A DNA stretch of 64,000 nucleotides from Moniliella sp. 'wahieum' (Eukaryota > Basidiomycota > Moniliellomycetes > Moniliellales > Moniliellaceae), in the NCBI GenBank assembly GCA_003971905.1, contig RSEE01000019.1:434001-498000 (forward strand), given 5' to 3'. The stretch's first letter is position 1; the number at the start of each line of letters is the position of its first letter. This document shows, in pieces, positions 1-64,000 of the stretch. A model generated the notes under the pieces. That model saw nothing but the letters and a program-made list of their open reading frames with translations, had not been told where the DNA came from and made no database searches. The position numbers and the translations under genes were made by a program.

Positions 1-630
1 CCGTTTAGGAAACAGGGAGCCGCCAGCAATAAGTCACAGAACACTAGGGTGGCGCGCTTGGATACGAATGAGCGGGGCAGGCGTCCAAGCGGTGAACCGT
101 ATCTCCCATGATGATACTCTCATCAGTTAATTCTTTCCAATGCATTGTAACCTCGCGTCGTCATAACCAGGGGGAAAGATGTTGGTTGAGTCGTGAGCGC
201 GGCCCTTGCACTTGAGGTTCTTGTCGCATTCTGCTTTTGATCCATCAATCGAAGCAGATCCTTCTCCCGGCGTTCCGAAGGCGTTGCGGCAACAGTGCCC
301 TCGTTAGTAGCGCAACCACCCTCCGATACGCAAACATCGCCTCCCGTAGTGCCACCGAGCCCCGTACCGTTCAACTGGGGCCGGTCAAGCTTCAAGCTCC
401 ACTGGTGCAGTACAGTTTTCGCAGCCCATGGAAAGTAGGCCCGCTAAGGCCGATATGGAGCAAGCAAAAACTACGCCTCTCAAACCAAGACCCCACCCTC
501 TACAGCTCATTAAGCTCATTGACGGCCAAGTCGATCACCGGGTTGACCCCGATGCCCCTGTGAGGTGACGCATAAAAGCGTAACGCGTAGAGAATGCAGG
601 CATCAGTATGTGTGGATGGTAGATGGTGAG

Positions 631-648
631 TGACTAGTGACTAGTGAG
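631..648. repeat. ACTAGT heptad repeat
   Basis: Two ACTAGT palindromes lie seven bases apart (GTGACTAGTGACTAGTGAG). This is one of many intergenic arrays in the window with the same geometry. Confidence 0.8.
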
Positions 649-1385
649 CTCTGCGCAATGGCCGACACGTATTGCCCGATATCACTCCCCAGGACGTTGT
701 TGCCATAGAGCGGGGACAAGATGCAGCAGGAGGGAATAGGGGAAATCACCGACAATCGAGATGCTCGTCTGGGATCGCTGGTGTGTGCCCAGCGCCCATC
801 GCCGATGGGTTGGCACCCAAACCGCGCGGGCTTTTCTCCCACGGTCTCATTGCCATCATGCATCAGTCATCGAAATCATCGCGTCAGCGCGTCAGTGCTC
901 AGCGTCATCGATCACTGGTTTTTCCGTCCCACACAGCGTTCCCAACCCCCGCCGGCAGATCACCGACATGATGATCAAACGTCCTGCATCCTGTGCCATG
1001 TGCGGGCCAATGCGCGTGGGGACGTGTTGGGCGCGCCGGGGAGGATGGGACGGTGGAACGGTGGAAGGGCAGGATGGAACGTGGATGCAGGATGGGGCGG
1101 GTGCGGGCGGGTGGCAGGGGAGGCCCCAGCAGCCAGCGTATTTCCGCACATGGAGATGGTGTGGGGCATGCCAGTCGCACATGGCAGCACAAAAGGCGCC
1201 GCAGCGCTCGCGTGCGTTCTAAGGGCGGCGGGTGACCGGTGAAGGCCTGCGGGGGTAAGCGGTAACCGGTGAGGCTCACCCCTCTGCTTGGGGCCAAGGG
1301 GTGGAGGAGGGCAGGGGGTTCTGCTGTGGAGGATCTGCGCGGGGGGCTGATGCATGGGGTGTGCATGTGATTCATGGGATGTGTG

Positions 1386-1421
1386 ATGCATGGATGCATG
1401 GATGCATGGATGCATGGATGC
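1386..1421. repeat. ATGCAT tandem array, 8-bp period
   Basis: Four ATGCAT palindromes, each followed by GG, give an eight-base period, and a partial fifth unit follows. It is a spacing variant of the seven-base ATGCAT arrays elsewhere in the window. Confidence 0.85.
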
Positions 1422-2120
1422 TGGGCTGGGCCGCGGGTGGGCCGCATTGGATATTGGCCAGGCCAGTGGTTGGTGTGGCTGGCCATTGGGCATGCAAGCC
1501 AGTGCGAGCGACGCGTGCGCCTGGCTCCCGGTTGGTGTTGGCAGCGTGCTTCGCTGGTCGCATCGGGCGGACGCAGGGCACGGGGGCTGTGTGCGGCTGC
1601 GGCTGGCGCCAGCGGGACAAGCCGGGCCAGGGCGCGGGGGGGACAGCATCGGCCGCAGTGGCGCTGTGCCTGCGGCTGGGGCGCATGGGATGCGTCAGCG
1701 CTCCAGAGCTTCCGCTGCAGCCGCAGATGCATCTGGGCAGCGGGCGCTGCGGGGCGGCGAATTACTAGTCACTAGTCACTCGTCACTCACACTCCAGCAT
1801 TCGGTTGAATAGTTGAATTGAGACGTTGAGCAAGCACGCCCAGCACACGTGCCACGAGCCAAGCGGGCCTTATCTGCCCCGCTGTTTTTATTGGTGCGGT
1901 CGAGCCCCTAACCCTCCCCTCCTCCCTTCTCCCCTCCACCCTCCACCCCACCCCCCTCCCCCCACCCAGCTATGGCCATCATACGCACCGCCACAGCCTA
2001 AACGGCGCCTCCTCTCCTCCACCCAGCAGCTGCCCCACGCCGTCCATCTCGCTTCCCGCGTCCCTTCCGTCGCCTCCCACCCAGCCCTGCCACTCCCCCC
2101 ACCCCCCCCCTACAGCAACC

Positions 2121-3434
2121 ATGTCCGCCACCTCCACCCCCAATCCCCCCCCCCCAATCTCCACCGAGATACCGAGCCCGAGCCCGAGCCTCTTTCAGCC
2201 TGGCTCCCGCGCCCCCCCATCCGGCCCATCCGACCTGCCTTGCGCTCCTGCCTCAGGCGTATGCCCAGCCCGACAGACGCAGTCCTGCCGCGCTCGCTTC
2301 CTCGCCTCGTCACCCCTTCCTCCTCATCCACCTCCCTGTCCTCGTCCGCGAGTATCCGAACGGTGCGCTTTTCGGAGGAAGAGGTGCCTGTGTTTGTGAC
2401 GCATAGCGCCAGCGACTATGACCGTCGGCCGTCTGTGGTGGCCTACCATGGCATGGCAAGTCTTTGGGTGCTGGTCCCCATCTCTGTGAGGGTCAGGAGG
2501 AGGGTCAAGAGGCTCCTCCGCCCGGCACGGGAGCTGGACAGGCGTGGACTAAGGCCCGGATCGCCTCGGCCAACGCAGCCGAGATGGAGCAAGCGACCTC
2601 CATCTGATGTCGAGGACAGCGTCGAGGCGCTATGGGTCCCTTGGCGCAGCGCGTCTCATGGGTTTTCCTCGGAGGAGGATTCTGCCGCTGCTGAAGAGGT
2701 CTGTACACCCGAGCAATTGCCAGCGCCGCGCATGCTCGCTTCGGCGCTCCGGCTCTGGTTGTTTCGACAAGTGAGAGTCCTGCGTCTCCCGTCTCGAACA
2801 CGTTTGGGGTCGGACACTGAGTCCTCGACTCGGATGCAGACGCCGAGCCCCAGACCATCTTTTTGTTCTCGCTACGGGGAGATGAGAACGAGTTGACGGT
2901 GGCGCGGCCCAAGAAGCACAAGCTTAAGTCTACTCGCTCTGTTTCTCCCGAACCGGCATCGTCGACGAAACTGGCGCCGGTGCCAACGCTCGATGAAGAT
3001 TGTATCCCCTCCTCTGCGCCCATCTCATCAGTGGTGGTACGGGAACGGACGCAGCCCAAGTGCCCCGCCTCACCCCGAAGCCGGTCGGGAGGGATGTCCT
3101 TCTCGCCTCGCACCCACTGGGCTGGTGGATCAAACTGGCTCCGCCGCTCGTCCCCATCGTCAACCGTAATTCCCGCTCGGCATCACCTACGATGCCATTG
3201 ACCGTGGTGCCGACGCTGCCACCGCCTCGGACCCCTGAGCAAGCCCGAACGCGCGCTGATGGGTATGGGGCCGCACCACCATGCCAAGCTGAACCGCAAG
3301 GCGCATGCCCAGCGGGTTGCCTCATGGCCCGGTTCGGGTTGTTGGAGCAACCGCCACCGCCGTTGCCTGGCGGCCCCGCGGCTCAGGCCACGCCTGCACG
3401 CGGCCCTACCGCCCCTGTTTCCTACATGCAATAA
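2121..3434 (+). CDS. Hypothetical disordered protein with RVxF-like motif
   Basis: I do not recognise a family. Coding potential is seen in pieces in different frames. There is a Ser/Pro-rich N-terminus from the ATG at 2121. A compact segment at about 2335-2440 reads IRTVRFSEEEVPVFVTHSA followed by a DYDR sequence. A lysine-rich stretch near 2895-2960 (VARPKKHKLKSTRSVSPE) precedes a Pro-rich C-terminus that ends at the stop before 3435. The RTVRF at 2357-2371 fits the RVxF docking motif used by protein phosphatase 1 regulators, so a PP1-targeting role is possible but is inference. Frame changes imply introns or sequence slips, and the start is uncertain (2263 is an alternative ATG). Composition suggests a cytosolic or nuclear disordered regulator. 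Confidence 0.5.
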
Positions 3435-5826
3435 CCCCTGTTTTGTCTTCTTCTTTTTCATCCTCCTCCTCAGTATGGTTATACTCGCCTCGGTTTCTTT
3501 TCTGGTCCCTCTCCCACACGTTCGACTGCTTTATGGCGATGGTCTACGCGCGTCAGCGTGAACGTCTGACCACTTGGAGTGGTCACAGTATGGACTGTTT
3601 TTGTCATGGGCTTGCTTGGGGCTACTGGTATGCAGCGGTAGTGGTACATAGCCATTTTTGTGATATCTTCTTCGAACGTCGAGGATGAGGTAGAGAGAAG
3701 AGAAGGCATTGCGCGGCGCACACGAAAAGGGGTGGCTTGGATTCCTTGCCATGGAGGCTCACTGGCCCAGCAGGACAGCAAAATCATGGACAGTCTCGCT
3801 GACACTGCCGTGCTACGTCGTATTGTGGGTTAGTACGTTAGTACGCGTGGGCCTCTCCGGCCCGCTCGGGCATGCCAATAGGGGTAGGCGAGGACTCAGT
3901 GCTGCGCTAGAAGGCGGCCGACTTGGGACTGCTCAACGTTATGGCGGCAGTCTACGAGTAAATTGATGACCCAGCGTTTTGCTGTTGGCGGCCTGCTTGC
4001 CTCTGTTTCCTGAACCAATCTTGGCCTTGAAGCTTGAAGCGTGAAGCGTGTGAAAGAAAGGTCTTTTGACCATGCCTATCTCCCCACACTATATCCGTCG
4101 GTTCTTCTTTTCTGGCTACTTACTACAGACCACAAGCGACCACCAACAGGGAGACTGGTGTGCCCGCGCGTTCACGGCAGAATCAGATATCATGTTTTTA
4201 CATGCACATGCTGTACCTCTACGTGAGTGTGTGAAGGCGTGAAGAGCGTGAGCCGACGGGGGCTGCGGCGCTGAGGACGTCGAGTGCAAAGTACAAGACC
4301 CCTGCTTACCCGGTGCAGGAGCTACGCCACAGCGGTCAGCGGGTAGGCAGACACCATATGGATTGGCCAGGACCACGTGTGTTCCAACCTGTGCAAGCTG
4401 CCCCAGTGCTCGCAGCTGGTTCAACGTTGAGTTCAAGTTCAACGCAGCTTGAAGCTTGAAGCTTGAATGTTCAACTTGACGCTTGACGCTTGACGCTACG
4501 TGGACGCGTGGACGCGTGATGGAGCCACGGTGCAACAGCAGGCAACAGCATGTGGATGCCCCCCCAGCACCCGTTTCGCCACGCCGCCCATGCGCCGCCC
4601 CCGAGGTCCCGACGCGAGCGGCACATGCCTTCTGCGGGCATCACGCGTCCCTGCACCCCTCCGCCCGTTCTCTGTGCGGGCCCGAACCAGCGTCGCGAGT
4701 ACTCCGGCTGCGTACGCGGTCATTAATTATTGTTGAATGTAAGACCGGAGGAACCCAAGGGATTGGGTGAAGAACCTCTGGAAATGTAGAGCAATGCAAT
4801 CGCGATGGTGGTGGTTGAGGTTTAAGCCTTGTGCCACACTAGAGACAGGGGTTCAGACAAGCCTGAGTATACACGTGGAGGCTTCGGAGGACAAATCAGG
4901 GGTGAAGGGTGATGAGGCGCCTTGGCCTAAGTACGGGACCACGGGTCCCAACATTGAATTTAACCTGTGCTTTCTCCTCGCCGGGCAAAAGGGCGAGGAT
5001 GGATGAGTACGTGTGGCGAGGCGTCGTGCGAACAAGGGGGCTCGCAGCTGGAATGGGGGTGGCAGGCTACGTGCATGGCCTAGGGCGTTGAGTACGTTGA
5101 GTACGTTGGACGGCGGCAGCTATAATCGATGCATGCGATCGATGGTAATTCTCCGTGTGGGGGAGACGGGCGGCAGGAGACGACTGGTCCGAGTGGCAGC
5201 GGCGAGCGAGGGACGGGCCAGGCGGCGAGGGAGGGAGGGGGGATGGAGGAGGCATGGCAGTCGATGGCAGTCGATGGCAGCCGATGGGCGCGGGCCGAGG
5301 TGGGGGTGCGGGGGGCCCAGAAGCGACGAGCGCATCGCCGCCTGAAAAGGGAAAATTTGATTGGCGACAGCACGTGGTCCTCCCGGCCTTGCCGCCGCTG
5401 CGCCCCACCGGGCCACACCCGACCACACCACATGCTCTGCTGCGCACCCCGTGCACCCCACCCGGTGCTGGCCGCGCTGGGCCTGCCCCCAGCATGGCCG
5501 CCGCCGCTGCCCTTGCGCTTGCCCACGGCCACAGCCCTCCTCCCCACCACCACCCGCCATGTCCCCTCCCGGCAGCCTGGGCAGCAGCCCCACCGATCCT
5601 GCCCTCGCCCCTCGCGGCGTCGGCAGGCGCGGTCCTCGCTCTGCCCACGCCACCTCCTGCCCCTGTGTAATCAGGTCGAGGACGATGTCTCCTGTCGCCT
5701 CGCCTCGGTCTCACTCCCCTCGAGGGGGTCGGGGTCGGTTGGCTCGGGCGGGTCTTGCCGCTCCCCCTCAACTGCTGTCTTCCCCTGTTGGTTGGGGCCG
5801 ATGCCTGCTCCTCCCTCTCCTCCTCA
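3435..5826. other. Intergenic spacer, no supported gene
   Basis: No credible coding region was found. It holds an AAGCTT heptad cluster at 4025-4050, a second cluster at 4446-4522 that passes from AAGCTT units through CTTGACG units to ACGCGT units, and a ten-base direct repeat (TCGATGGCAG) at about 5251-5285. The part from about 5390 is C-rich and probably includes the leader of the pseudokinase gene. Confidence 0.5.
4446..4522. repeat. Composite heptad array (AAGCTT, CTTGACG, ACGCGT)
   Basis: Three successive sub-arrays sit side by side. GCTTGAA units occupy 4446-4467, CTTGACG units 4475-4496, and two ACGCGT palindromes spaced by GG lie at 4501-4518. The junctions look like point-mutational drift from one heptad sequence to the next. 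Confidence 0.8.
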
Positions 5827-8517
5827 ATGTCGTCGCGTTATGTCCCACCGCACCTACGCTCCCTCGCCTCCGCTTCCGGTGTGTGGGGGTCGCACGTAAG
5901 CAGTGCATCCTCCAGCCGCTCTTCGAGCCGGAGCCAAAGCCATGGCCGATCTCAGTCCACGCCATTCTTGGTTCCCCCTGGCCCCGACTCGGTTGACTCT
6001 GCCTCGCCCCTGACCCTTCCCCTCGACTCCTCTCCCTCGCCACTCTCCTGCGCCCCTGACACCAGCACCGATCCGGCACCCGTGTCGCCTCTGACTGCAC
6101 CTGCTGCCGTGCTATCATCTGCCCCATTGCCAGCACCAGTCAAGCGCCCCTCCCACCCCGCCAGTCGCCATGTCCCCGATACCCTCAACGAGCCTGTGCT
6201 GGAATTGGGCTGTCGGATCGGTCCAGAGGAGACCCACCGTTCTCACCAGGTCTGTGTGGTAGCTCTCCGGCCCGACACGCCAGGCCCAGCGCCGACGGTC
6301 CAAGTGGTGCAAAGCTTGGGACAAGGCGATTACTCCAGCATATATATCGCGCGCCAAGTCGCTGGTGCACCTTTGCCTTTGCCACCCGATTCCGAGGGAG
6401 ATGGAGAGCTGGTCTTCTTGCTTACCTGCATGTCCAAGTATCACCTCTCCCCTGCCTTGCTGGCCGACGAACTGGCCGAATCGCAGCTCCACCTTTCTCT
6501 CCCCGTCCACCCCAATCTACCAACCCGGTACGCTGTCTTTGCCACGCCCGACCACCTTTTCTTTGTCAGTGAGCTCGTTCTGGGTCACGATTTGTTGGTG
6601 CTTCTCCACCAAGGCGAAGCTCACCTAACCGCCAAGGACCACATGGCTTCGCCGAACGGACACCACCCGAATCCTCTTGCATGGCTGGCTGAGGTCGATG
6701 GTCCTTTGCTCCTCTCCCGTCCACGGGTCCATTTGGTCACGGGCATTTTTGGCCAACTGTGCGATGCGGTCCAAACTCTGCACGGATGGGGCTTGGCTCA
6801 CCGTAACGTGACGTTACAAAACTGCGTGGTCATTGAGAGTCCGACGGTGCACCGAGCGGTCCAGCGCACCGATCTTGCTCCAGAACACGTGGATAAAGAC
6901 GTGCGGTTGAAGCTGATGGACCTGAGTCATCTGACGGACGAGGCGGCGGTGCATCGATGGCGCTTGCGCTCCCGATGCTTACCTTGCGCCGGAATGTTGC
7001 ACGCCCGAGGGCATTGGGTATGATCCCAAGAAGGCTGACATTTGGTCGCTTGGGATTGTTCTGCTGAATCTCCTCTTCCACCGCACCCCGTTTCGAAGGG
7101 CGGATCAAACTGCTTGTCCGTCATACACATGCTTTGTCTCGGACCCCGTCGGATTTCTTCAGACTGCGTTTGACCATCTTACCTTCACCACGGCGTCATT
7201 TTTGGCTCAGCATGTGTTCAACCTCGACCCAAGCCAGCGGGCTTCTCCCGCCCAGGTCGGTTTGTGGGCCAGCACGGCCTTCTGCCATCCTTGACTCATC
7301 CGGACTCCTCCACTCTCTCCCGTGGCGGCTGCGGGCATCACCCTGCCCCTGACGAGCGAGCCAATGTATCAATCCCGTTCCCGATCGCTCCCTCGCTCCA
7401 TGCGTTCCGGCCGGTCGTCTCGCCCTGCTTCCATTCACACTGCACGCTCGGTCCGGGATGGGTTGTTACCCCGGCGCGTGGCCGATCCCGCACCCCGGGG
7501 TATGTATCCGACGAAGAGGGGGAAGCGGAAGACGGGGGCGCGCACCCTGCTAGCCCCCATCCGTCGGGGCGCCGGCGCAAACGGGGAAATCGGAGGGCTA
7601 CATCGGCTCACAAAGGACAGGCCTCTGCAACGGGTCGCAGCTTGTCCGAACAAGCGTCGCTCAGTGCCCTCTCACTGGGGGGCGAGGGCGATTCGGACTT
7701 GGCCTGCCGCCTTCGCCTTCGTCCCTGCTCTCCTTGGCATCTCGTCGCGCTTCCGGCGCCAGTACCTCCTCTCTCCATGGTGCGCAACGGCTTCGGAACA
7801 GCACCACGTACCCCTGCCATGTCCCCGAGAAGGCTGCGCGGTTGCTGGGAACGCCACTTCCCCCCCGCTCCTCCCGTGCAAGCACGGGCGCCGGTAGCTT
7901 GGCCAGCCAGGGCAGTGTAGGAAGCGGGGACGATGTCCAATCGCTCCGTTCTACCTTCTCCTCGCTCCGCTCCGGCCATCCGCAAGTCGGCCGATTCGTC
8001 CCGGCGGCACTACGGCCGGCGAAAGCGGGTTATGGAACCGAAACTTGCAGCCCATTTCCGAACAGCGCGTTCGTCCTGCTCTCCCTCGTGCTCATACTCC
8101 TACTCCTACTCCTACTCTACTCCTTTCCCCGCTGCCTCACGCTCTCTTCCTGCTCTTCCCCGCTTCTCGCCCGCGCTCCTACAAGCGCGCTCCGCCTCCT
8201 CCGCATCCCAAATCGCATGCGCGCACCGAGCTGGATGCGAGTTACTTGGCCGAGATTTTTGGCGTGACGCCGCAGCGGCAGGCGGGGCGGACGAGCGGAC
8301 AACGGTCGCTGCCCAACATGCCCCTGTCGCGGGGCAAGCCCAAGAGCGGCCACGGGCCCAGCTTGCTTGCTGCGGCGCCCACGCTGGCCAAATCACCTTC
8401 CTCGCTCGCCTCGCGCCCCCCGCCGCCTCCTTGGCTCCACCGCGGCCAGCGCCAGCGCCCGAAACCAGCGCGCTCAGCCGCATGTTCCGTGTCGGCCGCA
8501 AGGAAGGACTGCTGTAA
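5827..8517 (+). CDS. Ran1/Ksp1-like protein kinase, probably a pseudokinase
   Basis: This is a kinase-fold protein with a disordered Ser/Arg-rich C-terminal tail. The chosen ATG opens MSSRYVPPHLR. The kinase domain starts near residue 155 with a glycine loop (SLGQGDYSSIYIA). A TCMSK segment follows at the ATP-lysine position, then HPNLPTRYAVFATPDHLFF, which fits the Ran1/Ksp1 type. The catalytic loop at about 6797-6823 reads HRNVTLQN instead of HRDLKPEN, and the DFG position reads DLS at about 6919-6927. The catalytic Asp, the loop Lys and the usual DFG triplet are therefore altered. A YLAPE-like segment and DIWSLGIVLLNLL follow in another frame. The kinase frame stops at 7294. Ser/Arg-rich coding continues in several frames to RMFRVGRKEGLL at the stop ending 8517. 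A pyrimidine-rich stretch around 8075-8187 may be an intron. Loss of catalysis is inferred. Confidence 0.75.
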
Positions 8518-8570
8518 CATTCAACTCCCCTTTTGACCTTCCCTTTCCCCCCTTTCCGCCTTCCATGGCG

Positions 8571-8590
8571 CCCCCCCCCCCCCCCCCCCC
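8571..8590. repeat. Poly-C run of 20
   Basis: Twenty consecutive C residues lie just after the pseudokinase stop. The true length is unreliable given the homopolymer errors elsewhere in this assembly. Confidence 0.9.
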
Positions 8591-8865
8591 GCTACCCTCG
8601 TTCCTATCCATCGTTTGTCGGTCACAGTTTGTTTTCTATCGCACTTTTGGTATACCATCCTGCCTTTCTTGCTCACGTGCCGCACCCTAGGAAGCACCCA
8701 ACCTTCTTTTTGTCTCGCCTCGTAAGCCTCGTCTCTTGTCTCGTCAGAGAGATGAATGGATAGATAGACCTGGTCAACATGATACGGAGCAATGGCATCA
8801 TAAGAGCCTGCTAGCCTTCCTAGCATCTCGGCCCCAGCTCCGGTTGGGACGAACGGGGAGGGAAA

Positions 8866-10587
8866 TCAGGGGAGGAGGTTATGGCTGGGCGGCGACGGCC
8901 GGGGCGGTGCCCGCGGGGGCAGCGGGCGCTTGGTGAACTTGAGATGGCAGTCGTCCTTGGGGAAGATGGTGGCAATGATCTTGACCTGGTCCGATTCGGC
9001 GTGACGTGGTGCTGCCAGTTCATCTTGACCGATGCGGCGCCCAAGACGGCGTGAGGTGCATCAGCGCGTACTGCTGTCCAATGCAGTTGTGCACGCCCGC
9101 ACCAAAGACAAGGTAGTTGCGCGTCATTTCAGCATTGTCGCCGCCCTGCGCCGGGTCCCAGCGCTCCGGCACAATCTTGTCCGGGTTGGGGTAAATCTGC
9201 TCGTCGTGCAGCGAGTTCCAAAACGAGGGAATGACCATCGCGCCCGTAGGCGCCGTGTAGGACTCGGACATGGGGAACGGTTTCTTGGTCAGGTAGGGCA
9301 CCATGATCACCGGCGGCGCGACACGCATGCTCTCCTTGACGACCCACCGCGTGTACTCCATCTCCTCCAGCAAGTCAAACGTGATGGGCGCCTCGAGGTC
9401 GTCGCCACGGAGCCGGTACTGTTCCTCGCGCACCTTGCGCAGCAGTTCCGGCTGGTCGCCATGTGCTGGAACAAAAACGTCAGCGCCGACGACATGGCAT
9501 CCTGCGACGCAAACAAAAACGACAAGACCGTCATCGCAATCTCGCGGTCATCAAACTCGCGCACAAGAGCGAGACGAACGACTGAGCTCTTCCGATTCGC
9601 CCTCCGTGTCGCGACGCGCTTCCATCATGTTCTTCACCCACGCATCGGTCACACGTCACCTCCTCCACCTCCCGCCGGCAGCCATGGCCTTTTTGCTTTC
9701 TGCGGCAGCCAGCATGAGCCACTTCATCATGCGCTTGCGTGCCTGGATCGCGTTCCACACCTTGGTGCCGGGCAAGGGGATGGGGAAGTTGACCAGTTCG
9801 AGCGCGACGGTGATGAGCCAAAACTCGGCGCTGATCTGGTCGGCGGCGTGCTGCGGCAGTACTCGCCACAAAACACACGCAGCGACGTTTCCATGTTGAG
9901 GTCGCGGAACTTGAACATCATCGGCTGCGCCGTCGGCGTGGGGTCGGCGAGCCACTGGTCAAAGTACTTGGAATGATACGTTCCTGGATGGTAAGGTAGA
10001 TGGCCAGCGAACGGCGAGTAAAGAGGGTGTTGAGGCCCTTGCGGTAATCGACGTGCGCCTTGCCGCCGAGGAAGACCCTAGGAAAGAGGCAGACGACAAT
10101 AGGCCGGTCAGTACGGGGGTACGGGGCGCGCGGATGCGCAAAAGAAGACAAGGAAAAGAGAGAGCAGAGGGAGGGGAAAGAAGGGACGGACCAGTTGTCG
10201 GGGGAGAGGACCTGCTTGGCTGAAGCGACGAGGCAAGGCTCGGCATAGGTGGGGCTGGTGAGGATCTTGCGGGCGAAAAAGTTGTCCGAGGCAAGCACGA
10301 TAAAAATGTGAAAGACCGAGTGACGGAGAGGGGCCCTGGGCCCAGCCCTTTTTGTAGTTCTCCAAGGTCGGGTTGAGCGAGTCGAGGAAGCGGCCGATGA
10401 TGGGGATGTCCAGTGGCGCCGGGCAGGCTGCCCTTCTTGGTGCGGTAGTTGAGCTGCTCAAAGACGAGGATGGTAGCAAACAGCGCGACCACCGACACGC
10501 CAATGCTGGTCGGAGTCGCGAGCGCGGCCAGGGCCGAGGGGGGGGGGGCGCCGCCGGCGGGGCAGAGGCGTTGGCAGCGAGCGACAT
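8866..10587 (-). CDS. ERG5: C-22 sterol desaturase, cytochrome P450 61 (Erg5)
   Basis: Erg5 is an ER-membrane P450 that introduces the C-22 double bond late in ergosterol synthesis. The ATG at 10587 begins a Pro-rich, then hydrophobic N-terminus. The family segment with [17 protein letters not shown] follows, then [20 protein letters not shown] and VLSPDNW. An intron at 10078-10192 (GTCCGT..TAG) splits the Trp codon, after which come [19 protein letters not shown] and the I-helix region [16 protein letters not shown]. ExxR is KESMR. The heme loop is [19 protein letters not shown] with the Cys ligand. The C-terminus ([19 protein letters not shown]) ends at the stop at 8866-8868. Length fits the family (about 500-530 residues). 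Several one-base slips are visible, for example a missing G after HLT near 9033 and a missing C near 9000. Confidence 0.95.
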
Positions 10588-11187
10588 GGGTCCAGGCGGC
10601 GCCCAGGCAGGAGGGGAGGGGCAAAGAGGGTGGTTGGGATGTGGGTCGCCTGGAGAAGAGTCGGGGCGAGTCGGGTAGGCGAGGGGAGCACGGTGCGGCG
10701 TGCTGCCCTGGGCGCTTCTCTCGGCCTGCGCCGCCCTGCGTATCGGCGCGCGGGTGACTGGGTGACCGGTGACTCGTCACTGGGTCACTGCCACACTCGT
10801 CACTCACATGGTCAAATTATCCCACCGCGCCGCCCGCGGATGGCAGACGCACTGGCGCCGTGCGGCCGCCCGCGCCCACACTGCCCCACGGCGCCGCACA
10901 GGCTGCTTGGCTGCTCAGCGCCCAGCCAGCAGCACGCCAAGCGGGCCGGGGGGCAGTGTGCCTGGCTGGCGGGGCAATCAATTGATCGTTAGCGCTTAGC
11001 GGTAGTGCATTAGCCGGGAAGCACCAACCATGCATCCCGTTTCGTACGAACCCTCGGCGTCACGCATCCCACATCATGCATCAACCACCATGCATGGCAC
11101 GTGGCTGCTGTTGGCGCTGCGGCCCTTCGGTTGCAGGTTCCGCTGGTCTCACGCTGGTCTCACGCTGCTCCCACACGACGGCAGCTG
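10588..11187. other. Spacer between ERG5 and tRNA-Asp
   Basis: About 600 bases with no supported gene. It is the upstream region of ERG5, read leftward, and the 5' flank of the tRNA. It holds GTCACTGGGTCACTG-type direct repeats and an ACCGGT site around 10755-10805. No TATA box was recognised. Confidence 0.5.
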
Positions 11188-11266
11188 TCTCCGATAGTTT
11201 AGTGGCTGACACGTCCCTGTCACCAGGACGTTCGGACGAGACCCGGGTTCGATTCCCGGTCGGAGA
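11188..11266 (+). tRNA. tRNA-Asp (GTC) with a short intron
   Basis: The acceptor arms TCTCCGA (11188-11194) and TCGGAGA (11260-11266) pair over seven bases. A D-arm beginning GTTTAGTGG follows. The anticodon stem CGTCC (11212-11216) pairs with GGACG at 11234-11238, and the T-arm is CCGGG-TTCGATT-CCCGG. The anticodon GTC lies at 11219-11221. The standard seven-base anticodon loop is recovered only if about ten bases (11223-11232) are removed right after position 37, the canonical tRNA intron site. A and B boxes are intact. Body length without the intron is 69 nt up to the discriminator G at 11267. Confidence 0.92.
11223..11232 (+). other. tRNA-Asp intron (about 10 nt)
   Basis: The insert follows nucleotide 37 of the anticodon loop. 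The boundary is ambiguous by one base because C flanks both ends. Removing it restores the anticodon stem and a four-base variable loop. Confidence 0.75.
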
Positions 11267-11271
11267 GGTTC

Positions 11272-11279
11272 TTTTTTTT
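11272..11279 (+). terminator. RNA polymerase III terminator
   Basis: A run of eight T residues starts five bases after the tRNA acceptor arm, the normal Pol III stop signal. Confidence 0.85.
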
Positions 11280-11441
11280 GATGTGGCGCCACCGCGAGAG
11301 TGCTGCTCCCCCCCGCTTCGGGCGGCATGGCATGCTCCCAACCAGCTCTGCTGAGAACAAAGAACGCGGGCGGGCAGCGGGCTATGGCAAGCACACATCT
11401 CGCAATAGGAGCCTTGCCAGGCACCAGCTCGGGGGACATGA

Positions 11442-12817
11442 TTACGTTACAGTGCAAAGGCGGCGGGAGAGAAGGCGCGGCCGGTACGGGGTGGCGGGGG
11501 GGGCTGAACAGGGGAGCCACACCCGGAAGAATGGCTTGACAATGATAATCGTCACCAGCAGCATCAAGCAGAGGACCAAGGATGATGCACTGCACTCGCC
11601 CGATCGGCGCTGGTGGCTTTGGGCGGCTACCAAATGCCGCTGGGCCAACTGCACATTTTCTGTTGACGTCTCCACATTCCAGTCAATCCGGTCCACCAGT
11701 GCGCCTTGCTCAATCACCAACGCCGACAGCTGCTCAAACAGTTCGCCAGCTCCGAGATGCTCTGAGCAATCTGCGATACTTGGCGGTCCCGCGCATTGAT
11801 ATCGTCCAGCCGATTTGATCGTTGATGGGCCCGATTGAGCTGGGCTTGGGCCTGCTCACCTTCCTCGACAGCCAGAGCATTTTGGGACTGAGTACAGTGC
11901 AGTTTACGGTCAGTGCCCCGCGGCGACAACAAAAGAAAAGAGAGTTGAAACAAAGGGAGACGTAGAACGTACCAGTTCCAGATCTGCTCTGAGATCGGCA
12001 TCCAAGGCAGCCGAGGTGGAAGGTACAAACCCGTTCTTCTGCCCCATCGCTGCGACGCAGCGGCCAAGTCCCGCCCTCGCACCTCGATGCCTTGGAGGCG
12101 TCGGAGATAGACGGACTGCTTTTTGCGCAACAAGGCAGAGGCAGCTTGAACCTTGCCTGCCAAAGCAGCCTGGACGTTGGACGAAACCTGCCTTTGTCGC
12201 TCGACCTGGGCCAATGCATCAGACAGACGGGTTTGCCTAGCCGCAGCGCGCTGCTGAACGGGCATGGGGGGGAGCGATGCATCGGCCCTTTCCCCTGCAG
12301 AGAGACGTGCAATGGTCTGGCGAGCACGGAGATGGGTTGCGCGCGTGGCCCTGCCAAGGGTAGCTACAGCGCGGGTAGCCGAGCGCAGCTGCTTGGTAAT
12401 CTCACCGGTAAGGCGGTCAATCGCCACCTCCTCGGCGCGCCGGTCGGAAAAGGAAGGCAAAAGTGGCAGCATGAAGACGATCTAGTTGCGCCATATAGAA
12501 GCAACTGGCCCATCCAACAGCGACTCAACTGCGCGTGACGTCTCGGCCCAGAGCGGTTCGCTCCGCTGCGAATCTGGGTCGTCGGCGCCGCCAACAAGGC
12601 CAAGGTGCGACAGGTCGAGGGAAGTGTCGCGGCCACCGTTGCGGGGGGTACGTGTTTGCTGTCGCCCAGTAGCGCATCATGCTCATCATCGGGCGACTCA
12701 TGCCCCGTATTCTCGAGGGTGCTGAAAGAGGAACGTGGCCGTGGAACGGACGCGCGGGTAGGATTCGAAGAGCAACTTGCGTGATCGAGTCACTCCCAAC
12801 TCGGGCACCTGGCTCAT
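11442..12817 (-). CDS. TLG2: Syntaxin, Tlg2 / syntaxin-16 class t-SNARE
   Basis: This is a tail-anchored Qa-SNARE for endosome-to-TGN fusion. From the ATG at 12817 the N-terminus reads MSQVPELGVTRSRKLLFESY; TRSRxLLFxSYR is typical of Tlg2/Stx16. The Habc region includes LLPSFSDR and a long helix rich in Arg/Ala/Gln (DALAQVERQRQVSSNVQAAL). The SNARE motif contains INARDRQVSQIAQSISELA, then MVIEQGALVDRIDWNVETS. A C-terminal membrane segment (SSLVLCLMLLVTIIIVKPFF) is followed by a short extension to the stop at 11442. Two or three frame changes occur; the one near 11880-11975 resembles an intron because it holds a pyrimidine-rich, non-conserved insert. The gene is divergent from the P4-ATPase, with 770 bases between the ATGs. 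Confidence 0.9.
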
Positions 12818-13206
12818 CGTCTCGTGGCGGGAGAGCGAGAGCAGGAGGGGGAAGGGGGGAGGGGGCAGTGGTGGTGGCAGTGGTGGGGCATGGTGGTGGC
12901 AGTGGTTGCGCAGGTTGTGCTGGTTGTGGCTGTCGTCGGCCTGGGGCCGCGCGCCACACCAACCAACTGAGCGGGGGGATGAGGATTTCAAAACGGCAGT
13001 GTGTACCAGCAGCTCCAACCAACTAGTTATTCAAGAGCCAGCCGGAGAGGCGACGCGCCTCGTTCGCCAACCGAAGCAGACGGCAGCGCTGCGTTTGGCA
13101 CCCACGGCGTCTGTTTGCCCGCAGGCATTCTACATGTGCGCCATGGCGAGGGGCATGCGCAGCAGGTGGAGGGAGAGCCGCGGTGGCCGGCGGCGGCTGG
13201 GCAATT

Positions 13207-13234
13207 GGGTTGGGTTGGGCTGGGCTGGGTGGGG
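13207..13234 (+). repeat. G-tract cluster, possible G-quadruplex
   Basis: Six runs of three or four G separated by one or two bases (GGGTTGGGTTGGGC, then GGGCTGGGTGGGG) fit the G3+N1-7 quadruplex rule. It lies in the divergent TLG2/P4-ATPase promoter. Confidence 0.7.
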
Positions 13235-13450
13235 TGTAGGGCCATCGTGTGTCGGCTGCAGTGCCATCCAGTGCGCGCCTTACCTAATCCCCCGCGGCGA
13301 CGCAGGGCACGTCACGTGTCCTGGCCAGCAGCACAGCAAATCCGTCGGCCTGTCCGCTCCCTGCCGCGCCCACGCCCTTGCGTTTCTCACCACTGCCGCC
13401 GCATCTGCACCGCCTCCACCCGCGCCTCCACCCGCCCCACGCTGCCCCCT

Positions 13451-13545
13451 CCACCGTCTCCACCACCGCCACCACCGCCACCGCCGCCACCACCGCCACC
13501 GCCGCCACCGCCCACCGCCACCACCGCCACCGCCGCCACCGCCCC
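13451..13545 (+). repeat. CCACCG / CCGCCA trinucleotide-type repeat
   Basis: Interrupted CCACCG and CCGCCA units run for about 95 bases immediately upstream of the proposed P4-ATPase start. Triplet periodicity keeps all frames open and explains several spurious open frames on both strands. Confidence 0.85.
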
Positions 13546-13587
13546 ACCCCCTCCACCAGCGATCCCTACGTATGCCCGTCGGATAGC

Positions 13588-16500
13588 ATGGGAATGGCGC
13601 ACCGACCGCAGGTGGCTCGCATCGTCACCGATGCCCCTCCCCCGACCCCCCCCACACCCAGCGTTGTTGTTCGGTCGCCTTCGGCAGAGGGGGCACAGGA
13701 GCAGCCAGCACCGCCCTTGCCCGCCTCGCCCTCGCCTCTTGCGGCTTCCTCGCCGATCGAAAACCCCACCAGCGCGCCTGTTCGCTCCCACCCTATCCCT
13801 TCCTTGCCAATCCGCGCGGACACCTTCCCCCCGCCCCATCTCCCCCCTGCCCCAACCTCCACTTCCAGCCCGCCGGCCAATCCCATTGGCCCGCTCGCCG
13901 ACTCGTCGCCATCCTCGAACAGCCATTCTCGACTCGCCTACTCGCCTCGCGTGTATGCCGGGAGCCCACTAAGTCCCTCGCGTCCCATCTTCCCACCTGC
14001 GGCTCGGCCGCTCCGCGTGCCTCCCAACCAGGGCGCGTGACGAGCCTGCTCTTACCCGCCAGCCTCTCCTCTGCCGCCACGGCCATCGCGGGAACACTCA
14101 CAAATGCCGCCAGCACCACGGCAGTCAACACTACCCTTCGCAACTCCTACACCACCGGGCGGGCCCAGTCTGTCCTTCACCGCTCCACACCGTCCATTGA
14201 CGACAAACTGTACGAAGGGAAGGACCCACCAGACCTTGCCTCCCCGTCCGCCTCGGCACTCTACCGTCGTCGCAGTCATATGCGTCACAAAAGCAATCCT
14301 TTCGACCACTCCAAGACGCTTGAAGAAACCGAGGAGGCAGTTGAGATGGGCACCTATCCTCCTCCTCCTCGGCCTCTGACTTTGGCGGCTCGGATTATGG
14401 TGATCTGGACGATGGCGCTCCCACCTGGGAAGGGGAGGGGAGGCGCTTCCAACGCACCCTTGGGCTCATGTATCAACGCCGGGTCCATGTGGGTGATATG
14501 CCTGGTACGCCAAGCCACTTGTTTGCCCCCCTGCCCTCCACGCCGTCGGCAGCCGGCCTCACCTCTCTGCGAAACGTCAACCAGTCGCGCTCAGCTCGGC
14601 CATTGACTGGCTGGGCTTGGCTTGTCCCCCCGCAGTGGCGGCGTCACATTCTCGGGCCCCGGTTTGGTGGCGCTGGTGGGGCGAATGAGAGCGACCCAGA
14701 AAACCCCTACAGCGACACCCCACTTCGGGGTTGGACAGCTTTCCTCTCGTCGTTGGGATACCGCCATTGGGGACGCAACGTACATGGGACAACCTATGTT
14801 CGCAGCCTTGAAGAGTTGGCAACCCGCAAAGAAGTACATAAACACACAGTCAAGCGACGGCGCCTCGGACCACCCCAGAGCGCTCTCGAGTCTCAGTGGG
14901 GTCCCGAGTCGCCTTCGTTAGGACTTAGTACGCGGAAGCGTCCCCAGTGGAAACGGACGCGCCATTGGACTTCTTCAATTCGGAGAGTGTGGACATCTGC
15001 CCACTCTTTTCGCTCACCTTTTGCCCGTTCACGGCTTGCTTGGCGACGCTTCCTGCACCGCGTGGCCTACCCCGTCCCCGCTTCACCCCCTCCTCCAAGG
15101 ATACAGGATTCCATCGCATTTGGCCCCATGGCTTCGCATGAACCTCCCCTTTCTTCATCTCTAGATCCCCCACGCCGCACATGGTCCCGAGACTTCTGTC
15201 TTCTCCTCTGCACCTTTCTTGGTACGTGCACTCCTATCATGCTACGCCCCTCAATTACTAACATTGGTATTAGATGAAGTCATTTCCGTCCCCAGCCTCT
15301 TCTTCCTGTTTATCATTATCATGCAGCAGATTCCCAGCGTCTCTCCCTTTGACCGCTGGGTGATGCTTTTCCCATGGGGCCTCCAGTTGGTCGCCATGAG
15401 CTTATTCCGTTGGACTGATTTCCCTCAGCCGCGTAAGGCATCCTCCGACCCTGATTCCCCGCCTGTTCACGTCTATGACCACACCTCGAGCACGTTTCTT
15501 CCTCGGTCTAATGATGAAGTTCGCGTGGGCTCGTTGATCTGCGTCAAAAACGGGGAACGTGTCCCCTGCGATATGGTCTGTCTCGCCACGTCTGAGCAGC
15601 AAGGGTGGTGCATGGTGGACCACAGTTCGCTCAACGGTGCGGAACACCTAGATATCAAGATGTCACCAGAATCTTCAAGGGGGTACAACACGCCCTTGTT
15701 GCTTCAGTCGTTGGCGGGCAAAGTCGAGCTTGACTATCCTCCTGGGTCAGAGACACTTGCGCAAGCGCGGGGAGGTACGTTGACTTTGTCCAGCCCAATG
15801 ACGGCGACGAGGCGCTCGAAGCGTCTCATCTCCTGTCTCGAGGAGCTCAGATCAAATTTACAAGCTATGTATATGGGCTGGTGACCCATCCCCCTCCCGC
15901 TCCTCCGCCGGGCGCCGAGCCCAGCTTAACTGAAGTGGAGCGGCAAGTGGACAGGATCACCAAGGTGATCATATGTGCTTTGGTTGTCGTTTCTTTTTTT
16001 GTGCTGTGGGCGGACTGGTACAGGACCTTGACAACTGGCAAGCGCGCCAGTACCTGCTGTCTAGCTCACACTCGGACACGGCCCAAGCAGCCCGCACCTT
16101 CTTCAAGACCTGGCTCGCCTTCCTTGTTGCGATGGCCAATGTGTGTCCCCTCTGGCTCCCCTTTCTCCTCCGCCTCGTCAAGCTCAGTCTTAGTATCATG
16201 GTCTCGGCGGATTTGGACTTGTATGACCCCGAAACCGACACGCCGGCCCAGTGCCGCCGGTCCCACCTCCTAGACGAGATGGGGCAGATCGATTATCTGT
16301 TTCTCGACAAGACGGGTACCCTCACACGAGGCGACATGGACCTGGTGCATGTCTCGGTGGCCGGGGCATCGTACGCAAAGGTGTGGGACGAGACCAAGTC
16401 CGCATCCATTGCTGCCGTCCCCCTCGGGGATGACGGAAAGCCCAACATGGCCACGCCCTTTCTCTCATGGTCCAACCTGGCCGACCGGCTCAACTCGCTC

Positions 16501-18850
16501 GACCGCGCCCGGTTGGCATTAGGGTACGATTCCTCAGCTCCTGTTATGCCCACTGGGATGTGGGGGCCTGGTTCGTCTCTCTTTCCCTCAGTCGATGCAC
16601 CGTGGGGTGCCGATCGAGTGATGCACGAGATGTTTGTTGCCCTTTCCGTCTGCCACACCGTCATCCCGTTCTGGACGGGCGATAAGATCACCTACCAAGG
16701 CACCTCCCCCGATGAGTTGGTGCAGTCTATGGCGCGGCCAGCTTGGCTACCGCCTCATTGCGCGCCAGCCCGGTGAAGTGTTTGTCAACTTTTGCAAGCA
16801 AGAGACGGACCGGTTCGAAGTGCTCTACCTCTGTCCCTTTCGTTCGTCCCGACGGTGTATGTCCCTTTTACTTCGTTGTCCGGACGGAAAAGTGCGGCTG
16901 TACGTCAAGGGGGCCGATCAGGTCATCTTCCCGCGCCTTTTGGATTTGTCTCCTTTGGTCCAGCTCTCGGGCGCGGATCTGCCAAGCACACTGCGCCACC
17001 TCAATGCCTATGCGGTAGATGGCCTACGAACCATGGTGTACGCCGCCCGGGATGTGCCCGAAGCAGAGTATGTCCAATGGGAACGCACGCTCCGTGGCAG
17101 TCTCTCCGATCGCGCCTCGCCCGCCGAATTCGAAATGGCGCTGGCCAAGATGATGGACATGCTGGCTGGCCAGTCGCTCACCCTCTTGGGCGCTACAGGG
17201 ATGGAGGATACTCTGTCCGAGGGCGTGGTCGACACGGTGCAAGCCTTCCACCGCGCCGGGCTCAAGCTCTTTGTCGTGTCGGGCGACCAGAGAGATACAG
17301 TGCTTTCCACCGCTGTGAATAGCAAGGTGTTGGATCCCCATCTTAACCTTGTTGCCATTGACCAACCCGATGTGGGGTCGGCGTCGGAGCATGCTCACGA
17401 AGTACTGCGTGCTTATTCCGAGTCAAAGCGGAAAGAGACTGGAGACAAGGGCACCTTTGCTCTCCTACTGCAAGGCGCAGTGATCGATGCGCTGGACTCG
17501 GACCAATCCCCCGCCAAGGAGCAACCCGAACTGCTGGATGCCCTGCTGGAACTCATCTTGCTCAGTCAGGTCGTCATCATCCCTCGCGCTACGGCCCAAA
17601 ACAAACTCGCGTTTACCCTCTGGGTGCGAAAGAGTTGACGGCCCGCATCTTGGCCGTTGGAGACGGGGACAACGATGAGGGCATGCTCCGTGCAGCCCAT
17701 GTAGGAGTTGGGATGGCGGCTCTGGTCCATGGTTCCACTGCGGATGTGACCCTCGCCGAGTTTCGTATGCTGCGCAAGCTCTTGCTGGTCCATGGATCCT
17801 GGTCCTACACGCGGGTCAGCAAGATGGTGCTGTATGTGCTCTACACCAATGTGGCCTTGTACGGCTGTGTATTTTGGTATGCCATCCAATCGGGCTGGTC
17901 GGGCGCCACGCCGATTGAGGGGTGGGAGATGACCTTTTTCTTCTCCACCTTCTTTGTCTTGCCCCCTGCTCTGGGATTGGGGTTGTTTGACACGCCGCTC
18001 AACGCTCGGATGCTGGAGCGCTTTCCTCAGCTCTATGGTTCGCCCCTCTTGAGCCTGCAGCGCGGGTACGACTTTCTCCTCAATGGTCTCGTGCATTCAG
18101 CAGTCACGTACCTCTTGGTCAGCTGGGGGTTATGGGACACGCAATTGACCGGCGGCTACACAGCGGCCGAAGGTGTCTTTGGCCAGACACTCTTCTTTTC
18201 CGTCCTCGCCACTATCCTGATCAAGGCGGTTGCGATGAGCAACACGATCAATGTCTACACGTTTGCCGCCTGGGTGGGAACCTACTTTGCGGCGTTGGTG
18301 TATGGTCTGCTGTGGACGATCATTGCGCCTGCCATCCCGCGCATTCATCTCGCCTGGTCCCTCCGCCACCTCGTACCGCGCTTGTATCCGTTCAGTCTGT
18401 TTTGGTTCGCCACCCTGCTCACGCCCGTGGTGTCGTGCTTCCGCGACGTGCTCTGGCGCTTTTGGCAGCGCACCTACCGTCCCGAAGTGATACATTTGGT
18501 GCAGGAAGTGCAACACCTCAACGTGCACGACTACAAGGCACGCTTGACCAAGTACCAAAAGAACCGGAACCAAGTCGCGCCCCGACTGCCACGCCGCAAG
18601 TGGGGCGGGGGCGGGTTTGCCTTTGCTCAGATGGATCCGCCGCTCTGGGCCTGGCCTGCTTCCACCTCGCCTACCTCCTCCTCCTCCGCCCTGCCCTGCC
18701 CTGCCCCGCCTCCCGACCCACGAGCTCGAGCTCGAGCACGAGCACGAGCACCCGCCAGCTTACCGCGGCTGGACCCTCGTGGACTTTGCCCGCGCGTTTG
18801 ACTCGAGCTTGGCGCGCTCGCCCGCCGCTGCCGCAGATACCCCCCCGTAA
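13588..18850 (+). CDS. P4-type ATPase (phospholipid flippase), divergent motifs
   Basis: P4-ATPases move phospholipids from the outer/lumenal to the cytosolic leaflet. A long disordered N-terminus (ATG 13588) precedes M1-M2 (FFLFIIIMQQIPSVSPFDRW). The actuator loop reads SSLNGAEHL at about 15625-15650 where the family has DGET. M4 reads ANVCPLWLPFLL where PISL is usual. The P-domain has DLDLYDPETDTPAQ and LFLDKTGTLTRGDMDL (phospho-Asp near 16310). Later come TSPDE, YVKGAD, DGLRTMVYAARDV and ATGMEDTLSEGV. The hinge is AVGDGDNDEGMLRAAHVGVGM, where GDGAND is usual. About six further membrane segments end before RPEVIHLVQEVQHL and FAFAQ. An intron probably precedes DEVISVPS near 15224-15273; other frame changes look like slips. 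The C-terminal frame is uncertain (stop at 18801 or 18850). Substrate and subfamily cannot be assigned. Confidence 0.92.
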
Positions 18851-19700
18851 ACGCGTAAACAACCAACTTGAAGTGCATCCTGTATATCATCCATCGGTCT
18901 CCATGGCCCTGGCGCCTAGCGTCGTATGGTTGGGCGTGTGGTATGTGAAGACCCCCGGGAATCCCGGAGTGGGGTCCAGGAGGGGGTGCAAGGATCGGAT
19001 CGGTTCCGCAGTACACTTGCGCGTGCTCTCGGGTCCCTGGATAAAGACCTAAGATCTGAGCCTAAAACCTAAAGCCAAAGCGGGGTGGCCGCTACCCCCG
19101 GGCACATGGCGAACTCTGCGGTCAACGTGCTGTTTCCACGGAACCTCTTCCAGCTTAGGCTCAGATATCAGACCCAGGCTTCAGGAGCTTCAGGGCCTCA
19201 GGCTGAGGCCTGAGCCTCGGGCGTCAAGTTGACGCGGCGTTACAATGGGGCCGGGGGCTCAGGCTGCGGCCCTGAGGCCCTGAGGCCTAATCAGTACGAA
19301 GTGAGGGCCAGACTGAGCGCGGGTAGCGCGGGAAACTGGAAGCTTGACACGTGAAGATAGGAGATTGAATTTAATTATGCACGATGGAGCAGGGAGCTCT
19401 GAGACTCTCGCTATTGCCTGTTGTTGCTATTATTACCGCCGCAGGCTCAACGTTCCTTGATGTGTCCAGCTAGCTAGAAGCTTCAATTGGGCTCAGGCTG
19501 AGTGCGGAGCATGTGAGGCCTTGGCGCCCTCAGGTTCAAAGCATCCAGTACACAGTAACTAGAGTGGCTGCCGATAGCTGGTAAAGCAACCCAGATCAGA
19601 TCTCAGTCTGGGATCGGAGTCGATTGCATAAGGGGGGGGACACGAGAGGGAGCGTCATGCGGGCAAGCATGTGCCCCTGCTGGCCGCGAACGCAAAGCTT

Positions 19701-19735
19701 AAGGCCTAAGGCCTAAACCTAAAGCCTAAGGCCTA
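19701..19735. repeat. AGGCCT heptad array with CCTAAA-like units
   Basis: AGGCCT palindromes separated by single A bases alternate with CCTAAA/CCTAAG words. It resembles other heptad arrays in design; a telomere-like reading is not supported. Confidence 0.75.
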
Positions 19736-21539
19736 CCCGACCACCAGCGGCGAACCAGGTACGATAGTGATAACTACGACGGATAATCGAGATAATCGAT
19801 AATCGAAGACCCACAACAACCACAATATTGTACCGGAAGCTAATACTTTTCTTCGATCCCAAAAAGCATAATCCAACCCGACACGATTGGGCAGAAAATA
19901 GGGGGAGGCGGGACCGAGACTACCGGTGGGCTGCTGGCTCTCGTCTGGCGCTCGTCTCGGCCGTGCGCAGGCGAACAAGAAACGGCGAAAAGAGCGGCGC
20001 ACGAGAAGGGTGCAGGATAGTGCGTGTGGGGGTTGGCACGTTGGCGGTTGGCGCCAACGAAGAGGAGACATGTGGTACGTACCGCCCTCGCTACGTACCG
20101 CCCATCGGAATTTCCGTTTTGGCGAACGATCCACACCCGAGGGGGACCTGGCCCACCCACCTACCCGACCCACCCGACCTACCGACGGTGCCGGCGACTA
20201 GTGGCCGACGAACAGGTGCGTGACGACGTTAGACGTTTAACCTTAATTTTAAAAACCGACAACGCTTGTATGTGAATGTCACATGTCATGTGAATATGAT
20301 ATGGAACAGTGGGCCCGCGGGGTCCCGCTTCCTGACACCTGATGCATGATGCAGGATGCATGACGGCGGTCGCGCGCGGCCCCTTGCCCACCAGTGCACC
20401 AGCCAGCATACAATCGATCACGTTCATCAAATTCAAAGACCATCGAGACCATTCAAGCAGCAAGGCCAGAGTGCGGCCTAGTGCCACATACATGATGGTC
20501 AGGGAAGCGCGAAGCGTGACGCCCGTGACGCGTGACCCGAGAATAGTCACTACTTTCATCCCACATGTCATGTGACATGTGGCAATACGTCGTCTGGGAT
20601 ACGGACGCGCTCTGGTGAGCTTCGCGGGTCCCAGCCACAGTGTCGGTGACATGGTGACACACTCAATTGTTCTGGGCAGCTGGCTCGGACCTGGTCGGGC
20701 CCCAGTAGGCCCCGGGCTGCCCCCGCTGCCCCGCGGATGCACTCAGTACTCAGACTGAGTACTGACTGATGTACTGATGGTTCAGACTCTCCCAGGCTCC
20801 AAAGTTGGATGGAGAAACAGGGAGAAAAAGAGAAGCGCGCGGGCAACGAGAATGAGTAATTGATTGATGAGATCGATGATCCTGCTTGTGGATGCTGAAA
20901 TGGTTCAGCGCTTCAGCGGTTCACCGGTCACCCACCGGTCACGGTTCAACGTTCACCGTTCATGCAGTTCAAACGTTCATGCATCCTGATTAGCGGGCTA
21001 CTACATACAATACTGTTGGGACGTGCCAACGTTTGGGTCTCTGGGATCTGGGGCGAAGGGTTTGGCGGGGAGAGGGAGATTATCAATTCCTGGTGACCTT
21101 CACCGGTGAAGCAGCTGGTAAAGCTGTTGAACGTTGAAACTTGAAGCTCGTGAGAGTCACATCGATGCGCTGAGTGCATCAAGTAGGAGTACCGATGAAC
21201 GAAGAAGCTTGCTTGTGAATATGAGATCGATGAGAGGACTTGAAGCGCTGAAGGTTGACTTCAACTTGAAGGTTGTAAACACAGGAGTTCGAAGCTTGGA
21301 ATTGAATGTTGAAGGGTACGCTTGAAACTTGAAGCTTGAACGCTGGAAGAGTAGGAACATAGAAGCGCTGCAGGCCACGCACGAGCCCATGAATCAGCGG
21401 TTAATAAGCCGTCAGAAAAAAGGGGTGTAGGACGTGTAGGGCCTAGGCGTTGACATGCTGACACGTTGGCCGTTGCCCTTGAAGCCGAAGTCGTCGCAGC
21501 AGCCCCCAGCCCAGTGTGCACGAACAGGACCATGATACA

Positions 21540-21572
21540 CATGATGCATGATGCATGATGCATGATGCATGA
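21540..21572. repeat. ATGCAT heptad array
   Basis: Four ATGCAT palindromes at seven-base spacing with a G between them. Shorter copies of the same unit lie at 20338-20365, 21676-21690, 21765-21780 and 22052-22068. Confidence 0.9.
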
Positions 21573-23317
21573 CCTCCAGCCAATTGCGCACCACAGAGCT
21601 GGCTGATACCTACGATCTAAGATCTAGTCGTCGGCCTGATCGATGATCTATGGTCAAAGGTCTCAGATCGTCTGATTGATGCATGATGTATGATCCACGG
21701 TGCATGGTGCGACCGGTGACCGGTGACTGATTTGTACGTCGATTAGTGATCAATGAATGATTAACGATGCATGATGCATCGTGTGAGATGTGGGATGAAT
21801 GATCGATGATAGGACTACCGCCTATTAAGGACAAGTCGGTGGTCTATTGCAACCCCAAGCAATACCCGTCCGTACCTTCGTGAATGCCCAGCGCGCGCAG
21901 CGCTGTCCATGTCCCCCGTCCAACGTCCATGTCAACGCAAGTCAGTACCGTACACGTACCGGCGCAAAGGGGTCAGGAGGACGGGTGACACGGTGACGGA
22001 CGCACGCGTGTTGCTGGTTGTGCAACGCTGGGCACTGGGCTTGATCGACAGAATGCATGATGCATGGACTCGGAGGATGGAGTGGTCACTAGGTCACTAA
22101 AGTTACATGTCAAAGACAGCACCACTGACAGCCGTCTCTCTTTCGGGGCGCCTAGGTTTCACATGTTCTCCGAGCACGAGCCTGCACCAGCCTGGCAGGA
22201 AGAACCCCGGTGAGCATCCCTGTTCCCATTTGAAACGTGGTGCATATCGAAACGTGCAATTGCGACCGATGAGTCCGATGCCAGTAACTAGTAAATGGGT
22301 ATAAACGTTTTTTGAACGCGTGTACCGTACCATCGGCCATCTCATAAGCGCTATGCGCTGCGCGCTAATAATTAATAACTAGCTGTTCTTGTGTGTGAAA
22401 TGCTATACCAGGCTGTACCCCGTCAGTGCCTCGCTGGCCTCACCGATCGGCACGTTGCTTCGCCAGACGCGGATGGATGGCTATCCCATACAAGGCAAGC
22501 GCTATAGGACGCAAAGGCGCCGCACAAGAGACACACCCTACTGCAGCTCCGATATGGCGCGGGGGAAGGGTGCGCTGCGTGGTGGCCTGCGCGTCGCTGA
22601 TGCAAACTGGGGTGGCCCATGGATTACGAAGGCAGAATATGAAAAGAGGAGCAGGCCAGCCTAGCAGCTGCGCTGCGCCTGAATCCTGACGTCAGTACCA
22701 GTGAGGCCCGAGGGCAGGAGGGGCAGAAGAGGAAGCTCAGATCTCAGATCGCAGAAGAGGGGTTGGAGGGGGTGCGGCTGGCCAGGCACGGCAACCAGCG
22801 GGGGCGGCGTGGGTGGCAGGTGTTGTGGTGGGTTGTATTCGATGCTCTGCGCGGCCAGGCGAAAGGCAAGGGCAGGCGAGGGCAGCACAGTCAGACTGGC
22901 GTAGTGGACCCTGGCTGCGGTGAGCGCAGCTGGAAATCAAGCCACCTCCGCTGTGGAACCAACGCTGGGTACGTACATCAGCACAATATCCCATCGGTGG
23001 GCAGGGGCCGCAGAGCAGCAGAGTGCTGCGCTGTGCTGCGCTGCCCCACGCTGCGGCTCGAGGCCCAAGGCGGAGGCCTAAGGCCGAACAACCAGCAGCG
23101 CAGGGCTGCTATAGCAGTTGCTACAGCATAGCAGCTCGATAATCGCAACCCTGCGCTGCTGACGCGCTGGCGCTGTCCCTGCATGCTGCCGCTACGCAGC
23201 ACTCAGGCCGCCGTCCCCCCCTCCCCCCACGCGCCGCCTCGTCCTCCTCCCCCCCCAGCCTGCCCGCCGCCATCGCCCCCCCACCTCGCCTCCCCCCCCC
23301 ACCCACACGCCACCCCC

Positions 23318-25228
23318 ATGGCTTCTGTCCTCACCGACACGTCCCTTGCCGCTGTGGGCCCACCCCCGCTCGCTTCCGACTCGCCTGCCCCTCCCGTCAC
23401 CGTGACGGTGGCCAGGCCCCGCGACCTCCACACCGCCTCTGCCTCCCGCCGCCCACCCCCCCTGGGCCATGCCACCCCCGGCACCGACTTCTTCGCCCCT
23501 CCTCCAGGCCCAGGCGCCAACAAAAAGCCCACTGGCATCACCGCCTTCTCCCTCGGCATCGGCTTCTCCTGGGGGGTGAGAGGAGCCAGACCCGATCCAA
23601 TCGACCCAGCCCGATCCTGCACCTGCTCTGTCCTCCGTCCCCAGCAGTCGTGACGCTTCCACCAACCCGGCCATCATCGCCTCTCCTTTTCTGTCTCCTA
23701 CTGGCCCCCAGCCCACTGCCAACGGTAGGGCAGAAGAGGAGCCCGCTCTCGTTTCGCCTCGGCCAGCTCCCGCCCCAGAGCTCCACTCCAACACATTGGT
23801 TGGGGCTTCCCAAGCTGCCCCAGGAGAACCAGTTGGACAACCCCTGGTCTTCCGGTGAGCTGCCCTCTTCTGCCTCAACAGGTTCGCCATGGCCCGCCTA
23901 CTCGGCTTGGTACGGATCCCAACCCTCATCCGCCCTGCTGGCTTCATCCACTGTTCATCCCGAATCGCTCAGCATCTCTCCTTCCACCTCGTCTTCCCCG
24001 CCCACCCTATGGTACCCCACCATTGTCCAGTCCCCTGTACCAAGATATGCCGTCCGCCTCGGCTCATCCACTTCCTTCACCTTGCCTCTTCTGGTGAGCC
24101 CGCACTCCCAAGAAGCGGCTCACCCCATGGAACCATGGAACCAAAAGCGCTCTGGCGAGGAGCATGATGCCAGTGTCTCTGTCCCCATTCTCACCACCCC
24201 CGCCCCGGAATCAGCCCTTGGCAAAGAAAATGGCCATGAGAGTGCATCCGCCGAGGGCAAGCCGACGACGAACCGGACGAGTGCAACGATCTTTCTGTCC
24301 AGCAGCCAAGTCCCAAAGAGAACGACAAAGAGTCCGAACCCATTTCCCCACCACGGACGACCCTGCCAAGGATCCTAGCAAGTCTCCCGGTGATCGAGGT
24401 AGAAAAGCTCCCCGTCGTGACACCAAGGGCCTCCCACGCCAGTTTGCCTGCACCATCTGTGGCACGGCATTTGCCCGCAACCACGACCTGCGCCGCCATG
24501 CTCGTATCCATATGGCCAACAAGCCCTATGCTTGCACCACCTGCCGCAAGCAGTTTTCGCGCAAGGATGCGCTCAACCGTCATTGGCTGTCAAATCTGGC
24601 TGCCAATTCCGCCGACGTTCTTCGCAAGGCGCTCCCCTCCTCGCGCCTGGCGCGGGGGCAACCGAGGGAGTAACTGTTGCGCCCCACGCGCCGTACCCGA
24701 CAGCCGGCATCCCACCTCCCTCTCGAATGACCGAGTATCAGCCCTACACTGTCGGTCTCTCCAACCCATCCGACTCGACGCCCCTGCCGCGCCCGGGCGT
24801 ACCTGCCCCGCTCAACATGGGCTTTGACTACAACCCGATGGTGCCATCCATGTACAACCCCAGCTCGGCTCCGAGCGAGTACGGGCGGATGGGCATGTAC
24901 GCACCGAGCGCGGCCAAGCCGGTCCCGATGGTGTACCTACCCGCCTCCCACCCGTCCATGCCCTTGCTCTTTTCCGACACGTTGCCCGGCCCGCGCGCGC
25001 TCTGCCACCGTTCCCGGGCCCAGCCCGGACTTGTGGCTCGGGATGGGCCGCGCTCCCGCCGACAGTCTGGACCCGAGCCTGAGCGGGCCGATGGCCTCCC
25101 ACCCCCCCGGCTCGTCCTCCCAGGACCCTGGCGTTTCGGCCAACGTCCCCCTCGGCTTTATGCCGCTCTCGTCCCCCCACCAACGGCCGAACGCACAGGG
25201 GGGCGTGGGCAACCCCATGTGGCGCTAA
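23318..25228 (+). CDS. C2H2 zinc-finger transcription factor
   Basis: Probably a nuclear DNA-binding regulator. From the ATG at 23318 (MASVLTDTSLAAVGPPPLAS) a long Ser/Pro/Thr-rich region leads to two adjacent C2H2 fingers at about 24442-24594. Finger one has CTICGTAFARNHDLRRHARIH and finger two CTTCRKQFSRKDALNRHW, joined by a MANKPYA linker close to the TGEKPY type. Finger two is cut by a frame change right after its first histidine, so its last zinc ligand is not resolved. The C-terminus is Pro/Met/Tyr-rich (MTEYQPYTVGLSNPSD, YNPSSAPSEYGRMGMYAP) and ends NPMWR before 25229. The paired-finger, Pro-rich layout recalls fungal Crz1-like factors, but orthology cannot be claimed. The reading switches frame at least four times, in part through possible short introns. 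Confidence 0.82.
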
Positions 25229-26904
25229 TCTCGCTCCCAACTCGGGTTGTTGGGCTCTCATCTCAGTGTCGATGAAAGACGTGCCGAATAGGCTTCCATC
25301 ACCACCACACTGTCTTCTCGTGGCGAGGGCGCAATCTGCGTTCCTTCTCGTATTGCTCTGGTACATGAGCTTCCAACCCCTTTTTTGAACCTCGATCTGG
25401 GGTGGTCATCAGCCCCCTACTCGCCGTGGCCTGTGGAGATCCCATTTGAGCCGATACGGTAACCCCATAACCCCCTACCATACCCTTCCAACTCGGCTGT
25501 TCAGTGCCGAGTCACACAACTTGGTGGGTTTTTTCTCCCTTTGGCCGTGATGCATGAGATGGCTTCCTGTACGTGTGCAAACCTTGTCTGAGAGAGGCTC
25601 TGGCCGTACTTGGCTCACGCTTTGTGCGCTGGGCAACAAAGCGGCGGAAAGCCCCAAGACGGTCTATTTTTTTGTCCAGCGCTCACTGGCTCTCGTTCTC
25701 TCTCTTTGGCCTATCCCTACCTCTTCCTCTTCCCTCTTCCGTCCCCATTTCCTTCCTCACTGCTGCCTTCTTTTTTTGCTTCTACTTCTCTACCCCGGGT
25801 TGGCCTGTGCTGGCCACATCCAATCTGCCTACATATGTTTTGCTCGTGCTCCTCTCGCCCCGCCCACTGTATGGACCTGTATCTACCCTCTACCCCCCTC
25901 CCTTTTCCGTGCCTGCTTTGCCTCTCGCCTTTGCCCCCCTCTAAGCCCTCTCCCCCCGCCCCGCTTTCTGTGCCCCCTAGCGCTTAGCTCCCGCGACCCC
26001 CCCACGACCAGATGGCAGTCGTTTTTTGTCGCGCACGAACGCTCGCTCGCCCTCGCTATCGTACCAAGTACCCCTGCTTGGTTCATAACCGTAGACCCCA
26101 TTCCCCTATAGTTGACCTTAGTCGCTCGGTCGGTCTCCTGTCTCGTATCATTCAAAATGTGTATAGCATGTAAGGTTTGGTTGGTAGTTGAGGTCTTGCG
26201 CGGTCCAGTGTCTTGTGGGTACCCTCAGATCCTCTCTCCTGCTATCCTCACTCGCAGTAACAGACCGATACACCACATCAGAGAGCGATGATCATGTCGA
26301 TGATCGATGAGAAGCGTGACGTCACGAGACCTAGGAGGCGAAAGATTGCGTCTGAGTGTCTCAACGCTCACCAACGTCCAACGTCTCCCTAGCCGAGCGC
26401 ACCCTTTCACATGGAACTGTGCTCCCTCTCGGGGTTTTACAAGCGGGGCAAAGGGGACAAAGGGGGGGAGGGGGGGCAGTAGCGTGTGTGGTTTTGAACC
26501 TATGGTGAACCACACCATTGTGCACCGCATAATGCATGTAACATGCATACTCCTGATCCTCAGGCCTCATGCACCTCATGAGGTTAATGATGCCGATGTG
26601 GATTCAGTTTGGCTCCAGGGGACAAGTCGATTGTTCTCCATCTCAGGCACCACATAATGCTGTGGTTCGGCGTGGCCAACGTCAACGTGATCAAACCCCT
26701 GAGCCTCATGCTTCCGGGCGTCAGGGCAGTGTTTCTTGTGTACTGTGAGTACAGGAAGACTAATACAATGCACGCGACCAGCTGGTGCTTGGCACATTCC
26801 ATGTACCATGAGAGATCCATGAGGTCATGGGATGAGGAGAATGTCTTCGGCTGTTGGGTTGGCTGTTGCATGGTTGTAGCTTATCTGACCGGGACGTGTG
26901 GGAC

Positions 26905-27475
26905 GTAGGTACGTTGAACGTTGAACGTTGAACCCGTTGGGCGTTGAACAGATTGACAGGCATCGAACATGCGACAAGAGATGTGTGCTGTAACATGTGG
27001 CAGCGTTGTTGACATTTTGACAGGACGCCTGTTGGAACGTTGAACGTTGATGCATGCATGATGCACGGTAGCCGGTAGCCGGTAGCTGGTAGCCGTAGAT
27101 GTCGATTATGGCACGCGGCAAGTGACTAGTGACTAGCGTGTGACATGTGATATACATGTGACACATACTTGTCAATGGACAAGGCTTGAAGCTTGAAGCT
27201 TGAAGCTTGAAGTGACATGTGACATGTGACAACTGTGGCAGCTCGCCCTAGCTAATAATGTGTGCATCGTGCCTGGCGTGTGCAAGTGACTAGTGACTAG
27301 TGACATGTGACATGTGACATGCATGGCATGCGACTGTGACTTAATGATTGATGATCGATGATCGATGATCGACGACATCGATGATCAATGATTAATGACA
27401 CGTGCTGCTCTGTTGAACACGTTCAACTTTTTGGCATATACGTTGGGCGCATTACGCGTTACGCGTTACCGAGCG
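26905..27475. repeat. Composite block of seven heptad-repeat families
   Basis: Within 570 bases lie AACGTT units (26911-26933 and 27033-27049), ATGCAT (27049-27066), ACTAGT (27121-27136 and 27286-27300), ACATGT (27140-27163, 27213-27230 and 27301-27318), AAGCTT (27184-27212), ATCGAT (27351-27374) and ACGCGT (27452-27468). Each is a six-base palindrome plus one spacer base, tandemly repeated two to four times. Confidence 0.85.
27184..27212. repeat. AAGCTT heptad array
   Basis: Four GCTTGAA units at exact seven-base spacing run directly into an ACATGT heptad array at 27213-27230. The same unit recurs at 4025-4050, 4446-4467, 21321-21341, 32680-32712 and 57382-57404. Confidence 0.92.
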
Positions 27476-28239
27476 TTACCCGTTAAAGGGCGACGGACCG
27501 AGGCTGTTGAGGCTCCCGACACGCCAGTGGGAGAATTGACACTCAACGCGTTCGTGTTCGCCCTCGCGTTTGCGTCATCACCCGGGTTACTATATGCAGT
27601 TTTGGGCTGCGAAAACGATGCCCGCGAAGCTTTTTCCAGCGCGTTCAAGACGCGTAAACGCGTGTGAACGGTGCACGTTGAGATCGACGCGTCTAACGAT
27701 TAGGGCAACGCCCTAAGCGGGTTATTTACATGCATTGCACGTTACAAGTTGCCCGCGCCCGCGAGAGCACGCTCAGTACCTAATATACACAACGGAGAGA
27801 GTTTCGCGTGCCTCTGCAGCAGCCGTTCCCTATAGGCTCTGTATGACACACAAACAGCACCGAGTATTCCATGGCGTTTTGAGTTCATGTGAACGGCCAC
27901 AGAAGAGGTTCCACAGATAGAACGTCTCGGAGTTTTTTTTGCAGCTGCTTGTGAACGTACGCTGGAACTTTGCGGTATAGTGAGAAGCGTTTCTTCTGTT
28001 CCTGCCATATTCCGATCATTTACAGAGCTTAATAAGGCTTTTGGACAAAGACACCTATTCTGCCCCTGGTTTGTCTTCACGTGTCTCAAATGGTATATGC
28101 ATTCAGCAGAAGGAAACAAAATGAAGGTGAGTGGGAGATCTCTAAGAAAGGTGCAGGGACATGCGAGGGGTCTTGCATATGCTCCCGGGCAAGGAGCTTG
28201 ACTTTCAGCTTAACTTGGGAATCGCACCTTTCCCTTTTT

Positions 28240-28275
28240 TACCTGTACCTTTACCTTTACTTTTACCTTTACCTT
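28240..28275 (+). repeat. CTTTAC hexanucleotide microsatellite
   Basis: About six imperfect CTTTAC/CTTTTAC units in tandem in an intergenic region. Confidence 0.85.
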
Positions 28276-29238
28276 GATGTTTGAAGGCTCTGCACGGGTC
28301 TCAAGTTGAACGTTGACACTCGCCTAGCCGGCCGGAAGAAGAGATCCCCTCGGAGACGCGGCGCACTCCCTGTGGGCTCTCCCCATCTCCCTCCTCTTTA
28401 TCCAGTCTTCTTCCCTTCAGATGTTGCTTGAAAACTTGTGGCTCACCATACTTCTTCGTTTTATGCATTTTGTCTGAAGGCTACTATGCAATAGGATCCC
28501 CGTCAGAGTGTTCCCAAAGCCGCCAGCACCCGGTGGCACTTTACTCGTTGAAGGTTGACTCCAAAGCTTATAACGAGAAAACGACGAAAGACTTTTTGGG
28601 GGGGTGGCGAAGCTGTCCATGAAGGCTGTCAGCAAACAGGATACCGGCACTTGGGTACTTAAATCTGAGACGAGATGAGATGCACTTCAGAGCTCTCCGT
28701 AGTGTAATGTTGGGGAGCACACCTTTGTGTCCCTAGTATAATAGGCTAAAGCAAATCCTGATAGCGAGGGCTTTGTCGGGCCCAGCTAGACCTGCACCAC
28801 TGGATTCGAGGAGTGTCAGAGCTGAAATAGCATGACGAGACCATCCGCAGTGGTAGCGAGGAAGAGCAATGAATACAGCTCTCAGACTCACAATGCGCTT
28901 GATGCGTGCTCGAAGAGCGCGCTGAGAGGCGAGTGCTGAGTGCGGAGCGTGAGAAGCTAGAAGGTTGAGCTTGGAAACTGGAAGGCGCTGGTATCACGTG
29001 CCCTTGCGCAGGGCGGCATGCTTACGCAATTAGGCAACCCCACTGGGATCATCGGCCATTTGATCAATTGGATCGATCATCGATACTTTTTGCTCCCGCC
29101 GGCACTGGACTGCTCCACCTTTCTGGCCAGCAGCCCATCTTCTGGCCTCCAGCTTCCCGCATCTGCCATCCGCTCGTTCGTCATCCACTGCCCCCCCGAC
29201 GCGTCGTTTCCTTGTGCTCTGTGCTCCCCGCCATCCCA

Positions 29239-31834
29239 ATGCGCATCCCCGCCGCCTGGCGGCCCTGCGTGCTGCACTCACGCCGCCCCCACCTTCTTCC
29301 TCGCCCCCACCTCCCCCTCCTCCCATCCGTCCGCTACGCCCACTCCCCCGATCAGGCCACCCTTGCTGAACTCCATGCCGCCAACAAGGCTGCCGCACGC
29401 ACCTGTCCCCGTCCTTCCCGAGTCGGCGTGGAGCAAGACCCTGATCGATGGTCCTGCTCGCAGCAAGGGGACCGCCTCTCTCGCTTCATCAGCGAGCCCA
29501 GGCAAGCTTTCGACTGAAGGTAAGCACATCTTTTTTTGTGTCCGCCCCTACCTTGCTCTTTGACCTGTGACCTAACGCTTGGATTCACGTCAGCCCTGGA
29601 AGACAGGAAACGCAATGCGGCTACCACGAGAGTATCCTCCTGTCACGCCCTTGCCGGACGCAGTGGTCTATGACCAGCCAGCGATTCCCAACCCTGCCCA
29701 GACAGCCGAAGCGCACCGCACATTGCGTCGGCGCAGCTATTTCATTGGCAAGGTGGTTGTGGGAAGTGCTCTTGTTGGTGGGATTGTGTACCTTCTGCTC
29801 CCCAATGCGTACCTCGATGCGCCGGCGGATGGTACTAAGGACCTTGTTCCGGTCGGAGCAGAGACGAAGGATGAGTTGATCGCGCGGTTGACCCAGGCCA
29901 ACAGTCTGGTCTCGCCCGAAGAGTTGGACCGAATGATTGCGGTCGAATTGCGCAAGCACAGGGCTCATCAAGCCCGAGAGCAAGCTACCAGCTCGGTCGA
30001 ACCTAGCAAAGTGAGCTACGTGTTGCTCAGCATTCAGCGTTCCTCTACGATCGCTAAAGCTGTAGTGGCGAGCATGTGGGATTACCGCAAGACCCTCAAT
30101 GCTTCCTATGCGGATGAGGAGGCTGAGCGAGCTGCCCTGGGCCGCTGTCACACCCGCAGTGCCAAGCGTGTGCTACAGGCCCTCCAAGCTAACGGCGGAA
30201 TTTACATCAAACTTGGCCAGCACGTCAGCGCAACGCTCTTTATCCCCCATGAGTGGAGAGATGTGCTCCGACCGTTGCAAGACCAAAACAAGCCTACACC
30301 CCCTGCCCGAGCTCGAGGCCACGTTCCGAGCAGAGACAGGCAAGTCGTTTGAACAAGCCTTTAGCGTCATCGACGCCACTCCGATCGGCGTGGCGAGTTT
30401 GGCACAAGTTCACCGTGCTGTTGAGCGCGACACGGGACGCGAGGTGGCTATCAAGATGATGCACCCTGATGTAGAGCGGTTTTCGGCGATCGACATTGCG
30501 ACGGTCAATCGTCTTACCGCGTTGGTCAAGCGTACTTTCCCCACATTGAATTTACTTGGCTTGCCGAGGAGATGAACCACAACATGCCTCTCGAGATGGA
30601 CTTTGCTCACGAACGGGGAATGCGGAGCATGCCCGTCTAGACTTTACACGGTACAAGTCGACGCCCGTGTACATTCCTGAGGTGTACTTTGCTAGTAAGC
30701 GGGTGATGGTCATGGAGTTCATCCACGGTCGTCGCCCCGACGACCTCGAGTATCTGCGCAAGCATCATATCAATCGCAACGAGGTCCCAAGAATTGAGCA
30801 AGGCGTTTGCCCAGATGCTCTATATCCATGGCTTTTTCATGCCGATCCCCATGCGGGGAATGTCCTGATCCGCGCTATTCTACCCAAGAGTCCCCTCGCT
30901 TCCCACACGCGGTCGCCACACAACTTTGAACTGGTGCTGCTCGACCATGGTCTCTATTTCCATATCCCACAAGCGCTTCGGGCGGATTATGCACGCTTTT
31001 GGCTGTCCCTCCTGTCCCACGGGACCCCATCGGTCCAAACCCAGCGCCGCCAACTGGCCAAGCGCGTGGCAAATATTGGCGACGACCTCTACCCTATCCT
31101 GGAGAGCGCGATCACTGGTCGCAGCGGTCTGGAAGGGAGCGACCCCAACAACCCGCATGGTGTGGGAGGAAAGCGCCGCCCCACCTCGCTGCTTGACATG
31201 GACGGTGGCGCTACGATGACTCGTGCCGAGAAGGCTCACATTCAGAAGACCATGATGGAGCGGGAAGGACTATTTGAGATGTGTTGCGGATGTTGCGAGC
31301 GATGCCACGGCAAATGTTAATGGTGCTGAAGCTCAACGACCTTACCCCGGCTTGGACATGTCTCTCCACACTACCCATGGCCCAATCCGTCCGTTTATTA
31401 TCTCTGCTCGCTTCTGTGCCGCATGCGTATGGGACGACGATTGGCGTACGCTCCAAGCCGAGCGCAGGAGGGACGGGTGGAGTATGGGGTGGCTCAAAGC
31501 CTAGTAGGGCATGGTATAGCTATGCCGTACGTACTTCCCGGTTTGTTGTTTGCACTAAAGAGGAAGGAGTTCAACTGACCACTTGGAACGCCGCCAGTAC
31601 TTTAACTACGGCTTCCATCTACTCGAGTGCTACTCGGACGCCCAAGCGCGCATTGGGATTGTATCGCTGTATGTGCGCACGATGCTGTTGCATGGGTTTG
31701 CGGCGGCGTCCCGTGCGGCGGCTGGGATCGAAGAAGAGGAGGAAGAGCAAAACGCAGAGGAAACCCAGGCCGAGGCTGAGATGGACAATGCGTTACTGGA
31801 GGCTCATGCGTCCTTGCCTACTGCTACTGCCTAG
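29239..31834 (+). CDS. MCP2: Mitochondrial ABC1/ADCK1-family protein (Mcp2/Cqd2-like)
   Basis: ABC1/UbiB atypical kinases of this branch sit in the mitochondrial inner membrane and affect lipid and coenzyme Q homeostasis. The ATG at 29239 starts an Arg/Pro/Leu-rich presequence (MRIPAAWRPCVLHSRRPHLL). An intron at 29520-29593 (GTAAGC..CAG) precedes a membrane segment (IGKVVVGSALVGGIVYLLLP). Then come the KxGQ motif (GGIYIKLGQHVSATLFI), the Ala-rich loop (PIGVASLAQVHRAVE), VAIKMMHPDV, VMVMEFIHGRR, HADPHAGNVLI and the metal-binding LLDHGLYFHIP. DHG in place of DFG is usual for the ADCK1 group. After a slip, MPRQMLMVLKLNDLT matches the family C-terminal helix. The last exon (YFNYGFHLLECYSDAQAR) ends in a Glu-rich tail at 31834. 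A further intron is likely near 31500-31595. Confidence 0.88.
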
Positions 31835-32958
31835 ACTTGATCGGCCCCATTCGCATCTAATCTATACGTGCTGTGTTTTTACTCGTGTTGGCCCAACTAT
31901 TACCCGGCCGACTAGGCTATCATGCAAGCAGTCCAGCGACCTCCTCAACTTTCCGATAATAGGGGTCAAAGGAGTGATCACGGCATGGGAGTAAGAATTG
32001 AAGGGGAGGCGAGGGCGAAGAGATATGCTTGCTGTACTCCCCCTTTTGACGAGTAAGGATACGTATGTAGATGTAGAGCATGGTGGGGACGGGGACTGTA
32101 TGGTTCGCATCTAGGGTACACCTCAGGAGGAAGAGTTGGTGGTAGATGCCTTAGTAGTAAATATGACGGAGAGGGAAGTTTTGCTTTATTCTTATTGTGG
32201 CTTTCCCTCGACAGTGGAGGTACACGCCACCACTCTTTAAGGCACGCACGGAGACTCATCGACAAAGGGGTTGTGGTAATATCCCACCGAATTCATATGC
32301 ACTATCCGGCTGCGGTCCATGAATAGCGCAACAGCCACGGAATGGGCGAGCGCATCCTCCCACACTTTGTTGACGGCAGCTGGGATGTAGGCTGGGGATA
32401 GAGGTTTCCACCATCCCCCTTCGCGGCCCACAATCTCAATTCTTCTACCGATACGGATGGCAATCCAGCCACCGAATCGTACAACCACTGGCACAGGGGA
32501 TCAGCTGCACTTTTTTCGGGAAGACATTTGCATGTTACACCTCTTCGAATTTATCTGTCCCCTGCCAAGCTCTTGTGACTCTACCGTTTACCCTGGCTGG
32601 AGAGGGTTGGAGTCTGGCAATGCAATCTGGCTCATACACTGGCGGGGCAGATATGGGGAACTTGCACTTTGTAACGTCGAAGCTTGACATGCTTGAAGCT
32701 TGACAGCTTGACAAAAGGGTTAGGTTTGCTTTGAGCAGCAAGCGCAACCGGTAATCAAGTGTACAGGGCTTTTTGGTGCTATGGCCACCACAACCACAAT
32801 AACATCAGTGTGCATGAGCACCACATTACAGATGTCGACGCCTACGTGATAGCAGGGGTCACGTCAAAGATCGAGATCGGTACGAGTTCAGTACTGAGCA
32901 AGCAAGAGCTCATCTCAGGACTAGCGGCTTAGTTTAACTACCGCCAATACGAATGCAA
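31835..32958. other. Convergent spacer, no supported gene
   Basis: This spacer lies between the 3' ends of the ABC1 gene and the PDI gene, so it holds their 3' untranslated regions. An AAGCTT heptad cluster occupies 32680-32712. A frame of about 95 residues on the minus strand at 31978-32265 has no recognisable domain. Confidence 0.5.
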
Positions 32959-34284
32959 TCACAGATCTTCATGAGCCGCTTCCCTTTGCTCGTCAGCCTT
33001 GGCTTCCTCTACCTTGGTCTTTTCTTGGTCCGCCGCCGCCTTGAACGACTGAGCCAATTTCTCGTCCACCGTAGCGCGCAGAATATTCAGCTTAGTCGTG
33101 ATTTGGTCCAGCTTGGCCCCACCCAACGCGACGTGGGACGAATTGTCGGCAGACTTGGCCAGGATCTTTTCCAAACGAGCGATCTCCTTGGTTACCCAGC
33201 TTTCCGACTGTTTCACCTTGTCCAGCACACGGCCATAGTACTTAGCCGCCGTCGCCTGGGCCTCCCCGCTACCCACCTCGCCCGAACGAATCTGGGCCAG
33301 GAGTGTGTCAATGTAGTCACGTGCCGAGTCAGCAATCGACACTAGCTCAGCTGCGAACCCATCGGCCTTGTTGGTGGCAGCGGTAATGTAGTTGTTCAGC
33401 ATCCGATCCAGTGCAGGTAGGCGACCAGCAAGGTTGGATAGGCCGCGCCGCCCGCTGGCGGAACGTGCCAGCATTGGCATTGATGTATGACAGTAGCCCT
33501 TCCTCGGTGCGTTCGCCGTTGAACGCCTGGTAGGTCTTCTCCTTTCCCTCAGCCTGCTCAGCCGAGGTCAAGGCAGGGAAATAAATCAGGGTGGGGTAGC
33601 TCTGAATGTTGAAACGCTCACCCAGGTCGCGGTACTTGTCCGCATCCACCTGGGCTAGCACCACCTCTGCATCACGCTCAAAGTCCTTCGCTGCTGCGTC
33701 GTAGGCGGGTGCGAGACGCTTGCAGTAGCCACACCAGGGCGCAAAGAACTCGACCAAAACATTCTTGCTCGGGTCCAACGCGACTTGGTCAAACGTGGCA
33801 GGAGTAAGCTCCTGGGCATTGGTGGCGTGCGCCTCGCTCTTCTTAGGAGCTTCAGGCTTGACAGGCGACTTGATCCCAATCTTCCCTGACACATACGTCG
33901 AAAGCGACGACAAATCACGTCCGACCTCGACAGTTTCGGCCTGCTCCTTGGTTGCCGCATCGGCAGGGAACCAGAGCAAGGTGGGGAACCCTTGGATGTC
34001 AAACTTGGACATAAGCTTACGGTTGCTGTCGCCATCGACTTGGGCAATCAGGACTTTGTCTTGGTGCTTGGAAAAGGAATCGGCAAGCTCCGCATAGGTG
34101 GGGGCCAGGTTTTTGCAGTGGCCACACCAGGGGCAAAGAACTCGACCAGGGCAGGCTTGCCCTGGCCAACAAGCTTGTTGAACTCCTTTTCGCTGCCGAT
34201 CAGTACGGCCTCGGCTGTAACAAGCAGTGCGCCGACGACCGCCGACGCGAGCAACAGGAGGATCGATCCCGATAGTCCACGCAT
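32959..34284 (-). CDS. Protein disulfide isomerase, two thioredoxin domains plus ERp29 C-domain
   Basis: This ER-lumen thiol oxidoreductase forms and rearranges disulfides. From the ATG at 34284 a signal peptide (MRGLSGSILLLLASAVVGAL) leads to thioredoxin domain a. Its active site is split by a one-base slip at about 34130: PALVEFFAP is followed by W-C-G-H-C only if one T is restored in CCTGG. The frame resumes with FDIQGFPTLLWFP. Domain a' has NVLVEFFAPWCGYCKRLAP intact and FNIQSYPTLIYFP. The C-terminal helical ERp29-type domain (GRLPALDRMLNNYI, YYGRVLDKVKQSESWVTKE) is reached after another frame change near 33480. The protein ends DEQREAAHEDL at 32959; HEDL is a plausible variant of the HDEL retention signal. 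This architecture is the fungal/plant PDI-D class. It is divergent from the capping-protein gene, with 382 bases between the start codons. Confidence 0.95.
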
Positions 34285-34666
34285 GGCTGGCTGCCCCGAG
34301 AAGAGTAGGTGGAGGGGAGTTGAGAAGGACCCTCGAGCCGATGATGGAAGGCCGCGCGGTCTGGGCTGCTGAGTGCTGATCGCCTGCAAGTCGCAGCTGT
34401 TTGTTGCTGGGGGCTGGGGGGCTGTCTGGAGCGGGCGGCGCAGCGGCTCCACGTCATGCGATGTTGTATCCTGCAACATTGCCTCGGGGGCAGCAGTGAT
34501 GCATGACGCGTGGTGCATGATAGACGATGTGTCCATGCATGTCTGGCTCGTGCGCGCAGCCGCTTACCTCATACGAGCTGGGTCCCAGCGCCATGGCCGC
34601 CGGGTGCTCAGCCCCACCCACCGCCGCACCGCCTCGCCCGACCAGCCTCCCTCTTGCCCCACCACC
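34285..34666. promoter_or_regulatory. Shared upstream region of PDI and capping protein beta
   Basis: This 382-base spacer separates two divergent ATGs. It contains ATGCAT-type elements at 34498-34546. No TATA box or known stress element was confidently recognised. Confidence 0.5.
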
Positions 34667-35832
34667 ATGTCCGAGCGTGACCCACTGCGTGCTGCCAGGA
34701 CCTTATGCGGCGCCTCCCGCCCCAGCGCACGGCGGCCAACCGGCTCTGCTGCTGGACAGCCTCCCCGATCTGGCTGAGGACCTGAGCACCCAGCTGGACA
34801 TGCCTCTCCAGGTCGCCATTGATTCGTCACCCGAGGGAGCCGGCCGTGAATACCTTTGCTGTGACTACAACCGCGAGGGCGACTCTTTCCGCTCTCATTG
34901 GTCGAACGCGTACTACCCTCCATTTACCACGGCTGACGGGTACGAGGGCGAGCTGCCTTCGCGCGAGATGCGCGCCCTTGAGATCAAGGCCAACCAAGCA
35001 TTTGACACGTACCGCCAACTGTACGTTTCAAACCCTTTGACTAATGCGCACTTGCATCCCTTTCTTTATACTCACCTGCACCTCCCTGTGTATTCAGCTA
35101 CTTCGAAGGTGGCCTGTCTTCGGTATACATGTGGGAGAACCCACCGCTCGGTTTGCCGGGGTGGTGCTACTGCGGAAGGATGTGTCGACTGGCAGTGCGG
35201 ACCCGATCGCCAAACAGGAAGGCGCGGAGTTGGCGTGCTCCCCATTTCGGGCACGTGGGACTCAATCCACATCTTTACAGTAACTCCCGAGGCGGCCGGG
35301 GGAAGGCGTTCCGGTACCACATTGACTCCAACATTATGCTCCGCATGGCCAAGGGCAAAACCGCAGACCCAGATGCTGCTGCTAACCGGATCTTACTGGG
35401 GACGAGATTCCTATCCCCCCTGGCTTGGCCGGGTTTGGCTCGGAGGCAATCTGAGCAATCGGTGAGTTACCTGTTCCGTTGCGAACAGACGCCGTTCTGG
35501 ATCCTAATTTTGTATTTTCGCAGGTGGACGAGGAGCACCAGGCATCCGACCCGGGGGCCCACATTGTTAACTTGGGTCAGATGGTGGAGGCTCAAGAGAA
35601 CTTGATTCGTTCACAAGTCCAAGTATGTGAAGTTGACCCCTGGCAGAGCGAGAGAGTGGCTGAGTACTGACCCCCCTTGGTTTTGGCGTGAAAGGACATT
35701 TACTTTGGCAAGACCCGCGTCGTGGGCAAGCTGCGTAGTCAAACTAATAATCTTCAAGAGGCCCGGGCTCAGGATGAAGTACGGAGGGAGCTAATGGCGC
35801 GTGTGCTGCTCCGAAAGCCAGCACAGGCTTGA
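34667..35832 (+). CDS. CAP2: F-actin capping protein subunit beta
   Basis: This subunit pairs with the alpha subunit to cap actin barbed ends at cortical patches. The ATG at 34667 gives MSERDPLRAAR, and after a one-base slip the family MRRLPPQ segment follows. Then come LLLDSLPDLAEDLSTQLD, REYLCCDYNREGDSFRSHWS, NAYYPPF and ALEIKANQAFDTYRQL. Intron 1 is 35021-35097 (GTACGT..CAG); joining gives RQLYFEGGLSSVYMWE. FAGVVLLRKD and GTWDSIHIFTVTP lie in alternate frames. Intron 2 is about 35462-35521, followed by VDEEHQASDPGAHIVNLGQM. Intron 3 is 35623-35694 (GTATGT..AAG), after which DIYFGKTRVVGKLRSQTN and a short tail end at the stop at 35830-35832. Domain order and length match the family (about 270-290 residues). 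Confidence 0.95.
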
Positions 35833-36480
35833 ACCATGGACGGACCAGAATTGTGTGTCTTATCAAGCTTGCCTGTCAATGGCAAACCAGCTGGCAGACC
35901 AACTATGACCAACTATGACGTAAGGTACATGTCTGCGCGCCAACAACCTTCAGGTTCTCCGAATGTGAAGCTCGTGCCCGCTCATATGGTTTCTATGGAG
36001 GCAGATTACAGCTTCTTGATGTTGGTGAAGGAGAGGGAGGGCAGCGCACGGAACTGTTGGCTTGGGGACTGCCTGGATGGTCAACGATGTCGGATGGAAT
36101 TGACTGTCTCGTGGCATGGGGGGTGTTGGTTGTGTGTGAGCTCGGCGAAGAGAGAGGTCCTCTTCTCGGTTGGCGAGTGCGCGCAATGGGGCCAGAGTGA
36201 AGGCTAGAGGGTCAGTCTGTGTTGAACCACAAGCGGAGCTGGCGTAGCCAGAGGCGTGGGGTCCGCGTATCTATCAGAACAGTTGCTTACGTTACAGGAT
36301 CCGCACAGCTTCAGCACCGCAGGTGCAACCGGTGACATTGCAACAAACCCACCCTGGCACAGGGCCAGTGTGGATGGCCACGTCGATCGTAGCCCATCCC
36401 TATTGCTCTTCCTCCATCGCACCCTCCTTTTTTCGCTTGCCTTCCCTCCCCCCCCTTCACGCCCGCCCTCTGTACCGCCC
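35833..36480. other. Spacer between capping protein and SYLF genes
   Basis: About 650 bases with no supported gene. The last 60 bases are C/T-rich, consistent with the leader of the SYLF gene. Confidence 0.5.
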
Positions 36481-39400
36481 ATGGGCGGACTGATCACCCC
36501 CTCGACCGGCCAGTCGACTAAGTCGGGTTCAACCAAACCACGGCCGCAACAACACAAAGTCCAATGGGCTGGCTGGGCCAACACAGGCTTCGCCAAGTCC
36601 ATCAAAGTCTCTGATTGGGCTGCCGGCTACGTCAATGCCGCCAGCAACAAGCTTGGCAGCGAACGCTTCTGGCCCAGCTCTGGCGACTATGTCGAGAGAT
36701 CGAGAAGTGTACTCGCATTCTCAATGGCTTTACCAAGCAGGGCTTCGTTCGTGAGGAAGAACAAGTCGTTGCTGATGACGACCCCGACGGCAAGGTCGTC
36801 GAGGAGCAGACCATCGGTCCGACGGTCAGCCCCTAACAAAGGAGGAAGCTTCCCAGCTTCCCCCGAGCGAAACCGCACCCAAAAGATTACCAAGAAGATC
36901 AAAAAGTCAAGATTATCCGCAAGGTTCGTCCTCTCCCTCTCCCTCTCCCTCTCCTCTCTCTCCCTCTCCCTCCCTCTCCCTCTCCCTCTCCCTCTCCCTC
37001 TCCCTCTCCCTCTCCCTCTCCCTCTCCTATTTTCTGCCCATTAACTCCCCTCCCCTCCCCAAAGATCCCTCCCCAAGTGATCCAGAAGGCATGTGGAATC
37101 GCCATCTACACGTCTATGCGGTCAGGTATGGCGCCATTTGGCGGTTCCGGCGGCTCTGGTGTTGTGATGGCTCGTCTCCCGACGGCTCCTGGTCCGGACC
37201 TTCGTTCATCACGCCGCAGAATGTTACGGCGGGGTTCATGTTTGGGGTGGATATTTACGATGTGGTGCTGCTCATTATGTCTCCGACCGCTCTCGAGGGG
37301 TTTAAGACGCACAAGGTTACTCTTGGTGCCGAGACGGGAATTGCAGCTGGACCAGTAGGCACTGGTGCTTCTATGGACCTGAGTGTAAACGGAATAGACT
37401 GGGCCAACTCCAAAGAGCAAACTCCCGAGGGGAGAAGAAGAAAATTTCGAAGCCGCCTGCGCCTCTGTTTCTTATACCCGCAACCGCGGTTTTTACGCTG
37501 GTCTGGAAGGCATGGCCATGGTCTACCTCACGCGTTTTGACGATAACGAACGGGTGTACCACTGGCCAGGTATCAGTGGCCGCGACGTGTTGGATGGCCG
37601 GGTGCGCAAGCCCGTTGAGGCTGGTTCGCTGTACGAAGCACTGGCGGCAGCTGAGACGGGCCAAGCCCAGCGACGGTGTCCGACTTGCGCTTGCCGAAGG
37701 AGCTCGACAATGTGTCTTTGGCCCAGTTGTCGCACCAGAGCAGCTTCTCCAAGACCAGTATGGCCGATGTTGAGACGGGTTCAACCACCGATTCGGCCCA
37801 CGATGGCTCGTCTTCTATCAAGACCGGCTCTGAAGAGTCAAACTGAAAATGGCGGTTCACTAGTCCTGGACGATGGTGAGCGTCTCCGTTTCCGCCTACA
37901 CCTGAGCAACTTGACTTTATGGAGCAGGCGGGCATTCAAGACGAGAAGATGAGGGTTGGAGGCGGCGCACAAGGAATACATCTGGTCCTTACCCCCTCCC
38001 CCGCGTCATCCAGGGGCTTTGAAGCGGGCCGAGGCCATTTCTCGCACCAAGGCTGGACACCGCTTTGTTGCCCCTGCACAGTTGCCTTCTGCCGGCTCGA
38101 ATCGCTTTGTTGCTCCGCCTCCACTGCTAGATGCAAAGAAGGCCCCGCTCCCTGCCTTGCAGCGCTCCATTTCGCATGAGAGCACCGGACCCTTAAGCCT
38201 TCAGGCCTTGACTCTCCACCACCATATGAATCTAGCCCGCAGGGCATGCCCTCGTTCCAGGATACGAAGGCGCCTCCGCAGGAGGCAGAAGAACCAAAGG
38301 AGGTTGCCTCAAGCGATTCAATCACCGAAGCCATCTCGGAACCTGGCTTTGCTGCCGAACCGACTTCCGGCGATCACAATGGAAATGGGGTCGTTGCCAA
38401 GGTGGTTGAGCAGGCCAAGGCGGATCTTGGAACCGTCCACCGGTGTTGCACCCACGCAGAAGGAAAACACCATCAACGAGAGGAGGTCCTCACCTGAGTT
38501 CATGGACCTTCCTCAAGAGGACTTCCCCCAGCTGCGGTCCACCGCGCAAAACCCAATCTGTGCCCCCACACTCTAAGGAGGCTGATCTCGCCAAGGTGAT
38601 GCCCCCAAGCGGGACGCTGCATCTGCCCAGGATGCTGGATGGAGGAAGTGGTATCTGTCACCGACAAAGCGCCAGAAGTGTCGACAACTGGGTTCGTGGC
38701 GGAGGAGCAGGAGTTCACGCCTACTGCCGATTTGACGGAAAGTTCCCTACTCGTCCAGGAGAGGAGGAGCCGTCCAAATCGCTCGTTCTGTTGGCGGCGC
38801 TGAGGGGCCGGGTATGGAGCACAGCACGGAGCAGACGGGAAGCGACGACCAGAAATCCTTGAGTATTGAAACGGATTCGCAAACGATTAAGAAATCGAGG
38901 CGCAAGACAGCAACCGAGTTTTGCTAGACTCAATGTGGAACGGGCGCTCGGGGACTCCTGCGTCCGGCCTGGGACTGTTACCTGGAGAAGGATCTGCCTC
39001 GACCCCCGTCGGACGATCATTTACCCCGGGTCGCTTGTTTGCCAAGAGGTGCCCGAAGAAGAAGAGCCAGAGGAACAGGAGCAGGAGGGAAAGAACAGAA
39101 TGCGTCCAAACAGCATCTATGGCCACCTCTGATCAGAAGATTGCTGTGCCTGTGGCTCGGAGGGAAAGTTTACATCTCGGGACGGGTGATGACGACCTGG
39201 ACGAAGAGGAGGTTGACCCCAAGGGCTAAGGGATGCATCCGAGTCGGGCCCCAGCACGAGACAAAGTATGGACCGTGGCGCCCTGATTACGATACGGACG
39301 AGGCCGATGAAAATACGACGGATGCGTTTGCCATTCTTTTCCCGTCGTTTCTCAGCTTACCCTACCCCCTCACGCAACCCAGCGTCGGAGAACGGGTGGA

Positions 39401-40025
39401 GACAATGCAACAAGACCAGGAGCAAGCTCAGAGCCGGCAAGAAATTCCTTTTCTGCTGCGCCCACGCCTGCACCTGTGACGGGGAGGAAACAGACCTGTC
39501 CGACGTCGAAAGCAATGACGACTTTGCTGAGGCCGAATCGCACGAACCCTCTTCAAACCCAAGCGCGGCCGTGGACACGATTCAAGAGGAGCCTAGACTG
39601 GAGACCGATGCTGAGCAACCGTCTCAGACACAGTCCCAGGCGCAACAGAGGAACTGTCGGCTAAACCACACAGCCAAACGCCTGATCCCCCTAGTTTGCC
39701 TTCAATCCAGACCCTTCCCACGTTCAATCGTCCTGCGCGCACCCGCCCATTGAGCATGATTGGCACCTCTCTTGAGCGATCCACCACACCTGGCACCCCC
39801 ACCACCCCTTCCACTCCTGTTGCGGTGCGCCCGTCCGCCCTCAACGCTCCGCTTCCCCCCGCGCTTTCCGCCCTCCGCGGTCCTCTGCGCGGCCCACCAG
39901 CATGGTGGAGCCCCTGGGTGCCCCGATGGACACCGAGGAGCGGTCGTCACGCTAAAGGCGCGGTGTGTCGAGGCGGTTTGCGAGAAGTTGGTCACGTCGG
40001 AGTCTGCGCCCATCAACATTATTGA
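36481..40025 (+). CDS. SYLF (Ysc84/SH3YL1-type) domain protein with long disordered tail
   Basis: SYLF domains bind phosphoinositides and, in Ysc84/Lsb3, actin at endocytic sites. The ATG at 36481 starts MGGLITPSTGQSTKSGST. WAGWANTGFAKSIKVSDWAA and a helix with EIEKCTRILNGFTKQGFVRE follow. After an intron at 36924-37064 the SYLF core continues: IPPQVIQKACGIAIYTSMRS, GGSGGSGVVMARLPDGSW, AGFMFGVDIYDVVLLIM, VTLGAETGIAAGPVGTGASM, then RNRGFYAGLEGMAMVYLTRF. The tail includes IQDEKMR, KEYIWSLPPPPRHPGALKRA, an acidic Ser/Pro/Thr-rich stretch and TLPTFNRPARTRPLSMIGTS before the stop at 40025. Unlike Ysc84 or SH3YL1, no SH3 domain was seen, nor a FYVE finger. The tail changes frame many times, so its extent as a single gene is less certain than the SYLF core. 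Confidence 0.85.
36924..37064 (+). repeat. Intron largely composed of a CTCTCC microsatellite
   Basis: The intron (GTTCGT..AAG, 141 nt) interrupts the SYLF domain between IIRK and IPPQV. Most of it is CTCTCC/CCTCTC hexanucleotide repeat, which doubles as a very long pyrimidine tract before the acceptor. Confidence 0.88.
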
Positions 40026-41081
40026 CGTTCTTAGGCCGGCTGCGCCAGCCACTTACTTGGGTTGTTGGCACCTTGTTCTCGATATTCGAAATGCGCATCT
40101 GTTGGGCCCACCCAATTCTTAATCCACCCTCGTTTGTTATCCCTTGATGCATCACCACATTACCTTGACTACAACTATAGAATGCGGGTGTGTGAAATCG
40201 CGAGGCTGAGAGGTGTAACAGTAACATGCAACATGCAAAGGGCCACGTGCAGGTGATCCGGGCCGTGGCCGGATCTGGCCTCGTGGATGCCGGCCTTGGG
40301 GGCAGTCGACCCCAGGCCTGAGGCTCAGACCTGAAGATGCGGGTGTAGTCGCAGGACGAACGCTAGAGAATATAGGCATGCGGACTGGACGAGGGCGAAG
40401 GCGCCGGCATGGGGGCAGTGAGAAGCGGTCCAGTTCTGGGCTGATGTTCCTCACTGGCAGGATGCGTGCACGTGACCTGCTGGATGACCGGGGCTCCGCA
40501 TCCCGCAAAATCAGACCACGACCGCCTGTCGCTCAGGCCCACGGGGCTTCTCAGCCCACCACCCCTCTTCGGCACGGGTATCCTGATTTTCCCCAGTACC
40601 ACCCTATCCAGTGTGACCCATGTGACCGCGGGTCAGCATGCCGCCGCCCCCTACCCAGGAAAAGCGCGGCCGGCGAAGACTGCCATAGGGTGAGAACGCG
40701 GGGAAAGGCGCAGGCTTAGCAGTGGTAGCTCTAGCAACACGATGCAGCTTACATACATTCTTTGTGACTTGTTCGGGGGAATCCGCTGTATGTTCGATGC
40801 AATGCGTCTGCCGTATTGCCTCTCTCCTCTCTCTCTACTTTAATCCGGCCTTAGGGCCCTTAGGCCTTAAGGCTTACGGAAATCCCCGCGATCATCCGCA
40901 TCATCCGTCAAAAGATCACAGACATGTCGGAGGAGAGAAGAGCCTGACAGAACGCTTTTGAGCTCAGATGCTGGTATAAAAGCCCCCCCTCACTTGGGTG
41001 TACTCCTCTCTTCCTCATCCATCACCACCTCCGCATCTCCTGCTCTTCCCTCTCGCATTTTTTTCGCCTACATCGCACCCC
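40026..41081. other. Spacer and promoter region upstream of the MLRQ/B12D-like gene
   Basis: No coding region recognised. A GGCCTTAGGGCCCTTAGG-type palindromic stretch lies at 40848-40878, and a good TATA box near the right end serves the next gene. Confidence 0.5.
40975..40982 (+). promoter_or_regulatory. TATA box of the MLRQ/B12D-like gene
   Basis: TATAAAAG lies 107 bases upstream of the ATG at 41082. The C/T-rich leader that follows is typical of strongly expressed fungal genes. Confidence 0.65.
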
Positions 41082-41404
41082 ATGTCCCTCGTCGGTCACT
41101 TCTTCAAGCACTGGTACAGCCACGATGCCGTGCCTCTTGCTGTGCTCATGGTGACCGTTGTGAGCGGAGCCAGCTTCGTGGCCTTCCGCGCTGCCCATGC
41201 GCCCGACGTTGTGTGGGACAAGAGGAACCCAGCGCCTGGAACTCAATCAAGGATGATGAGGGTCAAGCTGGTTCAGATCAACGTGCGTATTATATACTCC
41301 AACTTGCATATTCCTCTTGTACACTTCGAGGGCTAACTTTCTCTACTTTTTATCCTCCACAGCAAAAGTTCGACCGCCAGTGGCATCGCGACCTGAGGGC
41401 TTAA
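41082..41404 (+). CDS. MLRQ/NDUFA4/B12D-family small respiratory-chain protein
   Basis: This is a short single-pass mitochondrial protein of the B12D/NDUFA4 type, associated with complex I/IV in other eukaryotes. From the ATG at 41082 it reads MSLVGHFFKHWYSHDAVPLA, a membrane segment (VLMVTVVSGASFVAF), then the family signature APDVVWDKRNPAP. The next bases are out of frame: restoring one T in CCTGG gives PWNSIKDDE, and dropping one G returns to VKLVQIN. An intron at 41283-41362 (GTGCGT..CAG) joins VQIN to QKFDRQWHRDLRA and the stop at 41402-41404. The mature product is about 80 residues, normal for the family. Two compensating slips within about 40 bases match homopolymer miscalls seen elsewhere. 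The upstream TATA box suggests high expression. Confidence 0.8.
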
Positions 41405-42334
41405 GTGTCTCGGCTACGTTAACTTATAGCGTCTCTCGCCCAAGCGCGTTTTCCCTTCTTATATGACACTTGCTTTTGGTTCGCATCGCCTCTGGCTCAT
41501 GCTACGCTCTGCACGACCCGAACATGTCGACCTTCTAGTTTGATTTGTGACTTCCAATAATGTACATCACGTTTGCAACCTCGTCGACCTCATCAGAGAT
41601 GTTTGCTCGGCCTGAGCAGCATTTCGGTAGCGCATATACAAAAAGTTCTTTGCTCGCCGATTCCGTAATCCGCTATGAAGGCTCTGTAACCGTCAGCTTC
41701 CATGTGGTTCGTTCCATTGTGAAGGGGTAGATCTTGTTCCCCGGTATTCTAAAGACGGGCGGAAACAAGGGGGAGGTGTCGGCAGCGACTTCGTCTGATT
41801 CGTTATTCAGCGCTGACATTGCAAAGAGTGCGCGGTAAAAGGAATAGGAGAGAGAATATATAGCTGTGGACAAAGCACACAGGAGGCAGGTGGCCGGCGC
41901 AACACCGCCCACATCTCCATTGCTTCTCCCATTGCAAATAGGAACAGAAGGATCGTCCTGATCGCATGGCTGGCGTGTACCCGCGTTGGGCAGACGAAGA
42001 AGATGGGAGGAGGATTGCTGGCGCCTCAACAGCAGGGGCACCCCGCGCCAAATGCATCAGCTCAAATAATAACCCTACTGCAAGCGCTGGTGTGCCGACT
42101 GCGGGCGGGCTGCTGCCGAGAGCCTGTGTCGCCGGGTGGGCAGCAGGCGGCAGCGTGGCTGGCGTCCTGCCCCGCTTTGGGCTCACGTGGCTGGCCACGG
42201 GGGCAGCGTTCGGATCTGTGGGGGGCACCAGCAACCGCAATCGCGCGCTGTGTTTGCGTCCTCCGCGTCCTCCCCTTCTACCCCCTTTTTACCACCACCA
42301 CCCCTCCTCCATTTCCCTTGTTCCCACCGCCAAC
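41405..42334. other. Spacer between MLRQ/B12D-like and VAP genes
   Basis: About 930 bases without a supported gene; 3' untranslated sequence of one gene and promoter of the next. The 100 bases before 42335 are C/T-rich. Confidence 0.5.
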
Positions 42335-43222
42335 ATGTCCGTCGAGCTCTCCCCTTCCTCGACGCTGGCCTTTGAGCGTACGTATGTCCCCTGCTGCGTG
42401 CCGGGCAGCCGCTCTGCGCCTTGGCTGCGCTCATATCTCTGACGGTGCTACTCTGCCGCCCTGGTCTCCAGGCCCGCTCACCCGCCTCATCCCCCTCGTC
42501 CTCACCCTCCGCAACACTAACACCCAGCCCATCGCCTTCAAGATCAAGACCACTGCGCCCAAACAGTACTCTGTTCGTCCCAGTGCCGCCCGCGTCGAAC
42601 CGGGCGAGTCGGTTGGGATCCACAGTACGCTCGCTTTCTGCCCGCGGCGCCACAGGTAACTTACCCCTCGCACCTCTTTCTCTTTTCCCCAGTCGCCCTG
42701 CAGCCCTTCAAAGAGGATCCCCCCGCTGGAAGCCGGTGCAGGGATAAGTTTCCTGGTGCAGAGCCCTCCTTACGCTGGATCGGGAAACGATTGATATCCA
42801 CGACATCTGGACCGCCTGCCTAAGGAGGACATGTACGAGCAGAAACTTCGGTAGCGTGGGTTGGCGATGCGCCTGCTCCCGCTTCGACGGCGCCTGCGGC
42901 TGCCCCCCTTGTGACGGGGGCGGGCGCGGCGACGCTGACCAGCCCAGTTATGGCCTCCCCCTGGTGCCATCGCCAATCAGCGCGGATGGCTTGCAAGCCG
43001 GGGAGCGTGCCTTGCCGGTCTCTACCTCGGCTCCTGTGTCTGGCATCGCCCCAGTACCACCCGCGGTGGTGGACAAGCCATTGAGCGCGTCAGAATACGA
43101 AGCAAAGATCAAATCGCTACAAGGGGCAAGTGGCGGTGGCTCAGGCGGAACGGGGCGTGGCAGGGCAAACGGTAGCGATGGTGGCGGGATTTGTGTTTGT
43201 GATGACCTATCTCTTTTTCTAG
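42335..43222 (+). CDS. VAP/Scs2-type MSP-domain protein, tail-anchored
   Basis: VAPs are ER tail-anchored proteins that bind FFAT motifs at membrane contact sites. Exon 1 (ATG 42335) encodes MSVELSPSSTLAFE. Intron 1 is 42378-42471 (GTACGT..CAG). The MSP core follows: RPLTRLIPLVLTLRNTN, PIAFKIKTTAPKQYSVRP and SAARVEPGESVGIH. Intron 2 is 42625-42692 (GTACGC..CAG), then IALQPFKEDPPAGSRCRDKF. After frame slips, PKEDMYEQKLRVAWV and a Pro/Ala-rich linker lead to SASEYEAKIKSLQ. Here one G too many in GGGG hides the real C-terminus. Restored, it is a short coiled coil (QVAVAQAERGVAGQ) and a membrane anchor (VAMVAGFVFVMTYLFF) ending at the stop at 43220-43222. The hydrophobic tail with almost no lumenal residues is characteristic. 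Confidence 0.9.
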
Positions 43223-44249
43223 AGGGTTTGCATGGCTCCTGTGATCTTGGTTTGGCGGGCGGGATGAGCGACACGAGCCCCCGGTCCGGCCTGCTGTGCT
43301 TCTTCGGCCATAAATGTTTGGTTACCCCAATGACCGGTACCCCTGTCGTACGCTTCGCCCAATCCAAGTGTGACATGCGGGCAGCGGGTCTCCGGGCAGC
43401 AGAGGATATGTAGTGGCGTGGGTGCTCTCGTTGTCTATAGGGGTAGATGCCATGAATGTAAGTGAAGGCAACTAGGGGCTATACTGGCACGCGGGACTAT
43501 AAGGGAGAGGAAGATTGGTGCCTTGCTGGGGTGAGGTGGACATGCTTTGAAGGAACGGTGGCCACGAAAAGTCAACACTGTAGTACAAAGGTGGGAAAGG
43601 AAATGTGTTTTGGAAAAAAGTAGGGTGTGCGTGGAATGGAAAATGAGCGTCGCCAAGTGGAAGCCCTTGGGAAAAGAACGAAAAGAGACAAGTTGAGATT
43701 GTGGTGACGCAGAAGGCAGGCGGGTATAAGAGGGAATGTGGGCGCATATCGGTGAAAAAGAGAGCATAGGGAAGTCTTTAGTGCTTCATTCGGAATGAAT
43801 GTGGACAAGACAGTCTCGGCTCGTCGTGCCTGCGCGAAGGGGTGTATAGTGTTGGTGACTGTGCTCTCGACGGCCATCAAGTGGACAATAATAAGCTCAG
43901 ATCGCCCTCGACTGAATCCTGCTCCGACGTAATAAGGTCGGTGGAACGGGAATCGGTATTCAGGCATGAATGAGACCGACTCGGATTCGACGGACCATAG
44001 ACCGTATCGCCATCGCCGTCGTTTTGGGTCTGGAGGTGGAGGGGAGTACAAGGCACCCGTCATCCCCCTCCCATATCGACCGTTCACTTTCCCGGGAGCG
44101 ATGATAACTTCGCCAAGTGGTTGCATACTGTGGTTGTCGTGAGAATCGGTCCCACCAATAGTATTCCTGTAAGCTGCAAGGCGAGCAGCAATCTGATGAT
44201 TGCTAGGGCAAAACATGCGTTGTGAGGAGTCCAATCTGCCGTATCCAGA
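43223..44249. other. Convergent spacer, no supported gene
   Basis: About 1 kb between the 3' ends of the VAP and antiporter genes. The long minus-strand frame at 43572-44234 begins with a TTG, lacks domain similarity and is not proposed as a gene. Confidence 0.45.
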
Positions 44250-47035
44250 TCAGGAACCAATGTCTCGAGTTCGCCCCAATGTTTGCATACCCACCCCCAC
44301 GCTGGCCGGGGCTCTGGCTGACGCAAATCGAGTGCCTCTCGCTGGTTCGCCTCCCAGCTGGTCGTCCGCTTGCGTGAGGGGAATAATCGAGATTCTGGGC
44401 TCCTCAGTGGCGACGCCACTGATGGTGGGTACGAATTCCAGCACCAGTTGTGATCCCTCTATCCACTCCCGCACCATGGGAGGGATTATCTCATGTTTAG
44501 ACGAAGAAGGAACATGGTCTTCGGTGATTACTGCAAAGGAGAGTCCATCTTGTCGCTCAGCATCGGGTTCCTCCTCGCTCTTTCCCCGTCCCTTTTCTCT
44601 GTGCTCAGGTGACTGGAACGGACGAAGCGGAGAGGAGGCATGCGAACCACCCGAGTCAAAGAGCCAAGATGAGGGAGTACAGATCCTACTGTACCAGCAA
44701 TCCTGGTCATCAGACCGGTTCTCGCAGCTTCCGGAGGGTGTGACGGGAAGTGCGGTTGGGCCGAGGGGACGGCGAGGTGACGTTGGCGAAAACTGCGGGA
44801 AGGGGATTGAACCCTTTCCGTCTCCACATCAGTATCGCCTATCTCCCAGTCCCCCTCTCCTGCATCCAAAGCACGCTCAGCGGCCACATGCTCAATCTCC
44901 TCCTGACATGTATCGTGGTGTGCAAACGAGATGGTACGGGCTTGCATGGGGACGCCGACCCAGCGTACAGGCGAGGGCACAGTGTCAGTCTCTGGTTGTG
45001 CCCCCCTTGTGGTAAAATGTGTTGGCACGTTGCCAGTGGCGACAATGGAGGTGTTGTAGTCATCGCAGACGCCGGCACAGAGTGGCCGTCGTCTGCTTCG
45101 GGCGAAAGAGACCAGATCATCGTTCCGGTTCGGACCACGATCCAACTGAGACGGAGAAAGGAAGCGACCAACTTCCTCTCTGCTGCTGCCTTTTCCCCCT
45201 TGTATTGCACTCTGTCCGGCGTCCGCCACAGGACCGTTCACGTACTCCCTTCCATCCAGTTGGGACGCCAACACACGTCGAATCTCAGCCAGGTTTCCGC
45301 CTTGCTTGTCTCCCGCCTCGTCCGGCGATCGTCGGACCATTACCTTGTCTGACCCCAACGTTCGGAACCGGTCAAACGCTCGGTTGGCCCACATTCCCAG
45401 GTGGCAGTTCGAGAGAGGGAGAGGGAAGTGACGCCCAGGTCGGCTTGGGAGAGAGCGGTGCAAACGCCGGGTGGAATGGCGAGCGGCCGAGAAAAGGGAA
45501 CGGTGAGACCGTGGACGCCAATGGAACAAAGGACAAAAAAGTAGGTGATGGGGATCATGGCGTTGGCCAGGTAGTCGTTGGGGTGGGTAGGCGGGGTGGG
45601 AATCTGGTTGGGCAAGAGGGTACGTCCCAGGGTGGAAATGAAAATTGCGCCGCAGCCCATGGGGCCAAAGTGTCCGACAAACAAGCTTCGCGGAACGTCT
45701 TAATGTCGGGTACGTATTTCCACAGCGCAACAATGATCGGGATGCGCTTGAGAAGATGTGAGGATGGCAATCGCAAAGAGCGTCTAATGTCGGGAGGGTG
45801 TCGGGGTTAACCCAGGCACTGAACGGCATCATGGCCCCTAGATAGACAAACGTTGCCGTATTAAACAAGAGGTCGACAATGGCAGAGAAATTGGACGATT
45901 CAGTTTGGGAAGAGAACCAGCCATCCCACGCAAACGCCGTGCCGGCCGCAAACGCCGCCAGCAAATCGTCCGAGCCCAGCAGCACATTGATTCCGACGGA
46001 CAAGAGTGCCAAGGCAACATAGTGTACTACAAAGGACTCACGATCGACCAAGTGCCACTGCTCCGACAGGCGAATCACCTTGCGTGCCATCCAGCCGACC
46101 ACAGCTCCAATGACAGTGCCCATAATAATCTCGTAAAGGATGATTTGGCAGACCTGTCTCCACAGCGCCCTCCCGTCAGTACTGCTCATACACCTCGTGT
46201 ACAGATGGTATATATATAGGGTCTGTGAGAGGTGAACAGGAAGGGCTTACCCAACGACCAATTGCCCATCCGACGTTCTGCCGATTCATGGTCAGGTACA
46301 AAGCCAGGTAGAGAAAGGGGAATGCGGCGCCATCGTTGCAACCTGATTCACAGGTGAGCAAATGGCGAATATGTGCAGGGACGTGTTTTTCGGCCCAAGG
46401 GCCCCCGACCACCGAGGCCGACAAGATGGGATCGGTGGGGGTGACGGCAGCGCAACGACGAGAGAGGTGAGGTAATCCAGGCCAGGTACCAATGCCCACA
46501 GAAACAGGCCGGTGATGAGCCAGCCCCAGAGCATGACGGGTCCGAGGAGGACAAGGAGTGACTTCCAGTGCCGAGCCATGTACTTTTTCGGAAGCTCGAC
46601 CCCAGCGGCAAAGACAGAGAGGGCAATGGTGACGCGCAAGACTTCGATGGTGATCTGGTCGGTCACGTAGGTACCGGGCGGGGCCTGATGGGGATGGGGG
46701 CCCAATGGGCAGGGTCAAAGAGGTGAAGGCCATATGGACCGACAATGATGCCAAACACGGCCGCGAGGGGAGCCTCTCCAAAGTAGAGCTTCTCCTTGAT
46801 AAAGAGGGAGAAGCATGCAAAGAGGACAACAAATGCGCCAAAGCCGGCGTAGATGCTGTGTGGCGGGGCGAGACCTGAAAGGGCTTGAAGTGGTGCGCCG
46901 TGACGGGTGTCGTGGGGGTGGGGTGGGGGTAGCGGAGGTGGAGGCGGAGGCGGGCGAGGCCGAAGCGGCTGGCGATGGAGACGCGGCGATGGTGGCGAGC
47001 TGGGCGGCGACACTGACGGTGGCGAGCAGCCGCAT
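44250..47035 (-). CDS. NHA1: Plasma-membrane Na+/H+ antiporter (Nha1/Sod2 class)
   Basis: This CPA1-type exchanger exports Na+ and K+ for H+. A candidate ATG at 47035 opens MRLLATVSVAAQLATIAAS, but the first secure segment is SIYAGFGAFVVLFACFSLFI followed by KEKLYFGEAPLAAVFGIIVG. Then come TDQITIEVLRVTIALSVFAA, GVELPKKYM and TPTDPILSASVVGG. AEKHVPAHIRHLLTCESG plus CNDGAAFPFLYLALYL carries the ESG-x-ND transport motif. An intron at 46154-46250 (GTAAGC..CAG) is followed by VCQIILYEIIMGTVIGAVVG and DDLLAAFAAGTAFAWDGWF. Later segments are RIPIIVALWKYVPDIKTF and MIPITYFFVLCSIGVHGLTV. The long hydrophilic tail typical of Nha1 ends, after a slip near 44590, with RQDGLSFAVITEDHVPSSSK and MVREWIEGSQLVLEF before the stop at 44250. 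The exact start is uncertain. Confidence 0.92.
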
Positions 47036-47775
47036 GGCGGTGGCGGAGGAGCAGGGCGAGGGCGCGGGCGAATGCGAGTGGGGCTGGACGCAGGCGGGAG
47101 AGCCCAGACGTAGGGGGTGGGCGGGGGCCGTCGCCTGCTGGCACTGGCTGATGTGTGCCAATCAACTCAATTAACGTCTGCACTCTGTGCGGCTCCTCGG
47201 CTTTGCCCTCGCCTCGCATCTTATCGATCGGGATGCAGCCACGAGGTGTATATACCAGCCGTCCGGCCTGCGCCACACCTCGGAATCGGTCGGGATACCA
47301 TCCGCAGCTGTATTACCTAAACACCCCGCCTCTCCCTGCAGCTCAATACTCTTGGGCCGTGAACAGGAGACCGCTCCGCAGCGTCTATATCAATCCTACG
47401 GTACTCCCCCCTCCGAGCAGAGAGCAGATGCATGACACCCATTTGTATTGCTGCCTCTTCGCCGCGCCCGGGCGGTCGATAGCAGACTGATGGCATGCAC
47501 ATTGTGGGAGACCAAGCAGACCAAGGTCACAAGAACAAGGGACGGAACCGATCGGCAAGGCAAGGCAAGACAAGGCAAGACGAGGGGGATACAACGACGC
47601 AGTAGGGGGAGGTGGGAGTCGGACAGCGACCGAAGGGGAGAGAAAAGAAGAAAAAAAACAGGAAGACAGACACAGAAGGAAAGGGACCCAACCCAACACA
47701 ATCCACAGCCGAGCCAAGTTGGGGCGACAAGAAGGAGGCACAGAGAGCGCAGGGTTACCCGCCACGCCCGCTTTG
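47036..47775. other. Spacer upstream of the antiporter gene
   Basis: About 740 bases holding the antiporter promoter (minus strand) and the 3' flank of the next minus-strand gene. Purine-rich repeats such as GGCAAGACAAGGCAAGAC lie at about 47560-47582. No gene was recognised. Confidence 0.5.
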
Positions 47776-50700
47776 TCATTTGGTTACTCGGCACGCCCAT
47801 ACTCCGCTCAAGGCGCGCTTAATCGAATCCAGCGCCTGGCCCGTCTGCGCCGCACGGGGGGAAAGGGTACCCGTCGACGGTTTGGTTGGCACCCTCAGCT
47901 TGTCCCGGCGCGCGACCTTGGTGTCCGCTGCCACGGTCGCTACCGGACGCGTTCCATACACCAATGCCGGTCGCGGCACGGGCCCCGCCTGACCGGGTGG
48001 CATGGGCGCGGCAACCTGCGCTGCGCGTCGGGCCAAGTCGCGAAGCGCATCCTGGTTGCCTGCCTGGGCTTGCTTGGCGAGGTAGGATGGGTAGTAAGGT
48101 GGCGCTGCTGGGTCAGTCGGCTCGGCAGCCGAGCCAGCGGCCGAGGTGCGGGGATCGGCCTTCTGGGCATTGGCCACACACCACCCAGTGCGGAGGCTGA
48201 GGCCGAAGCCGAGCTGGCTAAGGTCCCAATGGTAGAGGTAGCTGCGGACGAAGTCCGTGCCGTGGAGAGGCTGCTGCCGGTCGTACGGGGCGGGAAGGGA
48301 CCGAAGGCCCAGTCGGCCCGCGCCATTGGTGCCACCCCGGCCGAGGCACGGTACACGCGGCAAACGAGTCGCGCAGCGGGGAGCGAAAGGTACGTGTGAC
48401 AGCGTGCGGACGAGCCTGGTGAGAGGCTTGGTAGGTGAGCGCCAGGGCTCGTGCGGTCCGGCGTGGGAGCGTGAGCGAGGGTTGGAACGAAGTTGGCATC
48501 TCCTCCATCGCCACCTCGCCAGTAGCGGGATCGATGAGCAAGGTTGGCTGCGCATACTGCTGCAGTTGGGGAGGAAGGTCGTCCACGTCCAACGCGCACG
48601 TCTCTCGTGTGGTAACCAGAGCTTGGGTCGCATACATTGGCATCCCCAATGGATTGGGCGGTGCGTGTTCCACTCGGCCAGGCCCGGGTGCCCATACTCC
48701 TCCACCTGCCCAGCAGTGCCGGAGGCATCGTCACTCCGCCCGTCAGCGGCGGATTGAGCACCGGTTCCAACAATGCCCCGGTTACCTCGTTATTTGGCAA
48801 CGCAGGACCCATCAGGTGACCGCCGCCTTCGGCGCGCACGTACTCACCCCGCTCCGGCCGCGGTTGTATGCCAGCAACAGCCGCGTTCAGCATCGCACCA
48901 TACCCAGGACGCCAAGGCGAGTAGGGCCCCACAACGCGGAGATGCAGGCGCGGGAGGGGAGACGTAAACGGGTTCCCGCCCACCAGCGCCGACGACAGCA
49001 TCGACTCCTCCGCGGTCGCGTGCGACGCGTGGGCCGAATGCACGTGGCAGTACGGAGGAGGGGGGGGGCGCGACGTGACTGGCGAGACGAGTGCGGGGAG
49101 GTAGGACGTTTCCCATCTCCCCCGGCCCTTCGGACGGGGGAGAAAAAGTAGAGATTGGAGAGAGCTTGGATCGTGCCTGGCGCGAATTCACCGGGGATCC
49201 AGGCGCAGTCTGCGCTCCCGTCTTGAAATCAGGCGCAGGAGAGATACGAGAGGTGTGGGGCGAAGGCGGAATCCAGACTGGAGAGGGAGAGTCAACGAGA
49301 TCCGTCTCGCTTTTTCCTTTGCCTCGGCCAGCCGAGCTCACCGTGCGCTCCCGCGGAATATACGTTTGAGAGGGAGAGACGATACGGGGAGACAACGATT
49401 GGCTCGGATCGGCCGGGTGATGCGATGGCGCACAACCAACCAAGACGGGCGAGATATGAGCCTCGGTCGGGGAGCCGGCAAGGTAAGAGCGGGACTGGGA
49501 GTGACCGCCCCCGTGTCCGTTCTTCTGCGGTGAAGCAGCTTGGCGAGACACGGTCGAGTGGGACGAATGTCGCATCGCGCTCGTGTTACTGACTAGGGCC
49601 GGGGCAGCGGTGGTGGCCATCTTGCGCTGAAGGAGCACGTCGGCGGGAGAAGAAGAGTAGGAGGTTGACACGCGATTGGTCAGGTTCAAGAGCGAATGCG
49701 AACGTTTGGCCATGGGCGACTTGGAGCCGGCGGGTGTGCGCGGGGCATGCGAAACATCCGCCGTGGTACTCGCAGTCTCCTCAGAAAGATGTGAATCTCG
49801 GGACGAGCTGGGAACTTCCGAGGTCGAGCCCGCTTCTCAGCTTGCCCTTGGGGTGGGACGGTTTGAAGCGGGAGGCGTCGGGGGCAGATCGTCTCTGGTC
49901 GCCTTGGGCACCTGGTCATTGCCAGAGGGAGATGATTCCGGGGTTGGAATTGCTGTTGACGCCGTCGTAGTGTCACTCTGATTGTCCGTTGAGGTACGGA
50001 GCGGGTCTGGACACCTCTCCTCGGCCACCGCGGGACCTGGCGTGGCAGGAGGGGGCGGTGAGGAGCAGGAAGCGGAAGTTGGAACGACAGTGAGCTCAGG
50101 ATGGTCCGAAGGCTGAGCATATCCATCGCGTTGTATCCTCTCTCCTTGGGGATTGGGCCCAGAGGATGTGGCAGTGGACTGATCGCGGTCCAGCAGAGTT
50201 CGATCCGATGCAGGCGCGCTCATCATCGAGGGCGTACATGGCGACGAAGACACGACTGTGGCCGCCGTGTCAGTGTCGGACAAAGGTGTGCCGTGTGCTG
50301 CACCACCCAGGTGGTGTCGCGCGACAAGGTAGTCTGTCTGATTTGGGGTTGGGCCAGCAGTGGGTGCCGGGGCAGGGAGTGAGGGGGTAGGTGAAGAGGT
50401 CCACGATCTCAGGCGGAGGACGTGGTTGGGGTTGGGGATTGAGGCGGGAAAGGGAGTAGAGGTAGTGGTGGAGGGTGGGACAGACGAATCAGCCTGCCGC
50501 CGACGACGGGGGGCCATGACCAATACATCGCGCTCGTCATCGTCATCGTCTTGGTCCGCATCGTCGTCGGCCTCAGGTCCGGCACCTTGGGCGGGGTCGG
50601 GAGGGACCCTGCGGTGGGCCTGGTAGGAGGCAGAGGCGGGTGCGGCTGGGGCAGGCGGATGGGCAGGGGTGAAGAAGCCGATGTTGGCACGGGCCGAGAG

Positions 50701-50895
50701 AGAGCCACGGGATCGATTGCGCGGGAGGGAGCTGTGGCCGACGGTGTGAAGACGGTCACTGCTCTTGCGCGAGCGCAGGTCGGTGGTGCTGCCGCGAGCC
50801 GAGGGACGAGGGGCACGGCGGCGGGCAGCGTGGGAGGCGGAGGGGCGACCCGGAGCAGAGGGAGGCAGCGGCGGGGCGGGGGAGGGGGTGGGCAT
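47776..50895 (-). CDS. Hypothetical large Ser/Pro-rich disordered protein
   Basis: I do not recognise a family. The minus strand stays coding-like for 3.1 kb in overlapping frames. From the ATG at 50895 (MPTPSPAPPLPPSAPGRPSA) it includes STTDLRSRKSSDRLHTVGHS and NRSRGSLSARANIGFFTP, then an acidic run (EADDDADQDDDDDERDVLVM) next to PRRRRQ. Ser/Thr/Pro-rich sequence follows, with many possible phosphorylation sites (LSPISTFSPPSEGPG). A less biased segment reads LDVDDLPPQLQQYAQPTLLI then DPATGEVAMEEMPTSFQPSL. The C-terminus (DSIKRALSGVWACRVTK) ends at 47776. The charged and Ser/Pro-rich layout is common in fungal signalling scaffolds and transcription regulators, but no function is proposed. Frame changes near 49840, 49080 and 48500 match the general slip pattern. 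Confidence 0.55.
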
Positions 50896-52005
50896 GGCGA
50901 GGGGATGGTGGAGGCGGCTGAGGACGGCCAGTCGCACAGGGCGCGGGAGGGCAGATGAGATTGGCAATCAAGTGACTAGTGACTTGTGCGTGAATTGGGC
51001 AGCAGCAGCTGGCCGTTGCGGTAAACTTGAACGTTGAACGTTGCGTTTTGAACGCGGGAGGAGTGAAATGCGAAACGATGATGTGATGCATGCACCTGCG
51101 CTTGAAAGTTGAAGCTGAGCCGGCGCGGCGAGCTCTGAGTCTGAGATCTGAGCGTAATTAATAATTGTCTTCCCACGGCCTACGGCCGGAGGCGGCCCGG
51201 AGTGCGGCGTACTGCCTGTCCCGTGTGGGGCGGCGTGGCTTGCTCCGCAAACAGTAGTGCAGCGCACTGGCGCCGTGCGGTGCGCGATATGGCTCGGTTG
51301 CCCGCTGCGCTGCCGACTACACAATCGGCGCGACTGAGTGGCCGGTGACTAAGACGAGTGGGCAGGATGCCTGATGTGACACTGATGCATGATGCCTGCC
51401 GCCAGAGACACAGGGCATGTGCCATGTCACACGTGACCTATGACTGGACTGGTTGTGCATTGTGATGCATGTGGACGCCGCGAAGACGATAGCGCCCCCT
51501 TTCGGCTCCTTAGTAAATCCTCTCACTCCAAGCCCCATCCTGCCTCTGCTTCTCCATTCTCCATCTTCCCTAGATGGCTTGCTGCCCTGCGCTTCGACCA
51601 TGGCAGCAAAAAGGAGATCCACATCGGACAAAAGCAGGCGCCAACCTCCTGTCGGGAGGGCAGAGCAAAGCCACAGTGGCTGTGGCTCTGCTGCCAAAAG
51701 GCCAAGTGTGGAGCATAAACGTGAAAGAGACAGGCGGGAGGAGGCCAGTAGCCAGCAAGAGGCAGAAAAGCGTTCTCTTATTACGTTAAACGTTTAACTT
51801 CGACGAGGCTTTACCGTAGTGGTCTGTCGGTGCCTCAAACAGGCCTGAGGCCCGAGAGAGACTGCCTCTGTCCTCAAGCTCACGCTGGCCTCGCTCAGGG
51901 GACCCGGGACAAAGAATGGAGGGAAGCAGCAGACCCACTGCTCCACCTAGTCAAAGGTACACTGACAGCGAGAGCGCGTGTCGTTTCCTTACCGGCCTTA
52001 CCGCC

Positions 52006-52032
52006 TTACCGGTTACCGGTTACCGGTTACCC
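52006..52032. repeat. ACCGGT heptad array
   Basis: Three TACCGGT units at seven-base spacing with flanking partial units. Here the spacer base is T, whereas most AAGCTT and ATGCAT arrays use G. Confidence 0.9.
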
Positions 52033-52506
52033 TAAAGCTGACGGATCCGTATATGGGAGACATTGTAGACGCTGACAACGTCGGCAGAAAGCACATGCTG
52101 CTCGTAACAGGGCACGCGTCTCAGTTTCTGGGGAACACCGTGTCTCTGTATCGAGTACCCCCTAACCACGCCGGAACGGCACTTGTTCCTGGCGATGCAG
52201 CCGCCGCTTCATAAGTAGCTGCTATATAAGTACTACTAGGTACACTCTTTGGCTGGCAGACTATGTATAGTAGCAAGGGCTACATTAGTAGTGAGGTAGG
52301 GTCAAATTCCCCTTTACTGCCACCGCGGGCCTATACGGCACCCTACTATTATGGCACCCACGGCGCCCTATGGCCGAGTTGGGTGGATTCTTCGTCGTTT
52401 TATAGGAAGTAGTAGGTGCCGGGACGTTTCTTGAGGGCCGAGTAACTAGTGAGGCTTGAGAGGCTTGAGGCTCAGACCCTCAGGGTTCTACAAAGATCAC
52501 AAGCAG

Positions 52507-52893
52507 TCAATTCGAGGTGTAGGAAAGCATTTGCATAATTGGGGCACTGTCTATTAGTATAGCAACAGAACGCATAAGCTGTCCTTCCCTCTTCTTCCGC
52601 TCCGCATCATGCTCTCTGCTCTTGCTTTCACCCCACGAACGATTTCTGCCATTCCTTGGCCTATAATCCCGACTCTGATCTCCCTCTTGCCTTAATAGCC
52701 CCGACTGCGTGACAAAATTGAAGAGCTCATCGGTTTGAACAAACCGGAGGGCAGCTGAAGGAGATTTGGATACAATCATTACGAGAGATTTTTGGAGGGT
52801 ATATGTTGGTGATGTTGGCCACACAGTCTTGCGGAAGGAAATCCTACCACAACGCGGATGTGCTTTTCGCCCCAAACGGCATTTCCCCTCCAT
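52507..52893 (-). CDS. Hypothetical 128-residue ORF
   Basis: This is an uninterrupted frame from an ATG at 52893 in an AT-richer region where chance frames of this length are less likely. The product is basic (WGESKSREHDAERKKREGQL) with a hydrophobic middle (LQKSLVMIVSKSPSAALRF). No domain, signal peptide or neighbour relationship supports a function. It could be a fragment of a mobile element or a chance frame. Confidence 0.25.
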   Translation of the reverse strand: MEGKCRLGRKAHPRCGRISFRKTVWPTSPTYTLQKSLVMIVSKSPSAALRFVQTDELFNFVTQSGLLRQEGDQSRDYRPRNGRNRSWGESKSREHDAERKKREGQLMRSVAILIDSAPIMQMLSYTSN

Positions 52894-53412
52894 ACATTAT
52901 TGTCGAGGAAGAGGATTAGCTTCATGGATTGACGTAGTATTAGTACTAATACACTCCCTCCGGTGCGCGGAAAAAAACATCCCAGAGCGAGACGCTGCCG
53001 GAAAGAAGAATTGGGAATAGGACGAGATCGGACAAACTATGGCAATAGCTATCAAAACATATTATTGATGGGTAATGGTCTAACATGATGTGCATGATTT
53101 GGTACTATTGTGCCATGGAACAGGTCACTCTCCGATGAGACGAAGAGTAGTGTACAGAAGAGGTGGCCAGTCGATTGGGCACAGAGAGTGGGAACGAAGT
53201 GACAATGAAGCGAAGGGCTGAGGGTGTGGAGACACACGACACCAACTGCAGTAGTAGAGAGGACGGCAGGGAAGGCCGGCGCGAGCAAATATGATATGAA
53301 CAGTGGCCTATACTAGTACGTCCTAAGCCATGGCCTACCTTCGTTATAGATACACTTCTACTACACCTGTTATACTAATGACACCCTTCTTTCTATTGGC
53401 CACCAGCACGCT

Positions 53413-53703
53413 ATATATATCCTGTGTCTGTCAATCGTGGAAGTGATCGAGCTCATCTCTGCTTGATTTCTTTATTGTCTTTCACCCATCATGGACACCA
53501 TTGTGTCAATATTAGCTATACTTCTACTAATATATGCGGTCTCGGTTGGTGTATGCATCTTTAGTTCTCTACAACCGTCCCTTGTCTGGACCATCTCGTC
53601 CGATAGCCGACGAACCAGATCGCTAGCAGGCAGTATGTCCTTCATGCGCACCACCCCTGTGCCAGCCCAGGTGACGACTCTGTCCAACCGTGAAGGACTG
53701 TAG
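53413..53703 (+). CDS. Possible small membrane protein antisense to the nitronate monooxygenase gene
   Basis: A TATA-like GCTATATATATCC near 53411-53422 lies about 70 bases upstream of an ATG at 53491. That ATG opens 70 codons beginning MDTIVSILAILLLIYAVSVG, a clear hydrophobic helix. The frame overlaps, in antisense, the 3' end of the nitronate monooxygenase-like gene. Its hydrophobicity could simply mirror the opposite strand's codons, so this is a weak candidate. Confidence 0.22.
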
Positions 53704-54679
53704 GCAGTGCGGTAGGTTTCCTTGCCCGCATCGAACTCAGCAACGTTTGACTATACAAGCCGCGTCCGTCGACACCAGAGGGCCAGCCCAACGTGCCCCT
53801 CGCATGGTCAAACGCAGTAGACCGCACAGTAGGTTCATCCGGATTGCCCTGCATCCCTGGTGTGTCGGATCCGGCATGCAGCAGTTGTTTCTTGGCCGTC
53901 ACTGTAGAGTGCCTCGGGGTCAAGAGGAAGCGGGTGCCAAAGACAGCTGCTCGGCGCCAGCCGCAATGAGATGGCCTGCCTCTTGCCCGTTGGCTAGTCC
54001 TCCGGCAACAAAAGCACGGCCGCATGTTGTGCGTCGCAAACGCAGTCTGAACTGATCCAGCAACGCTCGTACGGGTGGAGCGGCAGCCATACCATGTCCT
54101 CCCTCCTCCTCGTGGCCCGTTAGAGAAAGCAGTGGGATTGTACGCAGCGCTTCTTGGGCTTCCTTTAAGGTTCCGACCCCAATCACGATCTGCACTGCTT
54201 CGCTCGTTCCACGAAACTGGTCATCCCAATACTGGAGATAGGCGATCCATGCCCCCAACTCCTTGGCCTGTCCAAATGAGAACCACACTGCCGCGACCCG
54301 CTCCGAGGCAAGTAATGAACCAGTTCATGAGCCGGGCTTGTGTTGGGCGCGTCTGAGCGGTGAGGAAGCTGACCATTGGCCAGTTGGGTCAACCTCCAAC
54401 CAGCACACCGACTCCAATAGGTTTCCGTTCGTTTGGAGGCGTCAAGGAGGGCAAACCAATCGGTGGAAGCAATAAGCAGCTCAGACCGTAACTGGTCGGG
54501 GCCAGTCCCGGCAACCGCAAAGCCTACCGCCAGCGCGCGTGACCGCGCCGCCAGTGCGCCGCCCGATGCTGTGGCAAGAGGGCCACGATAATGGGCACCT
54601 GCAGTGGACCCAACGACCCTGGACACGTGCGGCCAAAGAAGTGCTTGGTTAGGGACATGAAGCCGCGCTGGATGCTCAT
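53472..54679 (-). CDS. Nitronate monooxygenase-like flavoprotein
   Basis: This family (formerly 2-nitropropane dioxygenase) uses FMN in a TIM barrel to oxidise alkyl nitronates. The ATG at 54679 gives MSIQRGFMSLTKHFFGRTCP. The N-terminal strand region reads GPLATASGGALAAR and VGFAVAGTGPDQLRSELLIA. Later segments are MWFSFGQAKELGAWIAYLQ, VQIVIGVGTLKEAQEAL, GHEEEGGHGMAAAPPVRALL (the EAGGHG-type loop), AFVAGGLANGQEAGHLIAAG and GTRFLLTPRHSTVTAKKQLL. The C-terminus VTWAGTGVVRMKDILPASDL matches the family AGTG-VxxIxPA ending. Frame slips occur near 54260 and 53960. The last 20-30 residues before 53472 are poorly conserved. It lies 427 bases downstream of a P450 on the same strand, an arrangement compatible with a shared metabolic role but not proof of one. 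Confidence 0.8.
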
Positions 54680-55106
54680 TAGCTAGTGGGGAGGCTCCGC
54701 TTAAGTATATGTTGCGCTCGGACGAGCGGAGCTAGTAAGAGCGCAGTAACCCATGGCGGCGATCGTGGAGGACGAGGGCGGGCACAAGATACATGATGCC
54801 CCAAATTGATCTCGATGCCCATGGCGGCCCTCCAGCTGCCTCAGCCGGCAGATCTGACAAATAGAGACCGAAAAAGTTTGGCTAGGCTATATGCATCACC
54901 ACTGGAGCAGTGTTGGGTATATAAAGGCACTATCCGCCTTTGCATCCTATAGAGACGTCTCGCACACACATACAGCCACTAGTTACCAGTTACCGTTCAC
55001 TGCTGGTCCCTGCGGCACGGTAATAACACCCCCAGAGGTGGGCGCCTTGGAGCTACTCTGGCCACTGACGGCATTCCATTGGATTATGAATAAGTGCAGG
55101 TTCTCC
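54680..55106. other. Spacer between P450 and nitronate monooxygenase-like genes
   Basis: 427 bases with no gene. It must contain the P450 3' end and the promoter of the flavoprotein gene, both read leftward. Confidence 0.5.
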
Positions 55107-57067
55107 TCAAATGCTTGTCCGCTTGTGTAGCGTCGCCTTGTATGGCAGGCGGAGCGGCAAAGTCAGGGTCTGGGCATAAACGGGATACGCGAGATGAGAC
55201 ACGTCTAAGTGCACATCGAACTGGCCCAACAGCGCAGCCAGCACAGCGCAACCCTCATACATGGCCAACGTCTGCCCGAGGCAGAGCCGCGGCCCTGCAT
55301 TGAAGACGTGAAAGACAAACGGGCTGAACGTCTTGAGCGACCCGTCTTCAGGGTTTAAGAAGCGCTCGGGCCGGAACTCTTCACAGTCTTCGCCCCAAAT
55401 CTCCGGCATGCGTGCCATGTGTAATCGGACCAGAAGATGGTGGTTCCCTTTTGAATGAATGTCGGGCAAGCGCTTGCCCGCTTGGCCCCGGTGCCATAAG
55501 GATCGTCGGGCCCTTCCCCCACCCAGTTTCGCGTAGGGCTGAATCACGTCATCCTCTGTCGCGTACTTGAGATTGCGACAGACAGGTGGCCAGAGACGAA
55601 GCGCTTCGCAAAAGACGGCTTGGGTATAGGGCATGGCCTTCAAGTCGTCGTATTCCATCAAACGTTGCTCCTCACCTTCCCCTAAGACACGGGCCACCTC
55701 TTGTCGGAGCTTAGCCACCACATTGTCTGCGTTGCGCAGCTCGTACAAGGTCCATGTCAAACCCTGTGCGTCGTCTCGTCCGCGAGAAGAAAGTTGAGGA
55801 CAACCGCCAGGAGCTCCTCCCGCCCGAGTCCTTGGTCGATAAAATGCTGAAGTAGATCCTTCCCATCCTTGCTCTGAGCGCCTTGAGCCCCTCCATTAGC
55901 TTGATTCTCCATCCGCTTGTCAATTATGCGATAGCAGGCCTCCCGGATCACACTGAGGGCTTTGCGCATGTCCCGCCCTTGACGGGAAAAGCACTCGGTG
56001 AGTTTCCATAACGGGTTGCTAAAGCGCAGACCAGCCACCTTTTCGGCAAAGTCGAAGGCAGCAGCAAAGGGTACCTCAGTTGCCAACCCCTCTGCCTTGG
56101 AGCTTCAGAGTAACAATTGGGTATGTCAGTCAGCGTTCACCCAACATGGGGCGGGGGGCGTACGGCAAGCATCCCAAGTCGGCTCCGAATGCCATGGTCC
56201 CAAACGTATCAAGTGTATACCGAAAGAAGATATCGGGCAGATTTACGGTTGAAGGCTTTGCTGCCAAATCGTCGGCCAACTGAAGCAAGATGGCAAGATC
56301 GTGCTGAACAGTGCGCTGGACATGTGTGCGAAAGTTGGAGACGGAGAACTATATACCAAAATGAGGATGAATCAGTGCGCTTTTGAGTGGCAAACATCGT
56401 CATTTTGGGGGGGAAACGTACAATATGCGAAGCCAACTTGCGCTGGCGCTTCCACGCAACTCCATCCGCTACAAAGATGCCCGTCTCGGACAAGAGGTCG
56501 GAGAGACATTGGCGAAAGGGGGCCCCCTTCACGTACTTGTGGAAACTAGTCTTGGAACCTTGGACCCATGCCAACAGCTCGGGTCGGTTGATGACCGTGG
56601 TGCGGGAACCTAGGGCAAGGGGATATGAAGGGCAAACGGCATGCCCCCGGCGCCCGTGTTGTGCTGCGCTTGGGTCATCAAGTCCAGCCCACCTTCGTTG
56701 CGACCTTGTAGTCCCCGTACAAGCTCGCGCCAGTTTCCCACGAGGGCCAAGCTGCCGGGGACGATGGCCACCCCGGGCACTCGTTTCACCCCCAGCGGCC
56801 GGTCGGGTATAGGACCACGCCCACCAGGAGCAGCAGCACGGATGTGCTCAGAATGATCCAGGGGACGGCGCGGAGATCGATGGGGCCAGCAGGAACGGCA
56901 TTCAGGCGAATGACAGAGCCGAGAGGCAGCTTTTGGGAGAGGAGGTGGTGGAGTTCATGGCAGCAGTAGAAGCGACTTGCGTCACAAACGCATTGGCCAA
57001 AGCAAAAACCCCGCTTTGGCAACGGCCTGTGAAAGTCTGCCTCGTTTGCACATGAGCAATTCCACAT
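55107..57067 (-). CDS. Cytochrome P450, CYP86/CYP52-like fatty-acid hydroxylase type
   Basis: This is an ER-anchored heme monooxygenase. A hydrophobic anchor (WIILSTSVLLLLVGVVLYP) precedes RVPGVAIVPGSLALVGNWRE. The substrate-recognition region includes YVKGAPFRQCLSDLLSETGI and DGVAWKRQRKLASHIVRF, characteristic of the CYP86/CYP52 clan. FDFAEKVAGLRFSNPLWKLT follows. The I-helix is split by a one-base slip near 55785; restored it reads FLLAGRDDAQGLTWTLYEL. ExxR is EALR within FCEALRLWPPVCRNLKYATE. PERF is FRPERFLNPEDG. The heme loop FNAGPRLCLGQTLAMYEG has its Cys. The stop is at 55107. The ATG at 57067 adds an unlikely N-terminal extension; 56956 is an alternative in another frame. An intron or slips lie near 56100-56200 and 56600. 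A fatty-acid or alkane substrate is inferred from family resemblance only. Confidence 0.92.
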
Positions 57068-57130
57068 TTCAAAGTGCAGTCCATATATGCTCTTGCCGAA
57101 ACGCAGGGGACCTCACCGGAACTTAACCCG

Positions 57131-57154
57131 TCACGCGTCACGCGTCACGCGTCA
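57131..57154. repeat. ACGCGT heptad array
   Basis: Three ACGCGT palindromes separated by single C bases. It lies in the divergent spacer between the P450 and the small plus-strand gene. Confidence 0.9.
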
Positions 57155-57381
57155 AGAGCTTCAAGCTTCATCGATGAATGACGTTAATGACGCGGAGCGG
57201 ACGCGTCGGGCATTAGGCGGAGTACGTTGTACGCACAGCCAAGCGACTGCACCTGAGTACTGGGTGCCTGAGCGCTGAGCCTGCGCCCAAGTAACTGAGC
57301 TGAGGCTCAGCGCTGAGGCGCTGAGGCCCAGCCTGAGCGGCAACCAATGGTCTCTAGTGGCTAGTGGCACTGCGCGCTAGC

Positions 57382-57404
57382 GCTTGAAGCTTGAAGCTTG
57401 AAGC
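57382..57404. repeat. AAGCTT heptad array
   Basis: Three GCTTGAA units at seven-base spacing, the same unit as at 27184-27212. Confidence 0.9.
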
Positions 57405-57642
57405 ACTGCCGATGGGGTGGATCGAGTATTTAGTGGCACTGGTGGTACTGGTGGTACGCCAGCTGTGCGAGAGGGGCTTGGATTCGAAGAAAAAAGGGAA
57501 TATTGAACTTGTACTGGACCGCTGACGTGTAACGTGTGACGTCCGTTGCCCATTGCCTAGGTGGCTTTTCGATCGACATGCACGGGCCACATTGGACGGG
57601 CCGCTGCCGATGGGACATCGATTGTCGGTTATCGATCGGGGG

Positions 57643-57648
57643 TATAAA
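57643..57648 (+). promoter_or_regulatory. TATA box of the small acidic-protein gene
   Basis: TATAAA lies 80 bases upstream of the ATG at 57723, in the range seen for the MLRQ/B12D-like gene in this window. Confidence 0.6.
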
Positions 57649-57722
57649 GCTGGGGCCCACTCCGGCCCCTCCAATCTCGCCCGCCTCCAGCTGCCCTCGT
57701 CACACCCAGCAACGTTGCCGTC

Positions 57723-58128
57723 ATGCTGTCGCCCATCCGCACCGCCTTTACCAGCATCATCGCCCTCAGCAGCTTCCGGGCTGTGGTACGCCCTGCTCTG
57801 CTCCGTCCCGCAGCAGCACCAGCGCGAGCTTTCCAGGTGAGTTTCTATACTTCTCTCTACCTTCTCGTTTCCTCTCTCTCTCCTCTCTCAAGATGACCCA
57901 AGCTGACGACCATTAGACTTCGCCCGTGCAATCCGGTTCCCAAGCTAATGCTGCCGACCCTGCTGGCGACCCCGAGCCGACCGAGGCAGAGGAAGATGTC
58001 CGTGGGACCAAGAGGAGTCCAACATGTCGCCTCAGGAACTTGCCCAAGAGGAGGCATTTACCCGCAATGAGGAAGTGGAGGACAGTATGACCGAGTCTGA
58101 GCAGGACTTGGATGGCGACAAGTCTTAA
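57723..58128 (+). CDS. Small acidic protein with a probable mitochondrial presequence
   Basis: I do not recognise the family. Exon 1 encodes MLSPIRTAFTSIIALSSFRA followed by VVRPALLRPAAAPARAFQ, an Arg/Ala/Ser-rich amphipathic start typical of matrix targeting, with a plausible cleavage site near ARAF. An intron at 57837-57916 (GTGAGT..TAG) joins it to TSPVQSGSQANAADPAGDPE and PTEAEEDVRGT. One slip near 58005 then separates a short basic frame from a more protein-like acidic one (NMSPQELAQEEAFTRNEEVE, then DSMTESEQDLDGDKS) that stops at 58126-58128. The mature protein would be about 70 residues and strongly acidic. Import into mitochondria is inferred from the N-terminus only. Confidence 0.6.
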
Positions 58129-58470
58129 CATATCTCACCTGCACTGTCATCCTCTGCTCCTGTGTGCGCAGCTGCTCTTCCCCGTCACAGTATTTCTGTC
58201 GTATTGCAAACTCTTTTTCATGGGGTATAGGTGTTGGGTGGGGTGCGTGGGAAACCCGTGGTGTATCTTTTCCTAGACGAATGATGATAATGATATGATG
58301 TCTTCACCCAAACAATCATTTCTGTTAGCATGCCAGTGGCGCCGCGTGACTTCACGGGCCCGACGCAGCCAGCCTACGTTCCACGATGGGAGCTCTGAAT
58401 GGCTACAGCTCTCGAACTTCTCTGACAAACCCTTTTTGGACGATCGAAGCACACAACAAAAGCATTGAGA
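58129..58470. other. Convergent spacer
   Basis: 342 bases between two convergent genes, containing presumed 3' untranslated sequence. Nothing else was recognised. Confidence 0.5.
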
Positions 58471-60092
58471 TTACAAGTCCACAAGCAACCCCATATCGGC
58501 ATCCCCATCGGCATCTTCGGTCTGGGCATTCAGCGCAGGGTCAATTGGGGGGATAGGCTGAACAGTGTCACTGGCGTCAGTGCCCGATCCAACCACACCG
58601 TTGGGCTCTTCAATGGTAGCAGCCCCGCCCTCAACCCCGACAGTTTGGGCAGCGTCTGAGTCTGAGACCGCCACCTCCACAACCTGCTGGTTGTCATCGA
58701 GAGTTGAGCGTGTCGTCCCTGTATCTCCCACATTCTGTTGTTCCACCGCATCAGACTCAGCGTCCTTCTCAATCGGAATATGCACGTTGTCCGGCTCGGC
58801 GCTGGTATGGTTCGCGACAGACTCGGCATCTGTATCAGTTGCAACCAGCTGATCGCCTTGTTTGACAGCAATCGGCTCGTCGCCTTGTTCGATAGTAACC
58901 AGCTCATGGCCTTGTTCGATAAGAACCAGCTTGTCGCCTTTTTCGGTAGCAACGGGCTCGTCGCCTTGTTCGACAGCAACCGGCTCGTCGCCTTGTTCGA
59001 CAGCAACCGGCTCGTCGCCTTGTTCGACAGCAACCGGCTCGTCGCCTGTTCGACAGTAACCGGCTCGTCGCCTTGTTCGGCAACAGCAGACTCGACATCT
59101 TTTTCGGCAGCAACTGGCTCGACATCGTTTTCGGCAGCAACTGGCTCGACATCGTTTTCGGCAGCAACTGGCTCGACATCGTTTTCGGCAGCAACAGGTT
59201 CGCCATTTTTCTCGGTAGTAATCGGCTCATGGCCTTGTTCGATAGGAACCGGCTTGTCGCCTTTTTGGGCAGCAACCGGCTCGTCACCTTCGACGGTAGC
59301 AACGGGCTCATCACCTTTTCCCATAGCAATGGGCTCGTCACCTTTTTCGGTAGCAACCGGCTCGTTACCGTTCACGACAGCAACCGGCTCTTACCGTTCA
59401 CGACAGCACCGGCTCGTCACTTTTCTCGATAGTAACCGGCTCGTCATCTTTTTGGGTAGCAACCTCATCGTCACCTTTCTCGACAGCAATCGGTTCGTTG
59501 CCTTTCTCAATAGCAACCAGCTCTTCGCCCTCTTGGGTAGCAACCGGCTCGGCATCTGCGCCTTCTCGGCCTCCGCTGCGATAGGCTCAACGTCCTTGTC
59601 GACCGCACCGTGCTCTGCCATCTTCTCGTCGGGCACCGGTGGCTTTTCGTCTTGCTCGGCCGCCAGAGACACCTGCTTGGTCTGGGCCACAATAGGTTCC
59701 TCAGTGGGCTCTGCCAGGTCCCGATCAACTGTCGTGGACGGGACAAGCGGATCGGCAGCCAAGGTGGTTGCCTCGTGGGTTTCAATTTCTTCCGCACGGA
59801 CAGGGCCGTGCTTGGACCCTGAGCCACAGCCGATTCTCCTTCCAGCGCGTTGTCTGGCCCAAGGGGGACCAGGCCTGGGTGCAGAGACTGGAAGTGTGGT
59901 CCACTCCGTCGCTGGCGGATCGGGAGCAGCGGAGGCTGAGCAATCACCAGCCATCTCGGAGAGTTCGGGAGCATCAAAGACGTTCGTGGTGAATTCGATC
60001 GGGTCGGCATCAGAATGGGAAAAGCAGAGGGTTGACCGCTGGGAAAGGCAGATGCTCGGAAGATTCGGGAACGGGGGAAAGAGGACAGGCAT
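58471..60092 (-). CDS. Acidic nonapeptide-repeat protein
   Basis: I do not recognise a family. The N-terminal part (ATG at 60092, MPVLFPPFPNLPSICLSQRS; the start is uncertain and an upstream exon is possible) includes DPIEFTTNVFDAPELSEMA and DRDLAEPTEEPIVAQTKQV. The centre is a tandem array of nine-residue units with consensus xDEPVAxEx, for example GDEPVAVEQ and NDVEPVAAE, roughly 27 copies. The C-terminus is acidic and unique (TQTVG-like, then ALNAQTEDADGDADMGLLVD) and stops at 58471. Two short repeat units (26 and 25 nt) break the frame. Both fit a lost base in a TT or AA run, so the intact protein is probably continuous. The highly charged, Pro/Glu-rich repeat suggests a disordered spacer or surface protein. 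No signal peptide is obvious. Confidence 0.6.
58843..59551 (-). repeat. 27-bp coding minisatellite
   Basis: About 27 tandem units of 27 bp encode xDEPVAxEx. Neighbouring units at 58965-59045 and at 59100-59195 are nearly identical, which indicates recent local homogenisation, while outer units have diverged. Confidence 0.92.
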
Positions 60093-60307
60093 GCACGGGC
60101 CGGAAGTGGTGTCGGTCTGTGGCGGACAGAGGCCTGTGGCCAGGCCCACCTTGTAAAAGAAGGCCCTGAGACTCAGTAAGTTCGGACGACAGGTCGGGCT
60201 TGATCAGTAGGTCAACGCTGTGGGGTAGAACAAAGATGCGTAATAAGTGAACGCGTGCCCTTCCTCTTTGATGCCTTTCCGCTCGCTTGGGACCGGAACC
60301 TTGTCGT
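60093..60307. other. Spacer between Sec7 and the repeat-protein gene
   Basis: 215 bases; the 3' flank of the Sec7 gene and the presumed promoter of the repeat-protein gene. Confidence 0.45.
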
Positions 60308-63300
60308 TCATTGCCGCCAGCCCAGGAAAATGTCGGTCACGACGGGCATCCAAGAGGCCATGTTACGCGACTGGGTTGCCGGATCAAGCAGAACGAAGTG
60401 CGAGGCAATCGATTGACCCAACGGGATGAAGCGCTCGAGGACTCGCGCTTGCGATGATACGTGCTCATCCCTTTCGTCCAGCAACATTCGCAACAAGAGG
60501 GACACCAACGTCGAGGCCGCCGTACTCTCTTGGCGGAGCAAATTAGGGAGTTGTCTCATGAATCCGAGTCTCCAAAGCGTCACACGAAGATCCTTGTCGC
60601 TGTTAAATCGCTTGGCGAAAGAATAACTCTCTTGCAGTGCCTCGAGCACTCGCAAGAGCTGGTCTGCTGGTATGCTGGTGTAAAAGTCGGCGTGCTGCAG
60701 TAGCTCTTGCAGTGTTTCAATCAAGAGTAGCTGCAAACACAGCGCATGATGATTTGCTTGAACACTTTGCGGCGCTCGATGTCGTCAGAGGCTGGCTAAT
60801 CTCCCCCGTCTGCTCGAGCCTGCGGGGAAGAGATGTAAGTTCCTCTTCCGCTGGTGAGGGAGAGCTTGTTGGTGGCGGGGCGATTAGCATCGGATCAAAG
60901 AGCTCTGATGGGGTGGTAGTGGCAAACAAGCGGATCACAGCATCGACGATAAGGTTCCACTCGCTTTTGGTGAAGTGGACCACATTCTTCTCCAATAACA
61001 GCTGCAGACTGCTTGTCCCGATTCGAGCTAGAGTATCATTCTCTTGACTGATGCACGACTCCAGAGATCGAGGAGGTCGGGTAGATGGCGCTGGAGAGTA
61101 ATAAAGTGGCTGGTCCAGTTCAATCAAGTTGCGAAGGGCTTGAACCATTGTTGTATTGAGCCAGACCGTGGGATCCTCTTGCAACGGTACCTGTTCACCA
61201 CGGATCAGGCCAAACATGGCAAACAAGATGTCGTGCACTGTTGCATCCCAAAATGTAGACGTAAACTCGGGTGAGTACAGGGAGATAAGTTCAAAGAGTG
61301 AATCGAGAGCGACGCGACGGACCTCGAGGTCCACCGCGCTCAGTATCACTTCCAACAAAGAGTTGAACACAGGGAACCAGTAAGTGGCCTGGGCGTCCGG
61401 GCCGTCAGGGCCGCCAACGTTTCGTCCCCCTCGTGCGCTGCTTCCGCGAGAGACGAGAGCGACGGTATCATGGATCGCAACAGTCCCACCGCTTGAAGTG
61501 AGACACGTTGAGATGGCGACTGGGCAAAGGTGGCGAGACAGGTGGTTAGGTCGGTGTAGCTGACTTGGACGACAGCAGCCAATTGATTGTCAAACAAGAG
61601 TTGGACCACATCGAACTTGCTGGGCGACCTTGTCTGTTGATTTAAACTCAAGTGTCAGTCTTCTATCCATTAGAGGCAGAACGGTCAAGATACGTACCCG
61701 AAGAGTCGGCAGCGGCGGCGGAAAGGATAGTAAAGATCGATGTCCAACCAGAGCGGATGTGATCCGAGCGGCCTGAACCATTTGGACCAAGCAGTCGAGA
61801 ATCATCTCCCGTGTCTCGATCTCCGGAGAATGACGCATAGCGTAGGCAAAGGGGCGAAGGAAGTCTTTTGGAAAGCAAAGCCAGGAAGCTCTTCCTTCTC
61901 GAGGAACTTGGTAGCCAGTTGACGGAGAGAATCGACGGCAAAATTGCTAATGGCAAGCTGGTTGGTGACGAGCACATTGTTGAAGTGTTCACCCAGGATG
62001 GCCCAAATCTGGGACCACTCCATGCGGATACGACCCATGTTGTAGTATGATATCTCCACCAGCTTTTGCAGAGAGAAGAGCCGTGGGGACTGTCATCCCG
62101 CTCGATTGGATCTCTTCCCACGATACGGCACACAGGGCCTCGACAAAGTCCACGATCGCTGTGCCGGAAAGCCGGGGCGTTTGACTAAACACCTTGTCGG
62201 CTGCCACGGTCACCTCAGTGCTAGCACCGGCCTGACCACATCCACCGCAGGAAGACGGGAAGGTTTGCTGCGCAGGTCCATATTGCTGCTGCTGAAGAGC
62301 GCCGCCAGTGCATGAGTATTGCTAAGCGGGTAGTTCTTGGAGGGCGATCGATTATGGGCAAGCGCCGACCCAGGTCGGAAGGTGGCTTTCATTCACTCCA
62401 CCACTTATGAGCTGAAAACGTTCCAGTTGTGATACGCCGGTCAGCACTTCTCTCCACGATGACTTGAGATAGTTTCCTTCCGTTAGAGCGATGCCAAGCA
62501 GGCATTTGATTGCCTCAATGTGCTTCGGCTGCATCTCGCCAAGTTGTTGAGGAAGGTGAACTTGGCCAGGGTGGTAACAAAGGCGTTGCGTTCGAGCTCC
62601 AGATCAAAAGGCAAGATGTGTGATAGCGTCCTTGAAGGCAGTAAGGCAGAGGTGAACAATGACCATCACTTGTTTCCTGCATCGGGCCAGAGAGTCCAGC
62701 CAGGATCGGCATCCAAGCCACCTCGAACATGGGCTTAACGTGATCCATGTGCGTTGCGGAGAAGAAGCGCTCCACTGCCGCGCGTTGCTCGGGGCCAACC
62801 TGCGCCGGGCCCGTACCATGGAACGAAAGAGTGCCTCGGTCTTGGTGGCCATACCCTCCGATTGAGCTTCGTACGCGCGCGCGGGTCCCGTCCCACCCCC
62901 GCGATGAACCCTGCAATGGCTGGTGCAGGGGATGGAGGCGCCACTTCGTCCCGCATCTTGATCTCGTTGGCGACAATGCTCTCGTAGACCTCGCGTGGTA
63001 GTCTTCCGGGAGAGATTGGCCATCATCAATGCCTTTGTTGTTACGGATGAAATCTTGCAGCGACATGCGCTGCTTCACTTGGGGATTGTGGGCATCCGTG
63101 TTGAGGAGGATGATAATAAGCAAAGACATAGGCGGTGTCGGCGGTAGCAAAGACGCCCGGGTTGCCGAGCACATAGCGCTCGGCAAATTTGAGCATGAAC
63201 CGGTCGATCATTTGCGCCTCGCCGGGCAGACGGAATGTTTGGAGGTAGCGGCGCAATGCCGTCAAAAAGTGGAAGTCTTTGAAGTTCATCAGATCTACAA

Positions 63301-64000
63301 AAGCATGCATGGTGGCAATGTGACTGGGATCGCCCGAGCCAAGGTATTCGCCAATCCGGGCCTTGTTGAGTCCATCAGCATACAATAGGAACCGGGCGAT
63401 GTCCTTGGGCTCGGCCGAGGGAATAAACCGATTCTGGACCAGGAAAGCGATACCCCGTTTGGGTTTCTCGTTAAACATGCGGATTCCCTCCAGTAGCATT
63501 GTCTTCCGCGCTTTGGCTGACTCGAACCGGGACGGATCATCCTCCTGCTGAAGGGGATCGGGCACGGATAAGTGGAGAGGAAACCGCACTTCCTCTACTG
63601 GGCTTTCCGGCTTTGCATCTGCTGAATCGAGGCTGGCCCTCGGTGAAGAGGCAGACTCCTCCTCAATTGTGCTTCGGCTGGCCCATTGGACCAGGGAGTG
63701 GAGCACAGCAACCAAGCATTCGAGACTTTGACGTTTGAGGTGGGCTTCGATCGGCATACTGACTTCCTCCGCCGTCAGTGTGGTGAGGCTGCAGACCAAG
63801 CGCTGCCAAGCCTGGTTCATTACCCTTTTGGAGCGCCAACAAGGGAAGGGGCTCGGGAGGACCCAGCGACGTTCCTAGCTGGGTCTGACTGATCTTGGAC
63901 ACATGTTGACCAAGCGCTCATACACATTCTCCAATGCGGCTCGGTCACAGTCGTAGTTGATGTACACCTCCACCAATGCCTGGGGATTTTGACACAGGCG
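60308..64000 (-). CDS. SEC7: Sec7-domain ARF guanine-nucleotide exchange factor (partial, 5' end outside window)
   Basis: This large GEF activates ARF at the trans-Golgi. The window enters in the HUS region (NPQALVEVYINYDCDRAALE, then NVYERLVN). The Sec7 domain begins near 63490 with FNEKPKRGIAFLVQNRFI and carries LNKARIGEYLGSGDPSHIAT with the glutamic finger in GEYLG. MHAFVDLMNFKDFHFLTALR and FRLPGEAQMIDRFMLKFAER follow. After a one-base slip near 63130 come LLNTDAHNPQVKQRMSLQDF and IRNNKGIDDGQSLPEDY. Downstream HDS helices run through about 2.4 kb, including QIWAILGEHFNNVLVTNQLA and LRQLATKFLEKEELPGFAF. The C-terminal TLQELLQHADFYTSIPADQL and FAKRFNSDKDLRVTLWRLGF are typical of Sec7/BIG proteins. 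The stop is at 60308. Many frame changes are present, some possibly introns (near 61650 and 60735). Confidence 0.95.

Follow-up and report, generated by a model that had tools for sequence, protein, structure and literature searches.

Ordinary microsatellites follow no shared sequence rule. CNG triplet repeats form hairpins and consist of a palindrome plus one unpaired base, and short template switches tend to be inferred individually. In rad27-deletion yeast, a stalled nascent strand is reported to fold back, giving palindrome extension with duplication, and the 21 events presented in that report have varied lengths (PMC5677150). Short template switches are also described in a second report (PMC8794818). 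The LIMP palindromes of Lobosphaera mitochondria (PMC4524435) and the (A)n-TA-(T)n palindromes of Fusarium mitochondria (PMC7218506) are each presented as one hairpin with repeated arms. Heptameric repeats are reported from bacteria such as Xanthomonas and Nostoc, the repeat studied there being G-rich and quadruplex forming (PMC4692102).

The window analyzed here is a 64,000-nt stretch of Moniliella sp. 'wahieum' (GCA_003971905.1, contig RSEE01000019.1, 434,001-498,000, forward strand) and contains mostly intergenic arrays of seven-base units, or heptads (Table 1). As in ordinary microsatellites, heptads stand head to tail and differ in length between homologous copies, but TNA and self-complementarity are common to unrelated heptad units. 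As in CNG repeats, one unpaired base accompanies a palindrome in each unit and both strands can fold; unlike CNG repeats, the units are heptads, many and different, in mostly short arrays, under a rule whose starting point is five ordinary bases. Heptads resemble the Lobosphaera (PMC4524435) and Fusarium (PMC7218506) palindromes, as described in those reports, in being palindromic, repetitive, intergenic, and variable, whereas the arrays here are tandem small palindromes of varied sequence. The bacterial repeats also have seven-base units, those described (PMC4692102) being G-rich and quadruplex forming and those here self-complementary. There is further likeness to template switching by fold-back, in which, according to the reports cited, a new strand copies itself briefly and rejoins the old template, leaving a reverse-complement copy plus a duplication. 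Unlike the events reported for rad27-deletion yeast (PMC5677150), heptads are nearly fixed in geometry, with a step of 7, a stem of 2, and a TNA loop.

Counts were made of perfect period-7 runs with a minimum length of 15 bp. The window holds 34 such runs, 22 of them with a palindromic hexamer, compared with means of 1.0 and 0.0 in five dinucleotide shuffles. A sequence-only reading of the window had listed 13 arrays, and all 13 were located where it had placed them or within 1 to 2 bases (that at 19701-19735 is interrupted). Elsewhere in the same genome, a sample of 28 10-kb pieces (280 kb) contained 98 runs of at least 15 bp. Palindromes were present in 53, of which 50 are A-N4-T and 3 are bounded by C..G, G..C, or T..A; the other 45 runs are nonpalindromic, and the plan is not universal. 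At other steps in the sample, the palindromic share was 2/112 (step 6), 4/26 (step 8), and 7/64 (step 9); the 13/31 at step 14 is taken to reflect pairs of heptads. Throughout the genome, with the identical pattern read backwards as the control and figures given strand + strand, counts were 317+349 versus 0+0 for TGACATGTGACATGTGA, 1574+1573 versus 3+3 for CATGATGCATGA, 437+390 versus 18+11 for TTACCGGTTACC, 335+380 versus 7+4 for GCTGAGCGCTGA, and 3340+3108 versus 620+578 for TGA(N4TGA)x3; three successive AAGCTTN units occurred 1081 times per strand versus 0 backwards. Single 12-base products number hundreds to thousands in this one nuclear genome. The period-7 palindromic pattern is therefore confirmed as real and genome-wide.

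The expectation that ordinary slippage would not predict this pattern is upheld, since neither steps 6, 8, and 9 nor junctions at other steps have a comparable palindrome excess. Ordinary slippage fits poorly: self-complementarity is preferred (53/98 period-7 arrays), and copy number differences between homologous copies (12/53 window arrays) are the feature shared with ordinary microsatellites. Nor were nonpalindromic period-7 repeats equally common, as the palindromic share of noncoding period-7 runs climbed from 9% at 8 bp to 41/50 at ≥19 bp. Such growth with run length favors a biased form of slippage, in which chance period-7 seeds could arise at any place and those with self-pairing units (a six-base palindrome plus one base) would form hairpins when slipped and expand or persist. 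Most arrays have uniform orientation (mixed ones, such as AAGCTTGAAGCTTCAAGCTT, occur) and either strand can fold, which would also suit this reading, as would those copy differences in which an array found in both copies differs in length (12/53). Biased slippage is nevertheless unlikely, since any self-pairing heptad should expand, yet C..G, G..C, and T..A palindromes are rare. Expansion of the CNG type, which would track hairpin stability and accept any self-pairing unit, is similarly at odds with the 3/53, with the 16 versus 11 shuffled at 12 bp, and with the energy comparison below.

The sequence-only reading had described an A-N4-T palindrome every 7 bp. This is real (50/53 sample palindromes), but the fixed element is better given as TNA. 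Here, W denotes TNA plus two flanking bases, and z denotes these two bases reverse-complemented. Each heptad consists of TNA (mostly TGA or TCA, less often TAA or TTA) and then a self-complementary tetramer between two TNA, and W-z-W, at 12 bp, is the minimal product. As z equals the W dinucleotide reverse-complemented, the segment mirrors adjoining sequence, as in fold-back template switches. W-z-W phases accounted for 47/69 12-bp period-7 runs (27 left-type, 20 right-type). Among exact 12-bp period-7 runs in noncoding DNA, A..T palindromes made up 82/312, versus 2/96 in one shuffle, and other palindromes numbered 16 versus 11 shuffled; an excess already at 12 bp in W-z-W phase counts against biased slippage. 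Centre triplets at 12-14 bp were TSA in 130 cases and TWA in 29, the remaining six classes giving 22 combined. Isolated TGA-N4-TGA, with neighbors differing at ≥2 of 4 bases, was palindromic in 72/209 cases, the all-triplet median being 5.9%. The loops ATG, CAT, ATC, and GAT also score (28, 22, 12, and 10 sites); most of these are probably TGA arrays, e.g., (ATGCATG)n, in another register. A..T palindromes of different sequence stood at a distance of exactly 7 in 16 cases, compared with 2-6 for every step from 8 to 13, a further difficulty for biased slippage; step 14 again gave 16, and steps beyond 20 gave ∼10 each, the latter raised by clustering. Three different palindromes in a row would require more than one event per TNA, an observation that runs against fold-back.

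Among six-base junction palindromes at steps 5-21, step 7 alone was prominent (92/514 versus 5/115 shuffled), and the lack of a clear excess at other steps also disfavors biased slippage. Four-base junction palindromes were slightly elevated at step 8 (47/275 versus 14/123) and step 9 (57/351 versus 14/140) as well. With a TSA loop, counted as overlapping sites on both strands, one-base stems numbered 24 (10.6 expected) and two-base stems 281 (0.66 expected); there were 0 three-base stems, 3 of four bases, and none of five or six. Three-base stems are expected to be more stable, and their count speaks against fold-back. The length of the copied segment is nearly invariant, unlike that of a typical fold-back template-switch member, which varies. 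The occasional spacing of 8 reported earlier was recovered as a two-base stem with a four-base loop (56 versus 5.1 expected), and the five commonest such loops (23/56) all contain TGA or TCA. Per-dinucleotide rates were not significantly correlated with stem energy (Spearman −0.34, p=0.20). The energy table holds one value for all 64 triloops and therefore cannot explain the TNA preference.

A near-fixed two-base stem and TNA specificity beyond stem energy would suit a dedicated TNA-recognizing enzyme (polymerase, nuclease, or recombinase) that adds two templated bases and whose geometry sets the step, although such an enzyme is judged distinctly improbable. A mitochondrial polymerase is expected in fungi. 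An exon-by-exon search for family-A polymerases returned 0 matches but missed even the mitochondrial polymerase, so that this zero carries no weight. The three causes proposed from sequence were partly supported overall. A double-strand enzyme binding or modifying A-N4-T palindromes appears unlikely: every one of the 16 dinucleotide half-sites is represented (at 2 to 69 per thousand sites), and an enzyme indifferent to the half-site would have no reason for symmetry. Hairpin-mediated heptad duplication fits best, given junction palindromes at step 7 only, the 12-bp W-z-W minimum, and a copy differing by heptads. The third proposal, a repeat-generating polymerase activity, would correspond to the stronger version of fold-back given below.

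The preferred reading, plausible if not quite probable, is that a 7-nt mini-hairpin is inserted when the nascent strand folds back at TNA, with more rounds or slippage thereafter. Having just copied y'x'TNA, a nascent 3' end would release ∼5 template bases and fold on itself, TNA forming the three-base loop. The folded end would copy y'x' into xy, and synthesis would then return to the still-free template, so that the same five bases are copied twice. The outcome would be y'x'TNA → y'x'TNA-xy-y'x'TNA, i.e., insertion of one mini-hairpin, y'x'[TNA]xy; an event on the opposite strand would draw on the opposite flanking dinucleotide of the TNA. Arrays would grow by more rounds or ordinary slippage and erode by mutation. 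Fold-back is the putative physical route and replication the putative setting. In a stronger version, itself rather unlikely, this lineage would possess a mutational machine that is constitutive and fixed in geometry: a polymerase complex at TNA would fold back exactly two bases, re-copy five, and write 7-bp mirror heptads between genes at a pace sufficient to alter many spacer arrays within ∼5% divergence. If true, this would amount to template switching under a sequence code of its own. One genome appears to carry thousands of like products of near-fixed geometry, present or absent in a second locus copy, and the long-standing question of nascent-strand fold-back and return becomes directly testable. 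In genomes of this kind, palindromic "motifs" between genes may represent scars of mutation and not binding sites.

Coding-like sequence makes up 51% of bases but holds only 16/241 plan runs of ≥12 bp; under nascent-strand fold-back, coding sequence would reject heptads because 7 bp shifts the frame. An assembly or sequencing artefact would not avoid coding-like sequence, nor give the same length on a second contig for 17/53 window runs, and is barely conceivable. Between same-direction genes, TGA was on the sense strand in 64/90 arrays (baseline 0.50), and near divergent genes in 26/41; by region, the bias was 15 versus 4 with one tie (p=0.019). This could point to a selected function, with TGA stopping spurious transcripts in three frames or the arrays serving as regulatory or binding sites. 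Spacers of convergent genes lack the bias (12/26 arrays), TCA arrays yield no stop on that strand, and presence varies between two copies at 5% divergence. Stop codons need no palindrome, and the three stops are not used alike, TAG-N4-TAG not being palindromic (7/82). The stop-codon reading fits poorly, and a selected function is very improbable.

Table 1. Heptad arrays and related sites in the window and their state in the homologous copy
Position	Feature	Homologous copy
629-647	TGA-CTAG heptad array (ACTAGT+G)	
1764-1780	TCA-CTAG heptad array (ACTAGT+C)	
4026-4040	TGA-AGCT heptad array	
4446-4467	TGA-AGCT heptad array	
19700-19716	TAA-GGCC heptad array	On C14, scored absent (13-bp gap)
19791-19806	TAA-TCGA heptad array	Scored absent (17-bp gap)
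21540-21572	TGA-TGCA heptad array, 4.7 units	CCATGGCC only; 37-bp gap in alignment, 5 bp shared (CATGA)
21711-21727	TGA-CCGG heptad array	Other length
22366-22378	TAA-TTAA single heptad (TAATAA, T, TAATAA)	One TAATAA only
22685-22689	Bare W (CCTGA)	CCTGA-GG-CCTGA
26911-26933	TGA-ACGT heptad array, 23 bp	16 bp
27035-27065	TGA-ACGT heptads joined to TGCA units, TGA common to both palindromes	
27121-27136	TGA-CTAG heptad array	Identical
27184-27212	TGA-AGCT heptad array	
27212-27231	TGA-CATG heptad array	
27285-27321	Mosaic, TGA-CTAG then TGA-CATG heptads	CATG + TGCA units
27350-27372	TGA-TCGA heptad array	23-bp gap
27452-27469	TTA-CGCG heptad array	Identical
51027-51043	TGA-ACGT heptad array	Identical
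52006-52031	TTA-CCGG, three heptads past first TTACC	Single TTACC
57129-57154	TCA-CGCG heptads, three	One CGCG heptad, then TCA-AGCT heptad at same TCA
57382-57404	TGA-AGCT heptad array	Identical

The window and its homologous copy on a second contig were compared over 11,713 aligned positions (5.3% substitutions; two copies, without an outgroup). Of 53 window arrays, 17 had the same length in the copy and 12 were present at another length; those scored absent include runs broken by a single substitution. A heptad or array in one copy faces a bare W in the other at 22366, 22685, and 28547. Reading by eye adds 21183, where the heptad makes up half of a 14-bp gap, one site each near 51062 and 52430, and, with three heptads, 52006. 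Any such difference could be a loss between two W copies rather than the putative gain. At the shared CG-TCA-AG site (57129-57157, read by eye), the window has two additional CGCG heptads, matching the left dinucleotide of the TCA, and the copy has one additional AGCT heptad, matching the right.

Transposon excision footprints with a three-base TNA target duplication would account for a symmetric, target-like TNA, and a footprint of inverted-repeat ends should be palindromic. They predict a 10-bp TNA-N4-TNA with free flanks, yet exact 10-bp runs showed no preference for that phase (8/73), and at 57129-57157 the tetramer tracks the host dinucleotide beside TNA instead of keeping constant element-derived bases. 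Footprints fit poorly and are most improbable.

Gap lengths in the 10-kb alignment have no peak at 7 (four of 7 bp, seven of 8 bp, and four of 9 bp), which weighs against fold-back. Some 7-bp differences between the copies are off-plan, namely, GGTTTAT at 21833 and a CGGGAGG tandem near 51062. A further difference, TAGGA-TA-TAGGA, is palindromic with GGA as the loop instead.

All 13 arrays named in the sequence-only reading, which had described six-base palindromes bounded by A and T and repeated every 7 bp in spacers, were found in the window. The pattern itself is real and strong, and its rule is now sharper than that reading had seen: the heptad consists of TNA (TGA/TCA, less often TAA/TTA) and a self-complementary tetramer. 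The window holds 34 perfect runs of period 7 that reach 15 bp or more, 22 of them with a palindromic hexamer, whereas five shuffles gave means of 1.0 and 0.0, respectively. Twenty-eight 10-kb stretches taken elsewhere in the genome, a sample that left out the window and, like all genome statistics, loci L029-L032 (the C14 copy of the window and the rDNA), contained 98 such runs, 53 palindromic and 50 bounded by A and T. Palindromic runs at other steps in the same sample numbered 2 of 112 (step 6), 4 of 26 (step 8) and 7 of 64 (step 9).

An unbiased screen of every triplet pair flanking palindromic tetramers in 344 kb ranked TCA..TCA (equivalent to TGA-N4-TGA) first (248 versus 27.7 expected) and TAA..TAA second (33 versus 4.3). 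The tetramer was palindromic in 248 of 464 TGA-N4-TGA and 33 of 72 TAA-N4-TAA sites, and in only 3.5 to 8.5% for seven other triplets (TAG, TGC, AGT, CGA, CGG, GGC, and TGG). Isolated TGA-N4-TGA sites, whose neighbors mismatch in at least two of the four bases, were palindromic in 72 of 209 cases, compared with a median over triplets of 5.9%; with at least three neighbor differences, the count was 14 of 80. Over the whole genome, the loose TGA chain was approximately 5-fold more frequent, and exact repeats were at least 28-fold more frequent, than the same patterns reversed.

The smallest heptad product is 12 bp. Exact 12-bp runs of period 7 outside coding sequence included 82 A..T palindromic ones (2 in one shuffle) and 16 with other palindromes (11 shuffled). 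Start positions corresponded in 47 of 69 12-bp runs to W-z-W, in which W is the five-base word y'x'TNA or TNAxy and z is the reverse complement of its dinucleotide. Across steps 5 to 21, six-base junction palindromes were in clear excess at step 7 only, and four-base junction palindromes rose slightly at steps 8 and 9. The counts by loop triplet and by stem length cover 344 kb. The center triplets of 12- to 14-bp runs were TGA/TCA in 130 cases and TAA/TTA in 29, with 22 in the six remaining classes together. Around TGA/TCA loops (overlapping sites, both strands), stems of one base numbered 24 versus 10.6 and stems of two bases 281 versus 0.66; three-base stems numbered 0 and four-base stems 3, and there were none of five or six. 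Two-base stems were also enriched with four-base loops (56 versus 5.1) and five-base loops (47 versus 1.3), and each of the five commonest loops of either length (23 of 56 and 12 of 47) contained TGA or TCA, which accounts for the occasional 8-bp step that the earlier reading had remarked upon.

The heptad plan is more than the copying of one unit, as different A..T palindromes lay exactly 7 bp apart in 16 cases (2 to 6 at each of steps 8 to 13, and 16 at step 14) and chains were mixed. In the first 100 listed three-heptad TGA chains, all on contig C1 and with overlapping chains included, 172 of 300 tetramers were palindromic, and 15 of 200 neighboring tetramer pairs comprised two different palindromes. 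An odd palindrome centered on TGA was considered as the primary object and rejected; it appears to be largely a consequence of the arrays because the pairing excess at isolated TGA centers was only slight (0.29 to 0.34 over the first four steps versus 0.195 to 0.36 at other centers tried).

A second version of the window lies on contig C14 (approximately 626001 to 665280) and was colinear, at ~95% ungapped identity, with all three window stretches tested (19259 to 29170, 50950 to 52499, and 56850 to 58250). This version could be either a haplotype or a duplicated segment, because no second copy was found for one test stretch of contig C1. The two versions differed at 619 of 11,713 aligned positions (5.3%). 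Window runs of 12 bp or longer numbered 53: 17 had the same length in the copy, 12 another length and 2 another unit, and 22 were absent; the 50 runs of the copy were divided 17, 13, 6, and 14 in the window, the absent class taking in runs broken by a single substitution. The heptads present in one version where the other has a bare W (see the table) were read by eye from alignments and may each represent gain or loss; the bare CCTGA lies at 22685 to 22689 of the window. TAGGA-TA-TAGGA also differed between copies and is palindromic, but its loop differs from TNA; off-rule differences were a 7-bp GGTTTAT and a CGGGAGG tandem. The overall gap-length spectrum between window and copy had no peak at 7. 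At the shared CGCG heptad, where the printed alignment is misleading and was re-read by eye, the additional CGCG and AGCT heptads imply that each TCA side expanded with its own dinucleotide.

Differences between the window and its C14 copy, and other located features of the window
Feature	Window position	Observation
CCTGA-GG-CCTGA		Heptad versus bare W; by eye
TCAAG-CT-TCAAG		Heptad versus bare W; by eye
TTGAAG-C-TTGAAG		Heptad versus bare W; by eye
TAATAA-T-TAATAA		Heptad versus bare W; by eye
AGTGA-CT-AGTGA		Heptad versus bare W; by eye
CTTGA-AG-CTTGA		Heptad versus bare W; by eye
TTACC-GG		Three heptads versus single TTACC; by eye
CGCG heptad ending in TCA before AG	57129-57157	One common to both copies; window has two more CGCG, copy one more AGCT
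TCGA heptad (TGA-TCGA-TGA; locus L032)	near 57170	One more in copy, single GATGA in window; by eye, outside the counted heptad-versus-bare-W cases
TTTACC hexamer array (also L029)	28238-28275	C14 copy longer by 79 bp
27-bp tandem repeat	58841-59551	~26 copies, 78% matches; overlaps long open frames on both strands
Selenocysteine tRNA call (ARAGORN)	11188-11267	

Two other readings were rejected. The arrays might supply TGA stop codons in three frames, but TAG lacks the palindromic pairing (7 of 82 palindromic), and TCA arrays, the same repeats on the other strand, give no stop on that strand. Transposon footprints with a TNA target duplication predict a phase for which exact 10-bp runs showed no preference (8 of 73), and the tetramer tracks the host dinucleotide beside TNA (57129 to 57157).

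Nascent-strand fold-back is the mechanism most consistent with the heptads and the best of the readings tried, although it is not proven. A nascent y'x'TNA would fold back with TNA as the loop, the folded end would copy two bases, and the five freed template bases would be copied a second time, yielding y'x'TNA-xy-y'x'TNA. Fold-back events in which a palindrome is extended and amplified were reported from yeast that lacks Rad27 (PMC5677150), and short template switches are described as a source of reverse-complement repeats (PMC8794818). The proposed heptad process appears to resemble this known fold-back template switching, as the same class of event as in Rad27-less yeast, but would differ from it in having a fixed geometry and in scale. 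Heptad rates by dinucleotide did not correspond to stem energy, and the DNA energy table treats all triloops alike, so it speaks neither for nor against triloop stability as the basis of TNA. The search for a theta-like polymerase of family A, run exon by exon, gave 0 matches and missed even the mitochondrial polymerase expected in fungi. TNA-anchored palindromic heptads were absent from titles and the beginnings of abstracts among the matches listed, which covered open-access literature and few subscription papers.

Placement was judged by an ad hoc coding model that had been trained on 153 open stretches, and not by annotation. By this model, 67 of the 72 A..T arrays that reach 15 bp were noncoding, and coding-like sequence, itself 51% of bases, contained 16 of the 241 runs that reach 12 bp. 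Arrays cluster, with 37% of gaps between successive runs being <100 bp. Neighbors with different palindromes within 100 bp shared orientation in 65 of 83 pairs; agreement was about half at 300 to 3,000 bp and 279 of 467 at 3 to 10 kb. The sense strand carried TGA in 64 of 90 arrays between same-direction genes, 26 of 41 near divergent genes, and 12 of 26 near convergent genes. Counted by region, the bias between same-direction genes was 15 versus 4 (P = 0.019), and single TGA and TCA were equally frequent there; the sense-strand bias of arrays is suggestive.

The selenocysteine tRNA call is probably false, since Rfam found no match at its threshold within the window. The window, C19:434001-498000, comes from a eukaryotic assembly (69.5 Mb, 223 contigs) whose rDNA suggests a fungus: that of contig C41 matches the eukaryotic SSU, 5.8S, and LSU families, and CTTGGTCATTTAGAGGAAGT resembles the ITS1-F fungal primer site. 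The 18S and 5.8S of the C41 copy deviate at many places from the usual fungal text, and this copy is perhaps divergent or decaying rDNA. Eleven 18S matches, at 93 to 99% identity to a conserved query, lie on C2, C6, C21, C33, C37, C39, C41, C83, C89, C137, and C178, several close to contig ends. The window has a GC content of 0.588, and among nine open frames scanned, the Pfam matches above cutoff were to cytochrome P450, Na/H exchanger, P-type flippase, kinase, and F-actin capping protein.
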